Assembly (NCBI GenBank): GCA_013100825.1
Contig: CP040001.1
Coordinates: forward strand, 558,001 to 622,000
Origin: Candidatus Saccharibacteria bacterium oral taxon 488
GTDB taxonomy: Bacteria > Patescibacteriota > Saccharimonadia > Saccharimonadales > Saccharimonadaceae
Length of the DNA stretch: 64,000 bases
Direction of reading: 5' to 3'
Positions 1-64,000 of this stretch are shown here, one piece after another. How positions within the stretch are numbered: the first letter of the stretch is position 1; the number at the start of each line of letters is the position of its first letter. The notes beneath the pieces were generated by a model. The model was not told the DNA's origin and made no database searches. It worked only from the letters and a program-made list of their open reading frames with translations. The translations under genes and the position numbers were made by a program.

Positions 1-458
1 GCCACTCGTTCATGATATTCATTGACTGCCAGCACAAAGTTTTGTAATTCCTGCCCTTCGAGGTAGTTATACTGATAATTAGGCTGAATTTTCAAGATGC
101 CCTTCGGCTGCACCTCGTAGCGCGTCGTCAGTTCGTGGCGCTTGCCGTCCTTACTCATCACTTCTTCGTGCCAAATCCACGTCGTTTTATCGAGGTTAAA
201 GAATGTCCGCCGGACAACGTGGTCAGGCTTTTCACCAAAAATCGTTGCCCCAATTTCACTCTCCAGTTGAATCAGTTCGCGCTCAGTTAATTTCTTCAGT
301 GGCCGGTCCTTACGGGTAAGTCGCAGTAGCGAGCGCGTCGATTTCGGGACTTTTGGCGCCGAGGCGGCGTGAGCCGGCTTTACCGATTGAGATGAGCGTG
401 AAAGGCGTGTGTTATCCGCCAAGACGAGACCAAGGGCTTTTTTGAGAATCGTTGGCAT
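1..458 (-). CDS. hypothetical protein, C-terminus beyond window edge
   Basis: The reading frame stays open from an ATG at 458 to the window edge, giving 152 codons. The SD sequence is very strong (GAAAGGAGG, about 6 nt from the ATG) and contains the TGA stop of the upstream gene, so the two genes are translationally coupled. The N-terminal 60 residues are rich in Ser, Lys and Arg and look disordered. After that comes an ordered part with LTERELIQLESEIG and an aromatic-rich segment (WIWHEEV, QPNYQYNYLEG). I do not recognise the family. No signal peptide or membrane segment is visible in the part present. Confidence 0.75.
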   Translation of the reverse strand, partial: MPTILKKALGLVLADNTRLSRSSQSVKPAHAASAPKVPKSTRSLLRLTRKDRPLKKLTERELIQLESEIGATIFGEKPDHVVRRTFFNLDKTTWIWHEEVMSKDGKRHELTTRYEVQPKGILKIQPNYQYNYLEGQELQNFVLAVNEYHERV

Positions 459-461
459 AAA

Positions 462-833
462 TCACCTCCTTTCAGGCTGCTCGTCTATAATATTTCTATA
501 ATCCTTTGGCATGACGTCAGACGCTCTGAGTGTTCTTGCTGCATCTGTATTATAACCCACTCGATACTCCCCAATGAGCCGACCAATTGCTGTAACAGTT
601 TGCAAACATTCCTCAACCCAGCTCTCCAGTCTTCGTCGCTCCTCTAGCGATATCTTTGCCGGCTCGGCCGTATCAGCCACCACCTCGGCACTACCGCGCA
701 CCGCCGCTTCGGATAGACGCGGCGCCACTCGCTGTGATCGCTCTGGGTGTGCTTGCGTCGCCAAATCCAGCGCTTCGGCCCGCGCCTTTTGAATCGACAT
801 CATTTCTGTGATTGGTCTTGGCTGCTGATTCAT
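462..833 (-). CDS. small hypothetical protein (123 aa)
   Basis: I chose the ATG at 833 over an in-frame ATG at 857 because GGAGA lies 5 nt before it and the longer form would only extend into tatD. The protein is charged and probably soluble, with a helical central stretch (SLEERRRLESWVEECLQT) and no membrane segment. It starts inside the 3' end of tatD and ends within the SD of the next gene, so it belongs to a metG-tatD-hypothetical-hypothetical unit. Family unknown. Confidence 0.7.
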   Translation of the reverse strand: MNQQPRPITEMMSIQKARAEALDLATQAHPERSQRVAPRLSEAAVRGSAEVVADTAEPAKISLEERRRLESWVEECLQTVTAIGRLIGEYRVGYNTDAARTLRASDVMPKDYRNIIDEQPERR

Positions 834-846
834 TATCTCTCCACGT

Positions 847-1668
847 TTACAAGCCAAAAAGCTTTACCGTGTTATCGGTCGCTGCCTTTTCGAGGTCACG
901 AAGCACTAGCTTGCGCTCCGCCGCCCAATACTTTGCCACCAACTCCACATATTCTGGCTTATTCAGCTTACCACGAAATGGCTTCGGTGTCAAGAACGGC
1001 GCGTCGGTTTCTAGCAATAATCGTTCCAACGGAATGGAGGCGAATAATTCCTGCTGCGCTTGGTCTTTGGTGAACGTGCTAATGCCATTCAGGCCAACAT
1101 ACAACCCGCGCGCAAATCCCTTCTCCAAATTGAGGCACGTATCAGTAAAACTGTGCAGCACGCCGCGCACGCCATGAAAATTATCAAAAATTGGCCAAAA
1201 ATCATCCCACACTGATACTTGGCCAGCTGCACCATCACGAATGTGAAAGCTAACTGGCAAATCATAATCTATTGCCAGCTGCAGCTGCGCCTCCAGTGCC
1301 TGGATCTGCACATCGCGCGGACTGTGGTTGTAATAATAATCAAGCCCAATCTCGCCAATCGCCACAATTGGTGAATCCTCCGCTCTGGCCTTCAGTAGCC
1401 GCTCAACGTCGCCCCAGCCATCTTTGCTGTCGTGCGGATGAACGCCAACTGCCGCCCAAGTATAGTCGCGACTTGCGGCAAACTCCACTGCTTGTCGGCT
1501 GCTGCGCTGGTCGGTACCAACACAAATCATGCCGATACCCGCTGCAATTGACTGCTGGTATAATTCCTCGCGATTGTCCGTGAAAAATTCGGTATCGTGC
1601 AGATGACAATGCGAATCAATCAAGCGCAAATTTGCCGCTATATTACTCTCCGTTACTGGACTTACCAT
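847..1668 (-). CDS. tatD: TatD family metal-dependent deoxyribonuclease
   Basis: This is a 273-aa TIM-barrel metallohydrolase. The family ligands are all visible: His20 and His22 in DSHCHLH, Glu106 in GEIGLD, His142 in FHIRD, His172 in LHSF and Asp222 in ETDAPFLTP. TatD proteins are 3'-5' exodeoxyribonucleases linked to DNA repair. The start overlaps the metG stop (TAATG), and metG-tatD is a common bacterial gene pair. The first about 14 residues precede the usual family start, so initiation slightly downstream is possible. Confidence 0.93.
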   Translation of the reverse strand: MVSPVTESNIAANLRLIDSHCHLHDTEFFTDNREELYQQSIAAGIGMICVGTDQRSSRQAVEFAASRDYTWAAVGVHPHDSKDGWGDVERLLKARAEDSPIVAIGEIGLDYYYNHSPRDVQIQALEAQLQLAIDYDLPVSFHIRDGAAGQVSVWDDFWPIFDNFHGVRGVLHSFTDTCLNLEKGFARGLYVGLNGISTFTKDQAQQELFASIPLERLLLETDAPFLTPKPFRGKLNKPEYVELVAKYWAAERKLVLRDLEKAATDNTVKLFGL

Positions 1669-3179
1669 TACTTACCTTGAGTTTCTGCTTTTGGTGCGCG
1701 CGGATCAGGCGTATGGAGATGGAGACGCGGGAACAATGGCGTCAGCTGTGATGGCACGACACCGCTGGCAAACATGTCGTGAATTTTCTCGGCGGTTTGC
1801 GGCATAAATGGACGAAGCATATCAGACACTTGCAGTAATGTTCCGCAAGCATGCGCCAAAATCTCGCCCAAATGTGCTTCCGCCTCTGGATCCTTGGCGC
1901 GCTTTTTGGCAACTTGCCATGGTTGCACGCGCTCAATATATTGATTCAATGAACGGATAATCTGCCAAATCTCATCAATTGCTAGATTAAAGTTCAAAGA
2001 TTCCATATCAGCACGGTACGGCCCCATATCGTGTTCAGACTGCGGCGCATCGCCAATAACGCCGGCTTGATAACTCTGCACCATCTTTGCCACCCGCTGC
2101 ACCAAATTACCCAGGTCATTGCCCAGCTCGCCGTTGTAGGCCGCTTCAAATTTCTCCCAGGTAAAGTCACCGTCATCTTGCGTCGGCACATGACGCAGGA
2201 AATAATAGCGAAAGGCCTCAACGCCGTAGTGCGGGATGATGTCAGCTGGACCAATGCCATTACCGAGACTCTTGCTCATTTTAGTGCCGCCAACGTTGAT
2301 AAATCCGTGTACCAACAGCACCTTTGGCAGTGGCAAGTCCAGCGCCATTAACATCGCCGGCCAAATCCCGGCATGAAAACGAAGGATATCCTTGCCGATC
2401 ACCTGTACATCTGCCGGCCAAAACGCCTGCCATTCCTCAGCTCGATCAGGATAGCCGATGACCGTGATGTAATTGCTTAGCGCATCCAGCCAGACATACA
2501 TCACCTGCGTGTCATCGCCTGGTACTGGCACACCCCAGCTCAGGTTCTTACGCGGACGCGAAACCGACACATCTTTCAGTCCATCTTTCATCAATTCCAA
2601 AAACTCTTTTTTACGGAATTCAGGCACAATTTTCATCTTGTTTGATGCAATAGCCTGACGAATGTTCTCCGAAAATGCACTGGTTTTGAAATAATAATTT
2701 TCCTCACGCAGCCGCTGATATGGCGCCTGGTGATCAGGACAAATGCCATTATTTTCAGCCGCCTCCTTGTCAGTGACGAATGCCTCACAACCTTGGCAGT
2801 ACCAGCCCTCATACGTGTCTTTGTAAATATAGCCAGCCGCAGCCAGCTTCTGCCAAATATACTGCACCGCGCTAACGTGATGCGGGTCAGTCGTGCGGAT
2901 AAAATCGGTCGCCGAAATATTCAACTCAGCGATCATGTTCTGGAAATTGCCGTGCATTTGATCGACGTAAGCTTGCGGCGTCTGGTTTTGGCTGGCAGCC
3001 TTGGCAGCAATCTTATTGCCATGCTCATCCACACCCGTCTGAAAACGCACCTCGCGACCGTTTTGCCGCTGATACCGCGTCCAGACATCTGCCAACATAT
3101 AGTCCATGGCGTGCCCAATGTGCGGCAAACCGTTGACATAAGGAATAGCAGTAGTAATGTAGGCGTGTTGTTTAGTCAT
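1668..3179 (-). CDS. metG: methionyl-tRNA synthetase
   Basis: Charges tRNA-Met with methionine. From the ATG at 3179 the protein is 503 aa. The class I signature HIGH is at residues 20-23 and KMSKS at 300-304. A single zinc knuckle has ligands Cys128, Cys131, Cys147 and His150. There is no C-terminal tRNA-binding (EMAP-like) domain, so this is the short form. In-frame ATGs exist at 3188 and 3215, but a -10 box TACAAT lies exactly 7 nt before 3179, which fits a leaderless start there. It heads the metG-tatD unit. Confidence 0.95.
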   Translation of the reverse strand: MTKQHAYITTAIPYVNGLPHIGHAMDYMLADVWTRYQRQNGREVRFQTGVDEHGNKIAAKAASQNQTPQAYVDQMHGNFQNMIAELNISATDFIRTTDPHHVSAVQYIWQKLAAAGYIYKDTYEGWYCQGCEAFVTDKEAAENNGICPDHQAPYQRLREENYYFKTSAFSENIRQAIASNKMKIVPEFRKKEFLELMKDGLKDVSVSRPRKNLSWGVPVPGDDTQVMYVWLDALSNYITVIGYPDRAEEWQAFWPADVQVIGKDILRFHAGIWPAMLMALDLPLPKVLLVHGFINVGGTKMSKSLGNGIGPADIIPHYGVEAFRYYFLRHVPTQDDGDFTWEKFEAAYNGELGNDLGNLVQRVAKMVQSYQAGVIGDAPQSEHDMGPYRADMESLNFNLAIDEIWQIIRSLNQYIERVQPWQVAKKRAKDPEAEAHLGEILAHACGTLLQVSDMLRPFMPQTAEKIHDMFASGVVPSQLTPLFPRLHLHTPDPRAPKAETQGK

Positions 3180-3186
3180 GATACTC

Positions 3187-3192
3187 ATTGTA
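3187..3192 (-). promoter_or_regulatory. -10 box of metG, leaderless spacing
   Basis: TACAAT followed by 7 nt and then the metG ATG. No convincing -35 was seen. The same layout recurs at 16 other gene starts in the window. Confidence 0.55.
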
Positions 3193-3236
3193 TCATCATC
3201 TGGAACAATTTTCACCGATATGCGTTCGCCGAGGGC

Positions 3237-3977
3237 TCACCCGCGCATCATTGCTACTACTGCAATTCGCCCCGCCGTATCACCCGATGAGTGCGAAAAA
3301 TAATTTGGATTGTCCGCTGTATCAATTGGCGAAATGACAATATTATTAGCCGGAACGCCTGCCTGGACGGCCAACGAACGATTGAATCCTTGCATGTCCA
3401 GATAAATTCCGTCAGCCGTTTGACGGCAGAAATTTTGCCAATTCGTATCATTTGTATGATTAAAATAATCCATACGGTAATTTTTCTGGGTGATACTTGG
3501 CGACATCCAAATTTGCAAATCTTTTGCCTGACTACCACGCTCGGCAAAATACTGGACTGCCCTTGTCATCAACTGTGCGACCGTTGAATGTCGACCCAGA
3601 TGCGCCAACATCAGCGCCCGACGTTTTGGGTCATAAATGACCGTAGCGATACAGTCCGCCACTGGCAAAAATAAACCGACACCAGTCGCTTCGGTATATA
3701 ATGCGTCAGCAAAAATCCCCTCGCTGTTATATTTGACCGTATCAGACTCAGCAACTTCGGCGATATTATCAAACGTTTGTCCTTGGTCATATGAAACCAC
3801 TTGATAAACAACGTCGTCATACTTAACACCGATTTGATCGCAAAACCGCCGCCGATTTTCCAGCACCTCAGCTACGTGGCGACCGCGAATACGGTTGAGC
3901 ATGGTGCCGTCGTCTTTCGATGAAACCGCAATGAGCAGATTAGAGGGAAAACACGTCGGCTGATCTGCTGTAATCAT
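3237..3977 (-). CDS. PgeF/YfiH (DUF152) family protein with altered metal site
   Basis: A 246-aa protein with the fold signature of the YfiH/PgeF peptidoglycan-editing, laccase-like family: ADC with Cys109, then LAHLGRHS with His126, and a C-terminal NYFSHSSGDTAGR that matches the usual ending. The third metal ligand of the family, a His in a QVH motif, is not seen; the equivalent region reads YQVVSYDQG. Activity may therefore be altered. I chose the ATG at 3977 because it overlaps the rsmA stop as ATGA; a GTG at 3989 is the alternative. Confidence 0.75.
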   Translation of the reverse strand: MITADQPTCFPSNLLIAVSSKDDGTMLNRIRGRHVAEVLENRRRFCDQIGVKYDDVVYQVVSYDQGQTFDNIAEVAESDTVKYNSEGIFADALYTEATGVGLFLPVADCIATVIYDPKRRALMLAHLGRHSTVAQLMTRAVQYFAERGSQAKDLQIWMSPSITQKNYRMDYFNHTNDTNWQNFCRQTADGIYLDMQGFNRSLAVQAGVPANNIVISPIDTADNPNYFSHSSGDTAGRIAVVAMMRG

Positions 3978-4762
3978 TGCGTCCGCCACTCACTCAGTAG
4001 CCGCCGCCAATCGTCAATCGCCAAATCTTCGGCACGGACACCAGGTGAAATACTAGCCGTTTTCAGCAACTGTTCGGCGGTGTCTTTACTAACACCCAGT
4101 CCACCGCTCAGACTGGAACGTAGCTTCTTACGCTTGGCCGAAAAACCGGCTTTGACGATGCGGAAAAAATCTTTTTGGTCTTCAGAATCGACTAGTGGTT
4201 CGGTGCGGGTTCTCAATATCACCACCTGTGAATCAACTTTTGGCGGCGGCGTGAAAAATTGCCGCGGCACTTCAATGTCGAGTTCTGCCTCGGCAAAAAT
4301 CTGGGCACTCACTGCCAAAATACTCATCTCACCAGGCTCCGCCGCGATGCGCTGGGCGACTTCTTTCTGTACCAACAGTACCGCCAAACTTGGTTTATTT
4401 TCCGCCGTCATCAACTTCTCGACAATTTTACTAGTGATATAGTAGGGCACATTAGCGACCGCTTTATAACCAGCTGGTAGTTGGTTCAAATCAAATTGCA
4501 AAATATCTTCATTGATCACTTCCAGGTTTTTACCAGGAAATTGCCCCGGCAACTTGCGTGCCAAATCCGCGTCAAACTCCACCGCCACCACGCGCCCGGC
4601 TCGCGCTAACAATCGACTAGTCAACGTGCCAAGTCCCGGCCCAATTTCCAACACCACATCATCCCCACCAAGTTCCGCCGCCTCGGCGATCTCCGCCAAA
4701 ATCTCTGGGTCGCGCAGCCAATGCTGGCCTAATTCTTTTTTCGGCCCACGAGCTGACGCCAT
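3974..4762 (-). CDS. rsmA: 16S rRNA (A1518/A1519) dimethyltransferase
   Basis: Dimethylates two adjacent adenines in the 3' helix of 16S rRNA using S-adenosylmethionine. The 262-aa protein shows the entry motif KKELGQHWL, the SAM-binding loop EIGPGLG at 39-45, VEFD at 61-64, and the catalytic NVPYY at 104-108. The C-terminal helical domain is present. The ATG directly abuts the TAG stop of the preceding G5 protein gene (TAGATG), and the 3' end couples to the PgeF-like gene. Confidence 0.95.
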   Translation of the reverse strand: MASARGPKKELGQHWLRDPEILAEIAEAAELGGDDVVLEIGPGLGTLTSRLLARAGRVVAVEFDADLARKLPGQFPGKNLEVINEDILQFDLNQLPAGYKAVANVPYYITSKIVEKLMTAENKPSLAVLLVQKEVAQRIAAEPGEMSILAVSAQIFAEAELDIEVPRQFFTPPPKVDSQVVILRTRTEPLVDSEDQKDFFRIVKAGFSAKRKKLRSSLSGGLGVSKDTAEQLLKTASISPGVRAEDLAIDDWRRLLSEWRTQ

Positions 4763-5824
4763 CTAACGTCCGTCCCCATTCGTCCAGTCAGTCGCCAAAT
4801 CAAACCCATGCGGATGCCGCGTCGCAAAACCGCCAGTATCATACACTTTGCCAGGGCCCATGCTAGTTTCTACCACTGAGCAGCGCGGATAATTACCGTA
4901 ATTTGCCGCTACTAAAATATAACCGTCCTTATCCACCTTGGCACCATCCGCCCGCACCGTGTAGCCACCGCCGCCGCACGCATTGATGACAACATTCATC
5001 GGTAAATCGTAGTAGGTCTCGCGGTGTGCCACGCCGCGTGAATCAGTAAAGATATGCGCACCCTTTGACTTCGTCAATGGATTTTTTAGCTTGGTGCCGA
5101 TCACTTCGATTTGCTTTTTGGGCTGTTTGCTGATACGGCTACTTATTTCCTTACGGCTAATCTCAACACCGCGCTCGGCCTGAGCCTGGTAAGTCACGGT
5201 ACGAATACCCTTTTCGCCCAACTGCTTAATCTCCTTGAAACCAATTGGCTGATTCGCATCCTTGATCTGCTCCACTGGGAAGTCAATGTCAACCTCCTCG
5301 GTCACTGTTCGCAGCGGCGCACGGGTAATGTTCATCAGCACGTTTGTCCCATCCAGCAGCATATTATCGCTCGTCATAAATTCAACCTTGTCCTCGACAT
5401 ATAGCGTGATCCCCGCCGCTTTGGCAATTCGCTGCGGCGTCTGCTCCGCTGTGGTAATATGTGAACGCCGCGACCCATCAATGATCGTCACCGGCCGGGC
5501 CCGGAAAATCGTTACTGTAAATGTCGTCCCTGTTAGCTCGAGGTCAATATTTGGCTCAACTGCGTCACGCGTTTCATCGACCGTCACCCGCGCCAACTGT
5601 AACGCCTGGCGTACCGTACGCGCTCGAGTCATGATCGTCTGCTCACGACCACGGTCACGAATTGTTACAAGCCGCTCCGCTGACGATTGGGCATGATTAT
5701 CTTGTGCTTGGGCAGGCTGGGCCACTAATAAACCAACTACACCAGTCACAAGAACCATGAGACAACTTAGCAAAACGACCGGCCGCCAGCCTTTCTCCAT
5801 GTGCCATTTCCACCAGTTCATCAT
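4763..5824 (-). CDS. exported DUF348/G5/3D-barrel cell-wall protein
   Basis: A 353-aa exported protein. A hydrophobic signal at about 16-40 ends in AQPAQAQ, a likely cleavage region. Two DUF348 ubiquitin-like repeats follow (about 55-160), then a G5 domain (about 165-245). The C-terminal domain ends with VYDTGG and GFDLATDW, the signature of the 3D/MltA-like double-psi barrel. This architecture is that of YabE/resuscitation-promoting-factor-like proteins that remodel peptidoglycan. Four cysteines sit in the barrel half. Substrate and host target are unknown; for an epibiont, action on its own or its host's wall is possible. Confidence 0.85.
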   Translation of the reverse strand: MMNWWKWHMEKGWRPVVLLSCLMVLVTGVVGLLVAQPAQAQDNHAQSSAERLVTIRDRGREQTIMTRARTVRQALQLARVTVDETRDAVEPNIDLELTGTTFTVTIFRARPVTIIDGSRRSHITTAEQTPQRIAKAAGITLYVEDKVEFMTSDNMLLDGTNVLMNITRAPLRTVTEEVDIDFPVEQIKDANQPIGFKEIKQLGEKGIRTVTYQAQAERGVEISRKEISSRISKQPKKQIEVIGTKLKNPLTKSKGAHIFTDSRGVAHRETYYDLPMNVVINACGGGGYTVRADGAKVDKDGYILVAANYGNYPRCSVVETSMGPGKVYDTGGFATRHPHGFDLATDWTNGDGR

Positions 5825-5852
5825 TCTGCTCTAATACCTAATTAACGGACGT

Positions 5853-5858
5853 ATTATA
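5853..5858 (-). promoter_or_regulatory. extended -10 promoter of the DUF348/3D gene
   Basis: TGGTATAAT, with TATAAT at these positions, 28 nt upstream of the ATG at 5824. The -35 is weak. The resulting mRNA would have a short leader of about 22 nt. Confidence 0.6.
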
Positions 5859-5878
5859 CCATATTTATCTAATAATTA

Positions 5879-7078
5879 CTAGTACCACCCTCTGGCCTTG
5901 CTATGCGCTACCGCTTTCTCCCATGAACCATATCGCCCCATCACGTAACCATGCATCCAATTCAGCGAATCGACTGGGTTAAGCGGATTTCCTGGCACTT
6001 TACTACATGGCAACGCCTGTGCGAGACCGCAGGCGCCACTCCGGCTGCGAGCATTTGGATTCCAGCCGCTTTCTTTCTGCACCAGCCACTCGGCATAACC
6101 CCATTGGTCACGCGGGACGTTTGACGAAGATAGCCACTGATCTTTGTTGCCGCCACCAGTATATGGCATAGCGGCATTCTTTGTGCCGATAATTTCAATT
6201 TGTTTTTTAGGCTGTTTTGTTACCTGACTAGCAAGCTCCCGACGACTCACCTCCTTACCATTTTGCACCTCAATCTCATAAGTCACCATCCGCCGGCCCT
6301 TTTCGCCCGCTTCTTTCACCTCCTTGTGGCCCGTCTCGCGATTGGCATCCCGTACTGTCTCAATCGGAAAAGCGACATCTTCATCAGTTGTAATTGTCTG
6401 CTTACCGTTGCGCCAAACATCCAGCCGCATGCCACTAGTAATCGGCGCCTCGAGCGGCATTGATACGGTATCGTTACTGGCCAGCTGGACATGCTTTTCC
6501 TTGAGCAGTGCGCCAACGGTTTTCGCGTGGGTGCGCACTTCAGCCAGAGACCCGTAGAGATTGAGCTGGAGTGGCGTGGCCCGCTTGATGGTCAAGACTG
6601 CATTCGTGCCGCTAGCAACCACGTTTTCGGCGGCATGAATATCGACGATATCCTCGCTATAGAGTTTAATCCCCGCCGCTTTGGCAATCGCCGCCGGGGT
6701 TTGCTCCGCCGTAGTTAGGCGAATACGCGCCTGGCCATCGACTACCGTCACCGGTCGAGCCCGAAAAATATTAACGTTATATGAACTAGCGACCAGCTCT
6801 TCATCAAGTGCTGGCTCCACTACATCTCGCCGCTCGTCAACCTCAATCCGCGCCGCCTTCAGTGCCCCGCGCACCGTTTTTGCCCGAGTGATAATTGTTT
6901 TCTCGACTCCCTTATCATAGACGCTCATCAGACGCTGGCCGTCGCTCCGTGATGGACGCTCGGTACCCTGCGCCAGTGCAGCATCCGCTAGGTGGATCAA
7001 TGTCACTCCAAGCACGAGCAAACCGATCAATAGAAAAATCTTCTTTGAGTGGTAGCGAATAGATAAACTCTTTTCCAT
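5879..7078 (-). CDS. exported DUF348/G5 protein with lysozyme-like C-terminus (Rpf-like)
   Basis: From the ATG at 7078 the protein is 399 aa. It has an N-terminal membrane anchor or signal (about 13-37), three DUF348-like repeats, a G5 domain with ETGHKEVKEAGEKG, and a C-terminal domain starting near WAEWLVQKESGWNPNA-type residues (WGYAEWLVQKESGWNP) with SGACGLAQALP, as in transglycosylase/Rpf and aggregation-promoting-factor domains. The Glu in KESGW is the likely catalytic acid. It is tandem with, and related to, the previous gene but carries a different terminal enzyme. An in-frame ATG at 7102 would leave almost no leader. Confidence 0.85.
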   Translation of the reverse strand: MEKSLSIRYHSKKIFLLIGLLVLGVTLIHLADAALAQGTERPSRSDGQRLMSVYDKGVEKTIITRAKTVRGALKAARIEVDERRDVVEPALDEELVASSYNVNIFRARPVTVVDGQARIRLTTAEQTPAAIAKAAGIKLYSEDIVDIHAAENVVASGTNAVLTIKRATPLQLNLYGSLAEVRTHAKTVGALLKEKHVQLASNDTVSMPLEAPITSGMRLDVWRNGKQTITTDEDVAFPIETVRDANRETGHKEVKEAGEKGRRMVTYEIEVQNGKEVSRRELASQVTKQPKKQIEIIGTKNAAMPYTGGGNKDQWLSSSNVPRDQWGYAEWLVQKESGWNPNARSRSGACGLAQALPCSKVPGNPLNPVDSLNWMHGYVMGRYGSWEKAVAHSKARGWY

Positions 7079-7114
7079 AATCTCGCTCGTGGACAGCGCC
7101 ACAAACTGCTATGT

Positions 7115-7120
7115 ATTATA
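7115..7120 (-). promoter_or_regulatory. -10 box of the Rpf-like gene
   Basis: TATAAT just before the uvrD stop codon region (the uvrD stop is at 7121-7123). Its distance to the ATG at 7078 (36 nt) supports that start over 7102. Confidence 0.55.
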
Positions 7121-9220
7121 TCAAATTTTCTCTAATCTGGCGAATTCTATATTAAGCTTCTTCGTATTACCATCATCAAATTGCACCGTCACCGCCATCC
7201 CGTCAACGTCCACCACTTCGCCCGCACCAAATTGTGGGCTTCGCACGCGGTCACCCATCTCTAGACCTATATCATCAGCATAAAACACGTCATCAGCTGG
7301 CGGCGCAGCAGGCGTATCCAGGCCACCGATCATCAGCCCCATCTCATCGAGAAATCGCGACGGTAGATTATAGCCGATCTGACCAAACTGCGTCCGTGAA
7401 CTAGCACAGGTCACAAACAGCACCTCTCGGGCCCGCGTAATCCCCACGTAGCAGAGGCGACGCTCCTCCTCAACGTCATCCGCTTTGCCACTGTCAAATA
7501 CCCGCGCGTGCGGCAAGATCCCCTCCTCCAAGCCAGTCATAAACACCACCGGAAACTCCAGGCCCTTCGCAGCGTGCAGCGTCATCAAGGTAACCTGCTG
7601 ATCCGCTTGGCCATCGCTTGATGACATCAACGCCATGTCTTCGAGGAATGTCGATACATCAGCATAGGCGCGCGCCTCAGCTACTAAAACACCGAGGTTT
7701 TCCAGCCGCTCTTCGGCCTGCACACTGCCATCATTTACCGCCTCACTGTAGCCAGTCTGCTCAATAATTTGTTCGATAACCTCGGCCGGTGCGCCATTCA
7801 GTAATTGTTGTAATTTTTGCAGCAATTGACCGAATGCCCGCAGTGACTGCTTGGCGCGAGCAGTCAAACTTTCGGCCTCATCAACCGCCACCAGCCCTTC
7901 AATAATATTCCGACCCGATTGATCGGCCCAGTCGAGAAATTTCGCCACGCTCACCGCGCCGATGCCACGCTTTGGTAGATTGACGATTCGCGTGAAGCTA
8001 ACGCGGTCACTGGGTTGATATAGCAACCTGAGATAAGCCAGTACATCCTTGACGACTGCTCGATCCAGAAACCGCAGACCACCCACAATTTTGTAGGGGA
8101 TGTGCCGTTGACGCAGCGCGCGCTCTATGGCGTAGCTCTGGGCATTGGTGCGGTACAGTACCGCTATGTCGCTATAGGCTCGGCCCATCCCAGCCTGGCG
8201 GTAAATTTCATCGGCCACTGCTTGCGCCTCCTCAGCCTCGCTGTACAGTTGCCATAATTGCGGTGTCATCCCGCCAACTGCTTCTGTCCACAGGTTCTTG
8301 TCGGTGCGCTGGGTGTTATGTTGGATTAAGTTATTTGCCACCGTTAAAATCGCGCCCGTTGAACGATAATTTTGCTCTAGTTTAATCACTGCCGCGCCCG
8401 GAAAGTCACGCTCAAAATGAAGAATATTGGTATAATCCGCGCCGCGAAAACTATAAATTGATTGCGCATCATCACCGACCACACAGAGGTTGCGCTCTGG
8501 ACCGACTAGCAGCTTGATCAGCGCGTACTGCACCGCGTTGGTATCCTGATACTCGTCGATGAGAATGTGGCGAAATTGCTGCTGCCATTTGTGGCGAATG
8601 TCAAGCGAATGGCGCAGTAGCTCCACCGTCTTGAGCAATAAATCATCAAAATCGAGCGCCCCAGCCCGGTGCATAGCGGCCTCGTATGCAGCAAGCAATT
8701 CGGCAATTTGCTGTTTAACGGGGCCGACCGCCTGCATCATATACTCATCGGGTGAAAGCATGTCATTTTTTGCCGCAGAAATAGCCGCAGCGATACGGCG
8801 CGGCTTGATATCGCGATCAGTCAGCCCGCGCGATTTCATCAACTGTTTGATGAGGCCCAGCCGATCATCTTCATCATAAATAATAAAATTACGACCGAGG
8901 CCAATTGACATCCCGTCTATCCTCAGTAGCCGCACACATATGCTATGAAATGTCCCCATCCACGGCATGAAGCGTCGATCCGAGGCGTCTTCACCCAGCA
9001 TGTCAGCCAAGCGCTGGCGCATCTCTCGAGCAGCCTTGTTGGTGAAGGTTACCGCCAAGATGCGGCTGGGAAAAATTCCTCGCTCCCTGATCAGATAGGC
9101 GATGCGGTACGTCAAGGTTTTTGTCTTACCACTCCCCGCTCCCGCTAAAATAAGCAACGGCCCGCCATCATGCTGGACGGCTCGCCGCTGTTCGGGGTTG
9201 AGTTCAGATAGGATGTCCAT
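7121..9220 (-). CDS. pcrA: UvrD/PcrA-type DNA helicase
   Basis: A 699-aa superfamily 1A 3'-5' helicase for DNA repair and replication-conflict resolution. Visible motifs are the Q-motif LNPEQRRAV, Walker A AGAGSGKT (26-33), motif Ia TFTNKAAREMRQR, Walker B DEYQDTN (222-228), motif III GDDAQSIYSFRGA, LEQNYRS, and motif V/VI TLHAAKGLEF and VGITRA. The C-terminus carries a Tudor-like KOW segment (GDRVRSPQFGAGEVVDVDG), as in PcrA. The ATG overlaps the stop of the upstream gene (TAATG). PcrA versus UvrD cannot be separated further from sequence alone. Confidence 0.95.
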   Translation of the reverse strand: MDILSELNPEQRRAVQHDGGPLLILAGAGSGKTKTLTYRIAYLIRERGIFPSRILAVTFTNKAAREMRQRLADMLGEDASDRRFMPWMGTFHSICVRLLRIDGMSIGLGRNFIIYDEDDRLGLIKQLMKSRGLTDRDIKPRRIAAAISAAKNDMLSPDEYMMQAVGPVKQQIAELLAAYEAAMHRAGALDFDDLLLKTVELLRHSLDIRHKWQQQFRHILIDEYQDTNAVQYALIKLLVGPERNLCVVGDDAQSIYSFRGADYTNILHFERDFPGAAVIKLEQNYRSTGAILTVANNLIQHNTQRTDKNLWTEAVGGMTPQLWQLYSEAEEAQAVADEIYRQAGMGRAYSDIAVLYRTNAQSYAIERALRQRHIPYKIVGGLRFLDRAVVKDVLAYLRLLYQPSDRVSFTRIVNLPKRGIGAVSVAKFLDWADQSGRNIIEGLVAVDEAESLTARAKQSLRAFGQLLQKLQQLLNGAPAEVIEQIIEQTGYSEAVNDGSVQAEERLENLGVLVAEARAYADVSTFLEDMALMSSSDGQADQQVTLMTLHAAKGLEFPVVFMTGLEEGILPHARVFDSGKADDVEEERRLCYVGITRAREVLFVTCASSRTQFGQIGYNLPSRFLDEMGLMIGGLDTPAAPPADDVFYADDIGLEMGDRVRSPQFGAGEVVDVDGMAVTVQFDDGNTKKLNIEFARLEKI

Positions 9221-11325
9221 TACTTATAGTATAACAGGAAAAAGTACGCCGCTGCACCGCCGCCAACGCCGATAAGGGCAAAAAGAATGATCAATAGAAT
9301 CGTCCCGATGCCGGATTTTTTCTTATCAGGCTGGAGCGCTTCCCCGGTGGCTGGCTGGCTGGCTGCCGCATCAAACATCGGCTCTGGATCTGGTGCGATC
9401 TCGTCACCGGCGGTGTACTGCTGAGGAATGTCGCCCGGAGTGTGCGGTCGACGTGGCGTCTCATCATCAGCTATCTCAGCGCCACTCTCGTCCATCGACT
9501 CGATCGCCATGAGCTCACTGTCCAGCTCTGATGTATCAGCGGCGGGCTGCTTGGACGAAGCATCTACTGATGTGGCATCTGTGTCGAGCTGTTCACCGAC
9601 CTCGCTGGCTTCAATTTCATCAATGGTTGCTTCAAGGCTCGTACGATCAGCAGTAATGTCAGTATCAGCCGCCTCATCCGTCACCAGATGATCATCATCG
9701 GCCGTCAACTCATCCATGGTCAGCCCTTCACTATCAGCTGCCTTAGCCGGAGCGTCCTCTGCCAGCAAGCCCTCCTCGATAAAGGCGCTGTCAGTACTAG
9801 CCTCGGCTTCACTGGCCATTGATTCATAATCAGGCACGTCCTTGGTATTGAGCGACACATTGTCTGACGTCAGACCTTCAGCTACGTGCGATGGATCGGG
9901 CTGCAGAACGAGGCGTGGTGGTCGACGCTTGATCTCGCGATCAGCTGCCGATGAATGAGCGGTGCTATCATCTGCCATCATATCACTTGACACGTCCTCA
10001 GTAGTTTCAGCCATGTTAACACCCTGCTGGCCGTCATTACCAGCCCGACTGGAGAGATACGAACCAGTCGGCTGAAGCTTTACGCCAGTGCGCGGCTGAG
10101 AAACGCTATGCCCGCGCATGACAGATGACGGATGTACAACGTCCATGAAACGGCCAGACGGTCGACGCGAAATAGCTGGTGAGGGAGCGACAGCCGGCTC
10201 GTCATCATGTTTTGTATCTGAAGAATCATCAGTTGGTTTTGCTGCTGACGTATCGGCCACTTTATCCTGCGGCGCGTCTGAGGCGGGTTGGCCATCCGCC
10301 TTTTTATCTGGTGTTTTGATATCTGGAAATACCACAGCCGGTTTAGTTTCTGAGGCAGCGTGTGGAAAGCCGTTGGCCTCCGCCGTCGACGGTGAAGTCG
10401 TCTCCTCGGTAGATGATTTTTGTAGTGAGGTCGGTGGCTCGCCCTGTGGCTCACTGTGTGGCTCATCATGACTAGACTCCGGGGTTATTGACTGGGTCGA
10501 CGGTGCTGGTGTCGAGGCAGTCGATGACGAGACAGACGACGAGGTTGTCTTGAACGATGGTATCGGCTCAAGCGTCAGCTTCGAGACAGGCTTTGGCTCT
10601 GTAACAGAAATCGGGACAGCAGTCGGTACTGGTGTTGCTGCAGCCGCTGGCGGCGCACTTGGAGTGTCCGACGAGACTGATGATTGCGTTGTCTTGGCCG
10701 GGGCTGGTGGCTTGCTTGTATTGGTACTCGTTGACTCAAATGCGGGTACGGTTGATATGGTTGGGGTTGGGGTTGGGGTTGGAGGCACAGACACGGGCGT
10801 CGACGGCGGTGCTGGCGTCGCTGTTGGTGCAGCGGTCGGCGACGGAGGCGTTAGCGGCTTGATGGTCAATGGCGGAATCGGCGTTGATGGCGTGGTGGCA
10901 GGCGACGGTGGGGCTGACGGAGCAGGAGTCGCTGGGGTTACCGACGAAGACGGCGACGTGAGTGGTGACGATGGCGTCGACGTTAATTCCGGCTTCTCAA
11001 TCGGCTGCGGCGCAGTAGCCACTGGCGCGCTCGGTGGCGTTGACAATGACACCGCAGGTTGCGGCGCAACTGGCTTGGGTTGAGGGCTTGGCGGCGTGAC
11101 CGGAGGTGTCGCTACTGGCTCAGGCTGAGAAGCGGGGGCGCTAGATTGAACAGATTCAGGCGATGATACCTTCACCGTATCTTCAGCAGGGCTAGCCGCG
11201 GGTGTTGCCGACGTCGCCACGTCCGTATCAACATCAGTCGTCTGCTGAGCCGCTTCTTTCTCTGCCCGTTTCTGCATCAGTGATGTCACTGCCCGATCAA
11301 GTTCGTCAAAATCAATGTCTGACAT
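9220..11325 (-). CDS. 701-aa intrinsically disordered, tail-anchored membrane protein
   Basis: Unrecognised. A short N-terminal helix-like segment (SDIDFDELDRAVTSLMQKR) is followed by about 300 residues of Pro/Ser/Thr/Ala low complexity with PTPTPTPT repeats. Next come about 300 acidic residues rich in Asp, Glu, Thr and Ser, and a single C-terminal transmembrane helix preceded by KKK. The positive flank suggests the long region is cytoplasmic, but the reverse topology cannot be excluded. There are no cysteines. The SD is AGGGGGG just after tpiA, so it is likely cotranscribed with the glycolytic genes and uvrD. It may act as a spacer or scaffold; function unknown. Confidence 0.8.
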   Translation of the reverse strand: MSDIDFDELDRAVTSLMQKRAEKEAAQQTTDVDTDVATSATPAASPAEDTVKVSSPESVQSSAPASQPEPVATPPVTPPSPQPKPVAPQPAVSLSTPPSAPVATAPQPIEKPELTSTPSSPLTSPSSSVTPATPAPSAPPSPATTPSTPIPPLTIKPLTPPSPTAAPTATPAPPSTPVSVPPTPTPTPTISTVPAFESTSTNTSKPPAPAKTTQSSVSSDTPSAPPAAAATPVPTAVPISVTEPKPVSKLTLEPIPSFKTTSSSVSSSTASTPAPSTQSITPESSHDEPHSEPQGEPPTSLQKSSTEETTSPSTAEANGFPHAASETKPAVVFPDIKTPDKKADGQPASDAPQDKVADTSAAKPTDDSSDTKHDDEPAVAPSPAISRRPSGRFMDVVHPSSVMRGHSVSQPRTGVKLQPTGSYLSSRAGNDGQQGVNMAETTEDVSSDMMADDSTAHSSAADREIKRRPPRLVLQPDPSHVAEGLTSDNVSLNTKDVPDYESMASEAEASTDSAFIEEGLLAEDAPAKAADSEGLTMDELTADDDHLVTDEAADTDITADRTSLEATIDEIEASEVGEQLDTDATSVDASSKQPAADTSELDSELMAIESMDESGAEIADDETPRRPHTPGDIPQQYTAGDEIAPDPEPMFDAAASQPATGEALQPDKKKSGIGTILLIILFALIGVGGGAAAYFFLLYYK
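10759..10782. repeat. GGTTGG tandem repeat, possible G-quadruplex
   Basis: The plus strand reads as three GGGG runs separated by TT, flanked by GG on both sides. It encodes the PTPTPTPT stretch of the disordered protein on the minus strand. The G-rich strand is the template strand for that gene. Confidence 0.6.
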
Positions 11326-11334
11326 AAGCCCCCC

Positions 11335-12096
11335 TTATTCTTTATGCGCCTTTTTTACTATCTCCGTAAATTGATATGCGTCCAGACTCGCTCCGCCGAT
11401 CAACAGTCCATCAAGCCCCGCCACCGCGAGATAATCACCGGCGTTATCGACTGAAACACTGCCACCATACACCACGCGCACCGTCTCTGCTGCTGCCTTG
11501 CCAAACAAATGGGTGATTTGCTGGCGAATTATTTTTAGAGCTTCTGTGAGATCGTCAGGCTGCGCATACTCACCACTGCCGATCGCCCAGACTGGCTCGT
11601 AGGCAATCACCACATGATCTATCTCCTCGGCCGTGATATTCGCCAGGCCGTTTACAATCTGATCCTGGAGCACCTCGCGCGTTTCGCCCAGCGTCCGCTC
11701 GTGCGCCGTTTCACCAATACAAAGGATTGGTTGAAGCCGATTGCGCAGCGCTGCCTGTACCTTGAAACGAATATCCTTGTCGCTCTCCATAAAAACATAC
11801 CGCCGCTCAGAGTGGCCGATGATGACATAATCGACCATGCCATGTAAATGCGACGCTGGCACCTCGCCGGTGTATGGACCGTGGTCGCGCCAGTAACAAT
11901 TCTGGGCGGCGAGCTTGACGATCCGACGCTTAATTTGCAAGCTCAAACTCTGCAGTGTCAACATCGTCGGCGCCACCACCACCTCGACGTCACGACGCAC
12001 TGGTAGCTGCTCCATGAGCTTATACAAATACAAACTCGCCTCGTGCATAGTGAGGTTCATCTTCCAGTTGCCGATAATGAGTGTTTTTCGCGTCAT
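11335..12096 (-). CDS. tpiA: triosephosphate isomerase
   Basis: Interconverts dihydroxyacetone phosphate and glyceraldehyde-3-phosphate. The 253-aa TIM barrel has the substrate loop N10-W-K12, catalytic His95 in IIGHSERR, catalytic Glu167 in AYEPVWAIG, and phosphate-binding YGGSV and GLLIGGASL. It lies 19 nt after pgk and 9 nt before the disordered protein, inside the pyk-pgk-tpiA run. The SD is weak (AGG about 11 nt away), so translation may partly depend on upstream genes. Confidence 0.97.
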   Translation of the reverse strand: MTRKTLIIGNWKMNLTMHEASLYLYKLMEQLPVRRDVEVVVAPTMLTLQSLSLQIKRRIVKLAAQNCYWRDHGPYTGEVPASHLHGMVDYVIIGHSERRYVFMESDKDIRFKVQAALRNRLQPILCIGETAHERTLGETREVLQDQIVNGLANITAEEIDHVVIAYEPVWAIGSGEYAQPDDLTEALKIIRQQITHLFGKAAAETVRVVYGGSVSVDNAGDYLAVAGLDGLLIGGASLDAYQFTEIVKKAHKE

Positions 12097-12115
12097 AATG
12101 CTTATGCCTAGTGTA

Positions 12116-13351
12116 TCATTTTAGTCCGTGCGCGTCTAGTAAACTTTCCACACCCGGTAATTTTTTGCCGCTCATCAGCTCGAGGCTTGCTCCGCCACCA
12201 GTAGAAATATGCGAAAATTGCCTGCCGTCATGTCTATCCCACCCAAGGACAAATTCCGCCGTATCGCCACCGCCAATAATTGAGGTAACACCGTGATTTT
12301 GTACGATAGCTTCAGCAATCCGGGCCGACCCCCGAGCAAACAACCGATTAGTCGAATACCCCAACGGCCCATTCCAGATGACTGTTTTTGCCGAGGCAAT
12401 CACTGAGGCAAATTGTGCCATCGTCTCAGTACCAATATCTAGCGCCATCTCATCATCGCTGATCTCATTAACCAATACTTCATGACGATCGCCTGATACT
12501 TCTGGAGACGACGCCACTGCTACATCACTCGGTAGCCGCAAGAACTGATCGACCCGCTCATTGCCAACTTTCTCAGCAGCGCGGCGGTAGATGGCCGCAA
12601 GCACTTGCTCTTGATCCGGCTCAACCGTACTGTGGCCCATCCTATGGCCACGATAGGCGAGGAAGGTATTGGCCATCGCCCCACCGATGAGAATCGTGTC
12701 GGCTTTATCAATCAGCCGCTCAATTAGCGCAATCTTATCAGCAATCTTCACACCGCCGATAATCGCCACCAGTGGTCGCGCTGGATGCGACATCACTGCA
12801 GTTAGCACGGTATATTCATGCACCAATAGATCACCGGCTAGCCCCGGCACGTATAGCGTAATCGCATGGGTACTGGCGTGAGCTCGATGTACCACCGCAA
12901 AACCATCCTGCACAAAATAATCCGGCCGCACCGCCCGAGCAATTGCCTTGGCAAACACCGTATCATCACGCGACTCCTCGTCATAAAACCGCAAATTTTC
13001 TAACATCAGTACGTCGCCAGCCGCCATATGTCGCACCGCCTGACGAAGCTGATCACCGACGCAACTATCAATAAACTGCACCGGCCGCCCGAGTAGTTCA
13101 GCCAGTCGACGCGCCACCGGACGCAGGCTGTATGCCGGATCGACCCCCTTTGGCCGCCCGAGGTGACTCATCAGAACAATCTTGCAACGTTGCTCTAGTA
13201 AATAGCGCAGGGTCGATAAACTAGCGCGAATTCGTAAGTCACTGGCAATCCCGCCGTTCACTGTCAGAGGCACATTATAATCAACCCGCACCAGGACGGT
13301 CAGCCCGCGGAGATTAACGTCACGAATTGTTTGCTTGAAAAATCTGCCCAC
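12116..13351 (-). CDS. pgk: phosphoglycerate kinase
   Basis: Makes ATP from 1,3-bisphosphoglycerate in lower glycolysis. It is 411 aa and starts at GTG (13351), with an AGGAC sequence about 9 nt upstream. Family motifs include LVRVDYNVP near the N-terminus, LMSHLGRPKG, DVLMLENLRFY and the C-terminal SIIGGGDTAEFV with STGGGASLELMSGKKLPG. It is slightly longer than E. coli Pgk. It is tightly linked to pyk (12 nt) and tpiA. Confidence 0.97.
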   Translation of the reverse strand: MGRFFKQTIRDVNLRGLTVLVRVDYNVPLTVNGGIASDLRIRASLSTLRYLLEQRCKIVLMSHLGRPKGVDPAYSLRPVARRLAELLGRPVQFIDSCVGDQLRQAVRHMAAGDVLMLENLRFYDEESRDDTVFAKAIARAVRPDYFVQDGFAVVHRAHASTHAITLYVPGLAGDLLVHEYTVLTAVMSHPARPLVAIIGGVKIADKIALIERLIDKADTILIGGAMANTFLAYRGHRMGHSTVEPDQEQVLAAIYRRAAEKVGNERVDQFLRLPSDVAVASSPEVSGDRHEVLVNEISDDEMALDIGTETMAQFASVIASAKTVIWNGPLGYSTNRLFARGSARIAEAIVQNHGVTSIIGGGDTAEFVLGWDRHDGRQFSHISTGGGASLELMSGKKLPGVESLLDAHGLK

Positions 13352-13363
13352 CCTTTTCTCGTC

Positions 13364-14788
13364 CTAGTCCATTGTCCGGATCTGGATATTGTCAGTCTTG
13401 CCCGGCCGGCCCGGTTGATGGCCGCTGACCAATACCAGCGTCACTGGATCCTCGCCAAAGTAACCTTCGGCTTTCAATTCCTCTGCTAACTTATTCGCCG
13501 ACCCCAGACCACTTGGGCGAACGTATGAGCGCGTAGCATAACTTAACGCTAATTTCTGGGCCGTTTTTTGGCTATCGGTGACGCTAATAATCGGCATATT
13601 CGGCCGAAAGGCACCGACATTCACCGCGGTTACACCGGTGCTGGTCTCAGCAATGATTGCTCCCGCCTTAAGTTCAGTAGCCAACCGCGCCGCCGTGTAG
13701 CTGAGCAGCGCATCATGCTTACGGCGCTTTTCGCCCGACTCAACCGCCATGACATCACTGTGCTCCTGGGTGTACATAATCGTTCGGCGCATCGCCTGCA
13801 CTGTCTCGATCGGATATTTACCGTTGGCCGTTTCATCCGACAACATCACCGTGTCGGCACCCTGGATGACTGCATTGGCAACGTCGCTCACTTCGGCGCG
13901 AGATGGCTCAGGATTGTCAACCATACTGCCCATCATCTGTGTCGCGACGATACTGAGCTTAGAATATTTACGACAAAGAGCGATAATACGCCGTTGGATA
14001 ACTGGCACGATCTCCGCCCCGGCTTCAACCGCCAAGTCACCACGCGCCACCATAATGCCGTCACTCGCCTTGACGATCTCCTCCAGATGCTCATCAGAGA
14101 TCGCTGACTTGGTCTCGATTTTGGCAATGATATACGCATCCGAGCCCAGCGCCGTCAGTCGCGAGCGCAGATCGATAATATCGTCCTCCGTTTGTACAAA
14201 ACTGAGTGCCACATAATCAAAATCTTGACCAGCCGCCCACTCAATATCGGCGATATCTTTTGGCGTCAAGATATCACCACCAAAATCGGTATCTGGCAGA
14301 TTCAACCCTTTACGGCTCATCAAAAATCCGTCATTCTGCACCTCAACCTTGATGGCCGTTGGACCAGCAATTTCACGAACGATCGACTTGATCTTGCCAT
14401 CAAACATATACAGCGGCTCGCCAACTTTCATTTTTTCAGCGAGGTTATACTGGACAGGCAGATTAAAGCTTCCGTCATGTTCTGTGATTGACGAATCAAG
14501 CGTCAGCATATCACCAGCCCGCACCGTCAGCATGTTGTCTTTGAGAACACCGAGGCGGATTTTTGGACCTTGAAGGTCTTGGAGAATGGCAACTGGTTTG
14601 CCCTGCTCATGACTGGCCGTGCGAATCCAGTCGATTTGCTCACGCCGCTCATCATAACTACCGTGGCTGAAATTCAGACGAAAGCCATTGACACCGGCCT
14701 GCATAAGTTGACTAATTTTATCCTGACTCATCGTTGCCGGACCGATAGTCGCTAGGATCTTGGTACGTTTAAAAATTGTGTTACTCAT
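13364..14788 (-). CDS. pyk: pyruvate kinase
   Basis: Converts phosphoenolpyruvate and ADP to pyruvate and ATP. From the ATG at 14788 it has 474 aa: TKILATIGPATMS, NFSHGSYDERREQ, the catalytic IAKIETKSA, and MVARGDLAVE (metal and PEP site). The C-terminal regulatory domain is present and ends in IQIRTMD. The start is set by a -10 box TATAAT exactly 7 nt upstream. The AAAAGG directly next to the ATG is too close to act as an SD. It heads the pyk-pgk-tpiA run. Confidence 0.96.
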   Translation of the reverse strand: MSNTIFKRTKILATIGPATMSQDKISQLMQAGVNGFRLNFSHGSYDERREQIDWIRTASHEQGKPVAILQDLQGPKIRLGVLKDNMLTVRAGDMLTLDSSITEHDGSFNLPVQYNLAEKMKVGEPLYMFDGKIKSIVREIAGPTAIKVEVQNDGFLMSRKGLNLPDTDFGGDILTPKDIADIEWAAGQDFDYVALSFVQTEDDIIDLRSRLTALGSDAYIIAKIETKSAISDEHLEEIVKASDGIMVARGDLAVEAGAEIVPVIQRRIIALCRKYSKLSIVATQMMGSMVDNPEPSRAEVSDVANAVIQGADTVMLSDETANGKYPIETVQAMRRTIMYTQEHSDVMAVESGEKRRKHDALLSYTAARLATELKAGAIIAETSTGVTAVNVGAFRPNMPIISVTDSQKTAQKLALSYATRSYVRPSGLGSANKLAEELKAEGYFGEDPVTLVLVSGHQPGRPGKTDNIQIRTMD

Positions 14789-14795
14789 CCTTTTG

Positions 14796-14801
14796 ATTAT
14801 A
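14796..14801 (-). promoter_or_regulatory. -10 box of pyk, leaderless spacing
   Basis: TATAAT, then 7 nt, then the pyk ATG. It lies in the short gap after rnc. Confidence 0.6.
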
Positions 14802-14834
14802 ACACCGGCTAGGCGCTGAGAAAAGATATAATCG

Positions 14835-15551
14835 CTATTCAAAATCCGCTGCCCGATATCGAGCGATCGCTTGACGGGCGGCTTGCTGTTGAGCTACCTG
14901 CTTGGACGGACCCACGCCGCGTCCCATCAGCGTTTCACCGACGAACACCCCAAGCGTGAAAACCTTATCATGATCTGGGCCTTCCTCGCCCAAAACTTTA
15001 TACACCGGCGTCTGGCCATCAACGCGCTGAGAAATTTCCTGCAAATACGACTTCGGATCGCGCCAGCTGCCTGATTCCAAAATCCCGTCCAGCTTAACGA
15101 TGATATGTTTATGAATAAAATCGCGCGCATCGTCAAAGCCACGCTCCAGGTAAATCGCGCCAATGACTGCCTCAAACGCGTTGGCCAAAATCTGCAAGTG
15201 TGCCCGATCCGAACCATTTTTCTCACCCTTTGACATGCGAATCAGCGGCCCGTAACCCAAGGTATCACCCGCATCGCCGATACTTTCCGTCCGCACCAGT
15301 GCCGCCCGCCACGCAGTCAAAACTCCTTCCGGCTCAGAAAAATGCGTAAACAAATATTCCGTTACCGCTAGCTCCAACACCGCATCACCGAGGAATTCCA
15401 ACCGCTCGTTATGCTCGTGGACTGATTTTCTGTGTTCATTAACGTAGCTACGATGCGTCAAAGCCGTAATCAACAGATCCAAATTATTAAACTCAAACCC
15501 CAACTTCTCACGCGCAAACTCCTGATACGGCGCCGTATTCATCCCGCTCAT
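14835..15551 (-). CDS. rnc: ribonuclease III
   Basis: A double-stranded RNA endonuclease for rRNA and mRNA processing. The 238-aa protein has the signature NERLEFLGDAVLE (48-60, with catalytic Asp56 and neighbouring Glu residues) and the second acidic patch ANAFEAVIGAIYLE. A C-terminal double-stranded RNA-binding domain (about 165-235) ends with GPSKQVAQQQAARQAI. Last gene of the rpmF-nusB-nudix-rnc operon; its ATG abuts the preceding stop. AGGAG lies 10 nt upstream. Confidence 0.97.
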   Translation of the reverse strand: MSGMNTAPYQEFAREKLGFEFNNLDLLITALTHRSYVNEHRKSVHEHNERLEFLGDAVLELAVTEYLFTHFSEPEGVLTAWRAALVRTESIGDAGDTLGYGPLIRMSKGEKNGSDRAHLQILANAFEAVIGAIYLERGFDDARDFIHKHIIVKLDGILESGSWRDPKSYLQEISQRVDGQTPVYKVLGEEGPDHDKVFTLGVFVGETLMGRGVGPSKQVAQQQAARQAIARYRAADFE

Positions 15552-16049
15552 CTATAGATTCTCCTGCCTGATTCGTTTCATAGCGAGCAGAATCAGCTTG
15601 CCAATATCCTCATACTCGATCTCATCCAGCGCCTCATGAAAGGTAAACCACGCCAGGCCATTCATCCAGTCTTCTTTTTGCAGTTTTTCGTCCGGATCAA
15701 GCGCCTTCATCAGGTACACTTGCTGCGAAATCAGCACTAACTTATCAAGCCGGCGATAGCGAAAATTAATTTTACCCAGCCAGCCACATACCTCGATATT
15801 CTTGAGGCCAGCCTCTTCGCCAACCTCACGCTTGGCGGCGGCCTGTGCCGTCTCGCCCGGCTCAACGTGGCCCTTGGGAATTGTCCAGCGATCCCGCGCG
15901 TCTTGGTAGAGTAGAAACTCAACATCACCTTTTTTATTGCGTCGAAACACCACACCACCGGCGGTTGGCTCGCGAACTATTTCTTGGATCGACGGTTTTT
16001 TGCGACCGCCAAAATATTTCTTAATATGATCAAAGCTGCTTGTCTTCAT
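15552..16049 (-). CDS. NUDIX hydrolase
   Basis: A 165-aa protein with a complete Nudix box, GHVEPGETAQAAAKREVGEE continuing AGL, on the GX5EX7REUXEEXGU pattern. Nudix enzymes hydrolyse nucleoside diphosphates linked to another moiety; the substrate here is not evident. I chose the ATG at 16049, preceded by AAGAGG at 6 nt, over upstream in-frame ATGs. It overlaps the 3' end of nusB by 20 nt and abuts rnc, so it is cotranscribed with both. A housecleaning or diadenosine-type role is possible. Confidence 0.9.
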   Translation of the reverse strand: MKTSSFDHIKKYFGGRKKPSIQEIVREPTAGGVVFRRNKKGDVEFLLYQDARDRWTIPKGHVEPGETAQAAAKREVGEEAGLKNIEVCGWLGKINFRYRRLDKLVLISQQVYLMKALDPDEKLQKEDWMNGLAWFTFHEALDEIEYEDIGKLILLAMKRIRQENL

Positions 16050-16485
16050 CGGCATCCTCTTGAAGGGAGCGATACGCTGTGCCGAGCACACCGTTCACAA
16101 ATTTCCCTGAGTTATCCGAACCAAACGTTTTTGCCAGTTCCACTGCTTCATTGATGGCCACCTTTGGCGGCACCACTGCCCGAGAAAACAATAATTCATA
16201 CAGCCCGAGCCGCAACACCGTCCGGTCAATTCGCGATATCTGCTCAATCGGCCATTCTGGCGCTAGTGGACGAAGCTTAGCATCAAGCGCTGTCTTGTGC
16301 GCAGTGACGCCATCGATCAGACTTCGCACAAACTCGACATCATCGACTGATGATTTGTACTTCTCGAGATTGCGCGTCAATATATCAGTCACGTCAACCT
16401 CGCTGTCGCCAACTTCCTGGCGAAACTCGATCTCGTATAGCGTCTGCAATGCGACGATTCGTCCCAAGTGACGGTTTGAAGCCAT
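16030..16485 (-). CDS. nusB: transcription antitermination factor NusB
   Basis: A 151-aa all-helical protein with the family start SNRHLGRIVALQTLYE and the conserved C-terminal pattern IDRTVLRLGLYELLF and PPKVAINEAVELAKTFGSDNS plus GKFVNGVLG. NusB with NusE binds boxA in rRNA operons. It follows rpmF by 27 nt and is followed by the overlapping nudix gene. Confidence 0.96.
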   Translation of the reverse strand: MASNRHLGRIVALQTLYEIEFRQEVGDSEVDVTDILTRNLEKYKSSVDDVEFVRSLIDGVTAHKTALDAKLRPLAPEWPIEQISRIDRTVLRLGLYELLFSRAVVPPKVAINEAVELAKTFGSDNSGKFVNGVLGTAYRSLQEDADEDKQL

Positions 16486-16512
16486 GACAAAAACGTTCCT
16501 GTTCGTGTTAGT

Positions 16513-16662
16513 TTATTTTGCGCTCTTATTACCAGTCTCACGCTTGGTCGTCTTGACTTTCACCGGTGACGTCCCGTTGACGCGGCGTGCTAATTTCAGT
16601 ACCAAGTGGCTGCGACGCAGACCGGTCTTGCGCGGGCTGCTCTGCTTTTTTGGTTGTGCCAT
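16513..16662 (-). CDS. rpmF: 50S ribosomal protein bL32
   Basis: A 49-residue basic protein. It begins MAQPKKQSSPRKTGLRRSH, the typical bL32 N-terminus (PKKxxS...RRSH). The zinc cysteines found in some bL32 proteins are absent, so this is the zinc-free form. The SD AAAGGAG is 8 nt upstream. It is the first gene of the operon with nusB, nudix and rnc. Confidence 0.93.
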   Translation of the reverse strand: MAQPKKQSSPRKTGLRRSHLVLKLARRVNGTSPVKVKTTKRETGNKSAK

Positions 16663-16706
16663 AGAAAAATCTCCTTTATTTCAGTTTATCGTAACACTTG
16701 GGCTTC

Positions 16707-16735
16707 ATTATACCGGTTTTTGATAGATTTCTCAA
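16707..16735 (-). promoter_or_regulatory. sigma70-type promoter of rpmF operon
   Basis: TTGAGA, 17-bp spacer, TATAAT: one of the two best-matching promoters in the window. The leader is about 37 nt and contains the strong SD. Confidence 0.85.
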
Positions 16736-16787
16736 GGGGATGCAGAGATGATGCAGGGCGATGGCGATACGCTGTCAGGGGGTATTA

Positions 16788-16816
16788 TTGACTTTATATA
16801 ATATTTATGGTAATAT
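16788..16816 (+). promoter_or_regulatory. promoter of the small exported protein gene
   Basis: TTGACT, 17-bp spacer ending in TGG, then TAATAT (extended -10). The leader is about 36 nt and includes the 12-bp palindrome AGGATACATCCT at 16840-16851, which contains the only SD-like sequence. Confidence 0.7.
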
Positions 16817-16858
16817 CGTAAACATCACTTACAATAGAAAGGATACATCCTACTAATT

Positions 16859-17257
16859 ATGGATAAGAAAAACTTACCCCCTCAATCCGGGGAAACACTA
16901 AGTCGACTAGGTGAGCTGAAACTGGCCATCGGATCAGGAGCGATGCTAGCGGTAATGGGGGCGGGTCTCGGCATCGGCATTAACGGTATCGCCAACGCCG
17001 ATAAAGAACCGGCGGAATCACCTCTAGTTGGCTCTTATATGATGCATTATGACCCCACGGAAGCTAATGCCACAAATGATTCAGATGTATGTGCAGCAGC
17101 ACATTCCGTTGTAAGGGATGCCAATACTACTACCCAAATTGATATAGTGGGCTGTGCTACGGAATCCAAAAAGCTCGCTGGTCTTCCACAGGGAACACGC
17201 GTACGAGTCGAAGTACACCGGGATGGCTCGGTGACGACTAAGCCCCTCGGCAACTAA
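16859..17257 (+). CDS. small exported or membrane-anchored protein (132 aa)
   Basis: Unrecognised. The N-terminal about 22 residues are hydrophilic. A hydrophobic Gly/Ala-rich segment (about 23-46, with AVMGAGLGIGINGIANA) follows and could be a signal peptide or anchor. The mature part is about 85 residues with two cysteines (in SDVCAAAH and DIVGCATE) that could form a disulfide outside the cell, and a beta-rich end (TRVRVEVHRDGSVTT). It is the only plus-strand gene between 1 and 23 kb and has its own promoter. The SD-like AGGA is about 15 nt from the ATG, unusually far. It ends 1 nt before the convergent leuS stop. Confidence 0.75.
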   Translation: MDKKNLPPQSGETLSRLGELKLAIGSGAMLAVMGAGLGIGINGIANADKEPAESPLVGSYMMHYDPTEANATNDSDVCAAAHSVVRDANTTTQIDIVGCATESKKLAGLPQGTRVRVEVHRDGSVTTKPLGN

Positions 17258-17258
17258 C

Positions 17259-19853
17259 CTAGACAACAATATTCACCAACTTCCCCGGCACATAAATCAC
17301 CTTTTTCGGTGTCCGGGCGTCGAGATAGGCGCGAACCTTCTCGTCATCCAGCGCTCGTTGCTCAATCGTCTCTTTATCAGCGTCAGCCGGCAGCTCCAGC
17401 CGTGATCGAAGCTTGCCATTGACCTGAACGATGATGGTCATCACATCGCTCACCAGATATTTTTCATCCCACTTTGGCCAGTGATTGACGTGAATGGTAT
17501 CAGCGTGACCCAATTCATGCCACAATTCTTCGGTGATGTGCGGTGCAAATGGCGCCAAAATCTGTAGCAGACTCTCCAGAGCAAACTGCCACGCTTCTGA
17601 CGCTTGCATACCGTGTGATTCTTTGAACTTGTATAGGCCATTGACCATTTCCATCATCGCCGCTACGGCCGTGTTGAACTTTTCATCCTCGATGTCACGA
17701 GTGACTTTTTTGATAGTAAGGTGAGTGAGGCGCAACAGCTCCGCGGCTACATCACCATCCTCCGCCAGAGTACACTCTTCGCTCAAATCTCCACTGGAGA
17801 TTTCTCGCGAGCGTTCGGCTGAAGCGTCCGCTATTCGCGAACACTTCACAGCCTCTGTCAGAGGAGGTAATGTAACCGCCTCAACAAATTCCTGCACCAC
17901 ATTCCACACTCGGTTTAAGAACCGATATGTCCCCGGCACCCCGCGCGGATCCCACGGCGCATCCATATCGTACGGTGCGATAAACATCTCATACACACGC
18001 AGCGCATCAGCGCCATAACCACTGTCCATGATTTCCATCGGATCGATGACGTTGCCCTTGGACTTACTCATCTTTTGCCCATCTGGCGCCATGATGTAAG
18101 CGTTGTACATCATCCGCTTGAACGGCTCCGGTGTCGGCACTAAACCGAGTTTGTAGAAAAAGCGCATCCAAAAACGACTATACAGCAGATGTGCTACCGC
18201 GTGATCGGCGCCATTGTAATAATCAACCGGCATCCAGTGATTAATGCGCGTCGGATTCCACGCCTCGGCGTCATTGTGCGGGTCAAGATAGCGCAGGAAG
18301 TACCAGCTGGAACAGGCATAGCCGTCCAGCGTGTCAGTTTCGCGCCGCCCTTCATGCCAATTGTCGCCCGCTGGCTTTGGTTCGGTGATCGGTACCGTTT
18401 TACCTGTTTCAACATCAACCCACACGCGCACCCAATCATCAACTTGTGCCAGGACTGACGTATTACCGCCCGTCGGTTTGAAGTTCCCGACCTCTGGCAA
18501 AATCACTGGCAAGCACTCATCTGCCACCGCAATTGGATTGAAGCCATCAACATGAACCATCGGAATCGGCGCACCCCAGTACCGCTGGCGAGAAATCAAC
18601 CAATCGCGCATTTTATAGGTAGTCTTACTCCGGCCCAAGCCCTGTTGCTCCAGCCAGGCTACCACCTGTTCGCGAGCCTCTTCGCTGCGCAGGCCGTCAA
18701 AATCGCCCGAGTTAATCAATTCGCCTTCGCCCGTGTAGCAGCCAGCATCCGCCGAGTTTTCTGGCTTTTCAATCACTTGCACTACTGGCAAATCAAATTT
18801 TTCGGCAAACTCCAAATCGCGCTCATCATGCGCCGGCACCGCCATAATCGCGCCAGTACCGTAACCGCCGAGTATGTAGTCCGCCACCCAAATTGGCAGC
18901 TTCTGACCGTTGACTGGATTGATGGCATAGCTGCCAGTAAAGACGCCGGTTTTATCTTTATTTTCCTGGCGTTCAACGTCGGATTTTTTCTGTGCTGCTT
19001 GAATGTATGCTTCAACCTTGGCACGCGTGTCGGCATTGACTAGCTGAGAAACCAATGGATGTTCTGGCGCCAGCGCCACATACGTCGCGCCAAACAGCGT
19101 GTCAGGACGCGTGGTGAAAACAGTTATGACGTCGTCGCGGCCTTCAACTACAAACTCAACCTCCGCGCCAACCGACCGGCCAATCCAATTTTTCTGCATG
19201 GTCTTGACCATGTCCGTCCAGTCTAGGTCGTCAGTCGCCTCTAGAATTTCATCAGCATAGGCGGTGATGCGGAAAAACCACTGTTTGAGGTTGCGCTTGG
19301 TGACGGGGTTACCGCAACGCCAACATTTGCCGCCCTCAACTTGCTCGTTAGCTAGCACCGTATTGTCGGTATCGCACCACCACTGCGGCTGCTCCTTCTG
19401 GTACGCCAAATCGTGTTTGTACAGCTGCGTAAAAATCCACTGGGTCCATTTGTAGTACTCGGGGTCGGCGGTGGAAATCTCCTTTGACCAATCGTAGCTA
19501 AAGCCGAGGCGCTTCAGCTGAGCGATGAAATGCGCCTTGGCTTCGTCGTGCGCCACTCGCGGCGTTTTACCGACCTTGATGGCGTAATTTTCTACGGGGA
19601 GGCCAAAGCTATCCCAGCCAATTGGATGATAAGTATTATAGCCCTGCTGACGCTTGAGGCGCGCTTTAATATCGGCAAACTGAAACGTCCGACCGTGACC
19701 GATGTGAATACCCGCGCCAGTAATACCAGGAAGCATGCTTAGACTATAGTACTTAGGGCGCGTCGTATCACCAAGGTCAGTGACATAGGTACCATCAGCC
19801 TCCCACTTATCTTGCCATTTTTTCTCAATTTCCGTCGGATTGTAGCGTTTCAT
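17259..19853 (-). CDS. leuS: leucyl-tRNA synthetase
   Basis: Charges tRNA-Leu. From the ATG at 19853 it has 864 aa. Motifs are the HIGH-type HIGHGRTFQ, the editing domain (TTRPDTLFGATYVALAPEHP), a zinc knuckle with WWCDTDN and CWRCGN, the KMSKS motif in QKMSKSKGNVIDP, and a C-terminal domain ending MTIIVQVNGKLR. About 35 extra residues sit between the catalytic core and the anticodon-binding helices (near residues 690-725, DNA about 17755-17870), with an inverted repeat in the DNA. A longer form from 19901 is unlikely because TATACT lies exactly 7 nt before 19853. Confidence 0.96.
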   Translation of the reverse strand: MKRYNPTEIEKKWQDKWEADGTYVTDLGDTTRPKYYSLSMLPGITGAGIHIGHGRTFQFADIKARLKRQQGYNTYHPIGWDSFGLPVENYAIKVGKTPRVAHDEAKAHFIAQLKRLGFSYDWSKEISTADPEYYKWTQWIFTQLYKHDLAYQKEQPQWWCDTDNTVLANEQVEGGKCWRCGNPVTKRNLKQWFFRITAYADEILEATDDLDWTDMVKTMQKNWIGRSVGAEVEFVVEGRDDVITVFTTRPDTLFGATYVALAPEHPLVSQLVNADTRAKVEAYIQAAQKKSDVERQENKDKTGVFTGSYAINPVNGQKLPIWVADYILGGYGTGAIMAVPAHDERDLEFAEKFDLPVVQVIEKPENSADAGCYTGEGELINSGDFDGLRSEEAREQVVAWLEQQGLGRSKTTYKMRDWLISRQRYWGAPIPMVHVDGFNPIAVADECLPVILPEVGNFKPTGGNTSVLAQVDDWVRVWVDVETGKTVPITEPKPAGDNWHEGRRETDTLDGYACSSWYFLRYLDPHNDAEAWNPTRINHWMPVDYYNGADHAVAHLLYSRFWMRFFYKLGLVPTPEPFKRMMYNAYIMAPDGQKMSKSKGNVIDPMEIMDSGYGADALRVYEMFIAPYDMDAPWDPRGVPGTYRFLNRVWNVVQEFVEAVTLPPLTEAVKCSRIADASAERSREISSGDLSEECTLAEDGDVAAELLRLTHLTIKKVTRDIEDEKFNTAVAAMMEMVNGLYKFKESHGMQASEAWQFALESLLQILAPFAPHITEELWHELGHADTIHVNHWPKWDEKYLVSDVMTIIVQVNGKLRSRLELPADADKETIEQRALDDEKVRAYLDARTPKKVIYVPGKLVNIVV
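17774..17814. repeat. palindromic segment inside leuS insertion
   Basis: Within the leuS extra segment the DNA holds AAATCTCC and GGAGATTT as 8-bp arms around a 3-nt loop. It is flanked by TCGC/GCGA-rich half-sites. The reading frame is kept. Confidence 0.5.
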
Positions 19854-19860
19854 ACTCCTT

Positions 19861-19866
19861 AGTATA
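19861..19866 (-). promoter_or_regulatory. -10 box of leuS, leaderless spacing
   Basis: TATACT, then AAGGAGT (7 nt), then ATG. The AAGGAG is only 1 nt from the ATG, too close to work as an SD. Confidence 0.6.
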
Positions 19867-21198
19867 TCATCTCTCGACGCTAACGTTCGTGTCTTCGTCA
19901 TTCTCGTCTACAGACACACCACCCCTAGCAAACGGCGGCGGTATTGGCGATGAGCCGGCAAAATCCTGAAGCACCGACTTAAGATTATCGGCATTTGATG
20001 GTATGTCAATCTGTTCTGACTTGCTGTAATCAAATGTCATATCCATAGTGATATTCCGATCCTTGTCGTCATCTGAACTGTGTGTCTTAATCTCAATCGC
20101 TTTCAGTTGATGCGACCACGGATTGACCCAGATGCGTATAGTAGGCAATTTCTTTGATGACGTAGTTTTATTTGCTGTATTGAATACTTTGTCGCCATAG
20201 CACTCTTTAATTTTCTTGCCAAGTTTCGTATCCCCCAGAGAATCGACAAATGCGCGTAGTTTGTCTGACATTTTACCATCCGAAGCTAGATCAATTTCAA
20301 AGCCAGGCGCACCATCACGCGGCTCGACCTTAGCGTCCTTTTTGACCGTCACAAAGCTGTTTTTGCGATACGCATTGATCAGTTCGCTACGCACCTGCTG
20401 GTCAGCATTGATCAAATCAAAGATTTCTTGGGAACATGTATCTTTATCCGCATATGACGCGCCAAGCTCATCAAATGACACCTTAAGCCACTTGCCTTCA
20501 ATCTTGTTAAGTTTCTCATCAAGCTGTTTGAGGATCTGGTCACGTATATGTATAACTGTTGGCTGCGCGTCCGGTAGTGCTCCCTGGCCCCGATCCTTAA
20601 TGATCGTCTCTGCCATCTGGCGTACAATATCTTTTAAGTGTTCACCCTTAATATAAACCGCGCCCTTGCCGTCAGCCACCACCGTAAGCACGATATCCTG
20701 TTGGGTTTCTATGCCATTGATCGCTAATTTGACGGTGGCCTCGGTTTTTGATTTTGGTGAGTCAGCAACGGCTTTAATCTTAATGTCAGCCCGATTGCCG
20801 CTACCAAGATCCATGACGAGTTTACCTGAGGAAACCACCTTTTTAGTCTGGAACGAACTGACCATCGCATCAGTTACCATCCTCTGCGGATCTTGCCACC
20901 AGAAAAAGTATAACAGTACCGCAGCGATAGCTAGCAGCAATACGACCGAACCGGTAATAATACCGATGATGAGGCCGGTTTTCTTTTTTGGCGGCATAAC
21001 CGAATTCATGATCGGCGGTTGCGACGTCGGCGGTGCTGGTTGCGCCGGCGTCGATACAGGCTGATCAGTCTGTGCAGGCGGAGTCGTTGTCGACTGTGAT
21101 GAGCTTGATGTGACCGTCGACTGTGACACTGCCGGCGGTGTTGACGCAGCGGTTTTATCCGCTGGTATTTTCTTGCTATTCGTACCCTTGTCGTCCAT
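19867..21198 (-). CDS. membrane-anchored surface protein with Ser/Thr/Pro-rich cytoplasmic tail
   Basis: Unrecognised, 443 aa. Residues 1-70 are Ser/Thr/Pro/Gln-rich and disordered and end in PPKKK. One transmembrane helix (about 74-97) follows, so the N-terminus is likely inside. The remaining about 340 residues should be outside. They look like a folded alpha/beta domain (conserved-looking KVVSSGKLVMDLGSGN, AVYIKGEHL, KWLKVSFDELG) with only two cysteines (in KDTCSQ and IKECYGD). The pattern is reminiscent of lipid-carrier or LppX-like exported proteins, but that is a guess. The SD is GAGGAGG, 4-5 nt upstream. Confidence 0.8.
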   Translation of the reverse strand: MDDKGTNSKKIPADKTAASTPPAVSQSTVTSSSSQSTTTPPAQTDQPVSTPAQPAPPTSQPPIMNSVMPPKKKTGLIIGIITGSVVLLLAIAAVLLYFFWWQDPQRMVTDAMVSSFQTKKVVSSGKLVMDLGSGNRADIKIKAVADSPKSKTEATVKLAINGIETQQDIVLTVVADGKGAVYIKGEHLKDIVRQMAETIIKDRGQGALPDAQPTVIHIRDQILKQLDEKLNKIEGKWLKVSFDELGASYADKDTCSQEIFDLINADQQVRSELINAYRKNSFVTVKKDAKVEPRDGAPGFEIDLASDGKMSDKLRAFVDSLGDTKLGKKIKECYGDKVFNTANKTTSSKKLPTIRIWVNPWSHQLKAIEIKTHSSDDDKDRNITMDMTFDYSKSEQIDIPSNADNLKSVLQDFAGSSPIPPPFARGGVSVDENDEDTNVSVER

Positions 21199-21219
21199 AT
21201 TCCTCCTCGTTATACTTTC

Positions 21220-21225
21220 ATTGTA
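21220..21225 (-). promoter_or_regulatory. -10 box of the surface protein gene
   Basis: TACAAT, 21 nt upstream of the ATG at 21198 and just before the stop of the MurF-like gene. It gives a short leader with a strong SD. Confidence 0.45.
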
Positions 21226-21228
21226 TCA

Positions 21229-22530
21229 CTATCCGCGAAAGTGCGAGAAAAATTCATTTTTTCGCTTAATCCAGTCAGGTGACTGGCGCACTAATTTTTT
21301 CTCATCCTCAGTGCTGTGTAGATTAATTTTAATCGCTTCCTCGAGCCAAACACCCCCGCTCGAACCTTTGAAGAGAGCCACGCCGCCCGCATGAAGTTTT
21401 TCGCGCACAAATCCGCCGGCCATCAGCGCATCACGACACTCCTTGACCTGACAGCCGCGACGACGTGCTACCGGCGCCAGGTATTGATTAGCCATCTCAC
21501 CGACGGTCACTACCCAATCCAGCTCGTCTGGCGAACACTGAGCGCCGAGCTTGGCATGACCGGCCTGCGTATCCTTGCGTAGCCCATTCATATTACCAAA
21601 CACCACGATACGCTGCGGCACCTCGAGACTGTATAGCGTTTGTAGTGCTGATAGCGCCGTCAGCGGCGACGAGCTATAGCTATCGTCAATCAAAATCGTC
21701 TGATCCGCACCACGAAGCACTTGCATCCGACCCGGCAGCGGGCCTAACTGGCTCAAACCCTTTTCAATCAATTCTTTCGTCATACCCATCCGCACCCCGG
21801 CGAGCATCGCCACGACGGCTGGCCGCAGATTATGTTCACCAAGCAGGGGCAGCGTCACTGCGATGCCATCAGGATATTCCGGGCCGATAATCTTGCCGAC
21901 ATAACCATGCTCCAGCGAGAAATCATGCTGCTCAAAATAATACTCAGCGACTTCGCTGGTGCCGTATGTCGTCATCTGGGGATTTGCCAAAAATGCGGCA
22001 AATCGACCGTCGATATCATCGCGGTTAATGGCCGCAAAGCGAGCATTATTCGCCAATATGAGCATCTCGCCGGCCACCTCTTCGACGGTATGTTCAACCC
22101 GCATGCGGCCAGAGGTTACTGACGTCACAACGGCCATATCCGGCAAAATAACCTGCTGAAACCATGCATTAAAACCAGGTTGCATTGGGCTGAACTCCTG
22201 AACGATAATCTGGGCTTCGGGATGTTCAGCGCGAGCACGCTTTTTGACAGCTCGCATCAGCTTACGGCGATGCCAAAATCCCCACTTCTCCTCCGGACGA
22301 TTCTCGGGGTAGCGCACACCCATGATCTGCAGAAGGGTTTGTAAGTGCGACGTTGGCTCAGCAGCGTGCATGGCGACAGCAAATTGCTGCGATAGCACAG
22401 TGGCGATCGCCGTTTTGGCACTCGTTTTACCGGCGCTCCCGGTCACTGCGATCAACTTGACGTCAGCATGGTCGGCAAAAAATTGCCGGACATAGCGTAT
22501 CATTTTTTTCTCAAACGACTTCTTGAACAT
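21229..22530 (-). CDS. MurF-like Mur ligase lacking the N-terminal domain
   Basis: A Mur ligase of 433 aa from the ATG at 22530. The ATP-binding loop VTGSAGKTSAKT comes within the first 45 residues, so the N-terminal UDP-sugar-binding domain of canonical MurF is missing. Further family motifs are LLGEHNLRPAVVAMLAG, GPLPGRMQVL, IDDSYSSSPLTALSAL and FKGSSGGVWLEEA, all closest to MurF (D-Ala-D-Ala adding). It may be a true MurF with a compact N-terminus or a related ligase with another acceptor. TATGAT lies exactly 7 nt before 22530; an in-frame ATG at 22542 overlaps that box. Confidence 0.85.
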   Translation of the reverse strand: MFKKSFEKKMIRYVRQFFADHADVKLIAVTGSAGKTSAKTAIATVLSQQFAVAMHAAEPTSHLQTLLQIMGVRYPENRPEEKWGFWHRRKLMRAVKKRARAEHPEAQIIVQEFSPMQPGFNAWFQQVILPDMAVVTSVTSGRMRVEHTVEEVAGEMLILANNARFAAINRDDIDGRFAAFLANPQMTTYGTSEVAEYYFEQHDFSLEHGYVGKIIGPEYPDGIAVTLPLLGEHNLRPAVVAMLAGVRMGMTKELIEKGLSQLGPLPGRMQVLRGADQTILIDDSYSSSPLTALSALQTLYSLEVPQRIVVFGNMNGLRKDTQAGHAKLGAQCSPDELDWVVTVGEMANQYLAPVARRRGCQVKECRDALMAGGFVREKLHAGGVALFKGSSGGVWLEEAIKINLHSTEDEKKLVRQSPDWIKRKNEFFSHFRG

Positions 22531-22537
22531 CCCCTTT

Positions 22538-22543
22538 ATCATA
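22538..22543 (-). promoter_or_regulatory. extended -10 of MurF-like gene, leaderless spacing
   Basis: TGGTATGAT, then AAAGGGG (7 nt), then ATG at 22530. The extended TGN element compensates for a poor -35. Confidence 0.6.
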
Positions 22544-22577
22544 CCATAAGCGCCGTCAAACGCGCCACTTGACGAAC

Positions 22578-22667
22578 AAAAAAGAGCTGTTACGCGCCCA
22601 CCCGGGGCAATTTCATGTGTTTGTTTTGGATGGCAGCATAGGAAACGCCCCTATGCGTACCAGCTCT
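22578..22667 (-). ncRNA. candidate structured small RNA (about 90 nt)
   Basis: Between the GNAT gene and the MurF-like gene. The RNA would start and end with a closing stem (AGAGCTG at 22661-22667 and CAGCTCT at 22583-22589) followed directly by a T-run, as in an intrinsic terminator. Inside is a perfect 7-bp hairpin (GCATAGG/CCTATGC, 22636-22656) and a 6-bp CCATCC/GGGTGG stem. GGGGC and GCCCC could form a further contact. A promoter fits with its start exactly on the first stem base. It does not show the GGAAGGAAGCAG-type loop of SRP RNA, and I recognise no known family. Confidence 0.55.
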
Positions 22668-22673
22668 AATGAT

Positions 22674-22702
22674 ATTATGCGCTTTTTTATTAAAAAGCAC
22701 AA
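22674..22702 (-). promoter_or_regulatory. promoter of candidate small RNA
   Basis: TTGTGC, 17-bp AT-rich spacer (containing a GC-T5/A6-GC inverted repeat), CATAAT, then 6 nt to the first base of the RNA closing stem. Confidence 0.55.
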
Positions 22703-22722
22703 GGGGTTTGCCTGATATTTAT

Positions 22723-23160
22723 CTACAATTCCTTAGCAAAAGCGTTAGTGCTACGTACGACTGCGCCCTTTTTCAAGTAGAATTGCTGCGCCGCTTCACG
22801 TTCTGGGCGTGATGTGAATTCTAATTTCAAAGCGCCCTGCTCGCGACCCCAGTCGATGATAGCGTCCCAGAGTTGAGAGCCGACGCCCCTGCCCTGGATA
22901 GTCGGATCAGCAACGAAATCGTCGAGGTAGATCTTGCGCCCAGCAGCTGGCCCCAGTAATAACGCCACCGTTGCCATGCCAACGACTTTGCCTGATAACC
23001 GTGCCAACAGCAACACATGACTCGGCGAGTCGATAATCTGCTGCAACAGCTTGGTGTCAGCTGGATGTGGCTTGCTGGTAAGCGCCGCGATAAGGTTGGT
23101 AATGTCTGCCACATCAGATTCAGTGATGTGGGATGCTCGTTCAATTGTCAATTCGTCCAT
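22723..23160 (-). CDS. GNAT family N-acetyltransferase
   Basis: A 145-aa acetyl-CoA-dependent acetyltransferase. Acetyl-CoA-binding motif A is visible as VADPTIQGRGVGSQLW, the Q/RxxGxG/A pattern, and motif B as QFYLKKGAV. The N-terminal region ERASHITESDVADITNLIAAL is typical. The substrate is unknown. It diverges from pta with only 20 bp between the start codons, and both are predicted leaderless with overlapping -10 boxes. Confidence 0.9.
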   Translation of the reverse strand: MDELTIERASHITESDVADITNLIAALTSKPHPADTKLLQQIIDSPSHVLLLARLSGKVVGMATVALLLGPAAGRKIYLDDFVADPTIQGRGVGSQLWDAIIDWGREQGALKLEFTSRPEREAAQQFYLKKGAVVRSTNAFAKEL

Positions 23161-23174
23161 GCTTCCATTATACT
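23145..23174. promoter_or_regulatory. overlapping divergent promoters of GNAT and pta
   Basis: Plus strand: TTGTCA (23145-23150), 18-bp spacer, TATACT (23169-23174), 6 nt, pta ATG. Minus strand: TATAAT (23167-23172), 6 nt, GNAT ATG. The two -10 hexamers overlap in the 8-bp ATTATACT. Confidence 0.65.
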
Positions 23175-23180
23175 ATACCC

Positions 23181-24020
23181 ATGAATCAGCACATACGAGA
23201 CCTAGCAAAAATTTTAGCTTCAAATCCGCCACGCGTGGTATTTCCTGAGGGCAATAATCACATCATCCAGCAGGCGGCGCGCGCACTAGAAGAAAGCGGC
23301 GCAGTGCAGCCAGTATTGCTTGATGGGGAAGAGGACGCCATCAGTCGCGGTGCAACGATGCTAACGAGCGGCGAGGCCGACGTTATGGTGGCTGGAATTG
23401 ATCACCCAACGAAAGACGTGCTGCGGGCTGGGCTGAAAATTGTTGGACTGGCGCCCGATGTTCGATATGCATCCAGTTTTTTCGTGATAGACGTCCCACA
23501 GTTTCAGGGCGGCGAACAAGGTTTATTGCTCTTTGCCGACTGCGGTATGAATATTCAGCCAAACGCCGAGCAGCTGGCGGCGATTGCCATGTCCTCAGCG
23601 GATAGTGCGGCGTCGCTTGGCTGGCAGCCACGCGTGGCTATGCTGTCATATTCAACGAAAGGCAGCGCTGGCGGTGATAGTGTCGAGCTCGTCACCCAGG
23701 CACTACAACTCGTCAAGACAGGGCGACCCGATATACTCATTGATGGCGAACTACAATTAGACGCGGCAATCGTCCCTGCTATCGGCCAGAAAAAATCACC
23801 AAGCAGTCCGGTTGCTGGCAGGGCCAATGTCCTTATTTTCCCTGATCTTGATTCTGGTAATATCGCGTATAAGTTAGCCGAACATCTGGCCAGCGGCCAT
23901 GCATACGGGCCAATCTTGCAAGGTTTTGCCCGGCCGATCAGCGACCTATCTCGCGGCTCTAGCGTTGATGATGTGATCGGCGCTACGCTTATTACTGCCG
24001 GTATGGCGCGAACTTCATAG
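23181..24020 (+). CDS. pta: phosphate acetyltransferase (Pta catalytic domain)
   Basis: Interconverts acetyl-CoA and acetyl phosphate; with an acetate kinase elsewhere it would give ATP from fermentation. The 279-aa protein is a single Pta/PTB-type catalytic domain, with PPRVVFPEGNNHIIQQAAR, GLAPDVRYASSFFVID, ADCGMNIQPNAEQLAAIA, ARVAMLSYSTKGSAGG-like VAMLSYSTKGSAG, and a C-terminal NVLIFPDLDSGNIAYKLAEHL. It is shorter than the usual about 325 aa. I chose the ATG at 23181 over 23133 because of the leaderless -10 spacing and the alignment of the family start. Confidence 0.93.
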   Translation: MNQHIRDLAKILASNPPRVVFPEGNNHIIQQAARALEESGAVQPVLLDGEEDAISRGATMLTSGEADVMVAGIDHPTKDVLRAGLKIVGLAPDVRYASSFFVIDVPQFQGGEQGLLLFADCGMNIQPNAEQLAAIAMSSADSAASLGWQPRVAMLSYSTKGSAGGDSVELVTQALQLVKTGRPDILIDGELQLDAAIVPAIGQKKSPSSPVAGRANVLIFPDLDSGNIAYKLAEHLASGHAYGPILQGFARPISDLSRGSSVDDVIGATLITAGMARTS

Positions 24021-24027
24021 AAACCAG

Positions 24028-24597
24028 CTACTGCGTGATATACCACTGCGCAAATTGATGCCATTGCTGCAGTGTATCAGTCTCAACCGCCAAGCCTTGA
24101 TCGCGCCGATCAAACACCTCGGATATCGTCAGGCCGTTACTACCATCCATCGTAATAATCTTGTTGACCGATGCGCCACTCTTGCCACGCGGCGGAGCGA
24201 CAAACTTCCCCGGTTGATCAAAGATAAATGTCTGTAGATTACGCCCGTCGTAATAGACGACAATATCATGGAGGACAATTTGCCAATCGTCTTTGTCGCG
24301 GAGCAGTGCCAAAAAATCCTCGGGCGCCAACCAGTGCGCAACATCCTTCATGTAACCACCGGGAAAGCCGCCGAGCGCGGGCACTTCCCAATTACTATCA
24401 TTAACAACAACCGGCTCGCCAACCTTCTCGTACGCTGTCCGAACCTTAGCTTCGGTAATTTTCAATGGATCACGGTGCTGGATCTCATCAATATCGAGAT
24501 TAATAATCTCCACCGCTATGTCGTATTGGCTCAGCGTAGCCGTTGCCTCCTCAATTTTACGCGGATTACCAGTGACGAGATTGATGTGTTTTGTCAT
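24028..24597 (-). CDS. Ham1/RdgB-like non-canonical NTP pyrophosphatase (paralogue 1)
   Basis: A 189-aa protein of the ITPase fold: LVTGNPRKIEEATATL at the N-terminus matches the TGNxxKxxE signature, followed by VVNDSNWEVPALGGFPGGY and a KFVAPPRGKSGA segment. The family hydrolyses ITP, XTP and dITP to keep altered purines out of nucleic acids. The catalytic Asp is seen in VNDSN instead of the usual EDSGL, so specificity may differ. It has its own promoter and lies in the nucleotide-pool cluster. Confidence 0.8.
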   Translation of the reverse strand: MTKHINLVTGNPRKIEEATATLSQYDIAVEIINLDIDEIQHRDPLKITEAKVRTAYEKVGEPVVVNDSNWEVPALGGFPGGYMKDVAHWLAPEDFLALLRDKDDWQIVLHDIVVYYDGRNLQTFIFDQPGKFVAPPRGKSGASVNKIITMDGSNGLTISEVFDRRDQGLAVETDTLQQWHQFAQWYITQ

Positions 24598-24604
24598 GGG
24601 GTCT

Positions 24605-24610
24605 ATTATA
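24605..24610 (-). promoter_or_regulatory. extended -10 of Ham1-like gene 1, leaderless spacing
   Basis: TGCTATAAT, then 7 nt, then ATG at 24597. Confidence 0.6.
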
Positions 24611-24665
24611 GCACCTCTTATTTTAGTATGGCTGTAGCACTGGTTTTACCATAGGGTATCCTTCG

Positions 24666-25016
24666 TCAACCAACCTCACTCAGCGCCTTTATAATATCCT
24701 CATCCCGTGAGACCGCATGAATATTTGACAGTTGTAGAAACCATTTTGGGGTATCATGAACAACGACCACTGGTTTACCAAGCGCTATCGCCATGCCAAC
24801 TTCGTAGCGCGCACTCTCCTGGTCGGATTCCCATAGATATACCAAAACATCGGCAGAACGGACAGCCTGAACTTCATCTTCTGGACTGAAATTTGTCTCG
24901 TCGTCTTTGTAATTATAGTACCAATTACACGGAATACTATAGCCGGAATCCTCTAGGATTTTTGCCACGCGATTCGCCCTGTCGAGATTTTTGCCAGCTA
25001 GGTAGATCACTTTCAT
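24666..25016 (-). CDS. nucleoside 2-deoxyribosyltransferase-like protein
   Basis: A 116-aa Rossmann-like protein: VIYLAGKNLDRANRVAKILED at the N-terminus, then VRSADVLVYLWESDQESARYEVGMAIALGKPVVVV. This is the nucleotide deoxyribosyltransferase/TIR-like pattern, with the catalytic Glu expected in SARYEVGMA. Such proteins cleave or transfer N-glycosidic bonds of deoxynucleosides or salvage bases. It sits between two Ham1-like genes. Its own -10 box is close to the ATG. Confidence 0.75.
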   Translation of the reverse strand: MKVIYLAGKNLDRANRVAKILEDSGYSIPCNWYYNYKDDETNFSPEDEVQAVRSADVLVYLWESDQESARYEVGMAIALGKPVVVVHDTPKWFLQLSNIHAVSRDEDIIKALSEVG

Positions 25017-25022
25017 ATATAA

Positions 25023-25028
25023 ATAATA
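25023..25028 (-). promoter_or_regulatory. extended -10 of deoxyribosyltransferase-like gene, leaderless spacing
   Basis: TGCTATTAT, then 6 nt, then ATG at 25016. Confidence 0.5.
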
Positions 25029-25036
25029 GCATATGT

Positions 25037-25591
25037 TTATTCAAGTGTGGTGAGAAATTGACGGACGGCATCGATTGGCTTGAATAAGCGGTACGTCTCA
25101 GCGTCCTCATCTGGCGTTAATTCGGCGCGCGTTTTGCCCTCGTAGCCATCCGGGCAAAATATTTTATCCCAGCCAAAACCGCCATCGCCTATGGGATACT
25201 CAGAGATAGCGCCATGAAGTTCAGCGCGAAACAACCTGACCCGCTGGCCGTCATAGTAGCCAAACACGCATGCCGCCACCGCCGATCGATCATCAAAGCC
25301 ATCAAGCATCCGGCAGAGATTCTCTAAGCCGTTTGGCGACTCGACAAAAAACTTGATAAACGGACTCGGCAGTCCACCCAGCGCAGTAAACCCGAGCGCC
25401 ACATCCTCAACCAAAACCGGACATTTGGCGATTGTATACGCCTGACGCACCTTATGTTCAACAACCTCCTCCAAGCTAGTCGATTGAATTTCCGTTAAAT
25501 CAACCGCCCGATGCTTCAGTGGTAAACCCAGCATGCGCGATAAATAATCTGCTTTGTGTTGATTGCCGGTAATAAACGTAATCGTCTTCAT
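25037..25591 (-). CDS. Ham1/RdgB-like non-canonical NTP pyrophosphatase (paralogue 2)
   Basis: A 184-aa protein with FITGNQHKADYLSRML, VLVEDVALGFTALGGLPSPFIKFF, and GDGGFGWDKIFCPDGYEGKTRAEL, the family's DPxFxP-like and KxxxSHR-like regions. It is closer to canonical RdgB than paralogue 1 but still divergent. I used the ATG at 25591; a GTG directly before it (25594) is possible. GGTG about 8 nt upstream may act as SD. It lies 5 nt after the MazG-like/DUF1653 gene and is cotranscribed with it. Confidence 0.82.
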   Translation of the reverse strand: MKTITFITGNQHKADYLSRMLGLPLKHRAVDLTEIQSTSLEEVVEHKVRQAYTIAKCPVLVEDVALGFTALGGLPSPFIKFFVESPNGLENLCRMLDGFDDRSAVAACVFGYYDGQRVRLFRAELHGAISEYPIGDGGFGWDKIFCPDGYEGKTRAELTPDEDAETYRLFKPIDAVRQFLTTLE

Positions 25592-25596
25592 CACGC

Positions 25597-26253
25597 TTAC
25601 ACCTGAGTTTCAGAGTTTACTTTCTGAAATCGCGGCACAGATTTCCCATCCAGTACTACTGTTTCCGTAAACATGTTGGCAGGGCGAGCAAATAACTCAT
25701 ATTCATTTTCATATAGAGGTCGGTAAATTACTAGGAAGTCTTCTGCCTCAGTTTCTAACGCTAGACCGATCACCTCGTATAATTTGCCTGATTTGCTGTG
25801 CCTGTACATACCCTTGCTGATTTTCGCGTAACGGCTCCGTTCTTTACTACCCGCCGTTTCTTCGCGATACTTCTCTGGCTGGGCACGCAGTATTTCCACC
25901 CATCTACTGTCATCCGTAAAATCATTGTATTCAATATAGTGCCGATTATCAAAGCCGCCATTATCCTGCTTTTTATGCGCCATCGCTTCCTGGACTTGCT
26001 CTATAGAAAAGCCAAAATCTCGACGCAGCGCGTCAACGACTTCTTGCAAATCAGCCAGTTCTTTGAGCGATTCATCACGCTGCGTATCATCCAGTGGAAT
26101 TTCGTCCACCTCCTCGTGAACCTTGCGGAGCAGCTCGCGGCGAAATTCTTGCTTGTCTAATGTCCGGTACTCCGTATGCAAAAATTCTGGATCATCCAGG
26201 CACTTTTTCACCACTTTGTCACGCACTAATTTTTGCAAGTAAAATCGGATCAT
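25597..26253 (-). CDS. MazG-like NTP pyrophosphohydrolase fused to DUF1653
   Basis: A two-domain protein of 218 aa. Residues 1-100 are all-alpha: KLVRDKVVKKC, then EVDEIP and ELADLQEVVDAL, giving the ExxE...ExxD metal pattern of MazG/HisE-like housecleaning enzymes (LVRDKI family). Residues about 145-210 match DUF1653: GMYRHSKSGKLYEVIGLAL, VIYRPLYENE, FARPANMFTE and VPRFQKV. The fusion couples a predicted pyrophosphohydrolase with a domain often found near nucleotide or hydrolase genes. SD GGAGG spans the junction with the upstream gene. Confidence 0.8.
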   Translation of the reverse strand: MIRFYLQKLVRDKVVKKCLDDPEFLHTEYRTLDKQEFRRELLRKVHEEVDEIPLDDTQRDESLKELADLQEVVDALRRDFGFSIEQVQEAMAHKKQDNGGFDNRHYIEYNDFTDDSRWVEILRAQPEKYREETAGSKERSRYAKISKGMYRHSKSGKLYEVIGLALETEAEDFLVIYRPLYENEYELFARPANMFTETVVLDGKSVPRFQKVNSETQV

Positions 26254-26661
26254 CTAGTTACCTCCGTTGGTTAATGTTTCAACACCATCCTCATACACTA
26301 AGTCGCCAATCTCAACTTCGTAAATATGTTTATCATTACGAAACGCAAAAAATCGGACGGTTTTATGTTGCTGCCAGGCTTGGATTACTTCCGCGCGTAC
26401 ACCATCAGCAATATCGCCAAATACCCACAGCTCATCAGCGCGCGCCACCAGCGTATTATTGGCGCGCCGCACCGTGTCACGCTCTACTACGTCGAGCAAA
26501 AAATAGTCAAAACTGGTAAACGGATTAATTGGCACAACGCCTTGCTCAAGCGCAAATTTCGTGACGAAAAATCTCATGTAAAAATACTTCTTCGACATCG
26601 CCGTAAACACAACTGTGTCGGCAGGTTTGATGGCGAGAGCGCGATGTAGTTGCTGAGTCAT
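26254..26661 (-). CDS. deoxyribosyltransferase-like hypothetical protein (DUF4406-like)
   Basis: A 135-aa protein. The pattern PFTSFDYFLLDVVERDTVRRANNTLVARADELWVFGDIADG, with an acidic residue after DG (VRAEV) and then HKTVRFFAF, resembles the small DUF4406/DUF7768 branch of the nucleoside 2-deoxyribosyltransferase fold. The N-terminal part (DTVVFTAMSKKYFYMRFFVTKF) fits the first strand and helix. Function is not established. SD AAGGAGG is 8 nt upstream, directly after the ligA stop. Confidence 0.65.
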   Translation of the reverse strand: MTQQLHRALAIKPADTVVFTAMSKKYFYMRFFVTKFALEQGVVPINPFTSFDYFLLDVVERDTVRRANNTLVARADELWVFGDIADGVRAEVIQAWQQHKTVRFFAFRNDKHIYEVEIGDLVYEDGVETLTNGGN

Positions 26662-26674
26662 GGTTATTACCTCC

Positions 26675-28705
26675 TTATTGTATAATCTCTAACAATGCTT
26701 GTTCATCAATAATTTTCGTGCCGTATTGTTCGGCTTTTTTCAATTTGCTGGCGCCGACTTTACCGCCAGCTACCAAATATGTTGTATCTTTTGCAACAGT
26801 GGTTTGGAAGGTGCCGCCCAGATTACGGATTCTTTCAGCAGCGGCGTCACGCCCCATCGACTGCAGGGTGCCAGTGATGACGAAACTTTGGCCAGCCAGG
26901 TGGTCGGATTTTTGACTAAACTGCGGTGTCACACCTAAGTCAGTAAATTTCTCGAGCAGCGTCACATTATCTTCATCAGCAAACCACGCCACGATCGACT
27001 CGGCAACAATTTCGCCCACGCCGTCTACTTCACGCAGCTCATCAATAGTCGCCGCCAGTAACTTTTCGATACTCTCAAACCTATTGGCGAGGTCAATCGC
27101 CGTCTGCGCGCCAACATGACGAATACCGAGGCCGAACAAAAATCGCTCCAACGCTGGCTGTTTTTTAGCAGCAATGGCATCAATGAGCTTTTGTGCGGAA
27201 ATCTCAGCAAAGCGCTCCAGCTGCAGCAAATTATCTTTCGTCAACCGGTAAATATCTGCCAAATCATTAACTAGCCCAGCCTCGACCAGTGCCTCGACAT
27301 TTTTCTCGCCCAGCGTGTCGATATCTAGGGCACCTTTGGACGCAAAATGCGTCAGAGATCGCTTCAAAATCAGCGGACCGCTCAAGCCTTTAACGCGGTA
27401 CACCGCCTCGCCTGCTGGCCGTACAAATGCTAGCTCTGGGTATTGGCGCGCCAGCTCTGCTGGATAATCAATTGGCTTAGCATCTGCTGGCCGCAATTCT
27501 TTCAGTACGGTTTGCACCTGCGGGATGATGTCGCCCGCCTTGAAAATCACCACCGTGTCACCACGCTGCACATCCAGCCGAGCAATTTCGTCAGCGTTAT
27601 GCAGACTAGCGTGCTGCACCGTTGTCCCAGCCACCACCACCGGGTCAAACACCGCCACTGGTGTGGCCGCACCGGTTCGACCGATGGAGATAACGATATC
27701 GCGGACGATGGTCGTGGCTTCTTCGGCAGCAAATTTATAGGCCACTGCGGCTCGCGGTGTCTTGCCAACGATGCCCAGCTCGGCAAACTGTCGCCGGTCA
27801 TTGAGCTTGATGACCGCTCCGTCGGTGTTAAACTGCAGTGACTGACGCACTTCATCGAGATGATTAACATAGCTCATCACCTCGTCCAGGCCATAGACAA
27901 TTTGCGTCTGCCGACTAGTGGTGATACCCAGCTCGTTCATCATCTGATAGCCAAAGGCAATTGTCGGCGTATCCTCGAGGTTATCGCGAATGATGTCATA
28001 ACCAACGAAGTGCAATGGACGCTCTGCCACCAGTTTTGGGTCAAGCTGACGAATCGTCCCGGCTGCTAAATTACGCGGATTGGCAAATTCTGGCTGACCG
28101 GCCGCTCGCCGACGCTGATTTAAGGCTGCAAAGTCCTCTTTGTGCATCACGATTTCACCACGAATCTCCGTCCGACCACGCAAAAAATGAGCAAATCGCT
28201 GGTTGGCGCGCAGTGTCAGCGGCACATTCTGAATCGTCCGCACATTCATGGTCACATCTTCACCAACCAATCCGTCGCCGCGCGTCACGGCCCGCGTCAG
28301 CACACCGTCTTCATAAATCAGCGCACAGGCCAGGCCATCCATCTTGATATCACACAAAAATTCTTCAGTGATGTCCCGGCGCACTTTTTTCATGCGCTGT
28401 ATCCACGCCGCAACTTCTTCTCGGTCAAACACGTCCTGCAGTGAAATCATCCGCGTTTGATGCTGGACCTTGGTAAATTTACCGAGCGCTTTTCCTGCCA
28501 CCCGCTGGGTTGGGCTGTCTGGTGTGATGAGTTCAGGAAACTGCTCTTCTAGCTGCGACAATTCATGTTTCAGGCTATCAGCCGCCGCCTCGCTCATGAT
28601 CGATTCGTCGAGGACATGATAATGATAGCGATAATCATTGATCAGATCTCGCAGTTTGACAATTCGTTGCTCGGCCGCCTGCCGGTCAAGCTGGCGCGCT
28701 GTCAT
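26675..28705 (-). CDS. ligA: NAD-dependent DNA ligase without zinc-finger cysteines
   Basis: Seals nicks with NAD. From the ATG at 28705 it is 676 aa. It has the Ia domain with YRYHYHVLDE, the adenylation motif with Lys121 in IKMDG, RGEIVMHKEDF, DGAVIKL, an OB fold, helix-hairpin-helix repeats (about 480-580) and a C-terminal BRCT domain (about 595-676). The Cys4 zinc finger between the OB fold and the HhH domain (residues about 415-450) contains no cysteine at all. SD GAAAGG is about 10 nt upstream. The start lies inside the 3' end of the upstream membrane gene. Confidence 0.95.
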   Translation of the reverse strand: MTARQLDRQAAEQRIVKLRDLINDYRYHYHVLDESIMSEAAADSLKHELSQLEEQFPELITPDSPTQRVAGKALGKFTKVQHQTRMISLQDVFDREEVAAWIQRMKKVRRDITEEFLCDIKMDGLACALIYEDGVLTRAVTRGDGLVGEDVTMNVRTIQNVPLTLRANQRFAHFLRGRTEIRGEIVMHKEDFAALNQRRRAAGQPEFANPRNLAAGTIRQLDPKLVAERPLHFVGYDIIRDNLEDTPTIAFGYQMMNELGITTSRQTQIVYGLDEVMSYVNHLDEVRQSLQFNTDGAVIKLNDRRQFAELGIVGKTPRAAVAYKFAAEEATTIVRDIVISIGRTGAATPVAVFDPVVVAGTTVQHASLHNADEIARLDVQRGDTVVIFKAGDIIPQVQTVLKELRPADAKPIDYPAELARQYPELAFVRPAGEAVYRVKGLSGPLILKRSLTHFASKGALDIDTLGEKNVEALVEAGLVNDLADIYRLTKDNLLQLERFAEISAQKLIDAIAAKKQPALERFLFGLGIRHVGAQTAIDLANRFESIEKLLAATIDELREVDGVGEIVAESIVAWFADEDNVTLLEKFTDLGVTPQFSQKSDHLAGQSFVITGTLQSMGRDAAAERIRNLGGTFQTTVAKDTTYLVAGGKVGASKLKKAEQYGTKIIDEQALLEIIQ

Positions 28706-29801
28706 CGGCGACGACCTTTCGGTAGAATAGATAAATATAGCACGCCGAGGCAACAATCGAGAACGCCACCAACATCAACGCCACGAGCGGCACCAGCGGC
28801 AGCCAGTTCAACGCCGGTATCACCGTTTTGAGTGCACCATCAATCGTAATGACCGGAATAAGCACCGCCGCCCAAACCACGGCGAGCACCACCAGCAGCC
28901 ACATCAATCGCAGCAAGATTCGCATCCGCCGCCCCAAGACAACGTCCGAAGCCAGTCGCGCTGCTTCTAGTGGATACATTCCCGGTAGCGTGACGATCAC
29001 CATAGCAAACAACGTACTCGTTAGCCAATATATCGACAAGGTAACAATTAATATGGTGGCACCGGCCGCCAACATCAACACAACCGTTTGTTGTAACATA
29101 CCTGACGTATCCGCCGCGCCATAGATGATAGCCGCTATCGCCGCTGGTAATAATTGAATGAGCGCAATAAACACCAGAACCGCCAGGGCGATGACTGGCG
29201 CACCCGCGTTATACAGCCCATCACGAACCTTTAGGCGCTTATCAGCGGTCACGCCACGAATCAGCCAGATTGTCGTCAGCCATATATATAGCCCAATTAA
29301 CGCACCAACTAGCTGCTGGGATGATCCCACACCACCCGTCGAACCGCCAAGCTGATTGGTAACCACGCCGGCAAATAGCGCCAGTGTCGGCATCACAGCA
29401 CCCAGGGCTCCTTCTTGGTTCGCTTCATTAATTGTATCTTTGAGTTGCTGGTACGTATCTTGTGACATTAACCCCGATAACAATACGCCCAATACCGCAT
29501 ATATTGCCGCCAATCCAACGAAGATCCGCCAGTGCTTTCGTATCAGTTGCCATGCTTGTTTGGTCAGCGCAAAGTAGCCTGGCAGTTTGAGCGAACGACG
29601 ATAGTCACGCCGCTTGGTCACTCGAAAACTACGGTGCGGCCGACGGCGGAGAAAAGCTTGACGGCGCTGTATCAGCCGCTGCCAAGCTTTAATAAGCCTC
29701 TCTTTTAACGATACTGTTTTCTTTGTCGCGGCGCGACTATCCGCTCTTGAGGTTGCTCGTTTACGCCGCGTGGTGTGTTGTTTTTTAGTTGGCTTCGTCA
29801 T
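28686..29801 (-). CDS. polytopic membrane protein with Arg-rich N-terminus
   Basis: Unrecognised, 371 aa. Residues 1-75 are strongly basic (RRKRATSRAD, RRPHRSFRVTKRRDYRR), possibly nucleic-acid or phospholipid binding. About six hydrophobic segments follow (from about residue 93), with a cytoplasmic-looking loop RGVTADKRLKVRDGLYNAG. The pattern resembles glycerophosphodiester-phosphodiesterase membrane-domain or DUF-type membrane proteins; no firm match. It starts 2 nt after the htpX stop and overlaps the ligA start by 20 nt. Confidence 0.75.
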   Translation of the reverse strand: MTKPTKKQHTTRRKRATSRADSRAATKKTVSLKERLIKAWQRLIQRRQAFLRRRPHRSFRVTKRRDYRRSLKLPGYFALTKQAWQLIRKHWRIFVGLAAIYAVLGVLLSGLMSQDTYQQLKDTINEANQEGALGAVMPTLALFAGVVTNQLGGSTGGVGSSQQLVGALIGLYIWLTTIWLIRGVTADKRLKVRDGLYNAGAPVIALAVLVFIALIQLLPAAIAAIIYGAADTSGMLQQTVVLMLAAGATILIVTLSIYWLTSTLFAMVIVTLPGMYPLEAARLASDVVLGRRMRILLRLMWLLVVLAVVWAAVLIPVITIDGALKTVIPALNWLPLVPLVALMLVAFSIVASACYIYLFYRKVVADDSAPA

Positions 29802-29803
29802 GA

Positions 29804-30679
29804 TTACATCTTCGTTGCATTACTTCGCAGACGTGCGATTCGATCTTCTAGTGGCGGGTGGGTGCTAAATAACTTTGAGAAAAAGCCAGGGCGCAGCGGA
29901 TTATTCATAAACAAGTTCGCCGTTGAGGTACTCTGCTTGCGCATTGGCCGACCATAACTTTGTAACTTCTCCAGTGCCATCGCCAGCCCCTCCGAGTCGC
30001 GAGTCAATAGCGCGCCCGAGGCATCCGCGAGATACTCGCGCTGGCGGCTCACCGCCAGTTGCGTAATCGTTGCTAAAATCGGTGCCAATATTACTACTAT
30101 GATACCCACGACGTAGACAACCGGACTGGTATCCCCGTCATCATCATCACCATAAATCATCATCCGGAGTGCGATATCAGCAAGCAACCCAATAGCACTC
30201 ACCAACCCAAAGGCAATCATACTAACGCGAATATCGTAGTTGCGCACATGGCTCATCTCGTGCGCCATCACCGCCTCGAGCTCGCGCTTGTCCATAATTT
30301 CTAACAGCCCAGTAGTCGCACCGACGATAGCGTGCTTTGGATCGCGGCCCGTCGCAAACGCGTTCGGCGCTGGATCATCAATAATGTAGACTTTTGGCAT
30401 CGGCATACCGGAGGTAATCGCCAGGTTTTCTACTACTCGCCACAGCTCCGGCGCATCCTTCTTTTCAATCTGCTGCGCACCGCTCATCGCCATGGCCAAT
30501 TTACCAGCAATATAATATTGTAACCACGCATAAAGCAGTGCACAACCGACAATGATCAACGACAATGAATAGTTCCGTAGATACATACCGACCAGTACAC
30601 CAATCACGCCGATAATCGCCACAAACACTGCCATGATCAGCACAGTGTTTCGCTTATTATGAGAAATTGCACTATACAT
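29804..30679 (-). CDS. htpX: HtpX-type membrane zinc metalloprotease
   Basis: Degrades misfolded membrane proteins. The 291-aa protein has two N-terminal membrane segments (about 12-31 and 39-58), the zinc motif His140-Glu141-x-x-His144, two further hydrophobic segments (about 156-172 and 185-210), and the third ligand region REYLADASGA. The end LFSTHPPLEDRIARL is diagnostic. It lies just downstream of lemA, a known neighbour. It has its own leaderless promoter after a terminator. Confidence 0.96.
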   Translation of the reverse strand: MYSAISHNKRNTVLIMAVFVAIIGVIGVLVGMYLRNYSLSLIIVGCALLYAWLQYYIAGKLAMAMSGAQQIEKKDAPELWRVVENLAITSGMPMPKVYIIDDPAPNAFATGRDPKHAIVGATTGLLEIMDKRELEAVMAHEMSHVRNYDIRVSMIAFGLVSAIGLLADIALRMMIYGDDDDGDTSPVVYVVGIIVVILAPILATITQLAVSRQREYLADASGALLTRDSEGLAMALEKLQSYGRPMRKQSTSTANLFMNNPLRPGFFSKLFSTHPPLEDRIARLRSNATKM

Positions 30680-30686
30680 ATTAGAT

Positions 30687-30692
30687 ATTATA
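30687..30692 (-). promoter_or_regulatory. extended -10 of htpX, leaderless spacing
   Basis: TGGTATAAT, then 7 nt, then the htpX ATG. It directly follows the lemA terminator. Confidence 0.65.
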
Positions 30693-30693
30693 C

Positions 30694-30724
30694 CAAAAAC
30701 CGCCCGCCGAAAATAGGCGAGCGG
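30694..30724 (-). terminator. rho-independent terminator of lemA
   Basis: CCGCTCGCC, 7-nt loop, GGCGGGCGG (one G-T pair), then TTTTT, reading on the minus strand 28 nt after the lemA stop. Confidence 0.8.
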
Positions 30725-30751
30725 CTTAGTTCAGGCAAAGATTATCCTGCC

Positions 30752-31321
30752 TTAGAATTTCACCTCGACTGGATTCTCAACACTTGCTCGATCAGCAACC
30801 TCAAAGAACTCCTTGGCCTGGAAGCCGAACATACCGGCAACCATGTTAGCTGGGAACCTTTGAATCCTTGTGTTCAGATCACGAACACCGCCATTATAAA
30901 AGCGACGCGATGCCTGGATCTTGTCTTCGGTATCGACCAGTTCCTGCTGCAGTTGCATGAAGTTTTGGTTAGCCTTCAAGTCTGGATAAGCCTCGGCTAC
31001 CGCGAACAGGCTCTTCAGCGCACCTTCGAGCATGTTCTCTGCTTCGGCAGTATCCTTCACACCTTTAGCGTCCATAATGGCCGATCGCGCTTCAGTAACC
31101 TTTTCAAATACTTCTTTCTCGTGCGTGGCGTAGCCCTTGACTGAGTTAACCAGGTTTGGAATCAAGTCAGTCCGGCGTTTGAGCTGGACAGTGATATCAC
31201 TCCATGCTTCCTCTACGCGGTTGCGCAGCGTTACTAGACCGTTGTATGTACCGATCAAAAACGCCACAATCAGAACGATAACGACACCGACGATAATTAA
31301 GGTTATTATTACTGCATCCAT
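30752..31321 (-). CDS. lemA: LemA family protein
   Basis: A 189-aa protein with one N-terminal membrane helix (about 4-24) followed by a helical-bundle domain: TYNGLVTLRNRVEEAWSDI, QLKRRTDLIPNLV, YPDLKANQNFMQLQQEL, and FPANMVAGMFGFQ. LemA proteins are anchored with the coiled-coil domain facing away from the short N-terminus; their function is unclear. Often beside htpX, as here. SD AAGGAG is 9 nt upstream. Confidence 0.95.
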   Translation of the reverse strand: MDAVIITLIIVGVVIVLIVAFLIGTYNGLVTLRNRVEEAWSDITVQLKRRTDLIPNLVNSVKGYATHEKEVFEKVTEARSAIMDAKGVKDTAEAENMLEGALKSLFAVAEAYPDLKANQNFMQLQQELVDTEDKIQASRRFYNGGVRDLNTRIQRFPANMVAGMFGFQAKEFFEVADRASVENPVEVKF

Positions 31322-31358
31322 GTTCTATTCTCCTTATGGTTAGTACCTTATACACATA

Positions 31359-31364
31359 ATTATA
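31359..31364 (-). promoter_or_regulatory. extended -10 promoter of lemA
   Basis: TGGTATAAT. The leader is about 30 nt and carries an SD, unlike the neighbouring htpX promoter. Confidence 0.6.
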
Positions 31365-31409
31365 CCATACACACGGGTCGTATAGCAGCAAAATCATACC
31401 AACTCATTG

Positions 31410-31464
31410 TTGACACGCAGCTCATCATAGTCGTATACTTATTCATATAAATCATATTTATATG
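31410..31464 (+). promoter_or_regulatory. promoter and putative operator of the AbrB-ABC operon
   Basis: TTGACA (31410-31415), 18-bp spacer, TATACT (31434-31439). A perfect inverted repeat follows at 31444-31464: CATATAAA and TTTATATG arms around 5 nt. Its position just after the start site suits autorepression by the AbrB-like product. Confidence 0.7.
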
Positions 31465-31479
31465 AAAGAAAGGAATTAT

Positions 31480-31695
31480 ATGACAAAACCAAAGAGTAGA
31501 CATGCTTGGACAGTCAAGGTTGGCGAACGCGGGCAAATTGTGATACCCAAAGAGGCGCGAGATATTTTTAATATCAAGCCTGGCGATACACTTATCATGC
31601 TCGGCGACAAGCAGCAAGGAATTGCTATTCCGACTAAGAATAAAGTCATTGATACAATCACCGCCGTACTCAATGATACGGAGATGAAATCATGA
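31480..31695 (+). CDS. AbrB/SpoVT-type transcription regulator
   Basis: A 71-aa swapped-hairpin DNA-binding protein: AWTVKVGERGQIVIPKEARD and FNIKPGDTLIMLGD match the AbrB/MazE signature. I chose the ATG at 31480, with AAAGGA 5-6 nt upstream; the ATG at 31462 lies inside the inverted repeat. Its stop overlaps the ABC ATPase start (ATGA). A likely role is regulating its own operon through the palindrome at 31444-31464. Confidence 0.88.
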   Translation: MTKPKSRHAWTVKVGERGQIVIPKEARDIFNIKPGDTLIMLGDKQQGIAIPTKNKVIDTITAVLNDTEMKS

Positions 31696-32417
31696 ATGCA
31701 ATCACTGCGACCAACTTAACAAAACGCTACGGTGACTTTGTCGCAGTCGACAGCCTTAATCTATCAATTGAAAAGGGTGAGTTATTTTCACTACTCGGTG
31801 TCAATGGTGCGGGTAAGACGACACTGATTAAAATGTTATCTTGCTTAAGCCAGCCAACACAAGGTGATGCTATTTTACTCGGCAATAGTATTACCGAAAA
31901 ACCTCAGGCAGTCAAACAGATGATCAACGTTTCACCGCAAGAAACTGCTGTAGCTGGTAATTTATCAGTCCGCGAGAATCTCGAACTGATCGCTGGACTC
32001 TACGGACAATCTGCTCATAACGCCAGTGAGAGCGCCTCGCGTATGGCAAGCCAATTCAAGCTCGAAACTGTCGAACATAAAAAAGCTAAGCATTTGTCTG
32101 GCGGCATGCAGCGACGCCTGTCGATCGCCATGGCGCTCATCTCAAATCCAAAAATATTATTCATTGACGAACCAACGCTAGGTCTTGATATTTTTTCGCG
32201 CCATGAGCTATGGGAGGCGATCAAGTTGCTCAAAGGTACAGTGACGACACTACTAACAACCCACTATCTCGAGGAAATTGAAGCGTTGTCTGATCGTGTT
32301 GGCGTCATGGCACGCGGCAAGCTCGTGGCAATCGGTACAGTGGCAGAACTGCAAAAACAAACCAATACGCGCACTCTCGAGGATGCGTTCGTAGCACTTG
32401 TAGGAGATATTCGATGA
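31692..32417 (+). CDS. ABC-2 type exporter ATP-binding protein
   Basis: A 241-aa ATPase with Walker A GVNGAGKTT (36-44), Q-loop region NVSPQET, signature LSGGMQRRLSIA, Walker B ILFIDEPTLGLD, and the H-loop in LLTTHYLEE. This is the drug/antibiotic/lipid exporter (DrrA/NodI-like) class. It is coupled by ATGA overlaps to both the AbrB-like regulator and the permease gene. The exported substrate is unknown. Confidence 0.93.
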   Translation: MNAITATNLTKRYGDFVAVDSLNLSIEKGELFSLLGVNGAGKTTLIKMLSCLSQPTQGDAILLGNSITEKPQAVKQMINVSPQETAVAGNLSVRENLELIAGLYGQSAHNASESASRMASQFKLETVEHKKAKHLSGGMQRRLSIAMALISNPKILFIDEPTLGLDIFSRHELWEAIKLLKGTVTTLLTTHYLEEIEALSDRVGVMARGKLVAIGTVAELQKQTNTRTLEDAFVALVGDIR

Positions 32418-33163
32418 GATCATTACTATTTGCTAAACGCTGTACAAAAGAAGCTGTACGCGATCCGATCAATCTATTCTTTGGATTGGTCTTTCCGCTC
32501 GTTTTACTTGGACTGCTCTCTATTATAAACGCCAGCATTCCCGCCAAAGCCAATAATACTATGTTTGCTATCAAAAATTTGGCACCAGGTATCGCAATGT
32601 TCGGTACGGCATTCCTAGCACTATTCTCAGGTATGCTCCTAGCAAAAGACCGAACGTCATCATTCCTGATGCGTCTGTTTACCTCGCCTATGACAGCCCG
32701 AGATTTTATCATTGGATACACAATTCCGATGATTATCATTGCTACCATGCAGGCAGTGATTACCCTCGTTATCGCCTGCTTTATCGGGCTCGACTTTTCA
32801 GTACACATTCTTGGGGCAATCGTTATTACAACGGTAACGTCGCTTCTGTTTGTTGGATGTGGGTTATTCTTCGGCAGTCTCATTAACGAACGAGCAGTTG
32901 GCGGCATATGCGGCGCCCTGCTCACCAATGTCGCTGGCTGGCTGTCGGGCGTATTTGTCCCGGTCGATCTCATCGGCGGTGGCTTTAAAATGGTTGCGGA
33001 AGCACTGCCATTTTACCACAGTGTTGCCGCCATTAAAGGCAGCATTGAGGGGAATTGGCAAGTCATCACACCACATCTACTGATTGTTTTGTGTTATACC
33101 ACCGTTATCTTTACACTCGCTATCTATATCTTTCGGCGAAAGATGACCGGGCGAAACACCTGA
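32414..33163 (+). CDS. ABC-2 type transporter permease
   Basis: A 249-aa protein with six hydrophobic segments, typical of ABC-2 permeases (DrrB/YadH type): LFFGLVFPLVLLGLLS at the start, a cytoplasmic loop AKDRTSSFLMRLFTSPMTARDF, and a C-terminal segment ending with basic RRKMTGRNT. It pairs with the ATPase upstream. A terminator follows 37 nt after the stop. Confidence 0.9.
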   Translation: MRSLLFAKRCTKEAVRDPINLFFGLVFPLVLLGLLSIINASIPAKANNTMFAIKNLAPGIAMFGTAFLALFSGMLLAKDRTSSFLMRLFTSPMTARDFIIGYTIPMIIIATMQAVITLVIACFIGLDFSVHILGAIVITTVTSLLFVGCGLFFGSLINERAVGGICGALLTNVAGWLSGVFVPVDLIGGGFKMVAEALPFYHSVAAIKGSIEGNWQVITPHLLIVLCYTTVIFTLAIYIFRRKMTGRNT

Positions 33164-33200
33164 TTTACCTGGCACACTAGAACTCAACTATCCATCGCGA

Positions 33201-33225
33201 AAGCCGCCTCTTACCGGCGGCTTTT
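33201..33225 (+). terminator. rho-independent terminator of the ABC operon
   Basis: AAGCCGCC, 7-nt loop, GGCGGCTT, followed by TT. It lies between the permease gene and the convergent tRNA-Leu gene and could act on both. Confidence 0.8.
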
Positions 33226-33235
33226 GTAACGATTA

Positions 33236-33321
33236 TGGTGCGCGAGGCGGGAATCGAACCCGCACGACTTTTGGTCAAGGGATTTTAAGTCCCTCGCGTC
33301 TACCAATTCCGCCACTCGCGC
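33236..33321 (-). tRNA. tRNA-Leu (anticodon UAA)
   Basis: Class II tRNA with a long variable arm. Acceptor GCGCGAG pairs with CTCGCGC; the anticodon stem AGGGA/TCCCT encloses CTTAAAA, giving UAA; the T arm is GCGGGTTCGATTCCCGC. CCA is encoded at the 3' end. A -10 like TATACT is at 33332-33337. Confidence 0.95.
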
Positions 33322-33722
33322 ATACCTCCATAGTATACTATATTTATAAAGTAAAATGTACATCCTACGCGCCAATATGGTGTAGATAGTTGGCCTAAGA
33401 ACGAGATGACACTGGCATCTTGCTGCCCAGTATACCAAACGAAAAGTCTGCCAAAGAAATTCACCTACTACATAATAAAGACGACTGTACTTTTTTACTT
33501 TATTGACGCTTTTATTTTGAAAACTAAGCAAGAAAAACAGTAAACTTTTCTCGATTTACTATCTCAAAAATTGTTCTATTCAATGAAGCAATCTGTTATG
33601 TTTCATCATCTTTGTGCCTCCTGTATCCATCAATACCACAATAATATCATTGACAATCATTTATATAAATGTTGCTGTCAAATTCCACTGTGACGCGCTG
33701 TAGCTTACCCTCATTTTACATA
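33322..33722. other. AT-rich gene-free stretch
   Basis: About 400 bp without a supported gene, clearly richer in A and T than its surroundings. It contains the symmetric element at 33650-33681. On the minus strand there is a strong SD (AGGAGG) before ATGATG that opens only a 9-codon frame ending in TGA (around 33580-33615). This may be a leader peptide or the start of a lost gene. The first 40 bp hold the tRNA-Leu promoter. Confidence 0.5.
33650..33681. repeat. nested inverted repeat in AT-rich islet
   Basis: The core CATTTATATAAATG (33658-33671) is a perfect 14-bp palindrome. TTGACA (33650-33655) and TGTCAA (33676-33681) form an outer inverted pair. The core resembles the CATATAAA/TTTATATG arms upstream of the AbrB-like gene. 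Confidence 0.5.
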
Positions 33723-34097
33723 CTACATCTGAAATGCTGTTATCCAAAAACATATTCCGGCTATCAGTGAAAGCGGGGTCATAACATATTTTTCCTTCTT
33801 ACTTTTTGAAATCATGTTCATAATCGTATTCAAAGTTAGGTAAGCAGCAAAGAAGAAACAAATATATTTAGTAACCTCAAAAGACAACCACAAAGGGATA
33901 AAACCTCCAGCTTGCAAAATAATTATCATGGCAAAAATTTGGATAGCCATCGAAATGACTGCCATAACTCTCAATTTCTTAGGTAAGATTTTATGTTGTC
34001 CACCCATGGTAAATTCTCCCAAGGGCAAACCGCAAGCAACAAGAACTGTCATAATTGCTATAATTCCAAATAATACTGCACCTGATATTGAAAACAT
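33723..34097 (-). CDS. small four-helix membrane protein, probably acquired
   Basis: A 124-aa protein with about four hydrophobic segments. A conserved-looking motif CGLPLGEFTMGGQHKILPKKLR lies after the first helix (at 22-43). The composition is Ile/Phe/Lys-rich and the codons are strongly A/T-ending, unlike neighbouring genes. I associate this type of small protein with Firmicutes genomes but cannot confirm it here. It lies in the AT-rich islet between tRNA genes. GGGAG lies about 11 nt before the ATG, with a long AT-rich leader. Function unknown. Confidence 0.75.
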   Translation of the reverse strand: MFSISGAVLFGIIAIMTVLVACGLPLGEFTMGGQHKILPKKLRVMAVISMAIQIFAMIIILQAGGFIPLWLSFEVTKYICFFFAAYLTLNTIMNMISKSKKEKYVMTPLSLIAGICFWITAFQM

Positions 34098-34181
34098 AAA
34101 TCAATATTCTCCCTTCGCAAAATACAAAAATTCAGTTGCAAATTCAACTTTATTTCACTCAATATTTTTATTTATAATTAT

Positions 34182-34200
34182 AGCTCTCCAAGAGAGCTTT
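34182..34200. terminator. hairpin between tRNA-Cys and the islet gene
   Basis: AGCTCTC and GAGAGCT around a 3-nt loop, followed on the plus strand by TTTT. On the minus strand it lies 13 nt after tRNA-Cys but has only an AT-rich tail, so it is a weaker terminator in that direction. TATAAT next to it could also be the islet gene's -10. Confidence 0.5.
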
Positions 34201-34212
34201 TATCGACAATCC

Positions 34213-34286
34213 TGGAGGCACGTACGAGAGTCGAACTCGTCTAAAAGGTTTTGCAGACCTCTGCGTAACCGCTCCGCCAACGCGCC
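34213..34286 (-). tRNA. tRNA-Cys (anticodon GCA)
   Basis: 74 nt with encoded CCA. Acceptor GGCGCGT/ACGTGCC with one G-U pair; the anticodon loop CTGCAAA gives GCA; the T arm is CGAGTTCGACTCTCG. It lies 13 nt after tRNA-Leu(GAG) and is probably cotranscribed. Confidence 0.93.
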
Positions 34287-34299
34287 GCTCTGTTACATT

Positions 34300-34387
34300 T
34301 GGTGCGAGCGAGAAGACTTGAACTTCCACGAGCATAATGCTCACTAGCCCCTCAAGCTAGCGCGTCTACCAATTCCGCCACGCCCGC
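34300..34387 (-). tRNA. tRNA-Leu (anticodon GAG)
   Basis: 88-nt class II tRNA with encoded CCA. Acceptor GCGGGCG/CGCTCGC with one G-U pair; anticodon stem CTAGC/GCTAG around TTGAGGG gives GAG; long variable arm TGAGCATTATGCTC. First of a two-tRNA transcript. Confidence 0.93.
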
Positions 34388-34400
34388 ATGACCACTTACC

Positions 34401-34428
34401 ATTATACCTGATTACGGTGTTTTGTAAA
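34401..34428 (-). promoter_or_regulatory. promoter of tRNA-Leu(GAG)-tRNA-Cys
   Basis: TTTACA, 16-bp spacer, TATAAT; 13 nt to the tRNA 5' end. It overlaps the 3' end of the peptide-binding protein gene. Confidence 0.7.
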
Positions 34429-36205
34429 CGGATTCACGGCGAACTGTCCAGTAGATCACGTCGGCAAACCGATCGGTGGGATATACCAACCGCATTGACT
34501 TATCAAGCGCCGACACGGAACGCAAATGAATGTAATCCAGTTGTACTTGATATAGTGCGAGGGCCGGCACATCGGACTGCCAATGCCTGGTAAACGCTTG
34601 GTATTTGCTAACTCGTTGCTTGGCGCTTTGTTTGGTGCGACCAGCCGCGAGGGCATCATCGGCCACCGCGCTGTTATAGTTAGCAAAATTGAGGCCGCCT
34701 TGATTGGCCTGTGACGAATGCCAGTAGGCAAAGACATCGGCGTCACCGCCCAGCACCAACTCGTACAATAGCACATCAAAACCGCGCGGCCGCAGGACGG
34801 ACTGCAAAACGTTCTGCGAGGCATCATTTGGATCAACCACCCGCAAGTCAACGGTGATATGCAGCGTTTCCTGCCAGACTTTTACGAGTTCACGCGCAAT
34901 AGTTTCAAAATCAGAGCCCTTGAGCGTCACGAACGACAATTGCAAAACTTGCTCACCCTTTTTACGTTGATTACCGACTACCTTCCATCCTTCTTCATCC
35001 AGTAATTTTTTCGCTGCTTCTGTGTCATACGGCAGACGGCCAGCTAGTTGCCCGTCCACTTGGTCGTCAAAAATTGGGCCATGTAGCGGCTTCCTCGCAA
35101 AGGCAAACTTCTCGCGCAGCGCCTGGGTATTAATCGATTGGACCAGTGCTTGCCGAACTTTGCGCGAGCTCACTACTTCGCTTTGGGTATTAAACAGTGC
35201 GTAGACACCATCGTTAATCGCATACGACTGCGATGCGTACATGTGGCGAATCTGCTCCGACTGTGCCGTATAAGATAATTCCGGTGTTGCCATAATTTCG
35301 CTTGTCTTGAGGCCCTTGGTGATCTCGTCCCGCGTCGGGTATACATACAGCTGAAAGCGATCCAGCTTTGGCTCGCCATGATGATACTGCGAGTTAGCCA
35401 CGAGGTGAAGCACTTTTTTCGACCCATCAGCATTGGCATTCTGTAGAATCCGCATAGCAAACGGCCCAGAGGTCACGGGCGACTTACCATAACCATGCTC
35501 GCGGAGCTCGGCCGGATTAACTTCACTGAGACTGTGTTGAGGCAAAATCGGAAAGGTGAGCGCATGCATAAATGGTGCGTACGGGGCCGGCAGGGTAAAT
35601 TGCACTGTCCGCTCGTCAACCTGCTTGACGTTGATCGACTGCCAGCCGGTAATCGCTGCTTGTGTCCGTGCATCCTTGAGTAAATTAACCGTAAACACCA
35701 CGTCGCGAGCATCCAGTGGCGCTCCATCTGACCACTTGAGATTACGGCGCAATTTGACCGTGTACTCAGTCTCGGCCTCATTGACTGTGACCGACTCAGC
35801 GAGGTCCCCTTTGATATGTCCGGTCGTATCATAATTATAAAGACTCGCAAACATCAGTCGGGCCGCTGACTTTTCGGCACTACTACGAGCAAAGATCGGA
35901 TTAAGCGTCTCTAACGGCCCCAATACACCCTCTGAGTACGACCCACCCCTGGCCGGTGCGTTATGAGCATACAATTCACGAAATGACAGCCACTGCACCA
36001 TACTGATGGTAATCAATAGAATAACCAGAAAGATCCACCCCAGGACATGCCGCTTGACTCCAGCCAAATGTTCGAGGCGCAAGGAGATAAACGTATGCGC
36101 GTGACGCAGGGTCGTCTTGGTTAGTTTCTGCGCCCGTCCATCGAGGTCTTTCGTTGTGAAGTCCAGCCGCAGAAATTTTTTCCAAGATGATTTTTTTGTG
36201 TCCAA
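34412..36205 (-). CDS. membrane-anchored family 5 peptide-binding protein (ABC-type)
   Basis: A 597-aa protein that starts at TTG (36205), with AGGGG 6-7 nt upstream. The cytoplasmic N-terminus of about 55 residues is basic, then a single membrane helix (about 56-72), then a family 5 extracellular solute-binding domain (EGVLGPLETLNPIFARSSAE, LRRNLKWSDGAPLDARDVVFT, and a C-terminal half DPNDASQNVLQSVLRPRGFD). This class binds oligopeptides or other small molecules. It is anchored by a helix rather than a lipobox, and no permease or ATPase for it is in the window. It is cotranscribed with secG (9-nt gap). Confidence 0.88.
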   Translation of the reverse strand: MDTKKSSWKKFLRLDFTTKDLDGRAQKLTKTTLRHAHTFISLRLEHLAGVKRHVLGWIFLVILLITISMVQWLSFRELYAHNAPARGGSYSEGVLGPLETLNPIFARSSAEKSAARLMFASLYNYDTTGHIKGDLAESVTVNEAETEYTVKLRRNLKWSDGAPLDARDVVFTVNLLKDARTQAAITGWQSINVKQVDERTVQFTLPAPYAPFMHALTFPILPQHSLSEVNPAELREHGYGKSPVTSGPFAMRILQNANADGSKKVLHLVANSQYHHGEPKLDRFQLYVYPTRDEITKGLKTSEIMATPELSYTAQSEQIRHMYASQSYAINDGVYALFNTQSEVVSSRKVRQALVQSINTQALREKFAFARKPLHGPIFDDQVDGQLAGRLPYDTEAAKKLLDEEGWKVVGNQRKKGEQVLQLSFVTLKGSDFETIARELVKVWQETLHITVDLRVVDPNDASQNVLQSVLRPRGFDVLLYELVLGGDADVFAYWHSSQANQGGLNFANYNSAVADDALAAGRTKQSAKQRVSKYQAFTRHWQSDVPALALYQVQLDYIHLRSVSALDKSMRLVYPTDRFADVIYWTVRRESVYKTP

Positions 36206-36214
36206 GATATACCC

Positions 36215-36451
36215 CTAGCCCTTCAGACTCGGCAACACCAAACTCGCCAAGATCGACAGCACGAACACAACAGCAAACACAATAGTCACATCAAACAAGT
36301 TCTTGTCAAAACCTCGCCGCGTGGTGAACAGTTCGCCCGACGAGCCAAATCCTGCACCCAGGCTAGCACCACGCTGCTGCAACAATATGGCAATGATCAT
36401 CAAAACGGCTGATCCTAATGTGACATACGGCAAAATAGTATCAAGTGACAT
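36215..36451 (-). CDS. secG: preprotein translocase subunit SecG
   Basis: A 78-aa protein with two membrane helices and the diagnostic loop LLQQRGASLGAGFGSSGELFTTRRG. It assists SecYE in export. SD AAGGAG is 6 nt upstream. It lies between the holin-like gene and the peptide-binding protein. Confidence 0.95.
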   Translation of the reverse strand: MSLDTILPYVTLGSAVLMIIAILLQQRGASLGAGFGSSGELFTTRRGFDKNLFDVTIVFAVVFVLSILASLVLPSLKG

Positions 36452-36460
36452 GCTTTCTCC

Positions 36461-36832
36461 TTATTCTGGCGCCGGCTTGATAACGAAGGCGCTACTTACT
36501 ATATAGTTTACCAGACTGAGTATGATTCCGGCAAGAATTGACGAGCCAAAACTCATGGATAATCCCGGCGCCAGTGCCAACGATATATACACCATGATGC
36601 CATTAACCACCAGCGTAAATAAACCGAGCGTCAGTAAGATCGCCGGTAGCGACAAGATGACAACGATCGGTTTTAAGATAGAGTTGACGATCGAAAAGAT
36701 TAAACCGGCGATGACAAACGTTGCCGTCGTCTCAACCACTGGCTCACTCGTCCCGAGAAGCCGCACCGCCACCCAGATACCAACAGAATTAAGTACCCAC
36801 CTAACAAAAAATATTGCAAATTGTCGTCTCAT
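36461..36832 (-). CDS. phage holin family 4-like membrane protein
   Basis: A 123-aa protein with four hydrophobic segments. The family pattern is visible in FFVRWVLNSVGIWVAVRLL, FSIVNSILKPIVVILSLPA and LTLGLFTLVVNGIMVYI (PF04020-like). These are widespread chromosomal membrane proteins of unknown role and are not evidence of a prophage. Ten nt before secG. TATAAT with an extended TGA lies 11 nt before the ATG, so the leader would be about 4 nt. Confidence 0.85.
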   Translation of the reverse strand: MRRQFAIFFVRWVLNSVGIWVAVRLLGTSEPVVETTATFVIAGLIFSIVNSILKPIVVILSLPAILLTLGLFTLVVNGIMVYISLALAPGLSMSFGSSILAGIILSLVNYIVSSAFVIKPAPE

Positions 36833-36843
36833 GACTACATTTC

Positions 36844-36849
36844 ATTATA
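36844..36849 (-). promoter_or_regulatory. extended -10 of the holin-like/secG unit
   Basis: TGATATAAT, 11 nt before the ATG at 36832; predicted near-leaderless. Confidence 0.5.
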
Positions 36850-36857
36850 TCATAACG

Positions 36858-37226
36858 CTAGCAAGCGCCGTCGACTACCTTGCGCTCAGTGCTCTTGATG
36901 TGCATCTGGAGCTGCTGGCGACTACTCGTCCCCTCAATGCAGATCGCGGCTGGCGTCGAACCAGACGGCGGGATTGTTCGTACAGTGATTACGATATCTG
37001 GCGAGCCACTCTTGAACGACTGCGGCAATGTCGTTGGGTATGACCCTTTGAAGTTTTTTTCCTGCTCTGCGGCTGATAATGCATTCTGAAGATCCGACGT
37101 TATAGCTTTACGCACCGTTTCTTTGCGCCACCCGTTATAACTGACGAGACCGATGCCCGCCAAGATACCAATAACCACAACGACAATTAGTATTTCTATG
37201 ACGGTAAATCCATACTTGCGACTCAT
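36858..37226 (-). CDS. type IV pilin-like protein (prepilin)
   Basis: A 122-aa protein with a class III prepilin leader: MSRKYG then FTVIEILIVVVVIGILAGI, with cleavage after Gly6, Phe at +1 and Glu at +5. The C-terminal part contains two cysteines (AAICIEG and VDGAC), probably a terminal disulfide loop as in pilins. It could be the major or a minor pilin of a surface fibre used in host contact or DNA uptake. Assembly genes (pilB, pilC, pilD) are not in the window. Confidence 0.9.
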   Translation of the reverse strand: MSRKYGFTVIEILIVVVVIGILAGIGLVSYNGWRKETVRKAITSDLQNALSAAEQEKNFKGSYPTTLPQSFKSGSPDIVITVRTIPPSGSTPAAICIEGTSSRQQLQMHIKSTERKVVDGAC

Positions 37227-37228
37227 AC

Positions 37229-38812
37229 TTATGATGATAGCATAAGCTTAATCTTTTTCGCTAGCTCTTTATCCACGATTTTTTCCAGGTCGGTGAGTAA
37301 GGCATTCCGTATACGGCTGATGCTGCCAAACTTTTTCAATAATTTGGCGCGGGTTTTTGGCCCAATGCCAGGAATTTCCTCCAGCTGGTTTTTCGTTTGC
37401 TGCTGGCGTTTGAGGGCCGTGTGGTAGCTCACCGCAAAGCGGTGCGACTCGTCGCGGATGCGCTGGAACAGTTTGACGATGTCGGTTGTCGCAAGGGTAT
37501 TCTCGTCCGCCGTTGGACGTTCGTTGCGAGTTTGCTCCATGCTAGCTCGTAAGTTTTTTGAGTGCGAACTGGCGTTACGCTGACTTGGGTGTAAATTCAC
37601 CACATAGACATCGCCATCTTCGTGAATAGTAATATCCGACCGCGGCTGTGACCGCATTTGCTCAATGAACGCTATATCAATCTGTGAACCAATCTTATGT
37701 ACTAGCAGCTCTTCCTCGCGCTTGGCAATGCTGATAATCGGCACGGTGACGCCACGCTCATCACGCGCTTTGATGGCTGCCGCTAGCTGACCCTTACCGC
37801 CATCAATCAGCAGCAGATCAGGACGACCCCAGCTTTTTAAATGACGCTCACTCAACCGGCGAAAAACCGTCTCATGCATATTACCCGTATCATCATTTTT
37901 CTCACTAACTTTAAACTTGCGGTATTCCGCCCGGTCGCTCGCGCCATTGGTAAATACCACCATACTAGCGACGACTTGCTGCCCGCTCATGTGTGAAATA
38001 TCATAACCCTCGATGCGTGCTGGGATATCTTTTAGGCCCAATAATTTCGCCAAATCAGCCAATGCCTTGTCCTTAGAAATATCCAAAAACTCTTTGTCGC
38101 CGAAACAAACTCGCCGCTGCAATTCCTGCATGGCGCGTAGTTTATTGCGAAGGTCGGCCGCCCGCTCAAAATCATGCAGCCCAGCTGCCGTTTTCATGTC
38201 GCGCTCCAGCTCGGCGGCGATGGCTTTACGATTACCCTTGATGTAACTGATGAGTTTGTGTAGATTAGCTTTGTAGGCAGCTGGCCCATCGCTTAGTCGC
38301 GGGCTGAGACCCAAATCTTCATCCAATTTCGACTGCCCTGGTCGCCGCTGCCTGGTTAAATACGGAAACACTCGCCGCAGATAGCGCAAGGCTTTTTTCA
38401 AGGCAAAGCCATTATAAAACGGGCCAACATATTCCGCGCCGTCATCCGCAGGATTGCGCGTAAAACTGACGGTCGGCCACTCACTTTTCATGTCGATGCG
38501 TACATACATCTGCGATTTATCATCACGCAGCAGCACGTTGTAGCGCGGCATGTAGCGTTTGACCATCTCGCTCTCCAAAAACAACGCGTCAACCTCGCTC
38601 TCGGTCTCAATCCAATCAGTATCAGCAATTTCCGCCACCAACGCCATGGTTTTATTGTCCCGCCCGCGCGAATCTTGAAAATACTGGCGCACGCGGTTAC
38701 GTAACACCGCCGCCTTGCCCACATAAATAATCTCGCCGCTGGCTGACTTATGAAAATAGACGCCAGGAGTGCGCGGTAGGGTCTTGAGTTTTTGCTGCAA
38801 CCGTTGATTCAC
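37229..38812 (-). CDS. uvrC: excinuclease ABC subunit C
   Basis: Makes the dual incisions in nucleotide excision repair. I prefer the GTG at 38812 (527 aa), because TATAAT lies exactly 7 nt upstream and the ATG at 38821 overlaps that -10. Features are the GIY-YIG domain (TPGVYFHKSASGEIIYVGKA), UVR motif HDFERAADLRNKL, RNase H-like endonuclease domain (IEGYDISHMSG, LLLIDGGKGQL), and C-terminal HhH IPGIGPKTRAKLLKKFGS. It is shorter than E. coli UvrC (about 610). It carries an extra Ser/Asn/Arg-rich stretch before IRDESHRFA. All three uvrABC-type partners except uvrA are in the window. Confidence 0.95.
   Translation of the reverse strand: MNQRLQQKLKTLPRTPGVYFHKSASGEIIYVGKAAVLRNRVRQYFQDSRGRDNKTMALVAEIADTDWIETESEVDALFLESEMVKRYMPRYNVLLRDDKSQMYVRIDMKSEWPTVSFTRNPADDGAEYVGPFYNGFALKKALRYLRRVFPYLTRQRRPGQSKLDEDLGLSPRLSDGPAAYKANLHKLISYIKGNRKAIAAELERDMKTAAGLHDFERAADLRNKLRAMQELQRRVCFGDKEFLDISKDKALADLAKLLGLKDIPARIEGYDISHMSGQQVVASMVVFTNGASDRAEYRKFKVSEKNDDTGNMHETVFRRLSERHLKSWGRPDLLLIDGGKGQLAAAIKARDERGVTVPIISIAKREEELLVHKIGSQIDIAFIEQMRSQPRSDITIHEDGDVYVVNLHPSQRNASSHSKNLRASMEQTRNERPTADENTLATTDIVKLFQRIRDESHRFAVSYHTALKRQQQTKNQLEEIPGIGPKTRAKLLKKFGSISRIRNALLTDLEKIVDKELAKKIKLMLSS
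37234..37239 (-). promoter_or_regulatory. extended -10 of the pilin gene, leaderless spacing
   Basis: TGCTATCAT, then 7 nt, then ATG at 37226. The box lies within the last codons of uvrC. Confidence 0.55.
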
Positions 38813-38819
38813 AGCTACC

Positions 38820-38825
38820 ATTATA
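38820..38825 (-). promoter_or_regulatory. extended -10 of uvrC, leaderless GTG start
   Basis: TTGATATAAT: TG one base before TATAAT, then 7 nt to GTG at 38812. Confidence 0.6.
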
Positions 38826-38833
38826 TCAAGTGA

Positions 38834-39638
38834 TCACGTCTTGCCGACAAAACCACTGAGCACACCATCCAGCTCGCCCTGAGCAAGTCGTACCGCCCAC
38901 TCTTGATGCTCAAAGAATGACAACAATCCAGCCTTTAGCCCAAACCAGCCTAACTTTTGTCTAGCTTCGGCAACTTTTCTCGATTGTTCTCTAAATGTAT
39001 AATACTGGTCGCGACACTCTTGCGGAATATCTGAAATTTTGCGGTTTGGCATTATAGCATTTATTAGTTCCTCGACTTTTTCTGTGTCTTTTGGACGCCA
39101 GCCGGTAATTGAACGACATCCGTACGCTCCTAATTGAGCAATTGGATTAAGGATAGCGCATACTGTCTCGCCATCTCTCTTCACAAGCCACTGATCAAGA
39201 CTAGCTGGGGGAATTTCCGTCTCAATACCGCCGAGGCGCCAGTATAAACGACCTTCATCATCAACATAACGATCGCCGACGAAATCAAATATACCACGAC
39301 GATTTTTTTTCGTATGGATTAAGTCCAAATGCCGAAACTACCAACTTATCACCGATAGCATCGGTAATTTCCTGCCGACAACTCTTCACAACAGTCTTAT
39401 CTGTGCTTTGCACTAATGTATCAAGGTCTCGCACCGTACCGTTTTTACGTAGACGCGGTAAATCCACACCATTGGGCAGACAAACAACACGATTATCCCA
39501 ATCAATTTTGGCAGCGTTGGTAACTGCATGTAGACCCAGCCCGCCGACAACATTATACGGAACTTCGCGATCTTTCATTCTGTCATGAATGCTGCGTTCT
39601 GCAAGCAGCGAGTACATATTTCCTGAAACTTCACTCAT
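38834..39638 (-). pseudogene. nucleotidyltransferase-like gene split by a frameshift at an A8 run
   Basis: Two open frames overlap at a run of eight A (minus strand, 39303-39310). The first (39638 to 39285, 117 aa) has NVVGGLGLHAV and later TVRDLDTLV, the GG...DxD pattern of nucleotidyltransferases, and runs out just after the A-run. The second (to 38834) continues in the other frame with a plausible C-terminal half (GDRYVDDEGRLYWRLGG, QECRDQYYTFREQSRKVAEAR). Removing one A would join them into about 265 aa. It may be a broken gene, a phase-variable gene, one rescued by slippage, or a sequencing error. SD AGGA is 8 nt before the ATG. Confidence 0.65.
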
Positions 39639-39656
39639 ACTATAGTCCTTGTCCGC

Positions 39657-40394
39657 CTATTGTAAATCATTTGTCTTAGTTATATCAAGTAAATACCCTT
39701 CCAAAAACTGACTCCACTCCGGCACATTCTTTTCGCGGAAATAGGCATGAAGGAAATCAACCATAACGTGCTGACGCTTCCTCGCTTCTATTCGCCCCGG
39801 CTCCGTCAGCATCAAGCCTTTCAATTTCAGCAACTTCTCAAAAAAGTGATTAATAAAGCCGTCGGTATCATGCGTGTTGCCGTTAATGTCGTATTCTTCC
39901 GCCGCTAGATCAACATTTGGCCAAACCGCGGGGTCAAAAATCCGCCCACCGTGATGGCAGGCGTACATCAATCCTCGCTCAATCCCAACCGCGCCAATAG
40001 CATCGCACATGTCAGCGTCAGACACTAGCTGCCCCGCCAGCCGCCGCGGCTGCTGGCCGTCCAGCCGTTTACTATAACCAATCGCCGCAATATTTTCTAA
40101 TACCGCCTGACATAGGTCAGTATCCACTCCTGCATCCACCATACTATTGACCGCGTTCGTCAATTTCTCTGCCTGCGCTTTGCCAACTAATTTGTAATCG
40201 TCAATGTCATGCAACCAAGCCGTCAACAGCACTTCGTACAGATCTACCGGCTCATTACATTCGCTCGCAAAACGCTCCGCCAGAAAGGCCACCCGCTCAA
40301 CGTGATCATCAGCATGACCCGATGGGTCGCCGCCTAATATACCACGCACTTTATTTTTTATTGTCTCAAGTTGAGCTATCTGCCGTTCGTCCAT
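39657..40394 (-). CDS. HD-domain phosphohydrolase
   Basis: A 245-aa HD-superfamily protein. The metal pattern is H...HD...D: GHADDHVERV (about 26-35), AWLHDIDDYK (HD near 62-63), then SDADMCDAIG near the middle, with HHGG nearby. Related proteins act on nucleotides or other phosphates; the substrate is unclear. The C-terminal region (FFEKLLKLKGLMLTEPGRIEA) fits YedJ-like HD proteins. It is followed by the frameshifted gene 18 nt downstream. Confidence 0.88.
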   Translation of the reverse strand: MDERQIAQLETIKNKVRGILGGDPSGHADDHVERVAFLAERFASECNEPVDLYEVLLTAWLHDIDDYKLVGKAQAEKLTNAVNSMVDAGVDTDLCQAVLENIAAIGYSKRLDGQQPRRLAGQLVSDADMCDAIGAVGIERGLMYACHHGGRIFDPAVWPNVDLAAEEYDINGNTHDTDGFINHFFEKLLKLKGLMLTEPGRIEARKRQHVMVDFLHAYFREKNVPEWSQFLEGYLLDITKTNDLQ

Positions 40395-40400
40395 AGGGTT

Positions 40401-40406
40401 ATTGTA
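40401..40406 (-). promoter_or_regulatory. extended -10 of HD gene, leaderless spacing
   Basis: TGATACAAT, then 6 nt, then ATG at 40394. Confidence 0.55.
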
Positions 40407-40460
40407 TCACCCATGCAGGCCTCAACCCACTAAACTATTTTCATTTTACCCAAGAGGCGC

Positions 40461-40466
40461 TATAGT
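40461..40466 (+). promoter_or_regulatory. -10 of ThrE-like gene, leaderless GTG start
   Basis: TATAGT, then 6 nt, then GTG at 40473. TTTTCA at 40438-40443 with a 17-bp spacer is a possible -35. Confidence 0.5.
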
Positions 40467-40472
40467 AGTGAT

Positions 40473-41888
40473 GTGAAAACAGCTGTGAAAAGAAAAGTAC
40501 CTGAATTTATCAAACGATCATTAGGACGCATACCACGACTGCCAGTGCCAGCACCCGTTTGGCAATTGGATAAAATCGACGAGAGCTTAACGCCAAATAT
40601 GCGTGCGCTACGTATGACCATGGTAATCGCCGAGGAGCTGCTCGCAATGGGAGTGACCGCACGAGACGTCGTGCACATGGCCCTGGGAATTACTAATACC
40701 TACTGCAGGCGACGAGTTCACATTGATGTCAGCTCAACACTCATCACCATGTCCCAAGACCGCGGTACCGAACGCGAACCACTCACCTTGGTGCGGACGA
40801 TCACATTGAAGTATGTCAATTACCAAACGATCCAAGCATTGCAAAACCTTGCGCTATTAATTCGTGACACTCATTTGCCATTAGCCGAGGCAGAGCAACG
40901 TGTCGAAGAAATCCTCGCTAACCCACGCGAGTACTCACGCTGGGTCACCTGTTTGGCGGGCGGTGGTGTATCGATGGGTGTGGTGATTTTATTTAACGGC
41001 TCGATCTTGATGAGCGGACTAGCGTTTGTGATGGGATTTGCAGCAACAGCAACGATGAGAATTCTAGATAAATGGGGTCTCGCAACATTTTACCTGCAAA
41101 TCATTACCGCACTCCTAATCACCCTGGCAGCAGGCGCCGCTCAATGGCTAAATGGCTGGCTGGGCTGGCAAGTTGATACGACAATGCTGGTGATCAGCGG
41201 TATCGTGTTGCTGGTAGCAGGGCTGATGATCGTCGGTGCTTTTCAGGATGCGATTGATGAGTATTATGTAACAGCAAACGCCCGACTACTGCGGGTAACT
41301 ATGGCGACGATGGGTATCGTTGTCGGCGTAATGACCGGGCTATACATTATTCAGCGATTTGGGATTAGCTTTCCGACCACACCAGATCGACTAGGACTAG
41401 CTGCCGATATACGAGCGCAATACTTAGGAGCATTGATCATTGCCGCTGCTTTTGCAGCAGGCAATCATGCGCGCCTATTCGGGATGCTGATCGCTGGTGG
41501 TATCGGCGTCTTGGGGTGGTGGATATCGAGTGCACTCGTTGGGCCACTCGGAGTCGTTATCGCAAGTGGCGTTGCTGCAACAGTCGTTGGACTGATGTCG
41601 GTGCTATTATCCCGACTATGGCGTTTTCCTTCGGTGGCTACCATCGCTGCCGGTATCGTACCACTGGTGCCGGGCTTATCGCTCTACAATGGCCTAATGG
41701 GCATAATAGAAAATCCACCAACCGACCCTGACTTCTTATTGTCGCTAGCAGTATTAGCGCGAGCAATTATGATTGGTGTGGCCATCGCGATCGGTGCATC
41801 ACTTGGTAATATGATCGGTCGCCAGATGCGGCGCGGCTTAATCCGCTGGTACAGCAAATTGGTACGACAACGAGAAGGTAGTAATTAA
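40473..41888 (+). CDS. threonine/serine exporter family (ThrE/DUF1212) membrane protein
   Basis: A 471-aa protein starting at GTG. The soluble N-terminal half contains the DUF1212 pattern (LLAMGVTARDVVHMALGI, DVSSTLITMSQDRG, RVEEILANPREYSRW), followed by about ten membrane segments. The second half (FAAGNHARLFGMLIAGGIG, VPLVPGLSLYNGLMGI) corresponds to the ThrE_2/DUF3815 partner. So both halves are fused in one chain, as in ThrE of Actinobacteria. It probably exports small amino acids or related solutes. Convergent with dnaE, 5 nt apart. Confidence 0.88.
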   Translation: MKTAVKRKVPEFIKRSLGRIPRLPVPAPVWQLDKIDESLTPNMRALRMTMVIAEELLAMGVTARDVVHMALGITNTYCRRRVHIDVSSTLITMSQDRGTEREPLTLVRTITLKYVNYQTIQALQNLALLIRDTHLPLAEAEQRVEEILANPREYSRWVTCLAGGGVSMGVVILFNGSILMSGLAFVMGFAATATMRILDKWGLATFYLQIITALLITLAAGAAQWLNGWLGWQVDTTMLVISGIVLLVAGLMIVGAFQDAIDEYYVTANARLLRVTMATMGIVVGVMTGLYIIQRFGISFPTTPDRLGLAADIRAQYLGALIIAAAFAAGNHARLFGMLIAGGIGVLGWWISSALVGPLGVVIASGVAATVVGLMSVLLSRLWRFPSVATIAAGIVPLVPGLSLYNGLMGIIENPPTDPDFLLSLAVLARAIMIGVAIAIGASLGNMIGRQMRRGLIRWYSKLVRQREGSN

Positions 41889-41893
41889 GAAAA

Positions 41894-44800
41894 TTATTTC
41901 AAGATCACACACTCGTCGCCCAGCACCTGGCGCAGCTGGCTCATGAGCTGGTCACCGGCCTCAACACGAAACGGCATGCGCATGGCGGATTTATTAGCCT
42001 CACCCAGCACTAGTACTACATCAGTCACGCCAGCGTATTCGGAGCAGAGTGACTTGAGTGCCACCAACTTGTCATGATCACTCGGGTTTTTGATATGAAG
42101 AAACAGCTTTTCTGTCTCGGGCACGGCGTGCGTAGCTACTGGACGCGGCGGCGTATTTGTTGTGTCAGTCGATGTCGACCTCACGTTTGTTCCGCTCGCT
42201 GTTGATGCTCGGGTTGCGCCCGCTCGCTGAGTCGTTTGAGTTCGAAATGCCGTACGCCGCTCTTGCTTAACCTTGTTACTCATCTTTGGCGCTTCCATTT
42301 TACGACCAGTTGCCTGATACTTTTGGAGGTCATCATCGGAAATCAGTTCAATTTCATCAGCAATCATCTTGCTCTCTAAGCCCAAATTACCGTCCCGATC
42401 ACGGGCTGAGTTTTTGCCGGTCACCCGAATGACGGCGTCCTGGACGAGCTTGGCACCGACTTGCTCATACAAATTTGGAAAGACGATAACCTCGCCCTCG
42501 CCAAATTTGTCTTCGATCCCGACGAACGCCATCTTGCTACCTGACTTGGTAACGATGGTGCGCACCGTCGTGATAATACCGCCAATTGTCATCAGCCGGC
42601 CATCATATTCTGGCACCAGCTGCGTTAATGGTTGCGCCTGCTCACTGAGATATATCTCGTAGGCATCCAGCGGATGCGCCGAAATATACAGCCCCATCAG
42701 CTCACGCTCCCACATCAGCCGTTCTTTGTTGGTGTGCTTGGCCGGCGCTGGCTGCAATTGCATCGTTGGCTGAACATCAGCCGACTCATCACCGAGCATA
42801 CCAAACAGGTCAGTCTGCCCTGATGCGGCTTCTTTCTGAGTCTTTTGGGCAAAAGCGACAATGGTATCAAGATTAAACAATAAATCAGACCGATCACCAA
42901 AGCTATCAAAGGCACCAGTTTTGATCAGCGACTCCCAGGCCTTGCGATTAAACCTACTGGTCGACACGCGCTTGGCAAAATCTTCGACTGACTTAAACGG
43001 GCCATCAGCCTCACGAGCACGGATAATTTCTTCGACTGCGCCAACGCCAACACCCTTGACCGCCGCCATACCGAAACGAATCTTCTTTTCATTAGGCACC
43101 ACCGCGAACTCGACGAATGACTCATTAACATCCGGGTTGAGCACTTCAATGCCCATGTGCTTACACTCGGTCATCTCGATGGCCAGGCGCTCAGTATCAT
43201 CCTGATCACTGGTCATCAGCGCTGCCATAAATGCGTCAGGATAGTGCGCCTTGAGATACGCCGTCCAGTAGGCGATCAGGCCGTAACACGCCGCGTGTGA
43301 CTTATTGAAACAATAGTTAGCAAATTCTTCCAGCGCATCCCAGAATTGCTCAGCAATTTCCTTGGTCGCGCCACCGACCTTAACCGCACCCTCAACGAAC
43401 TCCGGTTTAACCTTTTTCATCAAGTCGATTTTCTTTTTGCCCACCGCCTTACGCAGGGTGTCAGCTTGGCCGCCGGTAAAGCCACACCACTCTTTGGAAA
43501 TCTGCATAAATTGCTCTTGATAAACCAAAATGCCGTACGTATTCTTCAGCGAGTTTTCCATACCGGGGTGCAAGTAGGTAATTTCTTCTTCGCCGTGCTT
43601 GCGTTTGATGAACGAGTCGATAAACTGCATCGGCCCCGGCCGGTACAGGGCCACCATGGCGATGATGTCTTCAAAGACGCTCGGCTTTAGCTCGCGCAGG
43701 TACCGCTTCATGCCAGCCGATTCCAACTGGAACACGCCGGTGGTGTCACCGCGCTGGAATAATTTATAGGTTGCTTCGTCATCCAGTGGCAGCGTTGATA
43801 AATCAATATCCGTTTTGTAGACCTTACGAATAATACGCAGGGCGTTGTTGATAATGGACAAGTTAGACAGACCCAAAAAGTCCATCTTCAGTAGCCCGAG
43901 TTCCTCAACCGGACCCATGGGGTACTGCGTTGCCACCACGCCCTTTTGCGCCATCTCGAGCGGCACATATTTCACCAAGTCATCCGGTGCAATCACCACG
44001 CCGGCAGCATGCACACCGTGTGAACGAATCGTTCCCTCCAGCCGCGAAGCAAAGTCGTAGACAGTTTTGGCGGTCGGGTTGCTTTCATATTCTTTCTTGA
44101 GATCAGGGTCTTCCTCGAGCGACTTTTTGATCGGGACATGACGACCCTGCACAGGCGGCGGAATGAGCTTGGCCAGCCGGTCGGACTCGCCATATGGCAC
44201 CTGCAGCACCCGCGCCACATCACGCACCGAAGCGCGCGCTGCCATGGTGCCAAAGGTACAAATGTTAGCCACTCGTTCTGAGCCATATTTCTTGGCACAA
44301 TATTCAATCACCTCACCGCGGCGAGTATCTTGAATGTCGATATCGATGTCGGGCATGGAGATACGGTCGGGGTTGAGAAATCGCTCGAACAGCAGGTCGT
44401 AATGCAGCGGGTCAAGGTCGGTGATGTTCAGCGCATAGGCGATGATTGAACCAGCTGCCGAACCACGCCCCGGCCCAAAGATAATCCCTTGAGATTTGCC
44501 CCAGTTGATGAAATCCTGGACGATCAAAAAATAGCCGTTATAGCCCATGTTGTCAAGCACGCCAAACTCCATGTCCAGTCGCTCTAGCTGTGCCTCTGAT
44601 AACTTGGCTCGCAGTTGGTCATTTGGTAGTTTCTTTGCATCCTCTAACTTCATGCCAGCGTACCGCGCTGCCATACCGCTATACACCAGATGATCCAGAT
44701 ATTCCTTTTCGGATTCACCGTTTGGCGTTGGAAATTTCGGGATGAGAATATCGCCAAGTTTAATTTCTACGTCACACCGATCGGCGATGGCCTTAGTATT

Positions 44801-45661
44801 GGCGATTGCCTGAGGATTGGTTGTTTGCCACCGCGAAATGATGTCTTCCGGTGTGGTCAAATGCAACTCAAAATCCTTCAAGCTCATCCGCTTTTCATCA
44901 CTCAAATACGCACCAGTACCGACGCATAGCAAAATCTCATGCGCCTCTTGGTCTTCGTGATTAAGGTAATGGCCGTCGCTGGTCACCACACACGGAATGT
45001 CTAGTTCCTCGCTAATGCGCTCAATATAATCATTGACCTTTTTCTGCTCCGGCCAGTGACTGCGCGCTTCCGGGTGACCATGGTCTTGGAGCTCCATGTA
45101 GTACCGGTCGCCAAACACTGACTTGTACCAGCCAGCGATTTCCTTGGCCTTTTCATAATCATCATTACGCAAATTCTCGCCCAGCTCACCACCGATACAG
45201 CCAGACATACAGATGATGCCTTCGTTGTATTGTTCCAATAGTTCGTGGTCAATGCGCGGCTTGTAATAGACACCTTCGAGGTTGGCGACAGTGCTGAGCT
45301 GCATCAGGTTTTGATAGCCCTTGTGGTTCATGGCCAGCAGCGTCAGGTGATAACGCGCCTTGTCCTTGGCGGGGTCGCGGTCATGACGAGTGCGGGCTGC
45401 TACGTAGGTTTCGATGCCGATGATTGGCTTGATGCCAACATTCTTGGCCGCTTTATAAAACTCAATCGCGCCCGACATCGTGCCGTGGTCAGTAATAGCA
45501 CAAGCCTCCATACCCAGCTCCTTCACTCGGGCAACCATGTCAGGAATTTTAGTCAATCCGTCTAGGAGCGAATGGTGAGTGTGGTTGTGTAGGTGCACGT
45601 AATCAGACGGCTGCAACGTGGCCGCAACTTTGGCTGAAGCTGTCGTATGTTTGGTAGCCAT
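41894..45661 (-). CDS. dnaE: DNA polymerase III alpha subunit
   Basis: The replicative polymerase, 1255 aa. N-terminal PHP domain with VHLHNHTHHSLLDG and CAITDHGTMSGA, then the catalytic palm with PDIDIDIQDTRR, FGPGRGSAAGS, LYRPGPMQFIDSFI, the tandem HhH region (MAAVKGVGVGAVEEI), and an OB-fold (LMTIGGIITTVRTIV). A low-complexity linker (about 1160-1190, Thr/Ser-rich) precedes a C-terminal domain with LFLHIKNPSDHDKL. No separate proofreading domain (polC-type) is present. GGAGG is 11 nt upstream and partly within a GCGCC/GGCGC hairpin. Confidence 0.97.
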   Translation of the reverse strand: MATKHTTASAKVAATLQPSDYVHLHNHTHHSLLDGLTKIPDMVARVKELGMEACAITDHGTMSGAIEFYKAAKNVGIKPIIGIETYVAARTRHDRDPAKDKARYHLTLLAMNHKGYQNLMQLSTVANLEGVYYKPRIDHELLEQYNEGIICMSGCIGGELGENLRNDDYEKAKEIAGWYKSVFGDRYYMELQDHGHPEARSHWPEQKKVNDYIERISEELDIPCVVTSDGHYLNHEDQEAHEILLCVGTGAYLSDEKRMSLKDFELHLTTPEDIISRWQTTNPQAIANTKAIADRCDVEIKLGDILIPKFPTPNGESEKEYLDHLVYSGMAARYAGMKLEDAKKLPNDQLRAKLSEAQLERLDMEFGVLDNMGYNGYFLIVQDFINWGKSQGIIFGPGRGSAAGSIIAYALNITDLDPLHYDLLFERFLNPDRISMPDIDIDIQDTRRGEVIEYCAKKYGSERVANICTFGTMAARASVRDVARVLQVPYGESDRLAKLIPPPVQGRHVPIKKSLEEDPDLKKEYESNPTAKTVYDFASRLEGTIRSHGVHAAGVVIAPDDLVKYVPLEMAQKGVVATQYPMGPVEELGLLKMDFLGLSNLSIINNALRIIRKVYKTDIDLSTLPLDDEATYKLFQRGDTTGVFQLESAGMKRYLRELKPSVFEDIIAMVALYRPGPMQFIDSFIKRKHGEEEITYLHPGMENSLKNTYGILVYQEQFMQISKEWCGFTGGQADTLRKAVGKKKIDLMKKVKPEFVEGAVKVGGATKEIAEQFWDALEEFANYCFNKSHAACYGLIAYWTAYLKAHYPDAFMAALMTSDQDDTERLAIEMTECKHMGIEVLNPDVNESFVEFAVVPNEKKIRFGMAAVKGVGVGAVEEIIRAREADGPFKSVEDFAKRVSTSRFNRKAWESLIKTGAFDSFGDRSDLLFNLDTIVAFAQKTQKEAASGQTDLFGMLGDESADVQPTMQLQPAPAKHTNKERLMWERELMGLYISAHPLDAYEIYLSEQAQPLTQLVPEYDGRLMTIGGIITTVRTIVTKSGSKMAFVGIEDKFGEGEVIVFPNLYEQVGAKLVQDAVIRVTGKNSARDRDGNLGLESKMIADEIELISDDDLQKYQATGRKMEAPKMSNKVKQERRTAFRTQTTQRAGATRASTASGTNVRSTSTDTTNTPPRPVATHAVPETEKLFLHIKNPSDHDKLVALKSLCSEYAGVTDVVLVLGEANKSAMRMPFRVEAGDQLMSQLRQVLGDECVILK

Positions 45662-45708
45662 TATTCATTGCGCCTCCCTTGCGGGCGCCACCTCCTCTTT
45701 CTCCACCC

Positions 45709-45714
45709 AGTATA
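45709..45714 (-). promoter_or_regulatory. extended -10 promoter of dnaE
   Basis: TGTTATACT. The leader is about 40 nt and contains an inverted pair GGCGCC / GGCGC around AAGGGAGG, which could mask the SD. Confidence 0.5.
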
Positions 45715-45719
45715 ACATG

Positions 45720-46061
45720 CTAGCGTCGTCGCTGCATGGTATCAATCAGCTGATTGAGAAAATCCGCCAGTGCCGGAAAGATATCAGCAAACCGCCCCAG
45801 CAGCCAGGCTGACACCATGATCAGCACCGTCACGCCCACGAGGCTACCCATACCAAAGAAAAAGCCGCGCCAAAAGTTCATCCAATAAACCTGCCGGCGC
45901 GATCGATGAAAATCAAAAAACAGGTCTTCGATCATTGCCTGCCGAGCGCCGTTTTCATTATCGCGCTTAACCCGGTCAATGGCGCGGCGGGCTACCGATG
46001 GGCGTGGGTCGGCGGCCTTAGCATCCTTATGGCCACGTTCTTTTGACGATTTAGCTGGCAC
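45720..46061 (-). CDS. DUF5665-like single-pass membrane protein
   Basis: A 113-aa protein starting at GTG (46061), preceded by GAGG at 6 nt; a TTG at 46073 is the less likely alternative. The basic, disordered N-terminus (about 50 residues) leads to FFDFHRSRRQVYWMNFWRGFFFGMGSLVGV and a membrane helix, then a short amphipathic C-terminus. This matches the pattern of DUF5665 proteins. It overlaps the galU 3' end by 11 nt and is the last gene of the gat operon run. Function unknown. Confidence 0.75.
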   Translation of the reverse strand: MPAKSSKERGHKDAKAADPRPSVARRAIDRVKRDNENGARQAMIEDLFFDFHRSRRQVYWMNFWRGFFFGMGSLVGVTVLIMVSAWLLGRFADIFPALADFLNQLIDTMQRRR

Positions 46062-46959
46062 TATTTTCCTCAAGCCGCTTGACTAGGTATTCACGAAGGC
46101 TCGCACCAAGCTTCGGATCACGCATGCCAAAATCAATCACTGTCTTGAGATACTCTAGCTTGTCGCCAGTGTCATAGTACCTGCCATTGGTAATTTCCAC
46201 GCCATAAAAACTATGGCCGTCATCAATCATGCTCTGCATAATCGGCTGCACCGTAAATTCGCCGTGACCATCAAACGCATGTTTGGCTTTCTCGAGATAA
46301 GTAAAGAACTCGCCCGGCAGCAAATAGCTACTGACACTCGCGAGATCGGACGGGGCATTGGCTTTGCCCGGCTTTTCAACGATATTCGTCATCTTAATTA
46401 CACCGTCGGCAACCTGCTCGCCGTTAACCACACCGTAGCGATCAAATTCAGCGTCATCAACAATCTTCTTGCACGATAGCACCGCGCCGTCTAATTTTTG
46501 CGCCGCCGCGATCATTTGGCGAAACCGGCTGGGACTAGCAGCGATAAAGTCATCCGCAAACGTATAGATAACCGGCTCATCACCATTGATCAAATGTGCG
46601 GCGCAAGTCAATGGCGTGGCGTTACCGTACGGGCCTTTCTGGCGAATGTAAACAAAGTTTGCCATTTCCGACAAATTATTCACGATGTCAATCAGCGGCT
46701 GTTTCTTGGCGCCGCCCGCCCGCAAATTAATCAGCAGTTCCTCGTTCGGCCTGTCGAAATGATCCTCAATTGCTCGTTTGTTAGCACTGCCGATGATAAT
46801 GATATCTTTGATACCGGCCTCGACCAATTCCTCGACGACGTATTGGATAATCGGCTTGTCGATCAGCGGCATCATTTCTTTTGGCATAGCCTTGGTTTGC
46901 GGCAAGAACCGCGTACCGAAGCCGGCGGCAGCGATGATAGCTTTGGTTGGTTTTTTCAT
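46051..46959 (-). CDS. galU: UTP-glucose-1-phosphate uridylyltransferase
   Basis: Makes UDP-glucose for surface polysaccharides. The 302-aa protein has the nucleotide-binding start AIIAAAGFGTRFLPQTKAMPKEM, LIDKPIIQYVVEE, and the uridine-binding/catalytic KGPYGNATP and FADDF, with IVEKPGKANAP and YDTGDKLEY towards the end. SD AGGAGG is 8 nt upstream. Its ATG overlaps the stop of a 20-codon micro-ORF that links it to gatB. Confidence 0.96.
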   Translation of the reverse strand: MKKPTKAIIAAAGFGTRFLPQTKAMPKEMMPLIDKPIIQYVVEELVEAGIKDIIIIGSANKRAIEDHFDRPNEELLINLRAGGAKKQPLIDIVNNLSEMANFVYIRQKGPYGNATPLTCAAHLINGDEPVIYTFADDFIAASPSRFRQMIAAAQKLDGAVLSCKKIVDDAEFDRYGVVNGEQVADGVIKMTNIVEKPGKANAPSDLASVSSYLLPGEFFTYLEKAKHAFDGHGEFTVQPIMQSMIDDGHSFYGVEITNGRYYDTGDKLEYLKTVIDFGMRDPKLGASLREYLVKRLEENSAS

Positions 46960-47018
46960 GATAGTTCCTCCTGTCGTAGGTTATCTAGATAATCAAATAA
47001 TCGCGTGAATGTTTTCAT
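46956..47018 (-). CDS. 20-codon micro-ORF coupling gatB to galU
   Basis: The ATG at 47018 overlaps the gatB stop as ATGA and its TGA overlaps the galU ATG as ATGA. It encodes a 20-residue amphipathic peptide beginning MKTFTRLFDYLDN. The galU SD lies inside it. It could be a coupling element that keeps ribosomes running from gatB to galU, or a chance frame. It is too short to assign a function. Confidence 0.45.
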   Translation of the reverse strand: MKTFTRLFDYLDNLRQEELS

Positions 47019-48520
47019 TGCAGTCGCTCTCGGATTAGTTTCTGGGCGAGGCTTGGGTTGGCCTGGCCCTTAGAGCGCTTCATGACTTGACCAACGAGGT
47101 AGCCGATAGCTTTGTCTTTGCCCGAGCGAATGTCAGCGATGGATGCCGCCGAGGCTGGGTCATGTAATACTTCGTCAACGATGACTGTGATGACCCTCTC
47201 GTCAGACACCTGCAGTAAATTCTTACTCTCGGCAATCTCGCGCGGCCCCTGTTTGAGATATTGTCGGTCGAATAGACTAAGGAAAATCTCTTTGCCGCCA
47301 GTCGAACTCACCTCGTTATCCTCGACGAGTAGTGACAACTCTGTCAACCGACGCGGTCCAACATAGCCCTCTCCGATGAGATCCATATCAATCAACTCCT
47401 CCGGCGTCGAGGCAAACCAGTTAAAGATCCGCTTGACCAGCCGCTGATATTTTATCTTATCAACTCCCAGCTCATCAAGGACAGCTTGCTCGTTATGTAC
47501 CGTCAGCGTCTTGATAGCATCAAGCAATATCGCGAGCGGCTGATGGCCGAGGATCGTCGTAATCACCGAATGATCCAACTCCAGATCAGCCCACCGCTCT
47601 CGGCACTGGCTTGGCATCAACGGCATGTACTGCTGCATGCGTGCAATTTCCTCGTCGGTCAACACAATCGGTGGAATGTCCGGATCGGGTATGTAGCGGT
47701 AATCTTGAGCATCCTCTTTCGAGCGCTGTGACGTGGTAATTTGCTGGTCATCACTCCAGCCGCGGGTCTCCTGAACTACTGGTTCGCCGCGCTCCAGTAG
47801 GTCAACTTGGCGCTTGAACTCGTATTCAGCGGCACGCTCGACGCTGCGGAACGAGTTGAGGTTTTTGACTTCTGCACGTTTACCAAGCTCAGTCGCGCCC
47901 TTTTTAGCCACCGAGATGTTGACATCAAAACGCATGTTGCCGTGATACAAATCGCCGTGCGTCACACCTGCATAGACCATCAATTTGTGCAGCTCCGAAG
48001 CGTATGCCTTAGCCTCCTCAGCAGAATGCATGTCCGGCTCAGAAACGATTTCAATCAGCGGCGTACCAGCGCGGTTGAGGTCAACCAGTGAATAGCCGTC
48101 GTGGTGCGTCAACTTGCCAGCATCCTCCTCCATGTGCGCATGATGAATCCGCACTCGTTTGAGCGAACCGTCTTCCAGCGGCGCGTCAACATAGCCAGCC
48201 AAGATAATCGGCTGGTACATCTGCGAGGTCTGATAACCCTTTGGTAAATCAGGGTAGAAATAATGCTTGCGATCAAACCGACTGACACGAGCAATTGGCG
48301 CGTTCAACGCCTTGCCGGCACGCACCGCCAGCTCGACAGCGTGCTTGTTGAGCACCGGCAGCATCCCGGGTAGGCCAAAGTCAATTTCATGCGTTTTTTC
48401 GTTCGGCTCAGCATCACGAGCGTCGTTATCAGCCGGGCTGAATAACTTGGTTTTAGTCGCCAACTGGACGTGACACTCGATGCCAATGGTCATTTCATAC
48501 TCATCATATACACTCATCAT
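47015..48520 (-). CDS. gatB: Asp/Glu-tRNA amidotransferase subunit B
   Basis: Kinase/tRNA-binding subunit of GatCAB, which turns Glu-tRNA-Gln or Asp-tRNA-Asn into the amides. The 501-aa protein has TIGIECHVQLATKTKLFSP, FGLPGMLPVLN, DRKHYFYPDLPKGYQ, DLNRAGTPLIEIV, RFDVNIS and EVKNLNSFRS, and ends with the YqeY-like tail (SGKDKAIGYLVGQVMK). The start can be either of two adjacent ATGs (48520 or 48517). It follows the HEPN-like gene with overlap. Confidence 0.96.
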   Translation of the reverse strand: MMSVYDEYEMTIGIECHVQLATKTKLFSPADNDARDAEPNEKTHEIDFGLPGMLPVLNKHAVELAVRAGKALNAPIARVSRFDRKHYFYPDLPKGYQTSQMYQPIILAGYVDAPLEDGSLKRVRIHHAHMEEDAGKLTHHDGYSLVDLNRAGTPLIEIVSEPDMHSAEEAKAYASELHKLMVYAGVTHGDLYHGNMRFDVNISVAKKGATELGKRAEVKNLNSFRSVERAAEYEFKRQVDLLERGEPVVQETRGWSDDQQITTSQRSKEDAQDYRYIPDPDIPPIVLTDEEIARMQQYMPLMPSQCRERWADLELDHSVITTILGHQPLAILLDAIKTLTVHNEQAVLDELGVDKIKYQRLVKRIFNWFASTPEELIDMDLIGEGYVGPRRLTELSLLVEDNEVSSTGGKEIFLSLFDRQYLKQGPREIAESKNLLQVSDERVITVIVDEVLHDPASAASIADIRSGKDKAIGYLVGQVMKRSKGQANPSLAQKLIRERLQ

Positions 48521-48936
48521 AACGCTCCCAAATCTTTTAGTGCTTGTTCAAATGCGGCCATTGCCCGCTTGAATGTCTGGGTGGTGATGGTGACTCGACT
48601 TTCGTGGGCAATTTGATTACGTAGTTTATGTGCCGACCAAATCGCGTCCTCATGTGTCCACAGACCACGCCGCGCCTTGAGTCGTTCACCCATCGTCGTG
48701 CCACTAACGCCATATTCGCGCATCGCCCGGTCGAGCAGCTTGTCAGCTTTGATAATCGCCATCTGCAGGCTATCGGGGTTATTTGTATCAGCCACCCGCT
48801 GCACTGCCTGCCAGACCTTTCGGTATAGTTCCCGGTCAAGTTTCTCCGTTCGCTTCGACGTCAGCTGAATGAATAGCATCAATAGGCCACCGATCACCAG
48901 CGCCGCCACCACTAGCGCGATCAACAATCCATCCAT
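48517..48936 (-). CDS. membrane-anchored HEPN-like protein within the gat operon
   Basis: Unassigned, 139 aa. One N-terminal membrane helix (about 4-24), then an all-helical domain ending in WSAHKLRNQIAHES. The R106-x4-H111 motif is the RX4-6H signature of HEPN domains, many of which are RNases or nucleotide-binding modules. It sits between gatA (TGATG overlap) and gatB (overlap), so it is tightly coexpressed with the tRNA amidotransferase. A link to tRNA is suggested only by position. Alternatively it is a structural helical-bundle protein without activity. Confidence 0.7.
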   Translation of the reverse strand: MDGLLIALVVAALVIGGLLMLFIQLTSKRTEKLDRELYRKVWQAVQRVADTNNPDSLQMAIIKADKLLDRAMREYGVSGTTMGERLKARRGLWTHEDAIWSAHKLRNQIAHESRVTITTQTFKRAMAAFEQALKDLGAL

Positions 48937-50306
48937 CAGATGACCTCCACTTCCGCCGCCAGTTTCAGCAGGCTTCCGTCCGAACGGTAATTACCAATCA
49001 GCTGCACGCCGATCGGCAAGCCTTCGTCGTTGCTTCCAGCTGGTACGGAAATTGCTGGCAGTCCAGCCAGACTGGCCGGCACAGTCATGATGTCAGACAA
49101 ATACATTTTGATCGGATCATTGGTGTTTTCATCAAGTTTGAAGGCTGGCGTTGGTGCGACTGGCATCAGCAGTGCGTCGTACTCAGCGAACAACTGATTG
49201 AACTCATTGATAAGCAGCGTGCGCGCTTTTTGTGCCTGCATGTAGTAAGCGTCAAAGAAGCCGCTCGAGAGCACAAAACTACCGATCATAATTCGCCGTT
49301 TATTCTCAGTCATAAAACCTTCGTTGCGGCTGCGGCCGTACAATTCCGCCAGCGTTTTCACTTCGGCCGCTCGGTGGCCATAACGCACGCCGTCATAGCG
49401 CGCCAGATTTGATGATAATTCTGCCGGCACAATAATATAGTACATCGCCAGCGAATATTGCATCATGCTCAGATCTACTTCTTCAATTTCATAGCCCAAC
49501 TGCTTCAGTTTTTCAGCATAATCAAGCGTTTTCTGGCGAACTGCCGCGTCCACATCGTCAGTCATACACTGCTTAACCAAACCAATCTTTTTCTTAGTAA
49601 AGCCTGACTGGTTCCGCCAAAAGTCAGGCAGTGTCGTCATATCCTTGTCATCAGGACCCGCCATAATTTCCATCACCAAATTAGCATCATCAGCATTCGT
49701 GGCGAAACAACCAACCGTGTCCGTACTCGATGCCATGGCTACCACGCCGTAGCGACTGACTGCGCCGTAGGTTGGCTTGACACCGACCACGCCATTAAAG
49801 CTGGCGGGCTGACGAATCGAGCCGCCAGTGTCTGTTCCCAACGCAAACGGCACCACGTCAAGCGCCGTCACCACCGCCGAGCCGCCTGACGAACCACCGG
49901 CTACGCGCGTTTTATCCGCGGCGTTTTTGGTTGGACCAAAGGCTGAGTTTTCCGTCGAACCACCGTGAGCAAAGGCGTCCAAGTTCGCCTTACCGATACA
50001 AATTGCGCCTTCAGCCTCTAGTTTTTCAACGGCCGTGGCCTGCAATGGTGCGTTAAAATTCTCGAGCATCTTCGAGGCAGCAGTCGTCGGCGCTCCAAAG
50101 GCCAAGAAATTGTCTTTCACCACAAACGGCACGCCAGCCAGCCGGCCAGAAATCTCACCCTTATCCACCAGTTCGGCACGCTCCAGCGCCCGCTCTTCCG
50201 CTAAACTGAGTAGTGCATGGTATTCTTCAATGTCGCGCGCCCGCCGCAGTGCTTCTTTAACATTTTCGACCGCGCTTTTTCCGGCAAAATCACTAATCTG
50301 GCTCAT
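48936..50306 (-). CDS. gatA: Asp/Glu-tRNA amidotransferase subunit A
   Basis: Glutaminase/amidase subunit, 456 aa from the ATG at 50306, which overlaps the gatC stop (TGATG). The Ser-cisSer-Lys triad is visible: Lys in VPFVVKDN, GGSSGGSA, and TDTGGSIRQPASF. AGG lies 7 nt upstream. GTG at 50309 is a possible alternative start. Confidence 0.96.
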   Translation of the reverse strand: MSQISDFAGKSAVENVKEALRRARDIEEYHALLSLAEERALERAELVDKGEISGRLAGVPFVVKDNFLAFGAPTTAASKMLENFNAPLQATAVEKLEAEGAICIGKANLDAFAHGGSTENSAFGPTKNAADKTRVAGGSSGGSAVVTALDVVPFALGTDTGGSIRQPASFNGVVGVKPTYGAVSRYGVVAMASSTDTVGCFATNADDANLVMEIMAGPDDKDMTTLPDFWRNQSGFTKKKIGLVKQCMTDDVDAAVRQKTLDYAEKLKQLGYEIEEVDLSMMQYSLAMYYIIVPAELSSNLARYDGVRYGHRAAEVKTLAELYGRSRNEGFMTENKRRIMIGSFVLSSGFFDAYYMQAQKARTLLINEFNQLFAEYDALLMPVAPTPAFKLDENTNDPIKMYLSDIMTVPASLAGLPAISVPAGSNDEGLPIGVQLIGNYRSDGSLLKLAAEVEVI

Positions 50307-50593
50307 CACAGCACCTGCGGCACTTTCACTTGATTGTTCTGCTTTTCAGGCGCCAGCTCAAGCAACTCGTCTCGAGAAATCCCTGACTGGACCTCATCTT
50401 CGCGCCAGACATTCGCCAGCCCCGTTACTTGATAGGTCGGCTCTACGCCAGCTGTGTCAAGCTTACTCAGCTGCTCAATGTAGCTAATTATGTTTTCCAA
50501 ATCCTGGCGCAGTCCATCAACTTCATCATCGGCTAATGCCAGACTACTCAAACTTGCCAGGTGCTGAATGTCACTGGTAGAAATAGTTGTCAT
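50306..50593 (-). CDS. gatC: Asp/Glu-tRNA amidotransferase subunit C
   Basis: A 95-aa stabilising subunit: DIQHLASLSSLALADDE, LENIISYIEQLSKLDTAGVEPTY and WREDEVQSGISRDELLELAP are typical. It heads the gatC-gatA-HEPN-gatB-micro-ORF-galU-DUF5665 operon. The promoter is predicted leaderless. Confidence 0.94.
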   Translation of the reverse strand: MTTISTSDIQHLASLSSLALADDEVDGLRQDLENIISYIEQLSKLDTAGVEPTYQVTGLANVWREDEVQSGISRDELLELAPEKQNNQVKVPQVL

Positions 50594-50600
50594 GCAGTCT

Positions 50601-50606
50601 ATTATA
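50601..50606 (-). promoter_or_regulatory. extended -10 of the gat operon, leaderless spacing
   Basis: TGCTATAAT, then 7 nt, then the gatC ATG. Confidence 0.65.
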
Positions 50607-50625
50607 GCACTGTCTCGAGGAAAAC

Positions 50626-52473
50626 CTAATAACTCAGCAGCCGCGGCGAATGAAGTGTCACCATCTGCGGCAAGCCGTACATACTCATTCCTGAACCAAG
50701 TGATAACCCACCGCGGTTCCAGCCGATAGCCGCCGCTGTTGCCGCATCGGTTGCCGCATTTGGTGCGTCTGGTCGTTCGATGTAGCTAATCTTGTTGGCC
50801 CCACGATCCGCTACGTACACTCGTCCATCTGGGCCGCGCAAAACTTGTCCACCACCATCACCACCAAGCCCTTTCCAGTCAGGGTGGTTCGGCGTTGATG
50901 AGTGAGGGAGCGAATCAGATATTACACAATCCCTGAAATGCTCGCAGCCGGTAAACCCGATAAACCGCTCACTTGTTTTGATAGCACTACTATTGCGACT
51001 AGTAATGTCATACCGGAACAGTTCACCGGTATATATTTTCGATACATAGACATGGTCGCCGTTGGGTGAAAAATCAGCAGCGTACCCTAGGCTATTATCA
51101 AGTGGATCATTATTATATACACCGACCGACCAATGGGCAATTGGCGTCATATTGGTATCAGCCCCAGATATATCAAATACATGCAATACTCCGGCGTTAC
51201 CGTTACGATTTGGACAGACACTACCACCCATAAACACCAGCATTTTGGTAGCCTCGTTGTTAAAGTTGATCGAGCCGAATCCCGTTCGCGAAGGGCTTGA
51301 TGGATTTGGCTGCACGATACATGGCTGAGCTGGACCAGACGGCACATTATACACTGCTGCATTTGGCGTTTGAATAGTTGCCCCGTTGTCAGTCGAGAAG
51401 ATATTGAAAGCGTATATTTGATTTGGTGAACCCGGCCGATAAGTATACACCACCGCACCATTTCCCGCATTATTCGGCACGGCATTCATCGCCTCGCCAG
51501 AATAGTTACGCGAGAAGCTACCCGCCATACCGATAGACATGTTCTTTTTCGTCACTCGTCCGAGTGGATCGCCAGTAAAATCAACGACGTGATAATACAG
51601 CGTGCCGAACTTTGCCCGCTCACGACCATTTGCCGAGTTTGATACCACGAGATACTTAGACTCCTCTTTGTTGATTGGGAAGGCAACCACTGCCTGCGTA
51701 CCAGTACGCGAACCGCATAATCCCTGTGGCGATTCACTATAGTACGCCGTTTGGCCATCGTCACATGTTGGATTACCGTCGGGAGCCGAGCTATCAACCT
51801 GCATAATATTCCGTGCCGAGTTCCAGATACGAAGTCCGTCAGAGTAGAATTTCAAATTACCATTACGATCGGAAATTGTCGTTAGACCCTCATGGGATGG
51901 GCCACTTGAGTGTGTTGGATAAGGATGTGGCGTCGGTTTATTTGACCCGCCCACACCAAAATCAAGGCAGACTGACCCGCCGATACACCACCAGCGCTTA
52001 CTGGCGCGCGTCCCAGTAAAGTCAACTTCTGGAATAGCTTGCTGACGTGAATTATAAATATAGGTTTTATACGCACGACCGTCAGATTTTCGGATCAACT
52101 CAAGATAACCTTTGACATCAGCACGCCGGGGATTGGTTGTCGACGTATACTCACCGACAAAATATGAACGTAATTTGTCATTGCGAAATACGTCAATTGC
52201 TGTGCCATTGCCGCGACAGTCAGTGCCCGGGCGCACACCCGAAGCAATGGCACTATCATAACCACGGCTGATACATTCATTCATTCGTACTACGCCAGCC
52301 TCGGCCGCTTCACGTGCTAACTGATTATAGTACTGCTCTACCAAAGCATTAGCCGCTGCTGACGCCAGCTGGAGACCAGCTAGCAAGATCAGCAGCAGCA
52401 TAATGCTCGCCACAAGGACGGTCGGCAACACAAACCCACCGTCCTTATCCCACCCAGATGTCTTATTAGTCAC
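50626..52473 (-). CDS. large pilin-like surface protein with repetitive beta (propeller-like) domain
   Basis: I chose GTG at 52473, with GGAG 6 nt upstream, giving 615 aa. The leader ends KDGG and is followed by FVLPTVLVASIMLLLILLAG, a prepilin-like hydrophobic helix, then a PilX-like stretch (QYYNQLAREAAEAGVVRM). The remaining about 450 residues are beta-rich, with repeated sheet-forming units (ISDRNGNLKFYSDGLRIWN, HWSVGVYNNDPLDNSLGYA, LGGDGGGQVLRGPDGRVYVAD), suggesting a propeller. There are about ten cysteines. It could be a pilus-tip adhesin used for host contact. Overlaps the upstream membrane gene by 8 nt. Confidence 0.8.
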   Translation of the reverse strand: MTNKTSGWDKDGGFVLPTVLVASIMLLLILLAGLQLASAAANALVEQYYNQLAREAAEAGVVRMNECISRGYDSAIASGVRPGTDCRGNGTAIDVFRNDKLRSYFVGEYTSTTNPRRADVKGYLELIRKSDGRAYKTYIYNSRQQAIPEVDFTGTRASKRWWCIGGSVCLDFGVGGSNKPTPHPYPTHSSGPSHEGLTTISDRNGNLKFYSDGLRIWNSARNIMQVDSSAPDGNPTCDDGQTAYYSESPQGLCGSRTGTQAVVAFPINKEESKYLVVSNSANGRERAKFGTLYYHVVDFTGDPLGRVTKKNMSIGMAGSFSRNYSGEAMNAVPNNAGNGAVVYTYRPGSPNQIYAFNIFSTDNGATIQTPNAAVYNVPSGPAQPCIVQPNPSSPSRTGFGSINFNNEATKMLVFMGGSVCPNRNGNAGVLHVFDISGADTNMTPIAHWSVGVYNNDPLDNSLGYAADFSPNGDHVYVSKIYTGELFRYDITSRNSSAIKTSERFIGFTGCEHFRDCVISDSLPHSSTPNHPDWKGLGGDGGGQVLRGPDGRVYVADRGANKISYIERPDAPNAATDAATAAAIGWNRGGLSLGSGMSMYGLPQMVTLHSPRLLSY

Positions 52474-53311
52474 ATCCGACTCCGTATTTATCGCACATCG
52501 TCGAACGGACATTGCGCTGTACATTGGTTTTAGTGTATGTGGACCCAGTATCGTGCACCTGAACGGCTACCGTGATAGCTCCAGCAATCAGCACCACCCC
52601 TGTTGCGCCCAACAGGATCAGAGACATCGTCTTAGATGTGTTGCGGCCAGAGATAATCCCCTTAAGCATCCACAGCGTCGCACCGATTACTCCTAGCCCT
52701 AGGAGATATGGTACAAACTCACCGAGATACAGCGCGCCATACACTGTACCAGCGTCACCAGCGCCGACAAATAGTAGCGAGCTGATGAGGACTGTTACTA
52801 ACTTTGCCGTCAGTACAATTGCTGGAATTACCAAAGCACCAAATGCACCATATGTTACTACTTTATACGCCGTACTACTGGTGTAGCTGTCACGATCTGG
52901 AATAGCCCGTGAGACGCGACCAAATGTGATGAGCGCAACGATTGCAAACAGTGTTGCCAATACACCCGCCATCACTATACCCGTTCCCGGCGTTACCATG
53001 TTTATCGATAATATATCGGCCAGCCAACCGCCAATCGAAGTTATCGTCGTTGTCGTTGCACCATTAACCTTTGCCCAAGCAGTAAACAACGACCCCAGTA
53101 CTTGCGCAAACAATACCGCCGATACGACCGTCGATACCATTGCTAGTAAATACTCAAATGTCAGCCATTTTGCCTTACCGCGACCCGGATCGGTAGCAGC
53201 CTGGGGATAGTACGCTGTCGGTTGTGGAGCATATTGTGGAACTGGTGGAGCGCCCGCGTCCTGTACCGGCTGCACCATCTCTGGTGTTGATGCTGTTTTC
53301 TTTTGTGTCAT
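52466..53311 (-). CDS. polytopic membrane protein with Pro-rich N-terminus
   Basis: Unrecognised, 281 aa. A Pro/Gln/Tyr-rich cytoplasmic N-terminus (about 45 residues) is followed by about six hydrophobic segments and a short C-terminal tail with two cysteines (TMCDKYGVGCD). The gene overlaps the pilin/propeller gene and so may help its export or anchoring. SD GGAGG is 8 nt upstream, 31 nt after the uvrB stop. DUF5671-like membrane proteins are a weak resemblance. Confidence 0.7.
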   Translation of the reverse strand: MTQKKTASTPEMVQPVQDAGAPPVPQYAPQPTAYYPQAATDPGRGKAKWLTFEYLLAMVSTVVSAVLFAQVLGSLFTAWAKVNGATTTTITSIGGWLADILSINMVTPGTGIVMAGVLATLFAIVALITFGRVSRAIPDRDSYTSSTAYKVVTYGAFGALVIPAIVLTAKLVTVLISSLLFVGAGDAGTVYGALYLGEFVPYLLGLGVIGATLWMLKGIISGRNTSKTMSLILLGATGVVLIAGAITVAVQVHDTGSTYTKTNVQRNVRSTMCDKYGVGCD

Positions 53312-53342
53312 AATTATTACCTCCGCTTATGCTAACCTCATT

Positions 53343-55313
53343 CTACATGGTCTGGCGAATTTCTGCAATCAAATCACGCAGCTGAGCGGCTTTTTCAAAC
53401 TCCAGATTAGCACTATGCAGCTCCATTTGACCAGTCAGCTCCTTGATCAGCGTTGGATATTCGTCCCTTGGAATCTTCTTTAAGTCTAGCTTTGGCTTTT
53501 TGTCCGATTCTTTTTGCGGGATGATGGAGCGCAGGCCATCGTCAATCTTCTTCTGGATGGTTTGCGGCGTGATGCCGTGCGCTTCGTTATATTGCTGCTG
53601 AATGTGCCGCCGACGATTGGTCTCATCAATCGCTCGGCGCATGCTGTCAGTTACGTTATCGCCGTACATCAGCACCCGCCCGTCCACGTGCCGCGCTGCC
53701 CGGCCAATCGTCTGAATCAGTGCCTGTTCAGAGCGGAGGAACCCTTCCTTATCAGCGTCCATAATCGCCACCAGGCTGACTTCTGGCAGATCCAGCCCCT
53801 CACGCAGCAAATTGATACCAACCAAGACGTCGTACGTTCCCAGCCGCAAGTCCTTCAAGATATCGCCGCGTTCCAACGTGTCAATTTCACTGTGTAGATA
53901 CGCCGTTTTCACACCATTATCGGTCAGGTAGGCACTCAAATCCTCAGCCATACGCTTGGTCAAGGTCGTTACCAATACGCGGTGGCCGCTAGCGATGGTC
54001 TGGCGAATCTCCTCCATCAAATCATCAACCTGCCCCTTAGTTGGCCGCACCTCAATCGGCGGATCAAGTAGCCCCGTCGGCCGAATCAACTGCTCAGCCG
54101 GCTTTGGCGAATGAGCAATTTCATAGTCGCCCGGTGTAGCCGACACATAAATCGCCTGGTGAATATGCTGATCAAATTCATCAAACCTCAGCGGGCGGTT
54201 ATCCAGCGCACTCGGTAGACGAAACCCATGCTCTACCAATACTTCCTTGCGCGCCCGGTCGCCATTATACATACCGCGAACTTGCGGCAAGGTCATATGC
54301 GACTCATCGACCAGCAGTAGCCAATCATCAGGGAAATAATCAATCAAGGTCGCTGGCTGCTCGCCCGGTTCACGGTCAGTCAGATAGCGCGAATAATTCT
54401 CAATGCCTTTGACAAAACCAGTTTCTTTGAGCATCTCCAGGTCATATTTGGTGCGTTGACTGAGGCGCTGTGCCTCCAGCAATTTGTCGTGCGATTCAAG
54501 CCATTTCAGCCGCTCGTCAAATTCTTTCTCAATGCCCATGATGGCTTTTTCAATTCGTTCACGCGGCGTCGAATAGTGGCTAGACGGGAAAATCGTCAGG
54601 CTAGCTGGCTGCTCCAAAATCTCGCCAGTTAGCGGATCGATTCGCGTGAGTCTCTCAACTTCATCGCCAAAAAACTCCACTCGCACCGCCGTATCCTGTC
54701 CAGCCGGGAAAATATCTACCACATCGCCGCGTACCCTGAAAGTCCCGCGCACAAAGTCAACGTCATTACGCTTATACTGAATGTCAGTTAGCAGGCGAAT
54801 AAACTTATCCTGCACCCGCCGCTCGCCGACCGTCAATTGAATGGCCATATCAGCATACGTCTCCGGCGAACCGATGCCGTAAATACAAGACACACTGGCC
54901 ACAATGATCACATCGCGCCGTGTTAGTAGCGCCGACGTTGCCGCGTGCCTGAGCCGATCGATTTCATCATTAATCTTCGAATCTTTCTCAATGTAGGTGT
55001 CGCTCGAGGCAATGTAGGCCTCCGGCTGATAATAATCAAAATAGCTGACAAAATAATGCACCTCATTGTCCGGAAAAAACTCCTTAAACTCAGAAAACAG
55101 CTGCGCCGCCAAAGTCTTGTTATGTGCCAGCACCAGCGTCGGCACATTGGCTCGGGCAATGATATTCGCCATAGTAAATGTCTTGCCCGACCCCGTCACG
55201 CCCAATAGAGTTTGCTCGCGTTCGCCCCGCTCCAACCCAGCCATTAACTGAGCAATCGCCGTCGGCTGGTCACCGGTCGGCTGATAGTTGGAGACGAGAT
55301 TAAAGGCGTTCAT
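53343..55313 (-). CDS. uvrB: excinuclease ABC subunit B
   Basis: Damage-verifying helicase of nucleotide excision repair, 656 aa. Walker [14 protein letters not shown], the beta-hairpin region [21 protein letters not shown], helicase motifs [14 protein letters not shown] and [26 protein letters not shown], and a C-terminal UVR motif with [24 protein letters not shown] with extended TGC lies 9 nt before the ATG. Confidence 0.97.
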
Positions 55314-55322
55314 ATTATTACT

Positions 55323-55328
55323 ATTGTA
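55323..55328 (-). promoter_or_regulatory. extended -10 of uvrB, near-leaderless
   Basis: TGCTACAAT, 9 nt before the ATG; the leader would be about 2 nt. It is back to back with the LOG promoter. Confidence 0.45.
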
Positions 55329-55334
55329 GCATTG

Positions 55335-55364
55335 TTGACAAATAGCAACTTTTCATGATATAGT
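55335..55364 (+). promoter_or_regulatory. promoter of the LOG-family gene
   Basis: TTGACA, 18-bp spacer ending TGA, TATAGT. A very good sigma70-type match; the palindrome at 55372-55384 lies at the start of the transcript. Confidence 0.8.
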
Positions 55365-55371
55365 TAACCAG

Positions 55372-55384
55372 TTATCAGTGATAA
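55372..55384. promoter_or_regulatory. palindromic operator TTATCAGTGATAA
   Basis: A perfect 13-bp inverted repeat with one central base, just downstream of the LOG -10. Its core TATCAGTGATA equals the core of the tetO operator of TetR. No TetR-like gene is in the window. Confidence 0.5.
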
Positions 55385-55402
55385 AAACAAAAAGGACACC
55401 TC

Positions 55403-56089
55403 ATGACTTCACAACATACATGTATTCCGCGTGATGTACAGCTGCAGGCTGCGATGTTCCGCCTCGGCAAGATGGAAGACGAAATCCAGAGCGGCTACGA
55501 GATTCTTCGGAAATATCAGAAAACAGTAACGATATTTGGTTCAGCACGCACCGACCCGAACAGCACTTATTACCATGCCGCGAAAGAAACAGCTGAGCGG
55601 CTAGCTAAACTTGGCTACGCCATCGTTTCCGGCGGCGGACACGGCATTATGGGCGCTGCCAATGAAGGCGCCAACAAGGCTGTCCAAGAGGGTGCGCGGG
55701 CTGCTGGCGGTGAGTCGATCGCTTTTAATATCCGGCTGCCGCACGAACAGGAGGTCAATAAATACGCCACCGAGGTGTTTGAGTTTCAGCACTTTGCGCC
55801 GCGAAAGATCGTCATGACCATGTTTGCTAATGCCTATATTTATTTTCCAGGCGGCTTCGGTACGTTGGACGAGCTAGCGGAAATATTGACGCTGATCCAG
55901 ACTGAAAAAGCCAACCGTGCACCGGTGATCTTGTTCGACACAGCGTTTTGGAGCGATTTGGACGCCTTTTTCCGCAACCATATGCTGGCCGAGGGGGCTA
56001 TCGTCGAGAAAGACCTGGATATTTATACTATCACCGATAGTGTTGATGAGATTATTGAACTGGTACAAGCAAATAAGACCTATTGCTGA
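55403..56089 (+). CDS. LOG family (TIGR00730-like) nucleotide phosphoribohydrolase
   Basis: A 228-aa Rossmann-fold protein with the family motifs VSGGGHGIMGAANEGA and PGGFGTLDELAEIL. LOG proteins cleave nucleoside 5'-monophosphates (for example cytokinin ribotides) to base and ribose 5-phosphate. The catalytic Arg/Glu arrangement is present in FQHFAPRKIVMT. The N-terminal about 40 residues are an extension. SD AAGGA is 6-7 nt upstream. A base-salvage role would fit the nucleotide-dependent lifestyle of these cells. Confidence 0.9.
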   Translation: MTSQHTCIPRDVQLQAAMFRLGKMEDEIQSGYEILRKYQKTVTIFGSARTDPNSTYYHAAKETAERLAKLGYAIVSGGGHGIMGAANEGANKAVQEGARAAGGESIAFNIRLPHEQEVNKYATEVFEFQHFAPRKIVMTMFANAYIYFPGGFGTLDELAEILTLIQTEKANRAPVILFDTAFWSDLDAFFRNHMLAEGAIVEKDLDIYTITDSVDEIIELVQANKTYC

Positions 56090-56106
56090 TCACCTATTGT
56101 GTCAAT

Positions 56107-56748
56107 TCAGACTTTTTGGGATTTCTTCAGGGTATTTGCGTTTTGCTGGGACTTTTTATGAGGTTTTTTGCTAGCAGATTTTTTAGATTTTACGGGCACG
56201 GCAGCTGACTTGCGACGTTTTGGTTTAGCGTTAGCTACCGGTAGCTGGAACGGCGACGCTGACTTGACTGGCTCACTGACAGCCGAGGCAACATAGCAAA
56301 TCCCGCCCTCGCAGACGACACGCTCAACAGTCGGCGTGTGCGTGCGTGGATGAGCTGAAAAACGACGAGTTATTTCATAGCCAAGCCCGCGCTTACCAGA
56401 TTCGATACAGTGCTGGCCGTACGGTAACTGATGATGATAATTTTCGACGATATCCACTGGATGAAACGAGATAACCTGCCCGTCAAAATCCATCATCACC
56501 CAGTCGCTGGCTCTCGCCCAGGCTGTCTGATCAAGCCGCGGCGCAGCAGCCATTAGCGCCTGGTACACTTCTCTACCCGTCGTATCTGCTGGATCAAGCC
56601 CAAGCGCACGAATAATTGAGTGGGCTCGAGCTAGAATCTCAGTGATTAGCCTGACATCACTGTCATCACCAGCCATTCGCCTGAGCTCACTGACGGCGAC
56701 TCGTGTCTGCACTGAATCACCCAATAATTTTGTTAAGTTTCTTGACAT
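56107..56748 (-). CDS. hypothetical protein with Lys-rich C-terminal tail
   Basis: Unrecognised, 213 aa. I chose the ATG at 56748, with AAAAGGAG 5 nt upstream; the frame is open further but overlaps pfkB. Residues 1-75 look helical, the middle has VMMDFDGQVISFHPVDIVENYH, and the last about 45 residues are Lys/Ser/Ala/Gln-rich like histone-tail or nucleic-acid-binding tails. The start overlaps the pfkB stop (TAATG), so it is translated with the fba-pfkB unit. Confidence 0.7.
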   Translation of the reverse strand: MSRNLTKLLGDSVQTRVAVSELRRMAGDDSDVRLITEILARAHSIIRALGLDPADTTGREVYQALMAAAPRLDQTAWARASDWVMMDFDGQVISFHPVDIVENYHHQLPYGQHCIESGKRGLGYEITRRFSAHPRTHTPTVERVVCEGGICYVASAVSEPVKSASPFQLPVANAKPKRRKSAAVPVKSKKSASKKPHKKSQQNANTLKKSQKV

Positions 56749-57710
56749 TAAAACTCCTTTTCGCTTAGTGGCATGGTATGTAGTCGTGCACCTTGATATA
56801 AGATACCGGTTTTGGCACCAATATGATTGACGACCGAGCTTGAATTTGCGCTGGCAAATACTACTGCGTCCTTTAACTGAGCGCCATAAGCCCACTGACT
56901 CAAAAAACCACTGGCAAATGCATCACCTGCACCAGTCCGATCAATTGCTGGCACGTCCTCGTACATCGCCGCTCTGACAATCGTTACGCCATCAGACGCC
57001 ATCGAACCGTTCACACCGTCTGTCAGCAACACTACCGGTACGAGCTCTTTCGCTCGCCGCACCAGCTGTTCCAGATCATCACCCGGCACTAACTGTTGCA
57101 TCTCTTCTTTATTCAGCGCCAATACCTCCACATCATCCAGCAGTCCCATTAACTTATCGCGCTGTACTAGCTCTCGCTTACCTGGATTAAAGCAAATTTT
57201 CATACCAGCTGCTCGCGCCTCACGAAATACCTTATCCAAAACTGTCATCTGACCCGCCAGCGTTGACACATATAGCCAATCAGCCTCAATATCCGCCACG
57301 GTAAAATCAGCCACGTGATAATGCGTCGATGCACCACGATACGTCAAGATTGTCCGTTCACCGTTTGGTGCCAACAGCAAGACTGAGTAGCCCGTATTAT
57401 ATTGCTGGGAAAATCGAACATATCGTGTATCAACATTCTCGGCGTCCAGATCATCCAACACCGCCTGGCCAGCCGGATCACGGCCGACAACGCCCAAAAA
57501 CATCACTTCGTGGCCCTGCCTGGCAAAGGTCACGGCGGCATTCGTCGCACCACCACCCGTCGAAAAATGGATCTGGTTGACGTCTGCCTTGGCACCAAGT
57601 TCTAACTTAGCAAAACAACGTTCTGGGCTCTCACACACCGGTTTCAATGCGTCCGACTGACTTAAAAAAACATCTTGCACACCAGCACCAACAGTAATAA
57701 TTTTTGCCAC
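56748..57710 (-). CDS. PfkB-family carbohydrate kinase
   Basis: A 320-aa ribokinase/PfkB-fold kinase starting at GTG (57710), which overlaps the fba stop (TAGTG). It shows HFSTGGGATNAAVTFARQG (sugar-binding PfkB signature 1), VLALNKEEMQQL and the second signature DRTGAGDAFASGFLSQWA with the catalytic Asp. Substrate is not determined; next to fba it could be a 1- or 6-phosphofructokinase, supplying the aldolase, or a ribokinase-type enzyme. Confidence 0.92.
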   Translation of the reverse strand: MAKIITVGAGVQDVFLSQSDALKPVCESPERCFAKLELGAKADVNQIHFSTGGGATNAAVTFARQGHEVMFLGVVGRDPAGQAVLDDLDAENVDTRYVRFSQQYNTGYSVLLLAPNGERTILTYRGASTHYHVADFTVADIEADWLYVSTLAGQMTVLDKVFREARAAGMKICFNPGKRELVQRDKLMGLLDDVEVLALNKEEMQQLVPGDDLEQLVRRAKELVPVVLLTDGVNGSMASDGVTIVRAAMYEDVPAIDRTGAGDAFASGFLSQWAYGAQLKDAVVFASANSSSVVNHIGAKTGILYQGARLHTMPLSEKEF

Positions 57711-58621
57711 TACACCACTGCCTTTCCGGCTGAGCCAAAGGCTTGAATTTTCGCCTCAACTACTTCCTGAACAGCAGCATATACCGGTGGCATCAGTTTG
57801 ACGATGGCGTATTCGTTCGGATTTTCACGCAAGGTCTTTTCCAGCGTCGTGCGGAAAGCGTAACGCATATCGGAATTGATATTAATCTTAGAAACGCCAA
57901 TTTTCGCCGCATCCTTAAAATAATGCAGTGGTGTGCCTGATCCGCCATGAAGCGAAATCTGACAGTGCAGCGCCTCGCGGATGCGTCCTAATAATTCCAA
58001 ATCCAACACTTTCGGCACCGGATACAGCCCATGCAAATTACCAACTGCCGCCGCAAAGGTGTCAATTCCCGTTGCCTCTACGAAATCACGCGCGCCTTCT
58101 GGCGTAGAGAAAGTTTTCTTAATTTCTTCATAGTCAATCGCCTCAGTATGGACGTTTGACGAACCCCAAAAATAATGCGGCTCCGATTCCACTAACGCGC
58201 CGGTAAACTTGGCGTACTCGACAACTTCGCGAGTTTTGGCGATGATTTCCTCATCCGAAGCATCGTGATTTGCCTGGGAAATATCGATATGCACAAACTC
58301 ATAGCCCGCGTCAATCGCCCGTTTACAGCCCTCCACTGTCGGCCCGTGATCCAAGTTCAAATACATCTCAATGCCGTACTCGGCCTTATAATTATCTACC
58401 AGATCGCGGACATTTTCCAGGCCCATAGCCCGCACCTCGGCATCCGACACTTCGACCAGCACCGGTGATTGGAGCTTCTGCGCCGCTCGCGCCACCGCGA
58501 TCAGCGTTTCTTGATTATCAATATTAAACGCACCGACCGCAAAGTGCTGCGCCCGTGTCCGCTGCATCAAATGGCGTGCATGCGTGGTATTGCGCCGAAT
58601 GTCAGAAATTGTCAGTCCCAT
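57710..58621 (-). CDS. fba: class II fructose-bisphosphate aldolase
   Basis: A 303-aa zinc aldolase of the class II/GatY-KbaY group, splitting fructose 1,6-bisphosphate (or tagatose bisphosphate). Ligands are visible in YLNLDHG (Asp/His), VHIDIS, GNLHGLYP and SLHGGSG, with phosphate-binding KININSDMRYAF. It heads the fba-pfkB-hypothetical unit. GGAGG lies 12 nt before the ATG and GAGG 2 nt before it, so spacing is atypical. Confidence 0.94.
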   Translation of the reverse strand: MGLTISDIRRNTTHARHLMQRTRAQHFAVGAFNIDNQETLIAVARAAQKLQSPVLVEVSDAEVRAMGLENVRDLVDNYKAEYGIEMYLNLDHGPTVEGCKRAIDAGYEFVHIDISQANHDASDEEIIAKTREVVEYAKFTGALVESEPHYFWGSSNVHTEAIDYEEIKKTFSTPEGARDFVEATGIDTFAAAVGNLHGLYPVPKVLDLELLGRIREALHCQISLHGGSGTPLHYFKDAAKIGVSKININSDMRYAFRTTLEKTLRENPNEYAIVKLMPPVYAAVQEVVEAKIQAFGSAGKAVV

Positions 58622-58654
58622 AACCTCGCTTTATCCTCCATATTACTTATGGTT

Positions 58655-58660
58655 ATTATA
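58655..58660 (-). promoter_or_regulatory. extended -10 promoter of fba
   Basis: TGCTATAAT; leader about 27 nt. Confidence 0.55.
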
Positions 58661-58710
58661 GCAGCGGTGACGGAAAATGAAAAGAGGCGAAGGGGTTTTA
58701 CGATTTATTT

Positions 58711-58887
58711 TTGTACGGCTTTCGTCAAAATGCTGGCCTTATCTTTTGGTTCATCATGGGGTCAATCCTGATGAGGGAACTTGGTATTTTTACTTATGCA
58801 GCAGCATGGGAGATCGCGACACTCGTGACAATTTCCTGTATAGCTGTGGACGCTCGAGAAATTCCCTGGCGTCTGCGCAAGCCTTAA
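58711..58887 (+). CDS. doubtful small hydrophobic reading frame
   Basis: The 260-bp gap between fba and the transketolase gene holds a frame from TTG at 58711 (or ATG at 58756, 43 aa). It encodes a hydrophobic stretch (GLIFWFIMGSILMRELGI, then AAAWEIATLVTISCIAV) and a basic end (PWRLRKP), which looks like a membrane helix pair. There is no good SD, and its end overlaps the convergent transketolase stop. It may be a remnant of a membrane protein gene, since frame 2 (from ATG 58678) also has a protein-like start. Low confidence. Confidence 0.25.
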   Translation: MYGFRQNAGLIFWFIMGSILMRELGIFTYAAAWEIATLVTISCIAVDAREIPWRLRKP

Positions 58888-59846
58888 ATAAATGAAAGGT
58901 CATCTTTTACGTGCCGGACAACTGCTTCGACATCTAGTCCATGCTTTTGCCATAATTCAGCTACCGAGCCGCTTTCGCCGAACTGGTCGCGGACGCCGAT
59001 GCGCTTTATTTTCACCGGTAATTTTTCACTGAGTACTTCCGCCACCGCACTGCCAAATCCGCCGGTGATTTGCCCTTCTTCTGCTGTCACCACACGGCCG
59101 CATTTTTGGGCGGCGGCAACGACCGCTGCTTCGTCCAGCGGCTTGATAGTGTTAAAATGCACGACTTCTGCCCGAACGCCGGCGTACGCCAATTGTTCTG
59201 CCGCCATGAGCAGCTGATACGTCATCGTGCCAGTACCCAGCAGCGCCACATCGGTACCCTGCCGCAGTACAGACGCTCGGCCAATCGCCACTGTGCCATC
59301 CAAAAACAGCGGCATGTCAGCTCGCGGCAATCGCACGTAATTTGGCCGCGGATCAGCTGCCATCACTGCTGCCATCATTTCGGCCTCGTAGGCATCGCCC
59401 GGTGCCAAGACTACCATGTTTGGTAAACTCCGCATCAGCGCGATGTCCTCTAACATCTGGTGCGTCGCACCATCCGCACCAACATTCAGCCCGGCATGTG
59501 AACCGACCAGCTTGACCGGCTGATCATTCAGGCAAATCGTCGTCCGAATTTGCTCCCAATTCCGCCCCGGGCTGAACGCCGCATAACTGGCCGCAAACGG
59601 GATATTACCCATCGCTGCTAACCCTGACGCTACTGTTACCAAATTTTGCTCTGCCACACCAACCTCGATAAACCGCGGTGCACCGATTTGCTCAGCAAAT
59701 TCGCCAAAGCCGACGCTATCTGCCAGGTCAGCGCTTAAGGCCACAATTTGGGAATTGTTCAATGCCGCGTGAACTAACCCACGACCAAAACCAAGCCGCA
59801 TCGACGCGGTATTTCCCGTGCGCCAATCGTCCCGCAATACGCTCAT
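58884..59846 (-). CDS. transketolase, C-terminal subunit (pyrimidine-binding and C-terminal domains)
   Basis: A 320-aa half of transketolase. It has the catalytic Glu in FIEVGVAEQNLVTVASGLA, and PGDAYEAEMMAAV and EEGQITGGFGSAVAEVL in the C-terminal domain. It works with the N-terminal half encoded just upstream (ATGA overlap). It moves two-carbon units in the non-oxidative pentose pathway. Confidence 0.94.
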   Translation of the reverse strand: MSVLRDDWRTGNTASMRLGFGRGLVHAALNNSQIVALSADLADSVGFGEFAEQIGAPRFIEVGVAEQNLVTVASGLAAMGNIPFAASYAAFSPGRNWEQIRTTICLNDQPVKLVGSHAGLNVGADGATHQMLEDIALMRSLPNMVVLAPGDAYEAEMMAAVMAADPRPNYVRLPRADMPLFLDGTVAIGRASVLRQGTDVALLGTGTMTYQLLMAAEQLAYAGVRAEVVHFNTIKPLDEAAVVAAAQKCGRVVTAEEGQITGGFGSAVAEVLSEKLPVKIKRIGVRDQFGESGSVAELWQKHGLDVEAVVRHVKDDLSFI

Positions 59847-60703
59847 ACGCCCATCCCTTCTTCTGGCCGTTTCTTGGCTGATAGATCTAATTGCGCCAGC
59901 GCTGCGGCGGCCTGCTCAGCATTCGGCGCCTTGCCGTGCCACCGATAATCACCCTCCATAAAATCAACGCCGCGCCCGGGTATCGTATGCGCGATGATAA
60001 TGCTCGGCTGCTCGCGCACTGCCTGTGCTGCTTCAATTGCCGCGATAATTCGCGCCATGTCATGCCCGTCAATTTCCTGCACCTGCCAGCCGAAACTGCG
60101 CCATTTCTCGCCCAAATCATCCAGCGGCATGACCTGCTCAGTACTGCCGCCAATTTGAATAGTATTACGGTCAATGATGGCGATCAGCTGGCCTAATTTA
60201 TACTTAGCTGCAAACATCGCTGCCTCCCAAATATTGCCTTCATTAAGTTCACCGTCACCTAAACTACAATATACAAGGCGATCTGAGCTCTGTAAGTGCT
60301 GCAGATAGTACGCCATGCCAGCAGCCTGGCTGAGACCGCAGCCTAACGGCCCACTGGTCGTCTCTAGCCCTGGTAATTTCACTCGCTCCGGATGCCCTTG
60401 TAGCCGCGAGCCCAACTGCCGCAAACTCATTAACTCTGATTCCGATAAAAATCCGCGCATCGCCATCGCTGCGTATAGCAGTGGCGCATAATGGCCGTTA
60501 CTCATGACGAACAGATCGCAATCAGACCAATCCGGCTCTTCTGGCCGCAATCTAAGCATCTGAAAATACAACACCGCCATCACATCAGCAAACCCCAGCG
60601 GTCCCGCCACATGACCGCTGCCGGCGGCTGCTACTTGACGAATAACCAGCTGTCGTAGTTCTCGCGCCCTCTCTTCTAGCCGGCTAATCGTGAGTTCGCT
60701 CAT
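59843..60703 (-). CDS. transketolase, N-terminal subunit (thiamine diphosphate domain)
   Basis: A 286-aa half with the ThDP-binding motif GDGELNEGNIWEAAMFA continuing KYKLGQLIAIIDRN, the GHVAGPLGFADVMAVLYF start and MSNGHYAPLLYAA. The split into two subunits occurs in many bacteria and archaea. It lies 6 nt after rpe. Confidence 0.94.
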   Translation of the reverse strand: MSELTISRLEERARELRQLVIRQVAAAGSGHVAGPLGFADVMAVLYFQMLRLRPEEPDWSDCDLFVMSNGHYAPLLYAAMAMRGFLSESELMSLRQLGSRLQGHPERVKLPGLETTSGPLGCGLSQAAGMAYYLQHLQSSDRLVYCSLGDGELNEGNIWEAAMFAAKYKLGQLIAIIDRNTIQIGGSTEQVMPLDDLGEKWRSFGWQVQEIDGHDMARIIAAIEAAQAVREQPSIIIAHTIPGRGVDFMEGDYRWHGKAPNAEQAAAALAQLDLSAKKRPEEGMGV

Positions 60704-60709
60704 AGCAAA

Positions 60710-61360
60710 CTACCCGAGCACACCCGTCTTGCTAATTTCCTGCTGGAGTTTAGCGAACATTGCCGGCGGATCAGTCGCTTTTTGAATTGTCCCGCCAACA
60801 TTCAGTATGTTCACACCGCCCTGAACAAGGCTATAAGCATTGTCGACCATCACACCACCATCCCAGCCAATTTCAACGTTCGGATTAATCATCTTGACGA
60901 GCCGAATTTTTTCCAGCTGCATCAGGCTGGCTGTTCCGCCAAATTTGCCTAGCTCACCGCTGAAAATCAAGACATGCTCTGCTTCCTTAATAAGTTCTTC
61001 AACAGTTTGCGGCACCGTTGGTCTCAATAGTGCCAATCCAGCCATGATACCTGAACGTTTAATTTCCTTGAGTGCCCCCAACACGTCGCCTTCGGCCTCA
61101 GCATGAATGATAATCAAGTGCGGTCTCAGCGTGATCAACTTCGGCACATACTCATCCAGTTTGTTCACCATGGCATGAATATCAATCGTCCAACCTTCTG
61201 GTGCCCATAACTCTGGAATACCAATCGTAACGGTTGGCGCAAATTCACCATCAGTCAAATCAATATGTACCCGCTCGGCAAAGCCAGTGATTCTATCAAC
61301 CTGCTCTTTGTATTGCTGGGCATTTTCTGCCAAAATTGCCGGGGCGATAACACTACTCAT
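60710..61360 (-). CDS. rpe: ribulose-phosphate 3-epimerase (divergent)
   Basis: A 216-aa TIM-barrel epimerase: IAPAILAENAQQY, RVHIDLTDGEFAP (metal ligands His and Asp), TIDIHAMV (His) and IGWDGGVMVDN (Asp). The usual flexible loop MSVNPGFGGQ is replaced by FSGELGKFGGTA, so it is divergent, but the metal ligands are kept. Its ATG overlaps the rpiB stop (ATGA). It converts ribulose 5-phosphate to xylulose 5-phosphate for the adjacent transketolase. Confidence 0.88.
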   Translation of the reverse strand: MSSVIAPAILAENAQQYKEQVDRITGFAERVHIDLTDGEFAPTVTIGIPELWAPEGWTIDIHAMVNKLDEYVPKLITLRPHLIIIHAEAEGDVLGALKEIKRSGIMAGLALLRPTVPQTVEELIKEAEHVLIFSGELGKFGGTASLMQLEKIRLVKMINPNVEIGWDGGVMVDNAYSLVQGGVNILNVGGTIQKATDPPAMFAKLQQEISKTGVLG

Positions 61361-61809
61361 ACGATTTCATCCAGTTGCGCATTGCGCCGATTATACCGCG
61401 GGGCATCCGCGTATGCAGTATTGAGCCACGTTTCAACAATGCCCTTCCAGGCAACTTCGTTATCCTCGAGAACCCTAGCCGGCAGACATAGTACATTCGA
61501 ATTATTGTCACGCCGTGTCATCCTCGCTTCATGTGCATCCCAAATCACACTGGCGCGGATCCCCTTGAAACGATTCGCCGCCATGCACATGCCCTGACCG
61601 CCGCCGCAAATTAAAATTGCCCGTGGCTCATCCTCGCCATCACCAATCACTCGCAGCGCTGCCGCTGCCGCAAACTGCGGAAAGTCGTCATCAGGATTAA
61701 GCTCACGACCACCGACATCTTCGACCACGTAACCATTCTTTGCCAAATACGCAAATACTTTTTCTTTCAATGCAAACCCTCGATGATCTGAGCCAAGATA
61801 AATCTTCAT
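61357..61809 (-). CDS. rpiB: ribose-5-phosphate isomerase B
   Basis: A 150-aa isomerase: IYLGSDHRGFALKEKV at the start, AILICGGGQGMCMAANRFKGIRAS (usual CGTGIG varied to CGGGQG), and RRDNNSNVLCLPARVL, where the family's usual His reads Asp. Active-site Asp and Cys are kept. First gene of the rpiB-rpe-tktN-tktC operon, linking ribose (from nucleotide salvage) to the trioses. Confidence 0.92.
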   Translation of the reverse strand: MKIYLGSDHRGFALKEKVFAYLAKNGYVVEDVGGRELNPDDDFPQFAAAAALRVIGDGEDEPRAILICGGGQGMCMAANRFKGIRASVIWDAHEARMTRRDNNSNVLCLPARVLEDNEVAWKGIVETWLNTAYADAPRYNRRNAQLDEIV

Positions 61810-61815
61810 GGGTTT

Positions 61816-61844
61816 AGTATAAGCGGTTTGGGCGATATTTGCAA
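61816..61844 (-). promoter_or_regulatory. promoter of rpiB operon, leaderless spacing
   Basis: TTGCAA (61839-61844), 17-bp spacer, TATACT (61816-61821), then 6 nt to the ATG at 61809. One of the few leaderless promoters here with a recognisable -35. Confidence 0.7.
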
Positions 61845-61872
61845 CTAATCAAGTCCTTGGAAGCTCAACTCA

Positions 61873-62562
61873 TCACGTCGAGCCGCAGCTGGCCAACACC
61901 TTGCCCATCGCCTCTTTTTCTGCATTTGTTACCCACAGACGATATTTACGCTTAACCGCTACCTGCCGTTCAATGTACTGACAGCGAAACGGTTTGTTAG
62001 GAGGCAGCCAGGTTGCCGCGTCGCCATCGCCTTTGGCTTGGTTGGCCGGACCGTCAGCAGCCAACAAATTCAGCGGGTCGTTTGCCAATTTTTCTCGTTC
62101 CTCACGTGGTAGTTGCTGTGCACCTTTCTGCCACGCATCACTCAACGCCACCACGTGATCGATTTGTACTTTCGACGAGGTCTCTGGCCCGCGCTGAAAC
62201 TTGATCGTTCGGCCGGTATACGGGTCACGTAGTGTCCCGGCCAACACGCGACATTTATCGTCAATTTTTGTTTCCGTTAGATCCCGCGCCAAAATTACTT
62301 CACGCACCGAGCAGCCACTCATTTTACCCCAACCATCACTAAATTGTTTGCGGCTGTAGCCCGTTTTAGGTGCGCGACCTTTAACCTCTAGTTTAGCTAA
62401 CTCCGCTTGAGCGTTTGAATCACCAAATAATTTCCGCTGCATGGACGGCGAAGTCGGCGCGACCCGCGGCTGCTGCAGTTGCACCGCCCACACTACTGCA
62501 CCCACCACCGCCATGACAAGCAGTACCATGATTTGCCGACGCCTTATTTTCCCCGTTGCCAT
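61873..62562 (-). CDS. secreted HNH/GmrSD-type (DUF1524) endonuclease
   Basis: A 229-aa protein. A basic start followed by a hydrophobic helix (about 11-28) acts as a signal or anchor. The nuclease core reads QIDHVVALSDAWQKGAQ (Asp135-His136), then NDPLNLLAADGPANQAKGDGD with the Asn residues of the HNH fold, and PFRCQYIERQVAVKRKYRLWV. Four cysteines (84, 104, 194, 226) fit extracellular disulfides. It probably degrades external DNA for nucleotide scavenging or uptake. It diverges from the aminopeptidase gene, 21 bp apart. Confidence 0.9.
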   Translation of the reverse strand: MATGKIRRRQIMVLLVMAVVGAVVWAVQLQQPRVAPTSPSMQRKLFGDSNAQAELAKLEVKGRAPKTGYSRKQFSDGWGKMSGCSVREVILARDLTETKIDDKCRVLAGTLRDPYTGRTIKFQRGPETSSKVQIDHVVALSDAWQKGAQQLPREEREKLANDPLNLLAADGPANQAKGDGDAATWLPPNKPFRCQYIERQVAVKRKYRLWVTNAEKEAMGKVLASCGST

Positions 62563-62569
62563 AATCTAT

Positions 62570-62577
62570 ATTATAAT
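62570..62577. promoter_or_regulatory. shared symmetric -10 of nuclease and aminopeptidase genes
   Basis: ATTATAAT is a palindrome-like 8-mer. On the minus strand TATAAT (62570-62575) lies 7 nt before the nuclease ATG; on the plus strand TATAAT (62572-62577) lies 6 nt before the aminopeptidase ATG at 62584. Confidence 0.65.
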
Positions 62578-62583
62578 GAAAGT

Positions 62584-64000
62584 ATGAAAACAGTTCCACG
62601 CCTACTCGACACCTTTATACCACATCATTACACATTAACTCTCGATCTGACGCACGCTGAAGAAAAAGCGTTTTCTGGCACGGTAATCATTTCTGGCGAG
62701 TCAACTAATGAATTAATTTCGCTACACACCAAAGACTTGACCATTCATTCAGCGTTAATTGACGATCAGCCAGCTGAGTTTTCCCATGATGAATTTGATG
62801 AGCTGCGCCTATCGCGCCCAGATTTATCCAGCGGCCAGCGCACCGTTCGTGTTGAGTTTTCTGGCACTATCACCGACGCCATGCATGGACTGTATCCGTG
62901 CTACTTTACCCACGACGGCGTGAAAAAGCAATTGTTTGCCACCCAATTTGAATCGCACCATGCCCGCGAAGTCTTTCCGTGTGTTGATGAGCCAGCTGCC
63001 AAAGCCACCTATGACGTCACGCTTGTGACTGCTCCGGAACTAACCGTCCTAGGCAACATGCCCGTCGCCAAATCTTCTAAAGACGACGGCGTGCTAACAA
63101 CCACCTTCGCCACCACACCACGGATGAGCAGCTACTTACTGGCTTTCGTTGTCGGCGAACTACACAAGAAAACTGCCCGCACTAAATCTGGCGTCGAGGT
63201 AAATGTCTGGGCCACACCAGCTCAGAGCGAGGAGACCCTAGATTTTGCGCTAGATATCGCCACGCGCTCCATTGATTTTTACGATGAATATTTTGGCGTG
63301 CCATATCCGCTGCCAAAATCCGATCACGTAGCGCTGCCAGATTTCTCTTCGGGCGCCATGGAAAACTGGGGACTCATCACCTACCGCGAAAGTTGCCTGC
63401 TGGCTGATCCGAAATTAACGCCGGAATCGTCCAAACGCTTTATCGCCACCGTCATCTCTCACGAACTCAGCCACCAGTGGTTTGGTAATTTGGTGACCAT
63501 GCAGTGGTGGAATGACCTGTGGCTGAACGAAAGTTTCGCTAACATGATGGAATACGTGGCGATCGACGCACTACACCCTGAGTGGCGGATGTGGGAGGAA
63601 TTTGCGACAAGCGAGGTCACCGCGGCACTGCGGCGCGATAGCCTGGACGGTGTCCAGCCAGTGCAGGCCGACGTTAATCATCCGGATGAGATCAGCACGT
63701 TGTTTGACCCAGCAATTGTCTATGCAAAGGGCGGGCGTCTACTGGTGATGGTACGGCGGCTGATCGGCGAGGAGGCGTTTCGTGCAGGGCTGAAGTCATA
63801 TTTTGAAAAATTTGCTTACCAAAACACTGTTGGTAATGATTTATGGCAGGAGCTAGAAACCGCCAGCGAACAGCCGATTGTTGACTTGATGAACACTTGG
63901 ATTTCGCAGCCAGGTTTGCCGATTGTACAGGTCGAGCAAGATAGTTCTGATAGACAACCTACCGCCACCCTGCGCCAGGAACGCTTTTTCATCGGTGATC
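62584..64000 (+). CDS. pepN: M1 family aminopeptidase (N-terminal part)
   Basis: The frame runs from ATG 62584 to the window end (472 codons). It shows the M1 beta-sandwich N-terminal domain (HHYTLTLDLTHAEEKAFSGT, HHAREVFPCVDEPAAKATYD), the exopeptidase motif GAMEN near residue 257, and the zinc site HELSHQWFGN near 293 with the distal Glu in WLNESFANMMEY near 316. Removes N-terminal residues from peptides, fitting reliance on external peptides. The C-terminal helical domain lies beyond the window. The symbol is by family only. Confidence 0.93.
   Translation, partial: MKTVPRLLDTFIPHHYTLTLDLTHAEEKAFSGTVIISGESTNELISLHTKDLTIHSALIDDQPAEFSHDEFDELRLSRPDLSSGQRTVRVEFSGTITDAMHGLYPCYFTHDGVKKQLFATQFESHHAREVFPCVDEPAAKATYDVTLVTAPELTVLGNMPVAKSSKDDGVLTTTFATTPRMSSYLLAFVVGELHKKTARTKSGVEVNVWATPAQSEETLDFALDIATRSIDFYDEYFGVPYPLPKSDHVALPDFSSGAMENWGLITYRESCLLADPKLTPESSKRFIATVISHELSHQWFGNLVTMQWWNDLWLNESFANMMEYVAIDALHPEWRMWEEFATSEVTAALRRDSLDGVQPVQADVNHPDEISTLFDPAIVYAKGGRLLVMVRRLIGEEAFRAGLKSYFEKFAYQNTVGNDLWQELETASEQPIVDLMNTWISQPGLPIVQVEQDSSDRQPTATLRQERFFIGD

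Follow-up and report, generated by a model that had tools for sequence, protein, structure and literature searches.

Patescibacteria represent a large and little-cultured share of bacterial diversity and carry reduced, fast-evolving ribosomes; to our knowledge, their transcription and translation starts have hardly been measured. A stretch of 64,000 nucleotides from Candidatus Saccharibacteria bacterium oral taxon 488 (hereafter, the window) raises the question of how some of these genes begin, as a first-pass annotation had listed 17 gene starts in it with a TANNNT hexamer placed exactly 6 or 7 nt upstream of an ATG or GTG codon. Are these hexamers promoter -10 elements, located so close to their genes that the mRNAs would have no leader, or do they reflect base composition, misplaced start codons, or chance?

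Candidate -10 elements at gene starts in the window

Reading of the sequence confirmed the placement at all 17 listed sites, with a spacing of 6 nt at seven and of 7 nt at the other ten (Table 1). A TGN extension upstream of the hexamer, ascribed to "many" sites in the first-pass annotation, is present at 11 of the 17, and a pyrimidine directly precedes the start codon at 15. The statement that the 7-nt spacers often resemble Shine-Dalgarno (SD) sequences was too strong, as this applies, judged by reading, to 3 of 10 (leuS, murF, and pyk), and the label HD for the protein starting at ATG 40394 found no Pfam match at E 0.001. One good site, upstream of a UvrD-type helicase gene, had been absent from the list and is included here; a machine match at 45538 was discounted because it falls within ORF 41894-45661. 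By eye, a terminator-like hairpin and a T run precede the htpX -10.

Table 1. Candidate -10 hexamers at gene starts in the window (spacing in nt between hexamer and start codon).
Gene or product	-10	Coordinates	Strand	Extension	Spacing	Start	Remark
metG	TACAAT	3187..3192	-	TGA	7	ATG 3179	
UvrD-type helicase	TATACT	9228..9233	-	TGT	7	ATG 9220	Added here
pyk	TATAAT	14796..14801	-	TGT	7	ATG 14788	
leuS	TATACT	19861..19866	-	TGA	7	ATG 19853	
murF-like	TATGAT	22538..22543	-	TGG	7	ATG 22530	
GNAT	TATAAT	23167..23172	-		6	ATG 23160	Shares bases with pta -10
pta-like	TATACT	23169..23174	+		6	ATG 23181	
Ham1/RdgB-like	TATAAT	24605..24610	-	TGC	7	ATG 24597	
Deoxyribosyltransferase-like	TATTAT	25023..25028	-	TGC	6	ATG 25016	
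htpX	TATAAT	30687..30692	-	TGG	7	ATG 30679	
Pilin-like	TATCAT	37234..37239	-	TGC	7	ATG 37226	
uvrC	TATAAT	38820..38825	-	TGA	7	GTG 38812	
Protein earlier labelled HD	TACAAT	40401..40406	-	TGA	6	ATG 40394	No Pfam match
ThrE-like	TATAGT	40461..40466	+		6	GTG 40473	
gatC	TATAAT	50601..50606	-	TGC	7	ATG 50593	
rpiB	TATACT	61816..61821	-		6	ATG 61809	
GmrSD_C-domain protein	TATAAT	62570..62575	-		7	ATG 62562	Earlier labelled HNH nuclease
pepN	TATAAT	62572..62577	+		6	ATG 62584	Overlaps -10 of GmrSD_C-domain gene

Shared symmetric -10 elements in divergent leaderless pairs were sought in the window together with 30 Saccharibacteria loci. This gave two both-sided matches in the window, at 20 and 21 nt, and four in the other loci, at 40, 51, 51, and 64 nt, with no overlap between the hexamers in these four; across this same set, the start-to-start distances of divergent pairs show no peak by eye.

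The window is Saccharibacteria-like, its leuS matching a named chromosome at 83%. The placement is conserved for leuS, with a -10 kept 7 to 10 nt from the ATG in all 15 relatives read; these relatives have their first codons in common, right after dissimilar upstream DNA. The other genes gave a mixed picture. A spacing of 6 or 7 nt was found in 5 of 12 murF homologues, 2 of 4 ham1 homologues, 3 of 4 htpX relatives (spacing 6), the single relatives of gatC (in L092, spacing 6) and pyk (in L094, spacing 7), and 0 of 1 thrE homologue. Homologues for ten of the 18 sites were not found among the loci searched, in which the matches to metG are at 22-24% identity. For metG, leuS, and uvrC, the family profiles start no more than a few residues from the first codons listed.

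Position, promoter marks, and operon context

A flat positional histogram of -10 hexamers, which the first-pass annotation had named as one outcome speaking against its claim, did not occur. There is instead a sharp peak at 6-7 nt, comprising 17 of 58 called window genes (pepN is excluded, as it extends past the window end), as compared to a background of 1.24 genes per spacing (mean of spacings 12-45; Poisson P = 1.3e-9), so that chance could explain about 2.5 of these 17 genes. Window genes at spacings 5, 6, 7, and 8 number 0, 6, 11, and 0, respectively; the corresponding numbers for the G001 stretches are 2, 44, 22, and 11. Such a sharp edge is predicted by a fixed distance between the -10 and +1. 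The peak recurs in G001, with 66 of 343 genes (P = 9e-25), and in ten other loci, with 44 of 203 genes (P = 4e-18). Background counts in all three sets indicate that some matches are due to chance; after background subtraction, about 14.5 of 58 window genes, 53 of 343 genes in G001, and 36 of 203 genes in the ten other loci remain. Spacings of 8-10 nt (i.e., leaders of 1-3 nt) occur as well; double counting of tandem starts was rejected as the source of a bump at spacing 9, with a second start codon at spacing 6 in 3 of 28 cases.

Start choice alone was rejected as the cause of the peak by an annotation-free scan for TA...T hexamers with at most one mismatch to TATAAT upstream of any ATG or GTG opening at least 80 codons, which gave 9 and 14 matches at spacings 6 and 7, and 0 to 9 at each other spacing between 0 and 40. 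ATG or GTG codons opening shorter frames gave 5 and 14 matches at these two spacings, within an overall range of 1 to 14, and among codons that are not candidate starts, 26 of 3878 have the hexamer 6-7 nt upstream. The zero count at spacing 5 led us to reject general AT bias also.

Marks independent of site choice show the hexamers to have the properties of genuine promoters. TG precedes the hexamer in 42/70, 37/64, 7/13, and 17/28 matches at spacings 6, 7, 8, and 9, respectively, as compared to 111/431 at spacings 12-45 and 8/62 at spacings 0-5. At the distance expected for a -35 element (22-24 nt upstream of the hexamer), TTG is found in 31 of 137 cases, versus 2-9 at each of ten control distances. 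When sites of spacing 6 are compared with those of spacing 7, both TG and TTG move one base along with the -10. A pyrimidine occupies position -1 at 67 of 71 spacing-6 starts, versus 109 of 191 SD starts (P = 9e-10), and at just 47 of 66 spacing-7 starts. An A at +1, being the first base of the ATG, is built into the selection and provides no independent mark.

Leaderless-type starts are concentrated in first genes of transcription units: they account for 121 of 402 starts where the upstream gap is at least 20 nt or the neighbour is divergent, and for 14 of 169 where the same-strand gap is below 20 nt (odds ratio 4.8; P = 3e-9). Use of SD sequences by internal operon genes, also proposed in the first-pass annotation, was borne out by an SD of at least 5 bases in 83 of 155 other starts within tight operons; an SD is present at 6 of 137 leaderless-type starts, a low rate that is partly forced, as the -10 occupies the place of the SD. 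The window contains no 16S gene; in six of six genomes of relatives, the 16S 3' end carries the anti-SD CCTCCTTT. A tuf gene above cut-off was present in five of six genomes of relatives examined for it, each time with a GGAG-type SD-like site and not of the leaderless type; in L193, TATAAT is located 5 nt before the tuf ATG, besides the SD-like site. rpsJ, found in five of the six, has an SD-like led start in three (L203, L204, and L205). The tuf and rpsJ promoters of TM7x have been used in expression cassettes, according to the accessible text of PMC10633639, and these cassettes are unlikely to represent a test of leaderless expression.

A leaderless reading and its alternatives

The non-flat histogram, the promoter marks, and the first-gene placement support the leaderless promoter reading of the first-pass annotation. 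We estimate a probability of roughly 90% that σ70-type promoters abut these genes and give rise to leaderless or nearly leaderless mRNAs (leader of 0-3 nt). What is read directly from the DNA is the position of the hexamers, their promoter marks, the base preceding the start, the operon context, the conservation at leuS, and the spread among relatives. From these, we propose that σ70-type promoters very near the gene, often with an extended -10 (TGnTATAAT) and a weak -35, would direct RNA polymerase to begin transcription on the start codon or no more than about 3 nt from it; the mRNA would then have the start codon at, or very near, its 5' end and be translated without SD contact, through ribosome initiation on a 5'-terminal codon. 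Many genes within operons, as well as tuf, would retain leaders and SD-like sites.

Upstream flanks of start codons are usually AT-rich, and the hexamer could be a translation signal or a product of local AT bias, with the true promoters further upstream and ordinary leaders in between. TA-like signals have been regarded both as promoters and as signals for initiation (PMC3160421). This explanation nevertheless seems improbable, as a window peak that covers two spacings and leaves spacing 5 empty, the joint movement of TG and the -35 TTG with the hexamer, the far commoner -1 pyrimidine at spacing-6 than at SD starts, and the occupation of first genes all argue against it. We give slightly less credence still to the idea that the promoters are real and serve downstream starts, so that the mRNA 5' end would lie at or close to the listed codon merely by coincidence, with translation proceeding from a later, SD-led codon. 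Several ORFs do have more than one in-frame start, and our start-choice score favoured ATG and the -10 pattern, so that the choice itself is not decisive; however, leuS relatives share their first codons after dissimilar upstream DNA, the metG, leuS, and uvrC profiles begin a few residues from the listed starts, and the excess that is seen when starts are not chosen at all is limited to those ATG and GTG codons that open long frames. That the sites are a chance cluster within one window, picked by eye as they were in the earlier annotation, has a negligible probability given the P value of 1.3e-9 and the same peak in the ten other loci and G001, and was refuted by the annotation-free histogram, the spread in relatives, and the called-gene statistics.

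Spread across Patescibacteria and comparison with known systems

In two classes, the arrangement TGNTATAAT-N6/7-ATG is more frequent than its reversed control in nearly every genome (144 of 147 in the first class and 58 of 59 in the second). TATAAT-ATG is commoner at 6-7 nt than at 18-19 nt in 260 of 286 Patescibacteria genomes, significantly so in 188, and shows no such excess in the remaining 26; 17 unrelated genomes as a group show no excess either (1458 at 6-7 nt versus 1485 at 18-19 nt). Within G179, 35 of 139 genes have the hexamer at 6-7 nt and further ones at 8-9 nt. No clear peak was found in Patescibacteria stretches picked for their low counts (G290, G282, G140, G060/G070/G068, and Dojkabacteria; 14-87 genes each; P = 0.11-0.56), and further stretches, picked mainly for high counts, are not a random sample. 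We lean towards the view that leaderless expression is common, and perhaps ancestral, across Patescibacteria, occurring in at least two classes, covering around a quarter of the genes in some genomes, and having been lost in some lineages, with ribosomes routinely starting on bare 5' start codons. If many Patescibacteria genes are leaderless, gene starts will need re-annotation, leaderless designs should be among the expression cassettes built for these organisms, and the phylum would provide a test case for the antiquity of leaderless initiation and its use by small ribosomes.

Leaderless genes adjacent to a -10 are an already known kind of feature. In Deinococcus radiodurans, a -10-like TANNNT about 6-7 bp 5' of the ORF yields leaderless mRNA for nearly one third of genes; in Deinococcus-Thermus, other genes use an RBS motif, and the -10 motif is in some cases located downstream of the annotated start (PMC12340547). 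Leaderless genes of Actinobacteria and other bacteria have a TA-like signal some 10 bp before the start codon, with a share of approximately 20% of genes in Actinobacteria (PMC3160421, PMC9581028), and GeneMarkS-2 predicted leaderless transcription in 21.6% of bacterial species, as quoted in PMC9581028; that species set may include some Patescibacteria. Among the literature matches listed, drawn from freely accessible journal papers, we found no report of leaderless genes in Patescibacteria. The domain-wide scan of the Deinococcus study omitted species "not clearly classified or symbiotic" (PMC12340547), and the groups named in the parts seen of the work on Actinobacteria and other bacteria are without Patescibacteria, with one genome unclassified there (PMC3160421, PMC9581028). 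The genes described here are like the -10-motif genes of Deinococcus-Thermus in having TANNNT about 6-7 nt from the start alongside other genes that are RBS- or SD-led; they differ in that the Deinococcus-Thermus motif is mostly TACACT and was tested by reporters and RNA-seq, whereas the motif in Saccharibacteria and other Patescibacteria is TATAAT-like, often TG-extended, and drawn from sequence evidence (PMC12340547).

Placement of the -10-like hexamer before start codons

All 17 gene starts at which the first-pass annotation had reported a TANNNT hexamer exactly 6 or 7 nt before the start codon (a leaderless-type start) proved exact when read in the sequence. In an annotation-free count, a -10-like hexamer stood 6 and 7 nt before 9 and 14 frames of at least 80 codons, respectively, in the window, and before 40 and 49 frames in 18 Saccharibacteria loci (including locus L012, labelled Chloroflexi but with leuS at 73%), where counts at other spacings were 5-26; in 59 loci of other bacteria, the corresponding 50 and 64 frames lay within the range of 24-86. 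With genes called by coding score, the hexamer was found at 6 or 7 nt in 17/58 genes of the window (background 1.24 per spacing), 66/343 genes in stretches of the relative G001 (background 6.71) and 44/203 genes of ten other loci (background 4.18), nine of which are labelled Saccharibacteria or TM7 and one "uncultured bacterium". Because of these backgrounds, about 24 of these 127 genes may represent a chance share. Unrelated loci without Elusimicrobia showed 20/806 genes at 6 or 7 nt versus a background of 18 per spacing, and the hexamer preceded 26/3878 window start codons outside the candidate starts.

The window carries, as judged by open reading frames and protein families, mostly housekeeping genes (metG, pyk, leuS, murF-like, pta-like, htpX-like, uvrC, gatC, rpiB, and pepN), several family matches falling below the curated NCBIfam cut-off; the top matches of its leuS protein are Candidatus Saccharibacteria contigs (83% to OX335598.1). 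For the protein previously labelled "HD", no Pfam match at E 0.001 was found.

Among leuS relatives with 50-90% identity and 50 nt of upstream sequence available, the -10 element lay 7-10 nt before ATG in 15/15 (four at 7, four at 8, six at 9, and one at 10), and the rest of the upstream DNA was dissimilar by eye. Homologues of other sites had the element at 6 nt (htpX, 3/4) or at 6-7 nt (murF, 5/12), with a mixed picture otherwise: 2/4 for ham1, 1/1 each for gatC and pyk, and 0/1 for thrE; ten of 18 sites, which include an added helicase start, had no homologue among the loci searched, and metG had matches only at 22-24% identity in these loci. Given these placements in leuS and the other homologues, the rule appears to be closeness of the -10 element, with a predicted leader of 0-3 nt and 6-7 nt as the mode. 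Some genes lie outside the leaderless scheme, e.g., tuf, for which 5/5 starts read had no -10 at 6-7 nt and a GGAG-type site instead.

Coordinates of features in the window
Feature	Position	Strand
UvrD-type helicase start (added site)	9220	-
GNAT/pta divergent pair	23160-23181	
Leaderless promoter right after terminator-like hairpin	30679-30740	
Protein labelled "HD"	39657-40394	
GmrSD_C protein/pepN divergent pair	62562-62584	

Only 20-21 nt separate the genes of each divergent pair, and in both pairs the two -10 hexamers overlap in a nearly symmetric 8-mer (ATTATACT, ATTATAAT), so that the two leaderless genes may share a single short element; this overlapping arrangement was not found in 30 other Saccharibacteria loci scanned. 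A leaderless promoter right after the terminator-like hairpin of the previous gene (assigned by visual inspection, in most cases accompanied by a T run) was also observed at leuS of three loci (L001, L002, and L008) and at gatC of L092, and these intergenic regions contain scarcely more than the terminator and the -10 element. In an uncontrolled count, TTTT occurred within 22 nt 5' of the -10 in 21/78 same-strand cases with a gap of at least 20 nt.

Promoter marks, operon context and Shine-Dalgarno usage

The 600 gene rows from the window, from G001, and from ten further loci yielded 137 leaderless-type starts, selected by hexamer, spacing, start codon, coding score, and Shine-Dalgarno (SD) score. 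One base 5' of the hexamer, these starts showed a TG, with T and G at frequencies of 0.66 and 0.76, respectively, for spacing 6 and of 0.65 and 0.64 for spacing 7. When all candidate starts were considered, 42/70, 37/64, 7/13, and 17/28 hits at spacings 6, 7, 8, and 9 carried the TG, compared with 8/62 at spacings 0-5 and 111/431 at 12-45; the last group may include ordinary promoters with an mRNA leader. TTG was found 22-24 nt 5' of the hexamer in 31/137 selected starts versus 2-9/137 at ten control distances. From spacing 6 to 7, TG and TTG both move one base along with the hexamer, and are therefore part of the promoter rather than of the start codon. The usual bacterial initiator is a pyrimidine followed by A; in leaderless-type starts, the initiator A is the A of ATG, and the preceding base was a pyrimidine in 67/71 starts at spacing 6 and 47/66 at spacing 7, compared with 109/191 SD starts and 111/170 starts with neither feature. 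ATG accounted for 128/137 leaderless-type versus 160/191 SD starts (P 0.0098), with scoring that favoured ATG in both.

Leaderless-type starts made up 14/169 starts with a same-strand gap below 20 nt and 121/402 starts whose gap was longer or whose neighbour was divergent (14/29 in the window), an odds ratio of 4.8 (P 3e-9) after exclusion of 29 contig-edge rows; the -10 began within the preceding gene in 11/92 same-strand cases. In line with the earlier claim that internal operon genes use SD sequences, SD matches of at least 5 bases were present in 83/155 other tight-operon starts, as well as in 127/308 remaining starts, versus 6/137 leaderless-type starts, a rate that is low partly because the -10 occupies the SD space. 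Since the 16S end retains CCTCCTTT in 6/6 relatives examined, the SD route seems to be intact. The 16S genes of four Saccharibacteria loci (L148, L149, L150, and L151; 4/4) end in GGATTACCTCCTTT, and those of two other Patescibacteria (loci L152 and L153) in GGATCACCTCCTTT; SD forms among the 600 rows included GGAGGTAA (five times), GGAGGTCA (twice), and GGAGGTGA (once). In 9/9 genomes searched, a protein was found that has four S1 matches and is presumably bS1. Three of five bS1 starts read (L140, L142, and L144) have a similar leader 5', roughly GGAAGGRGTCT...AGACTTATG, in which GTCT and AGAC could pair as a possible control element.

Distribution across Patescibacteria and other bacteria

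Genome-wide counts refer to genomes of relatives. TATAAT-N6/7-ATG exceeded its reversed pattern in 12/12 genomes behind the loci (G001, 103 versus 23); the reversed pattern is the weaker control, because it keeps base content and loses neighbour content. Across 286 Patescibacteria genomes, TATAAT-ATG occurred 13327 times at N6/7 versus 6806 times at N18/19, with an excess in 260 genomes (significant in 188 at 5% false discovery) and none in 26. The 25 genomes known to share the class of G001 contributed 1676 versus 523 and the remaining 261 contributed 11651 versus 6283 (excess in 235). For TGNTATAAT-N6/7-ATG versus its reversed pattern, counts were 5176 versus 184 in the class of G001 (greater in 144/147 genomes) and 717 versus 71 in a second class, that of genomes G179 and G201 (greater in 58/59).

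Genes by hexamer spacing in genomes selected mostly for high counts
Stretches	5	6	7	8	9	n
G179	0	22	13	12	6	139
G201	2	21	7	4	4	137
G114	0	7	1			76
G053	0	6	6			84
Seven mixed	2	11	6			114
Three further second-class	0	4	0			33
Six Saccharimonadia	0	14	5			76

The feature is not universal in Patescibacteria. No clear peak was found in small samples from G290, G282, G140, G060/G070/G068, and Dojkabacteria, and N6/7 versus N18/19 counts were 80/73 in one Dojkabacteria genome and 31/20 in one other Patescibacteria genome. Seventeen unrelated genomes (Clostridia and other Bacillota, Selenomonas, and Dehalococcoidia) had 1458 versus 1485, with an excess in 7/17. Leaderless genes may also occur in Elusimicrobia: genomes G300, G303, and G308 (behind loci L026, L037, and L049) had far more TATAAT-ATG at N6/7 than at N18/19 (33/1, 33/6, and 38/3), and in their stretches the hexamer stood at 6-7 nt in 6/95 (P 0.0003), 4/83 (P 0.002), and 1/33 genes (P 0.16).

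Proposed initiation and known leaderless systems

Transcription starts about 7 nt downstream of a -10 element. RNA polymerase with the main sigma factor would bind the -10, often extended, and the start codon would thus be positioned at the transcription start; both promoter binding and this placement are well supported as predictions from sequence. That the ribosome would then have to initiate on a 5'-terminal codon follows from the promoter placement together with work in other bacteria (including PMC12340547).

Among the matches listed, no leaderless study in Patescibacteria, Saccharibacteria, TM7 or Nanosynbacter was found, with preprints and most subscription papers outside the scope, and the word "promoter" was absent from the available text of a Patescibacteria review (PMC11665869); this is not proof of novelty. 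Two of the matches mention the term only among their cited references, and according to PMC12641178, the broadly conserved YchF promotes translation of leaderless mRNA. The spacing agrees, as first proposed, with that of known leaderless groups, and the feature is thus of an already known kind: Deinococcus has the same layout (~6-7 nt), with experimental tests there (PMC12340547) and a reading from sequence here; sequence analysis has also revealed it in Actinobacteria and other bacteria (PMC3160421), and PMC9581028 gives 21.6% as the share of bacterial species in which it is predicted.
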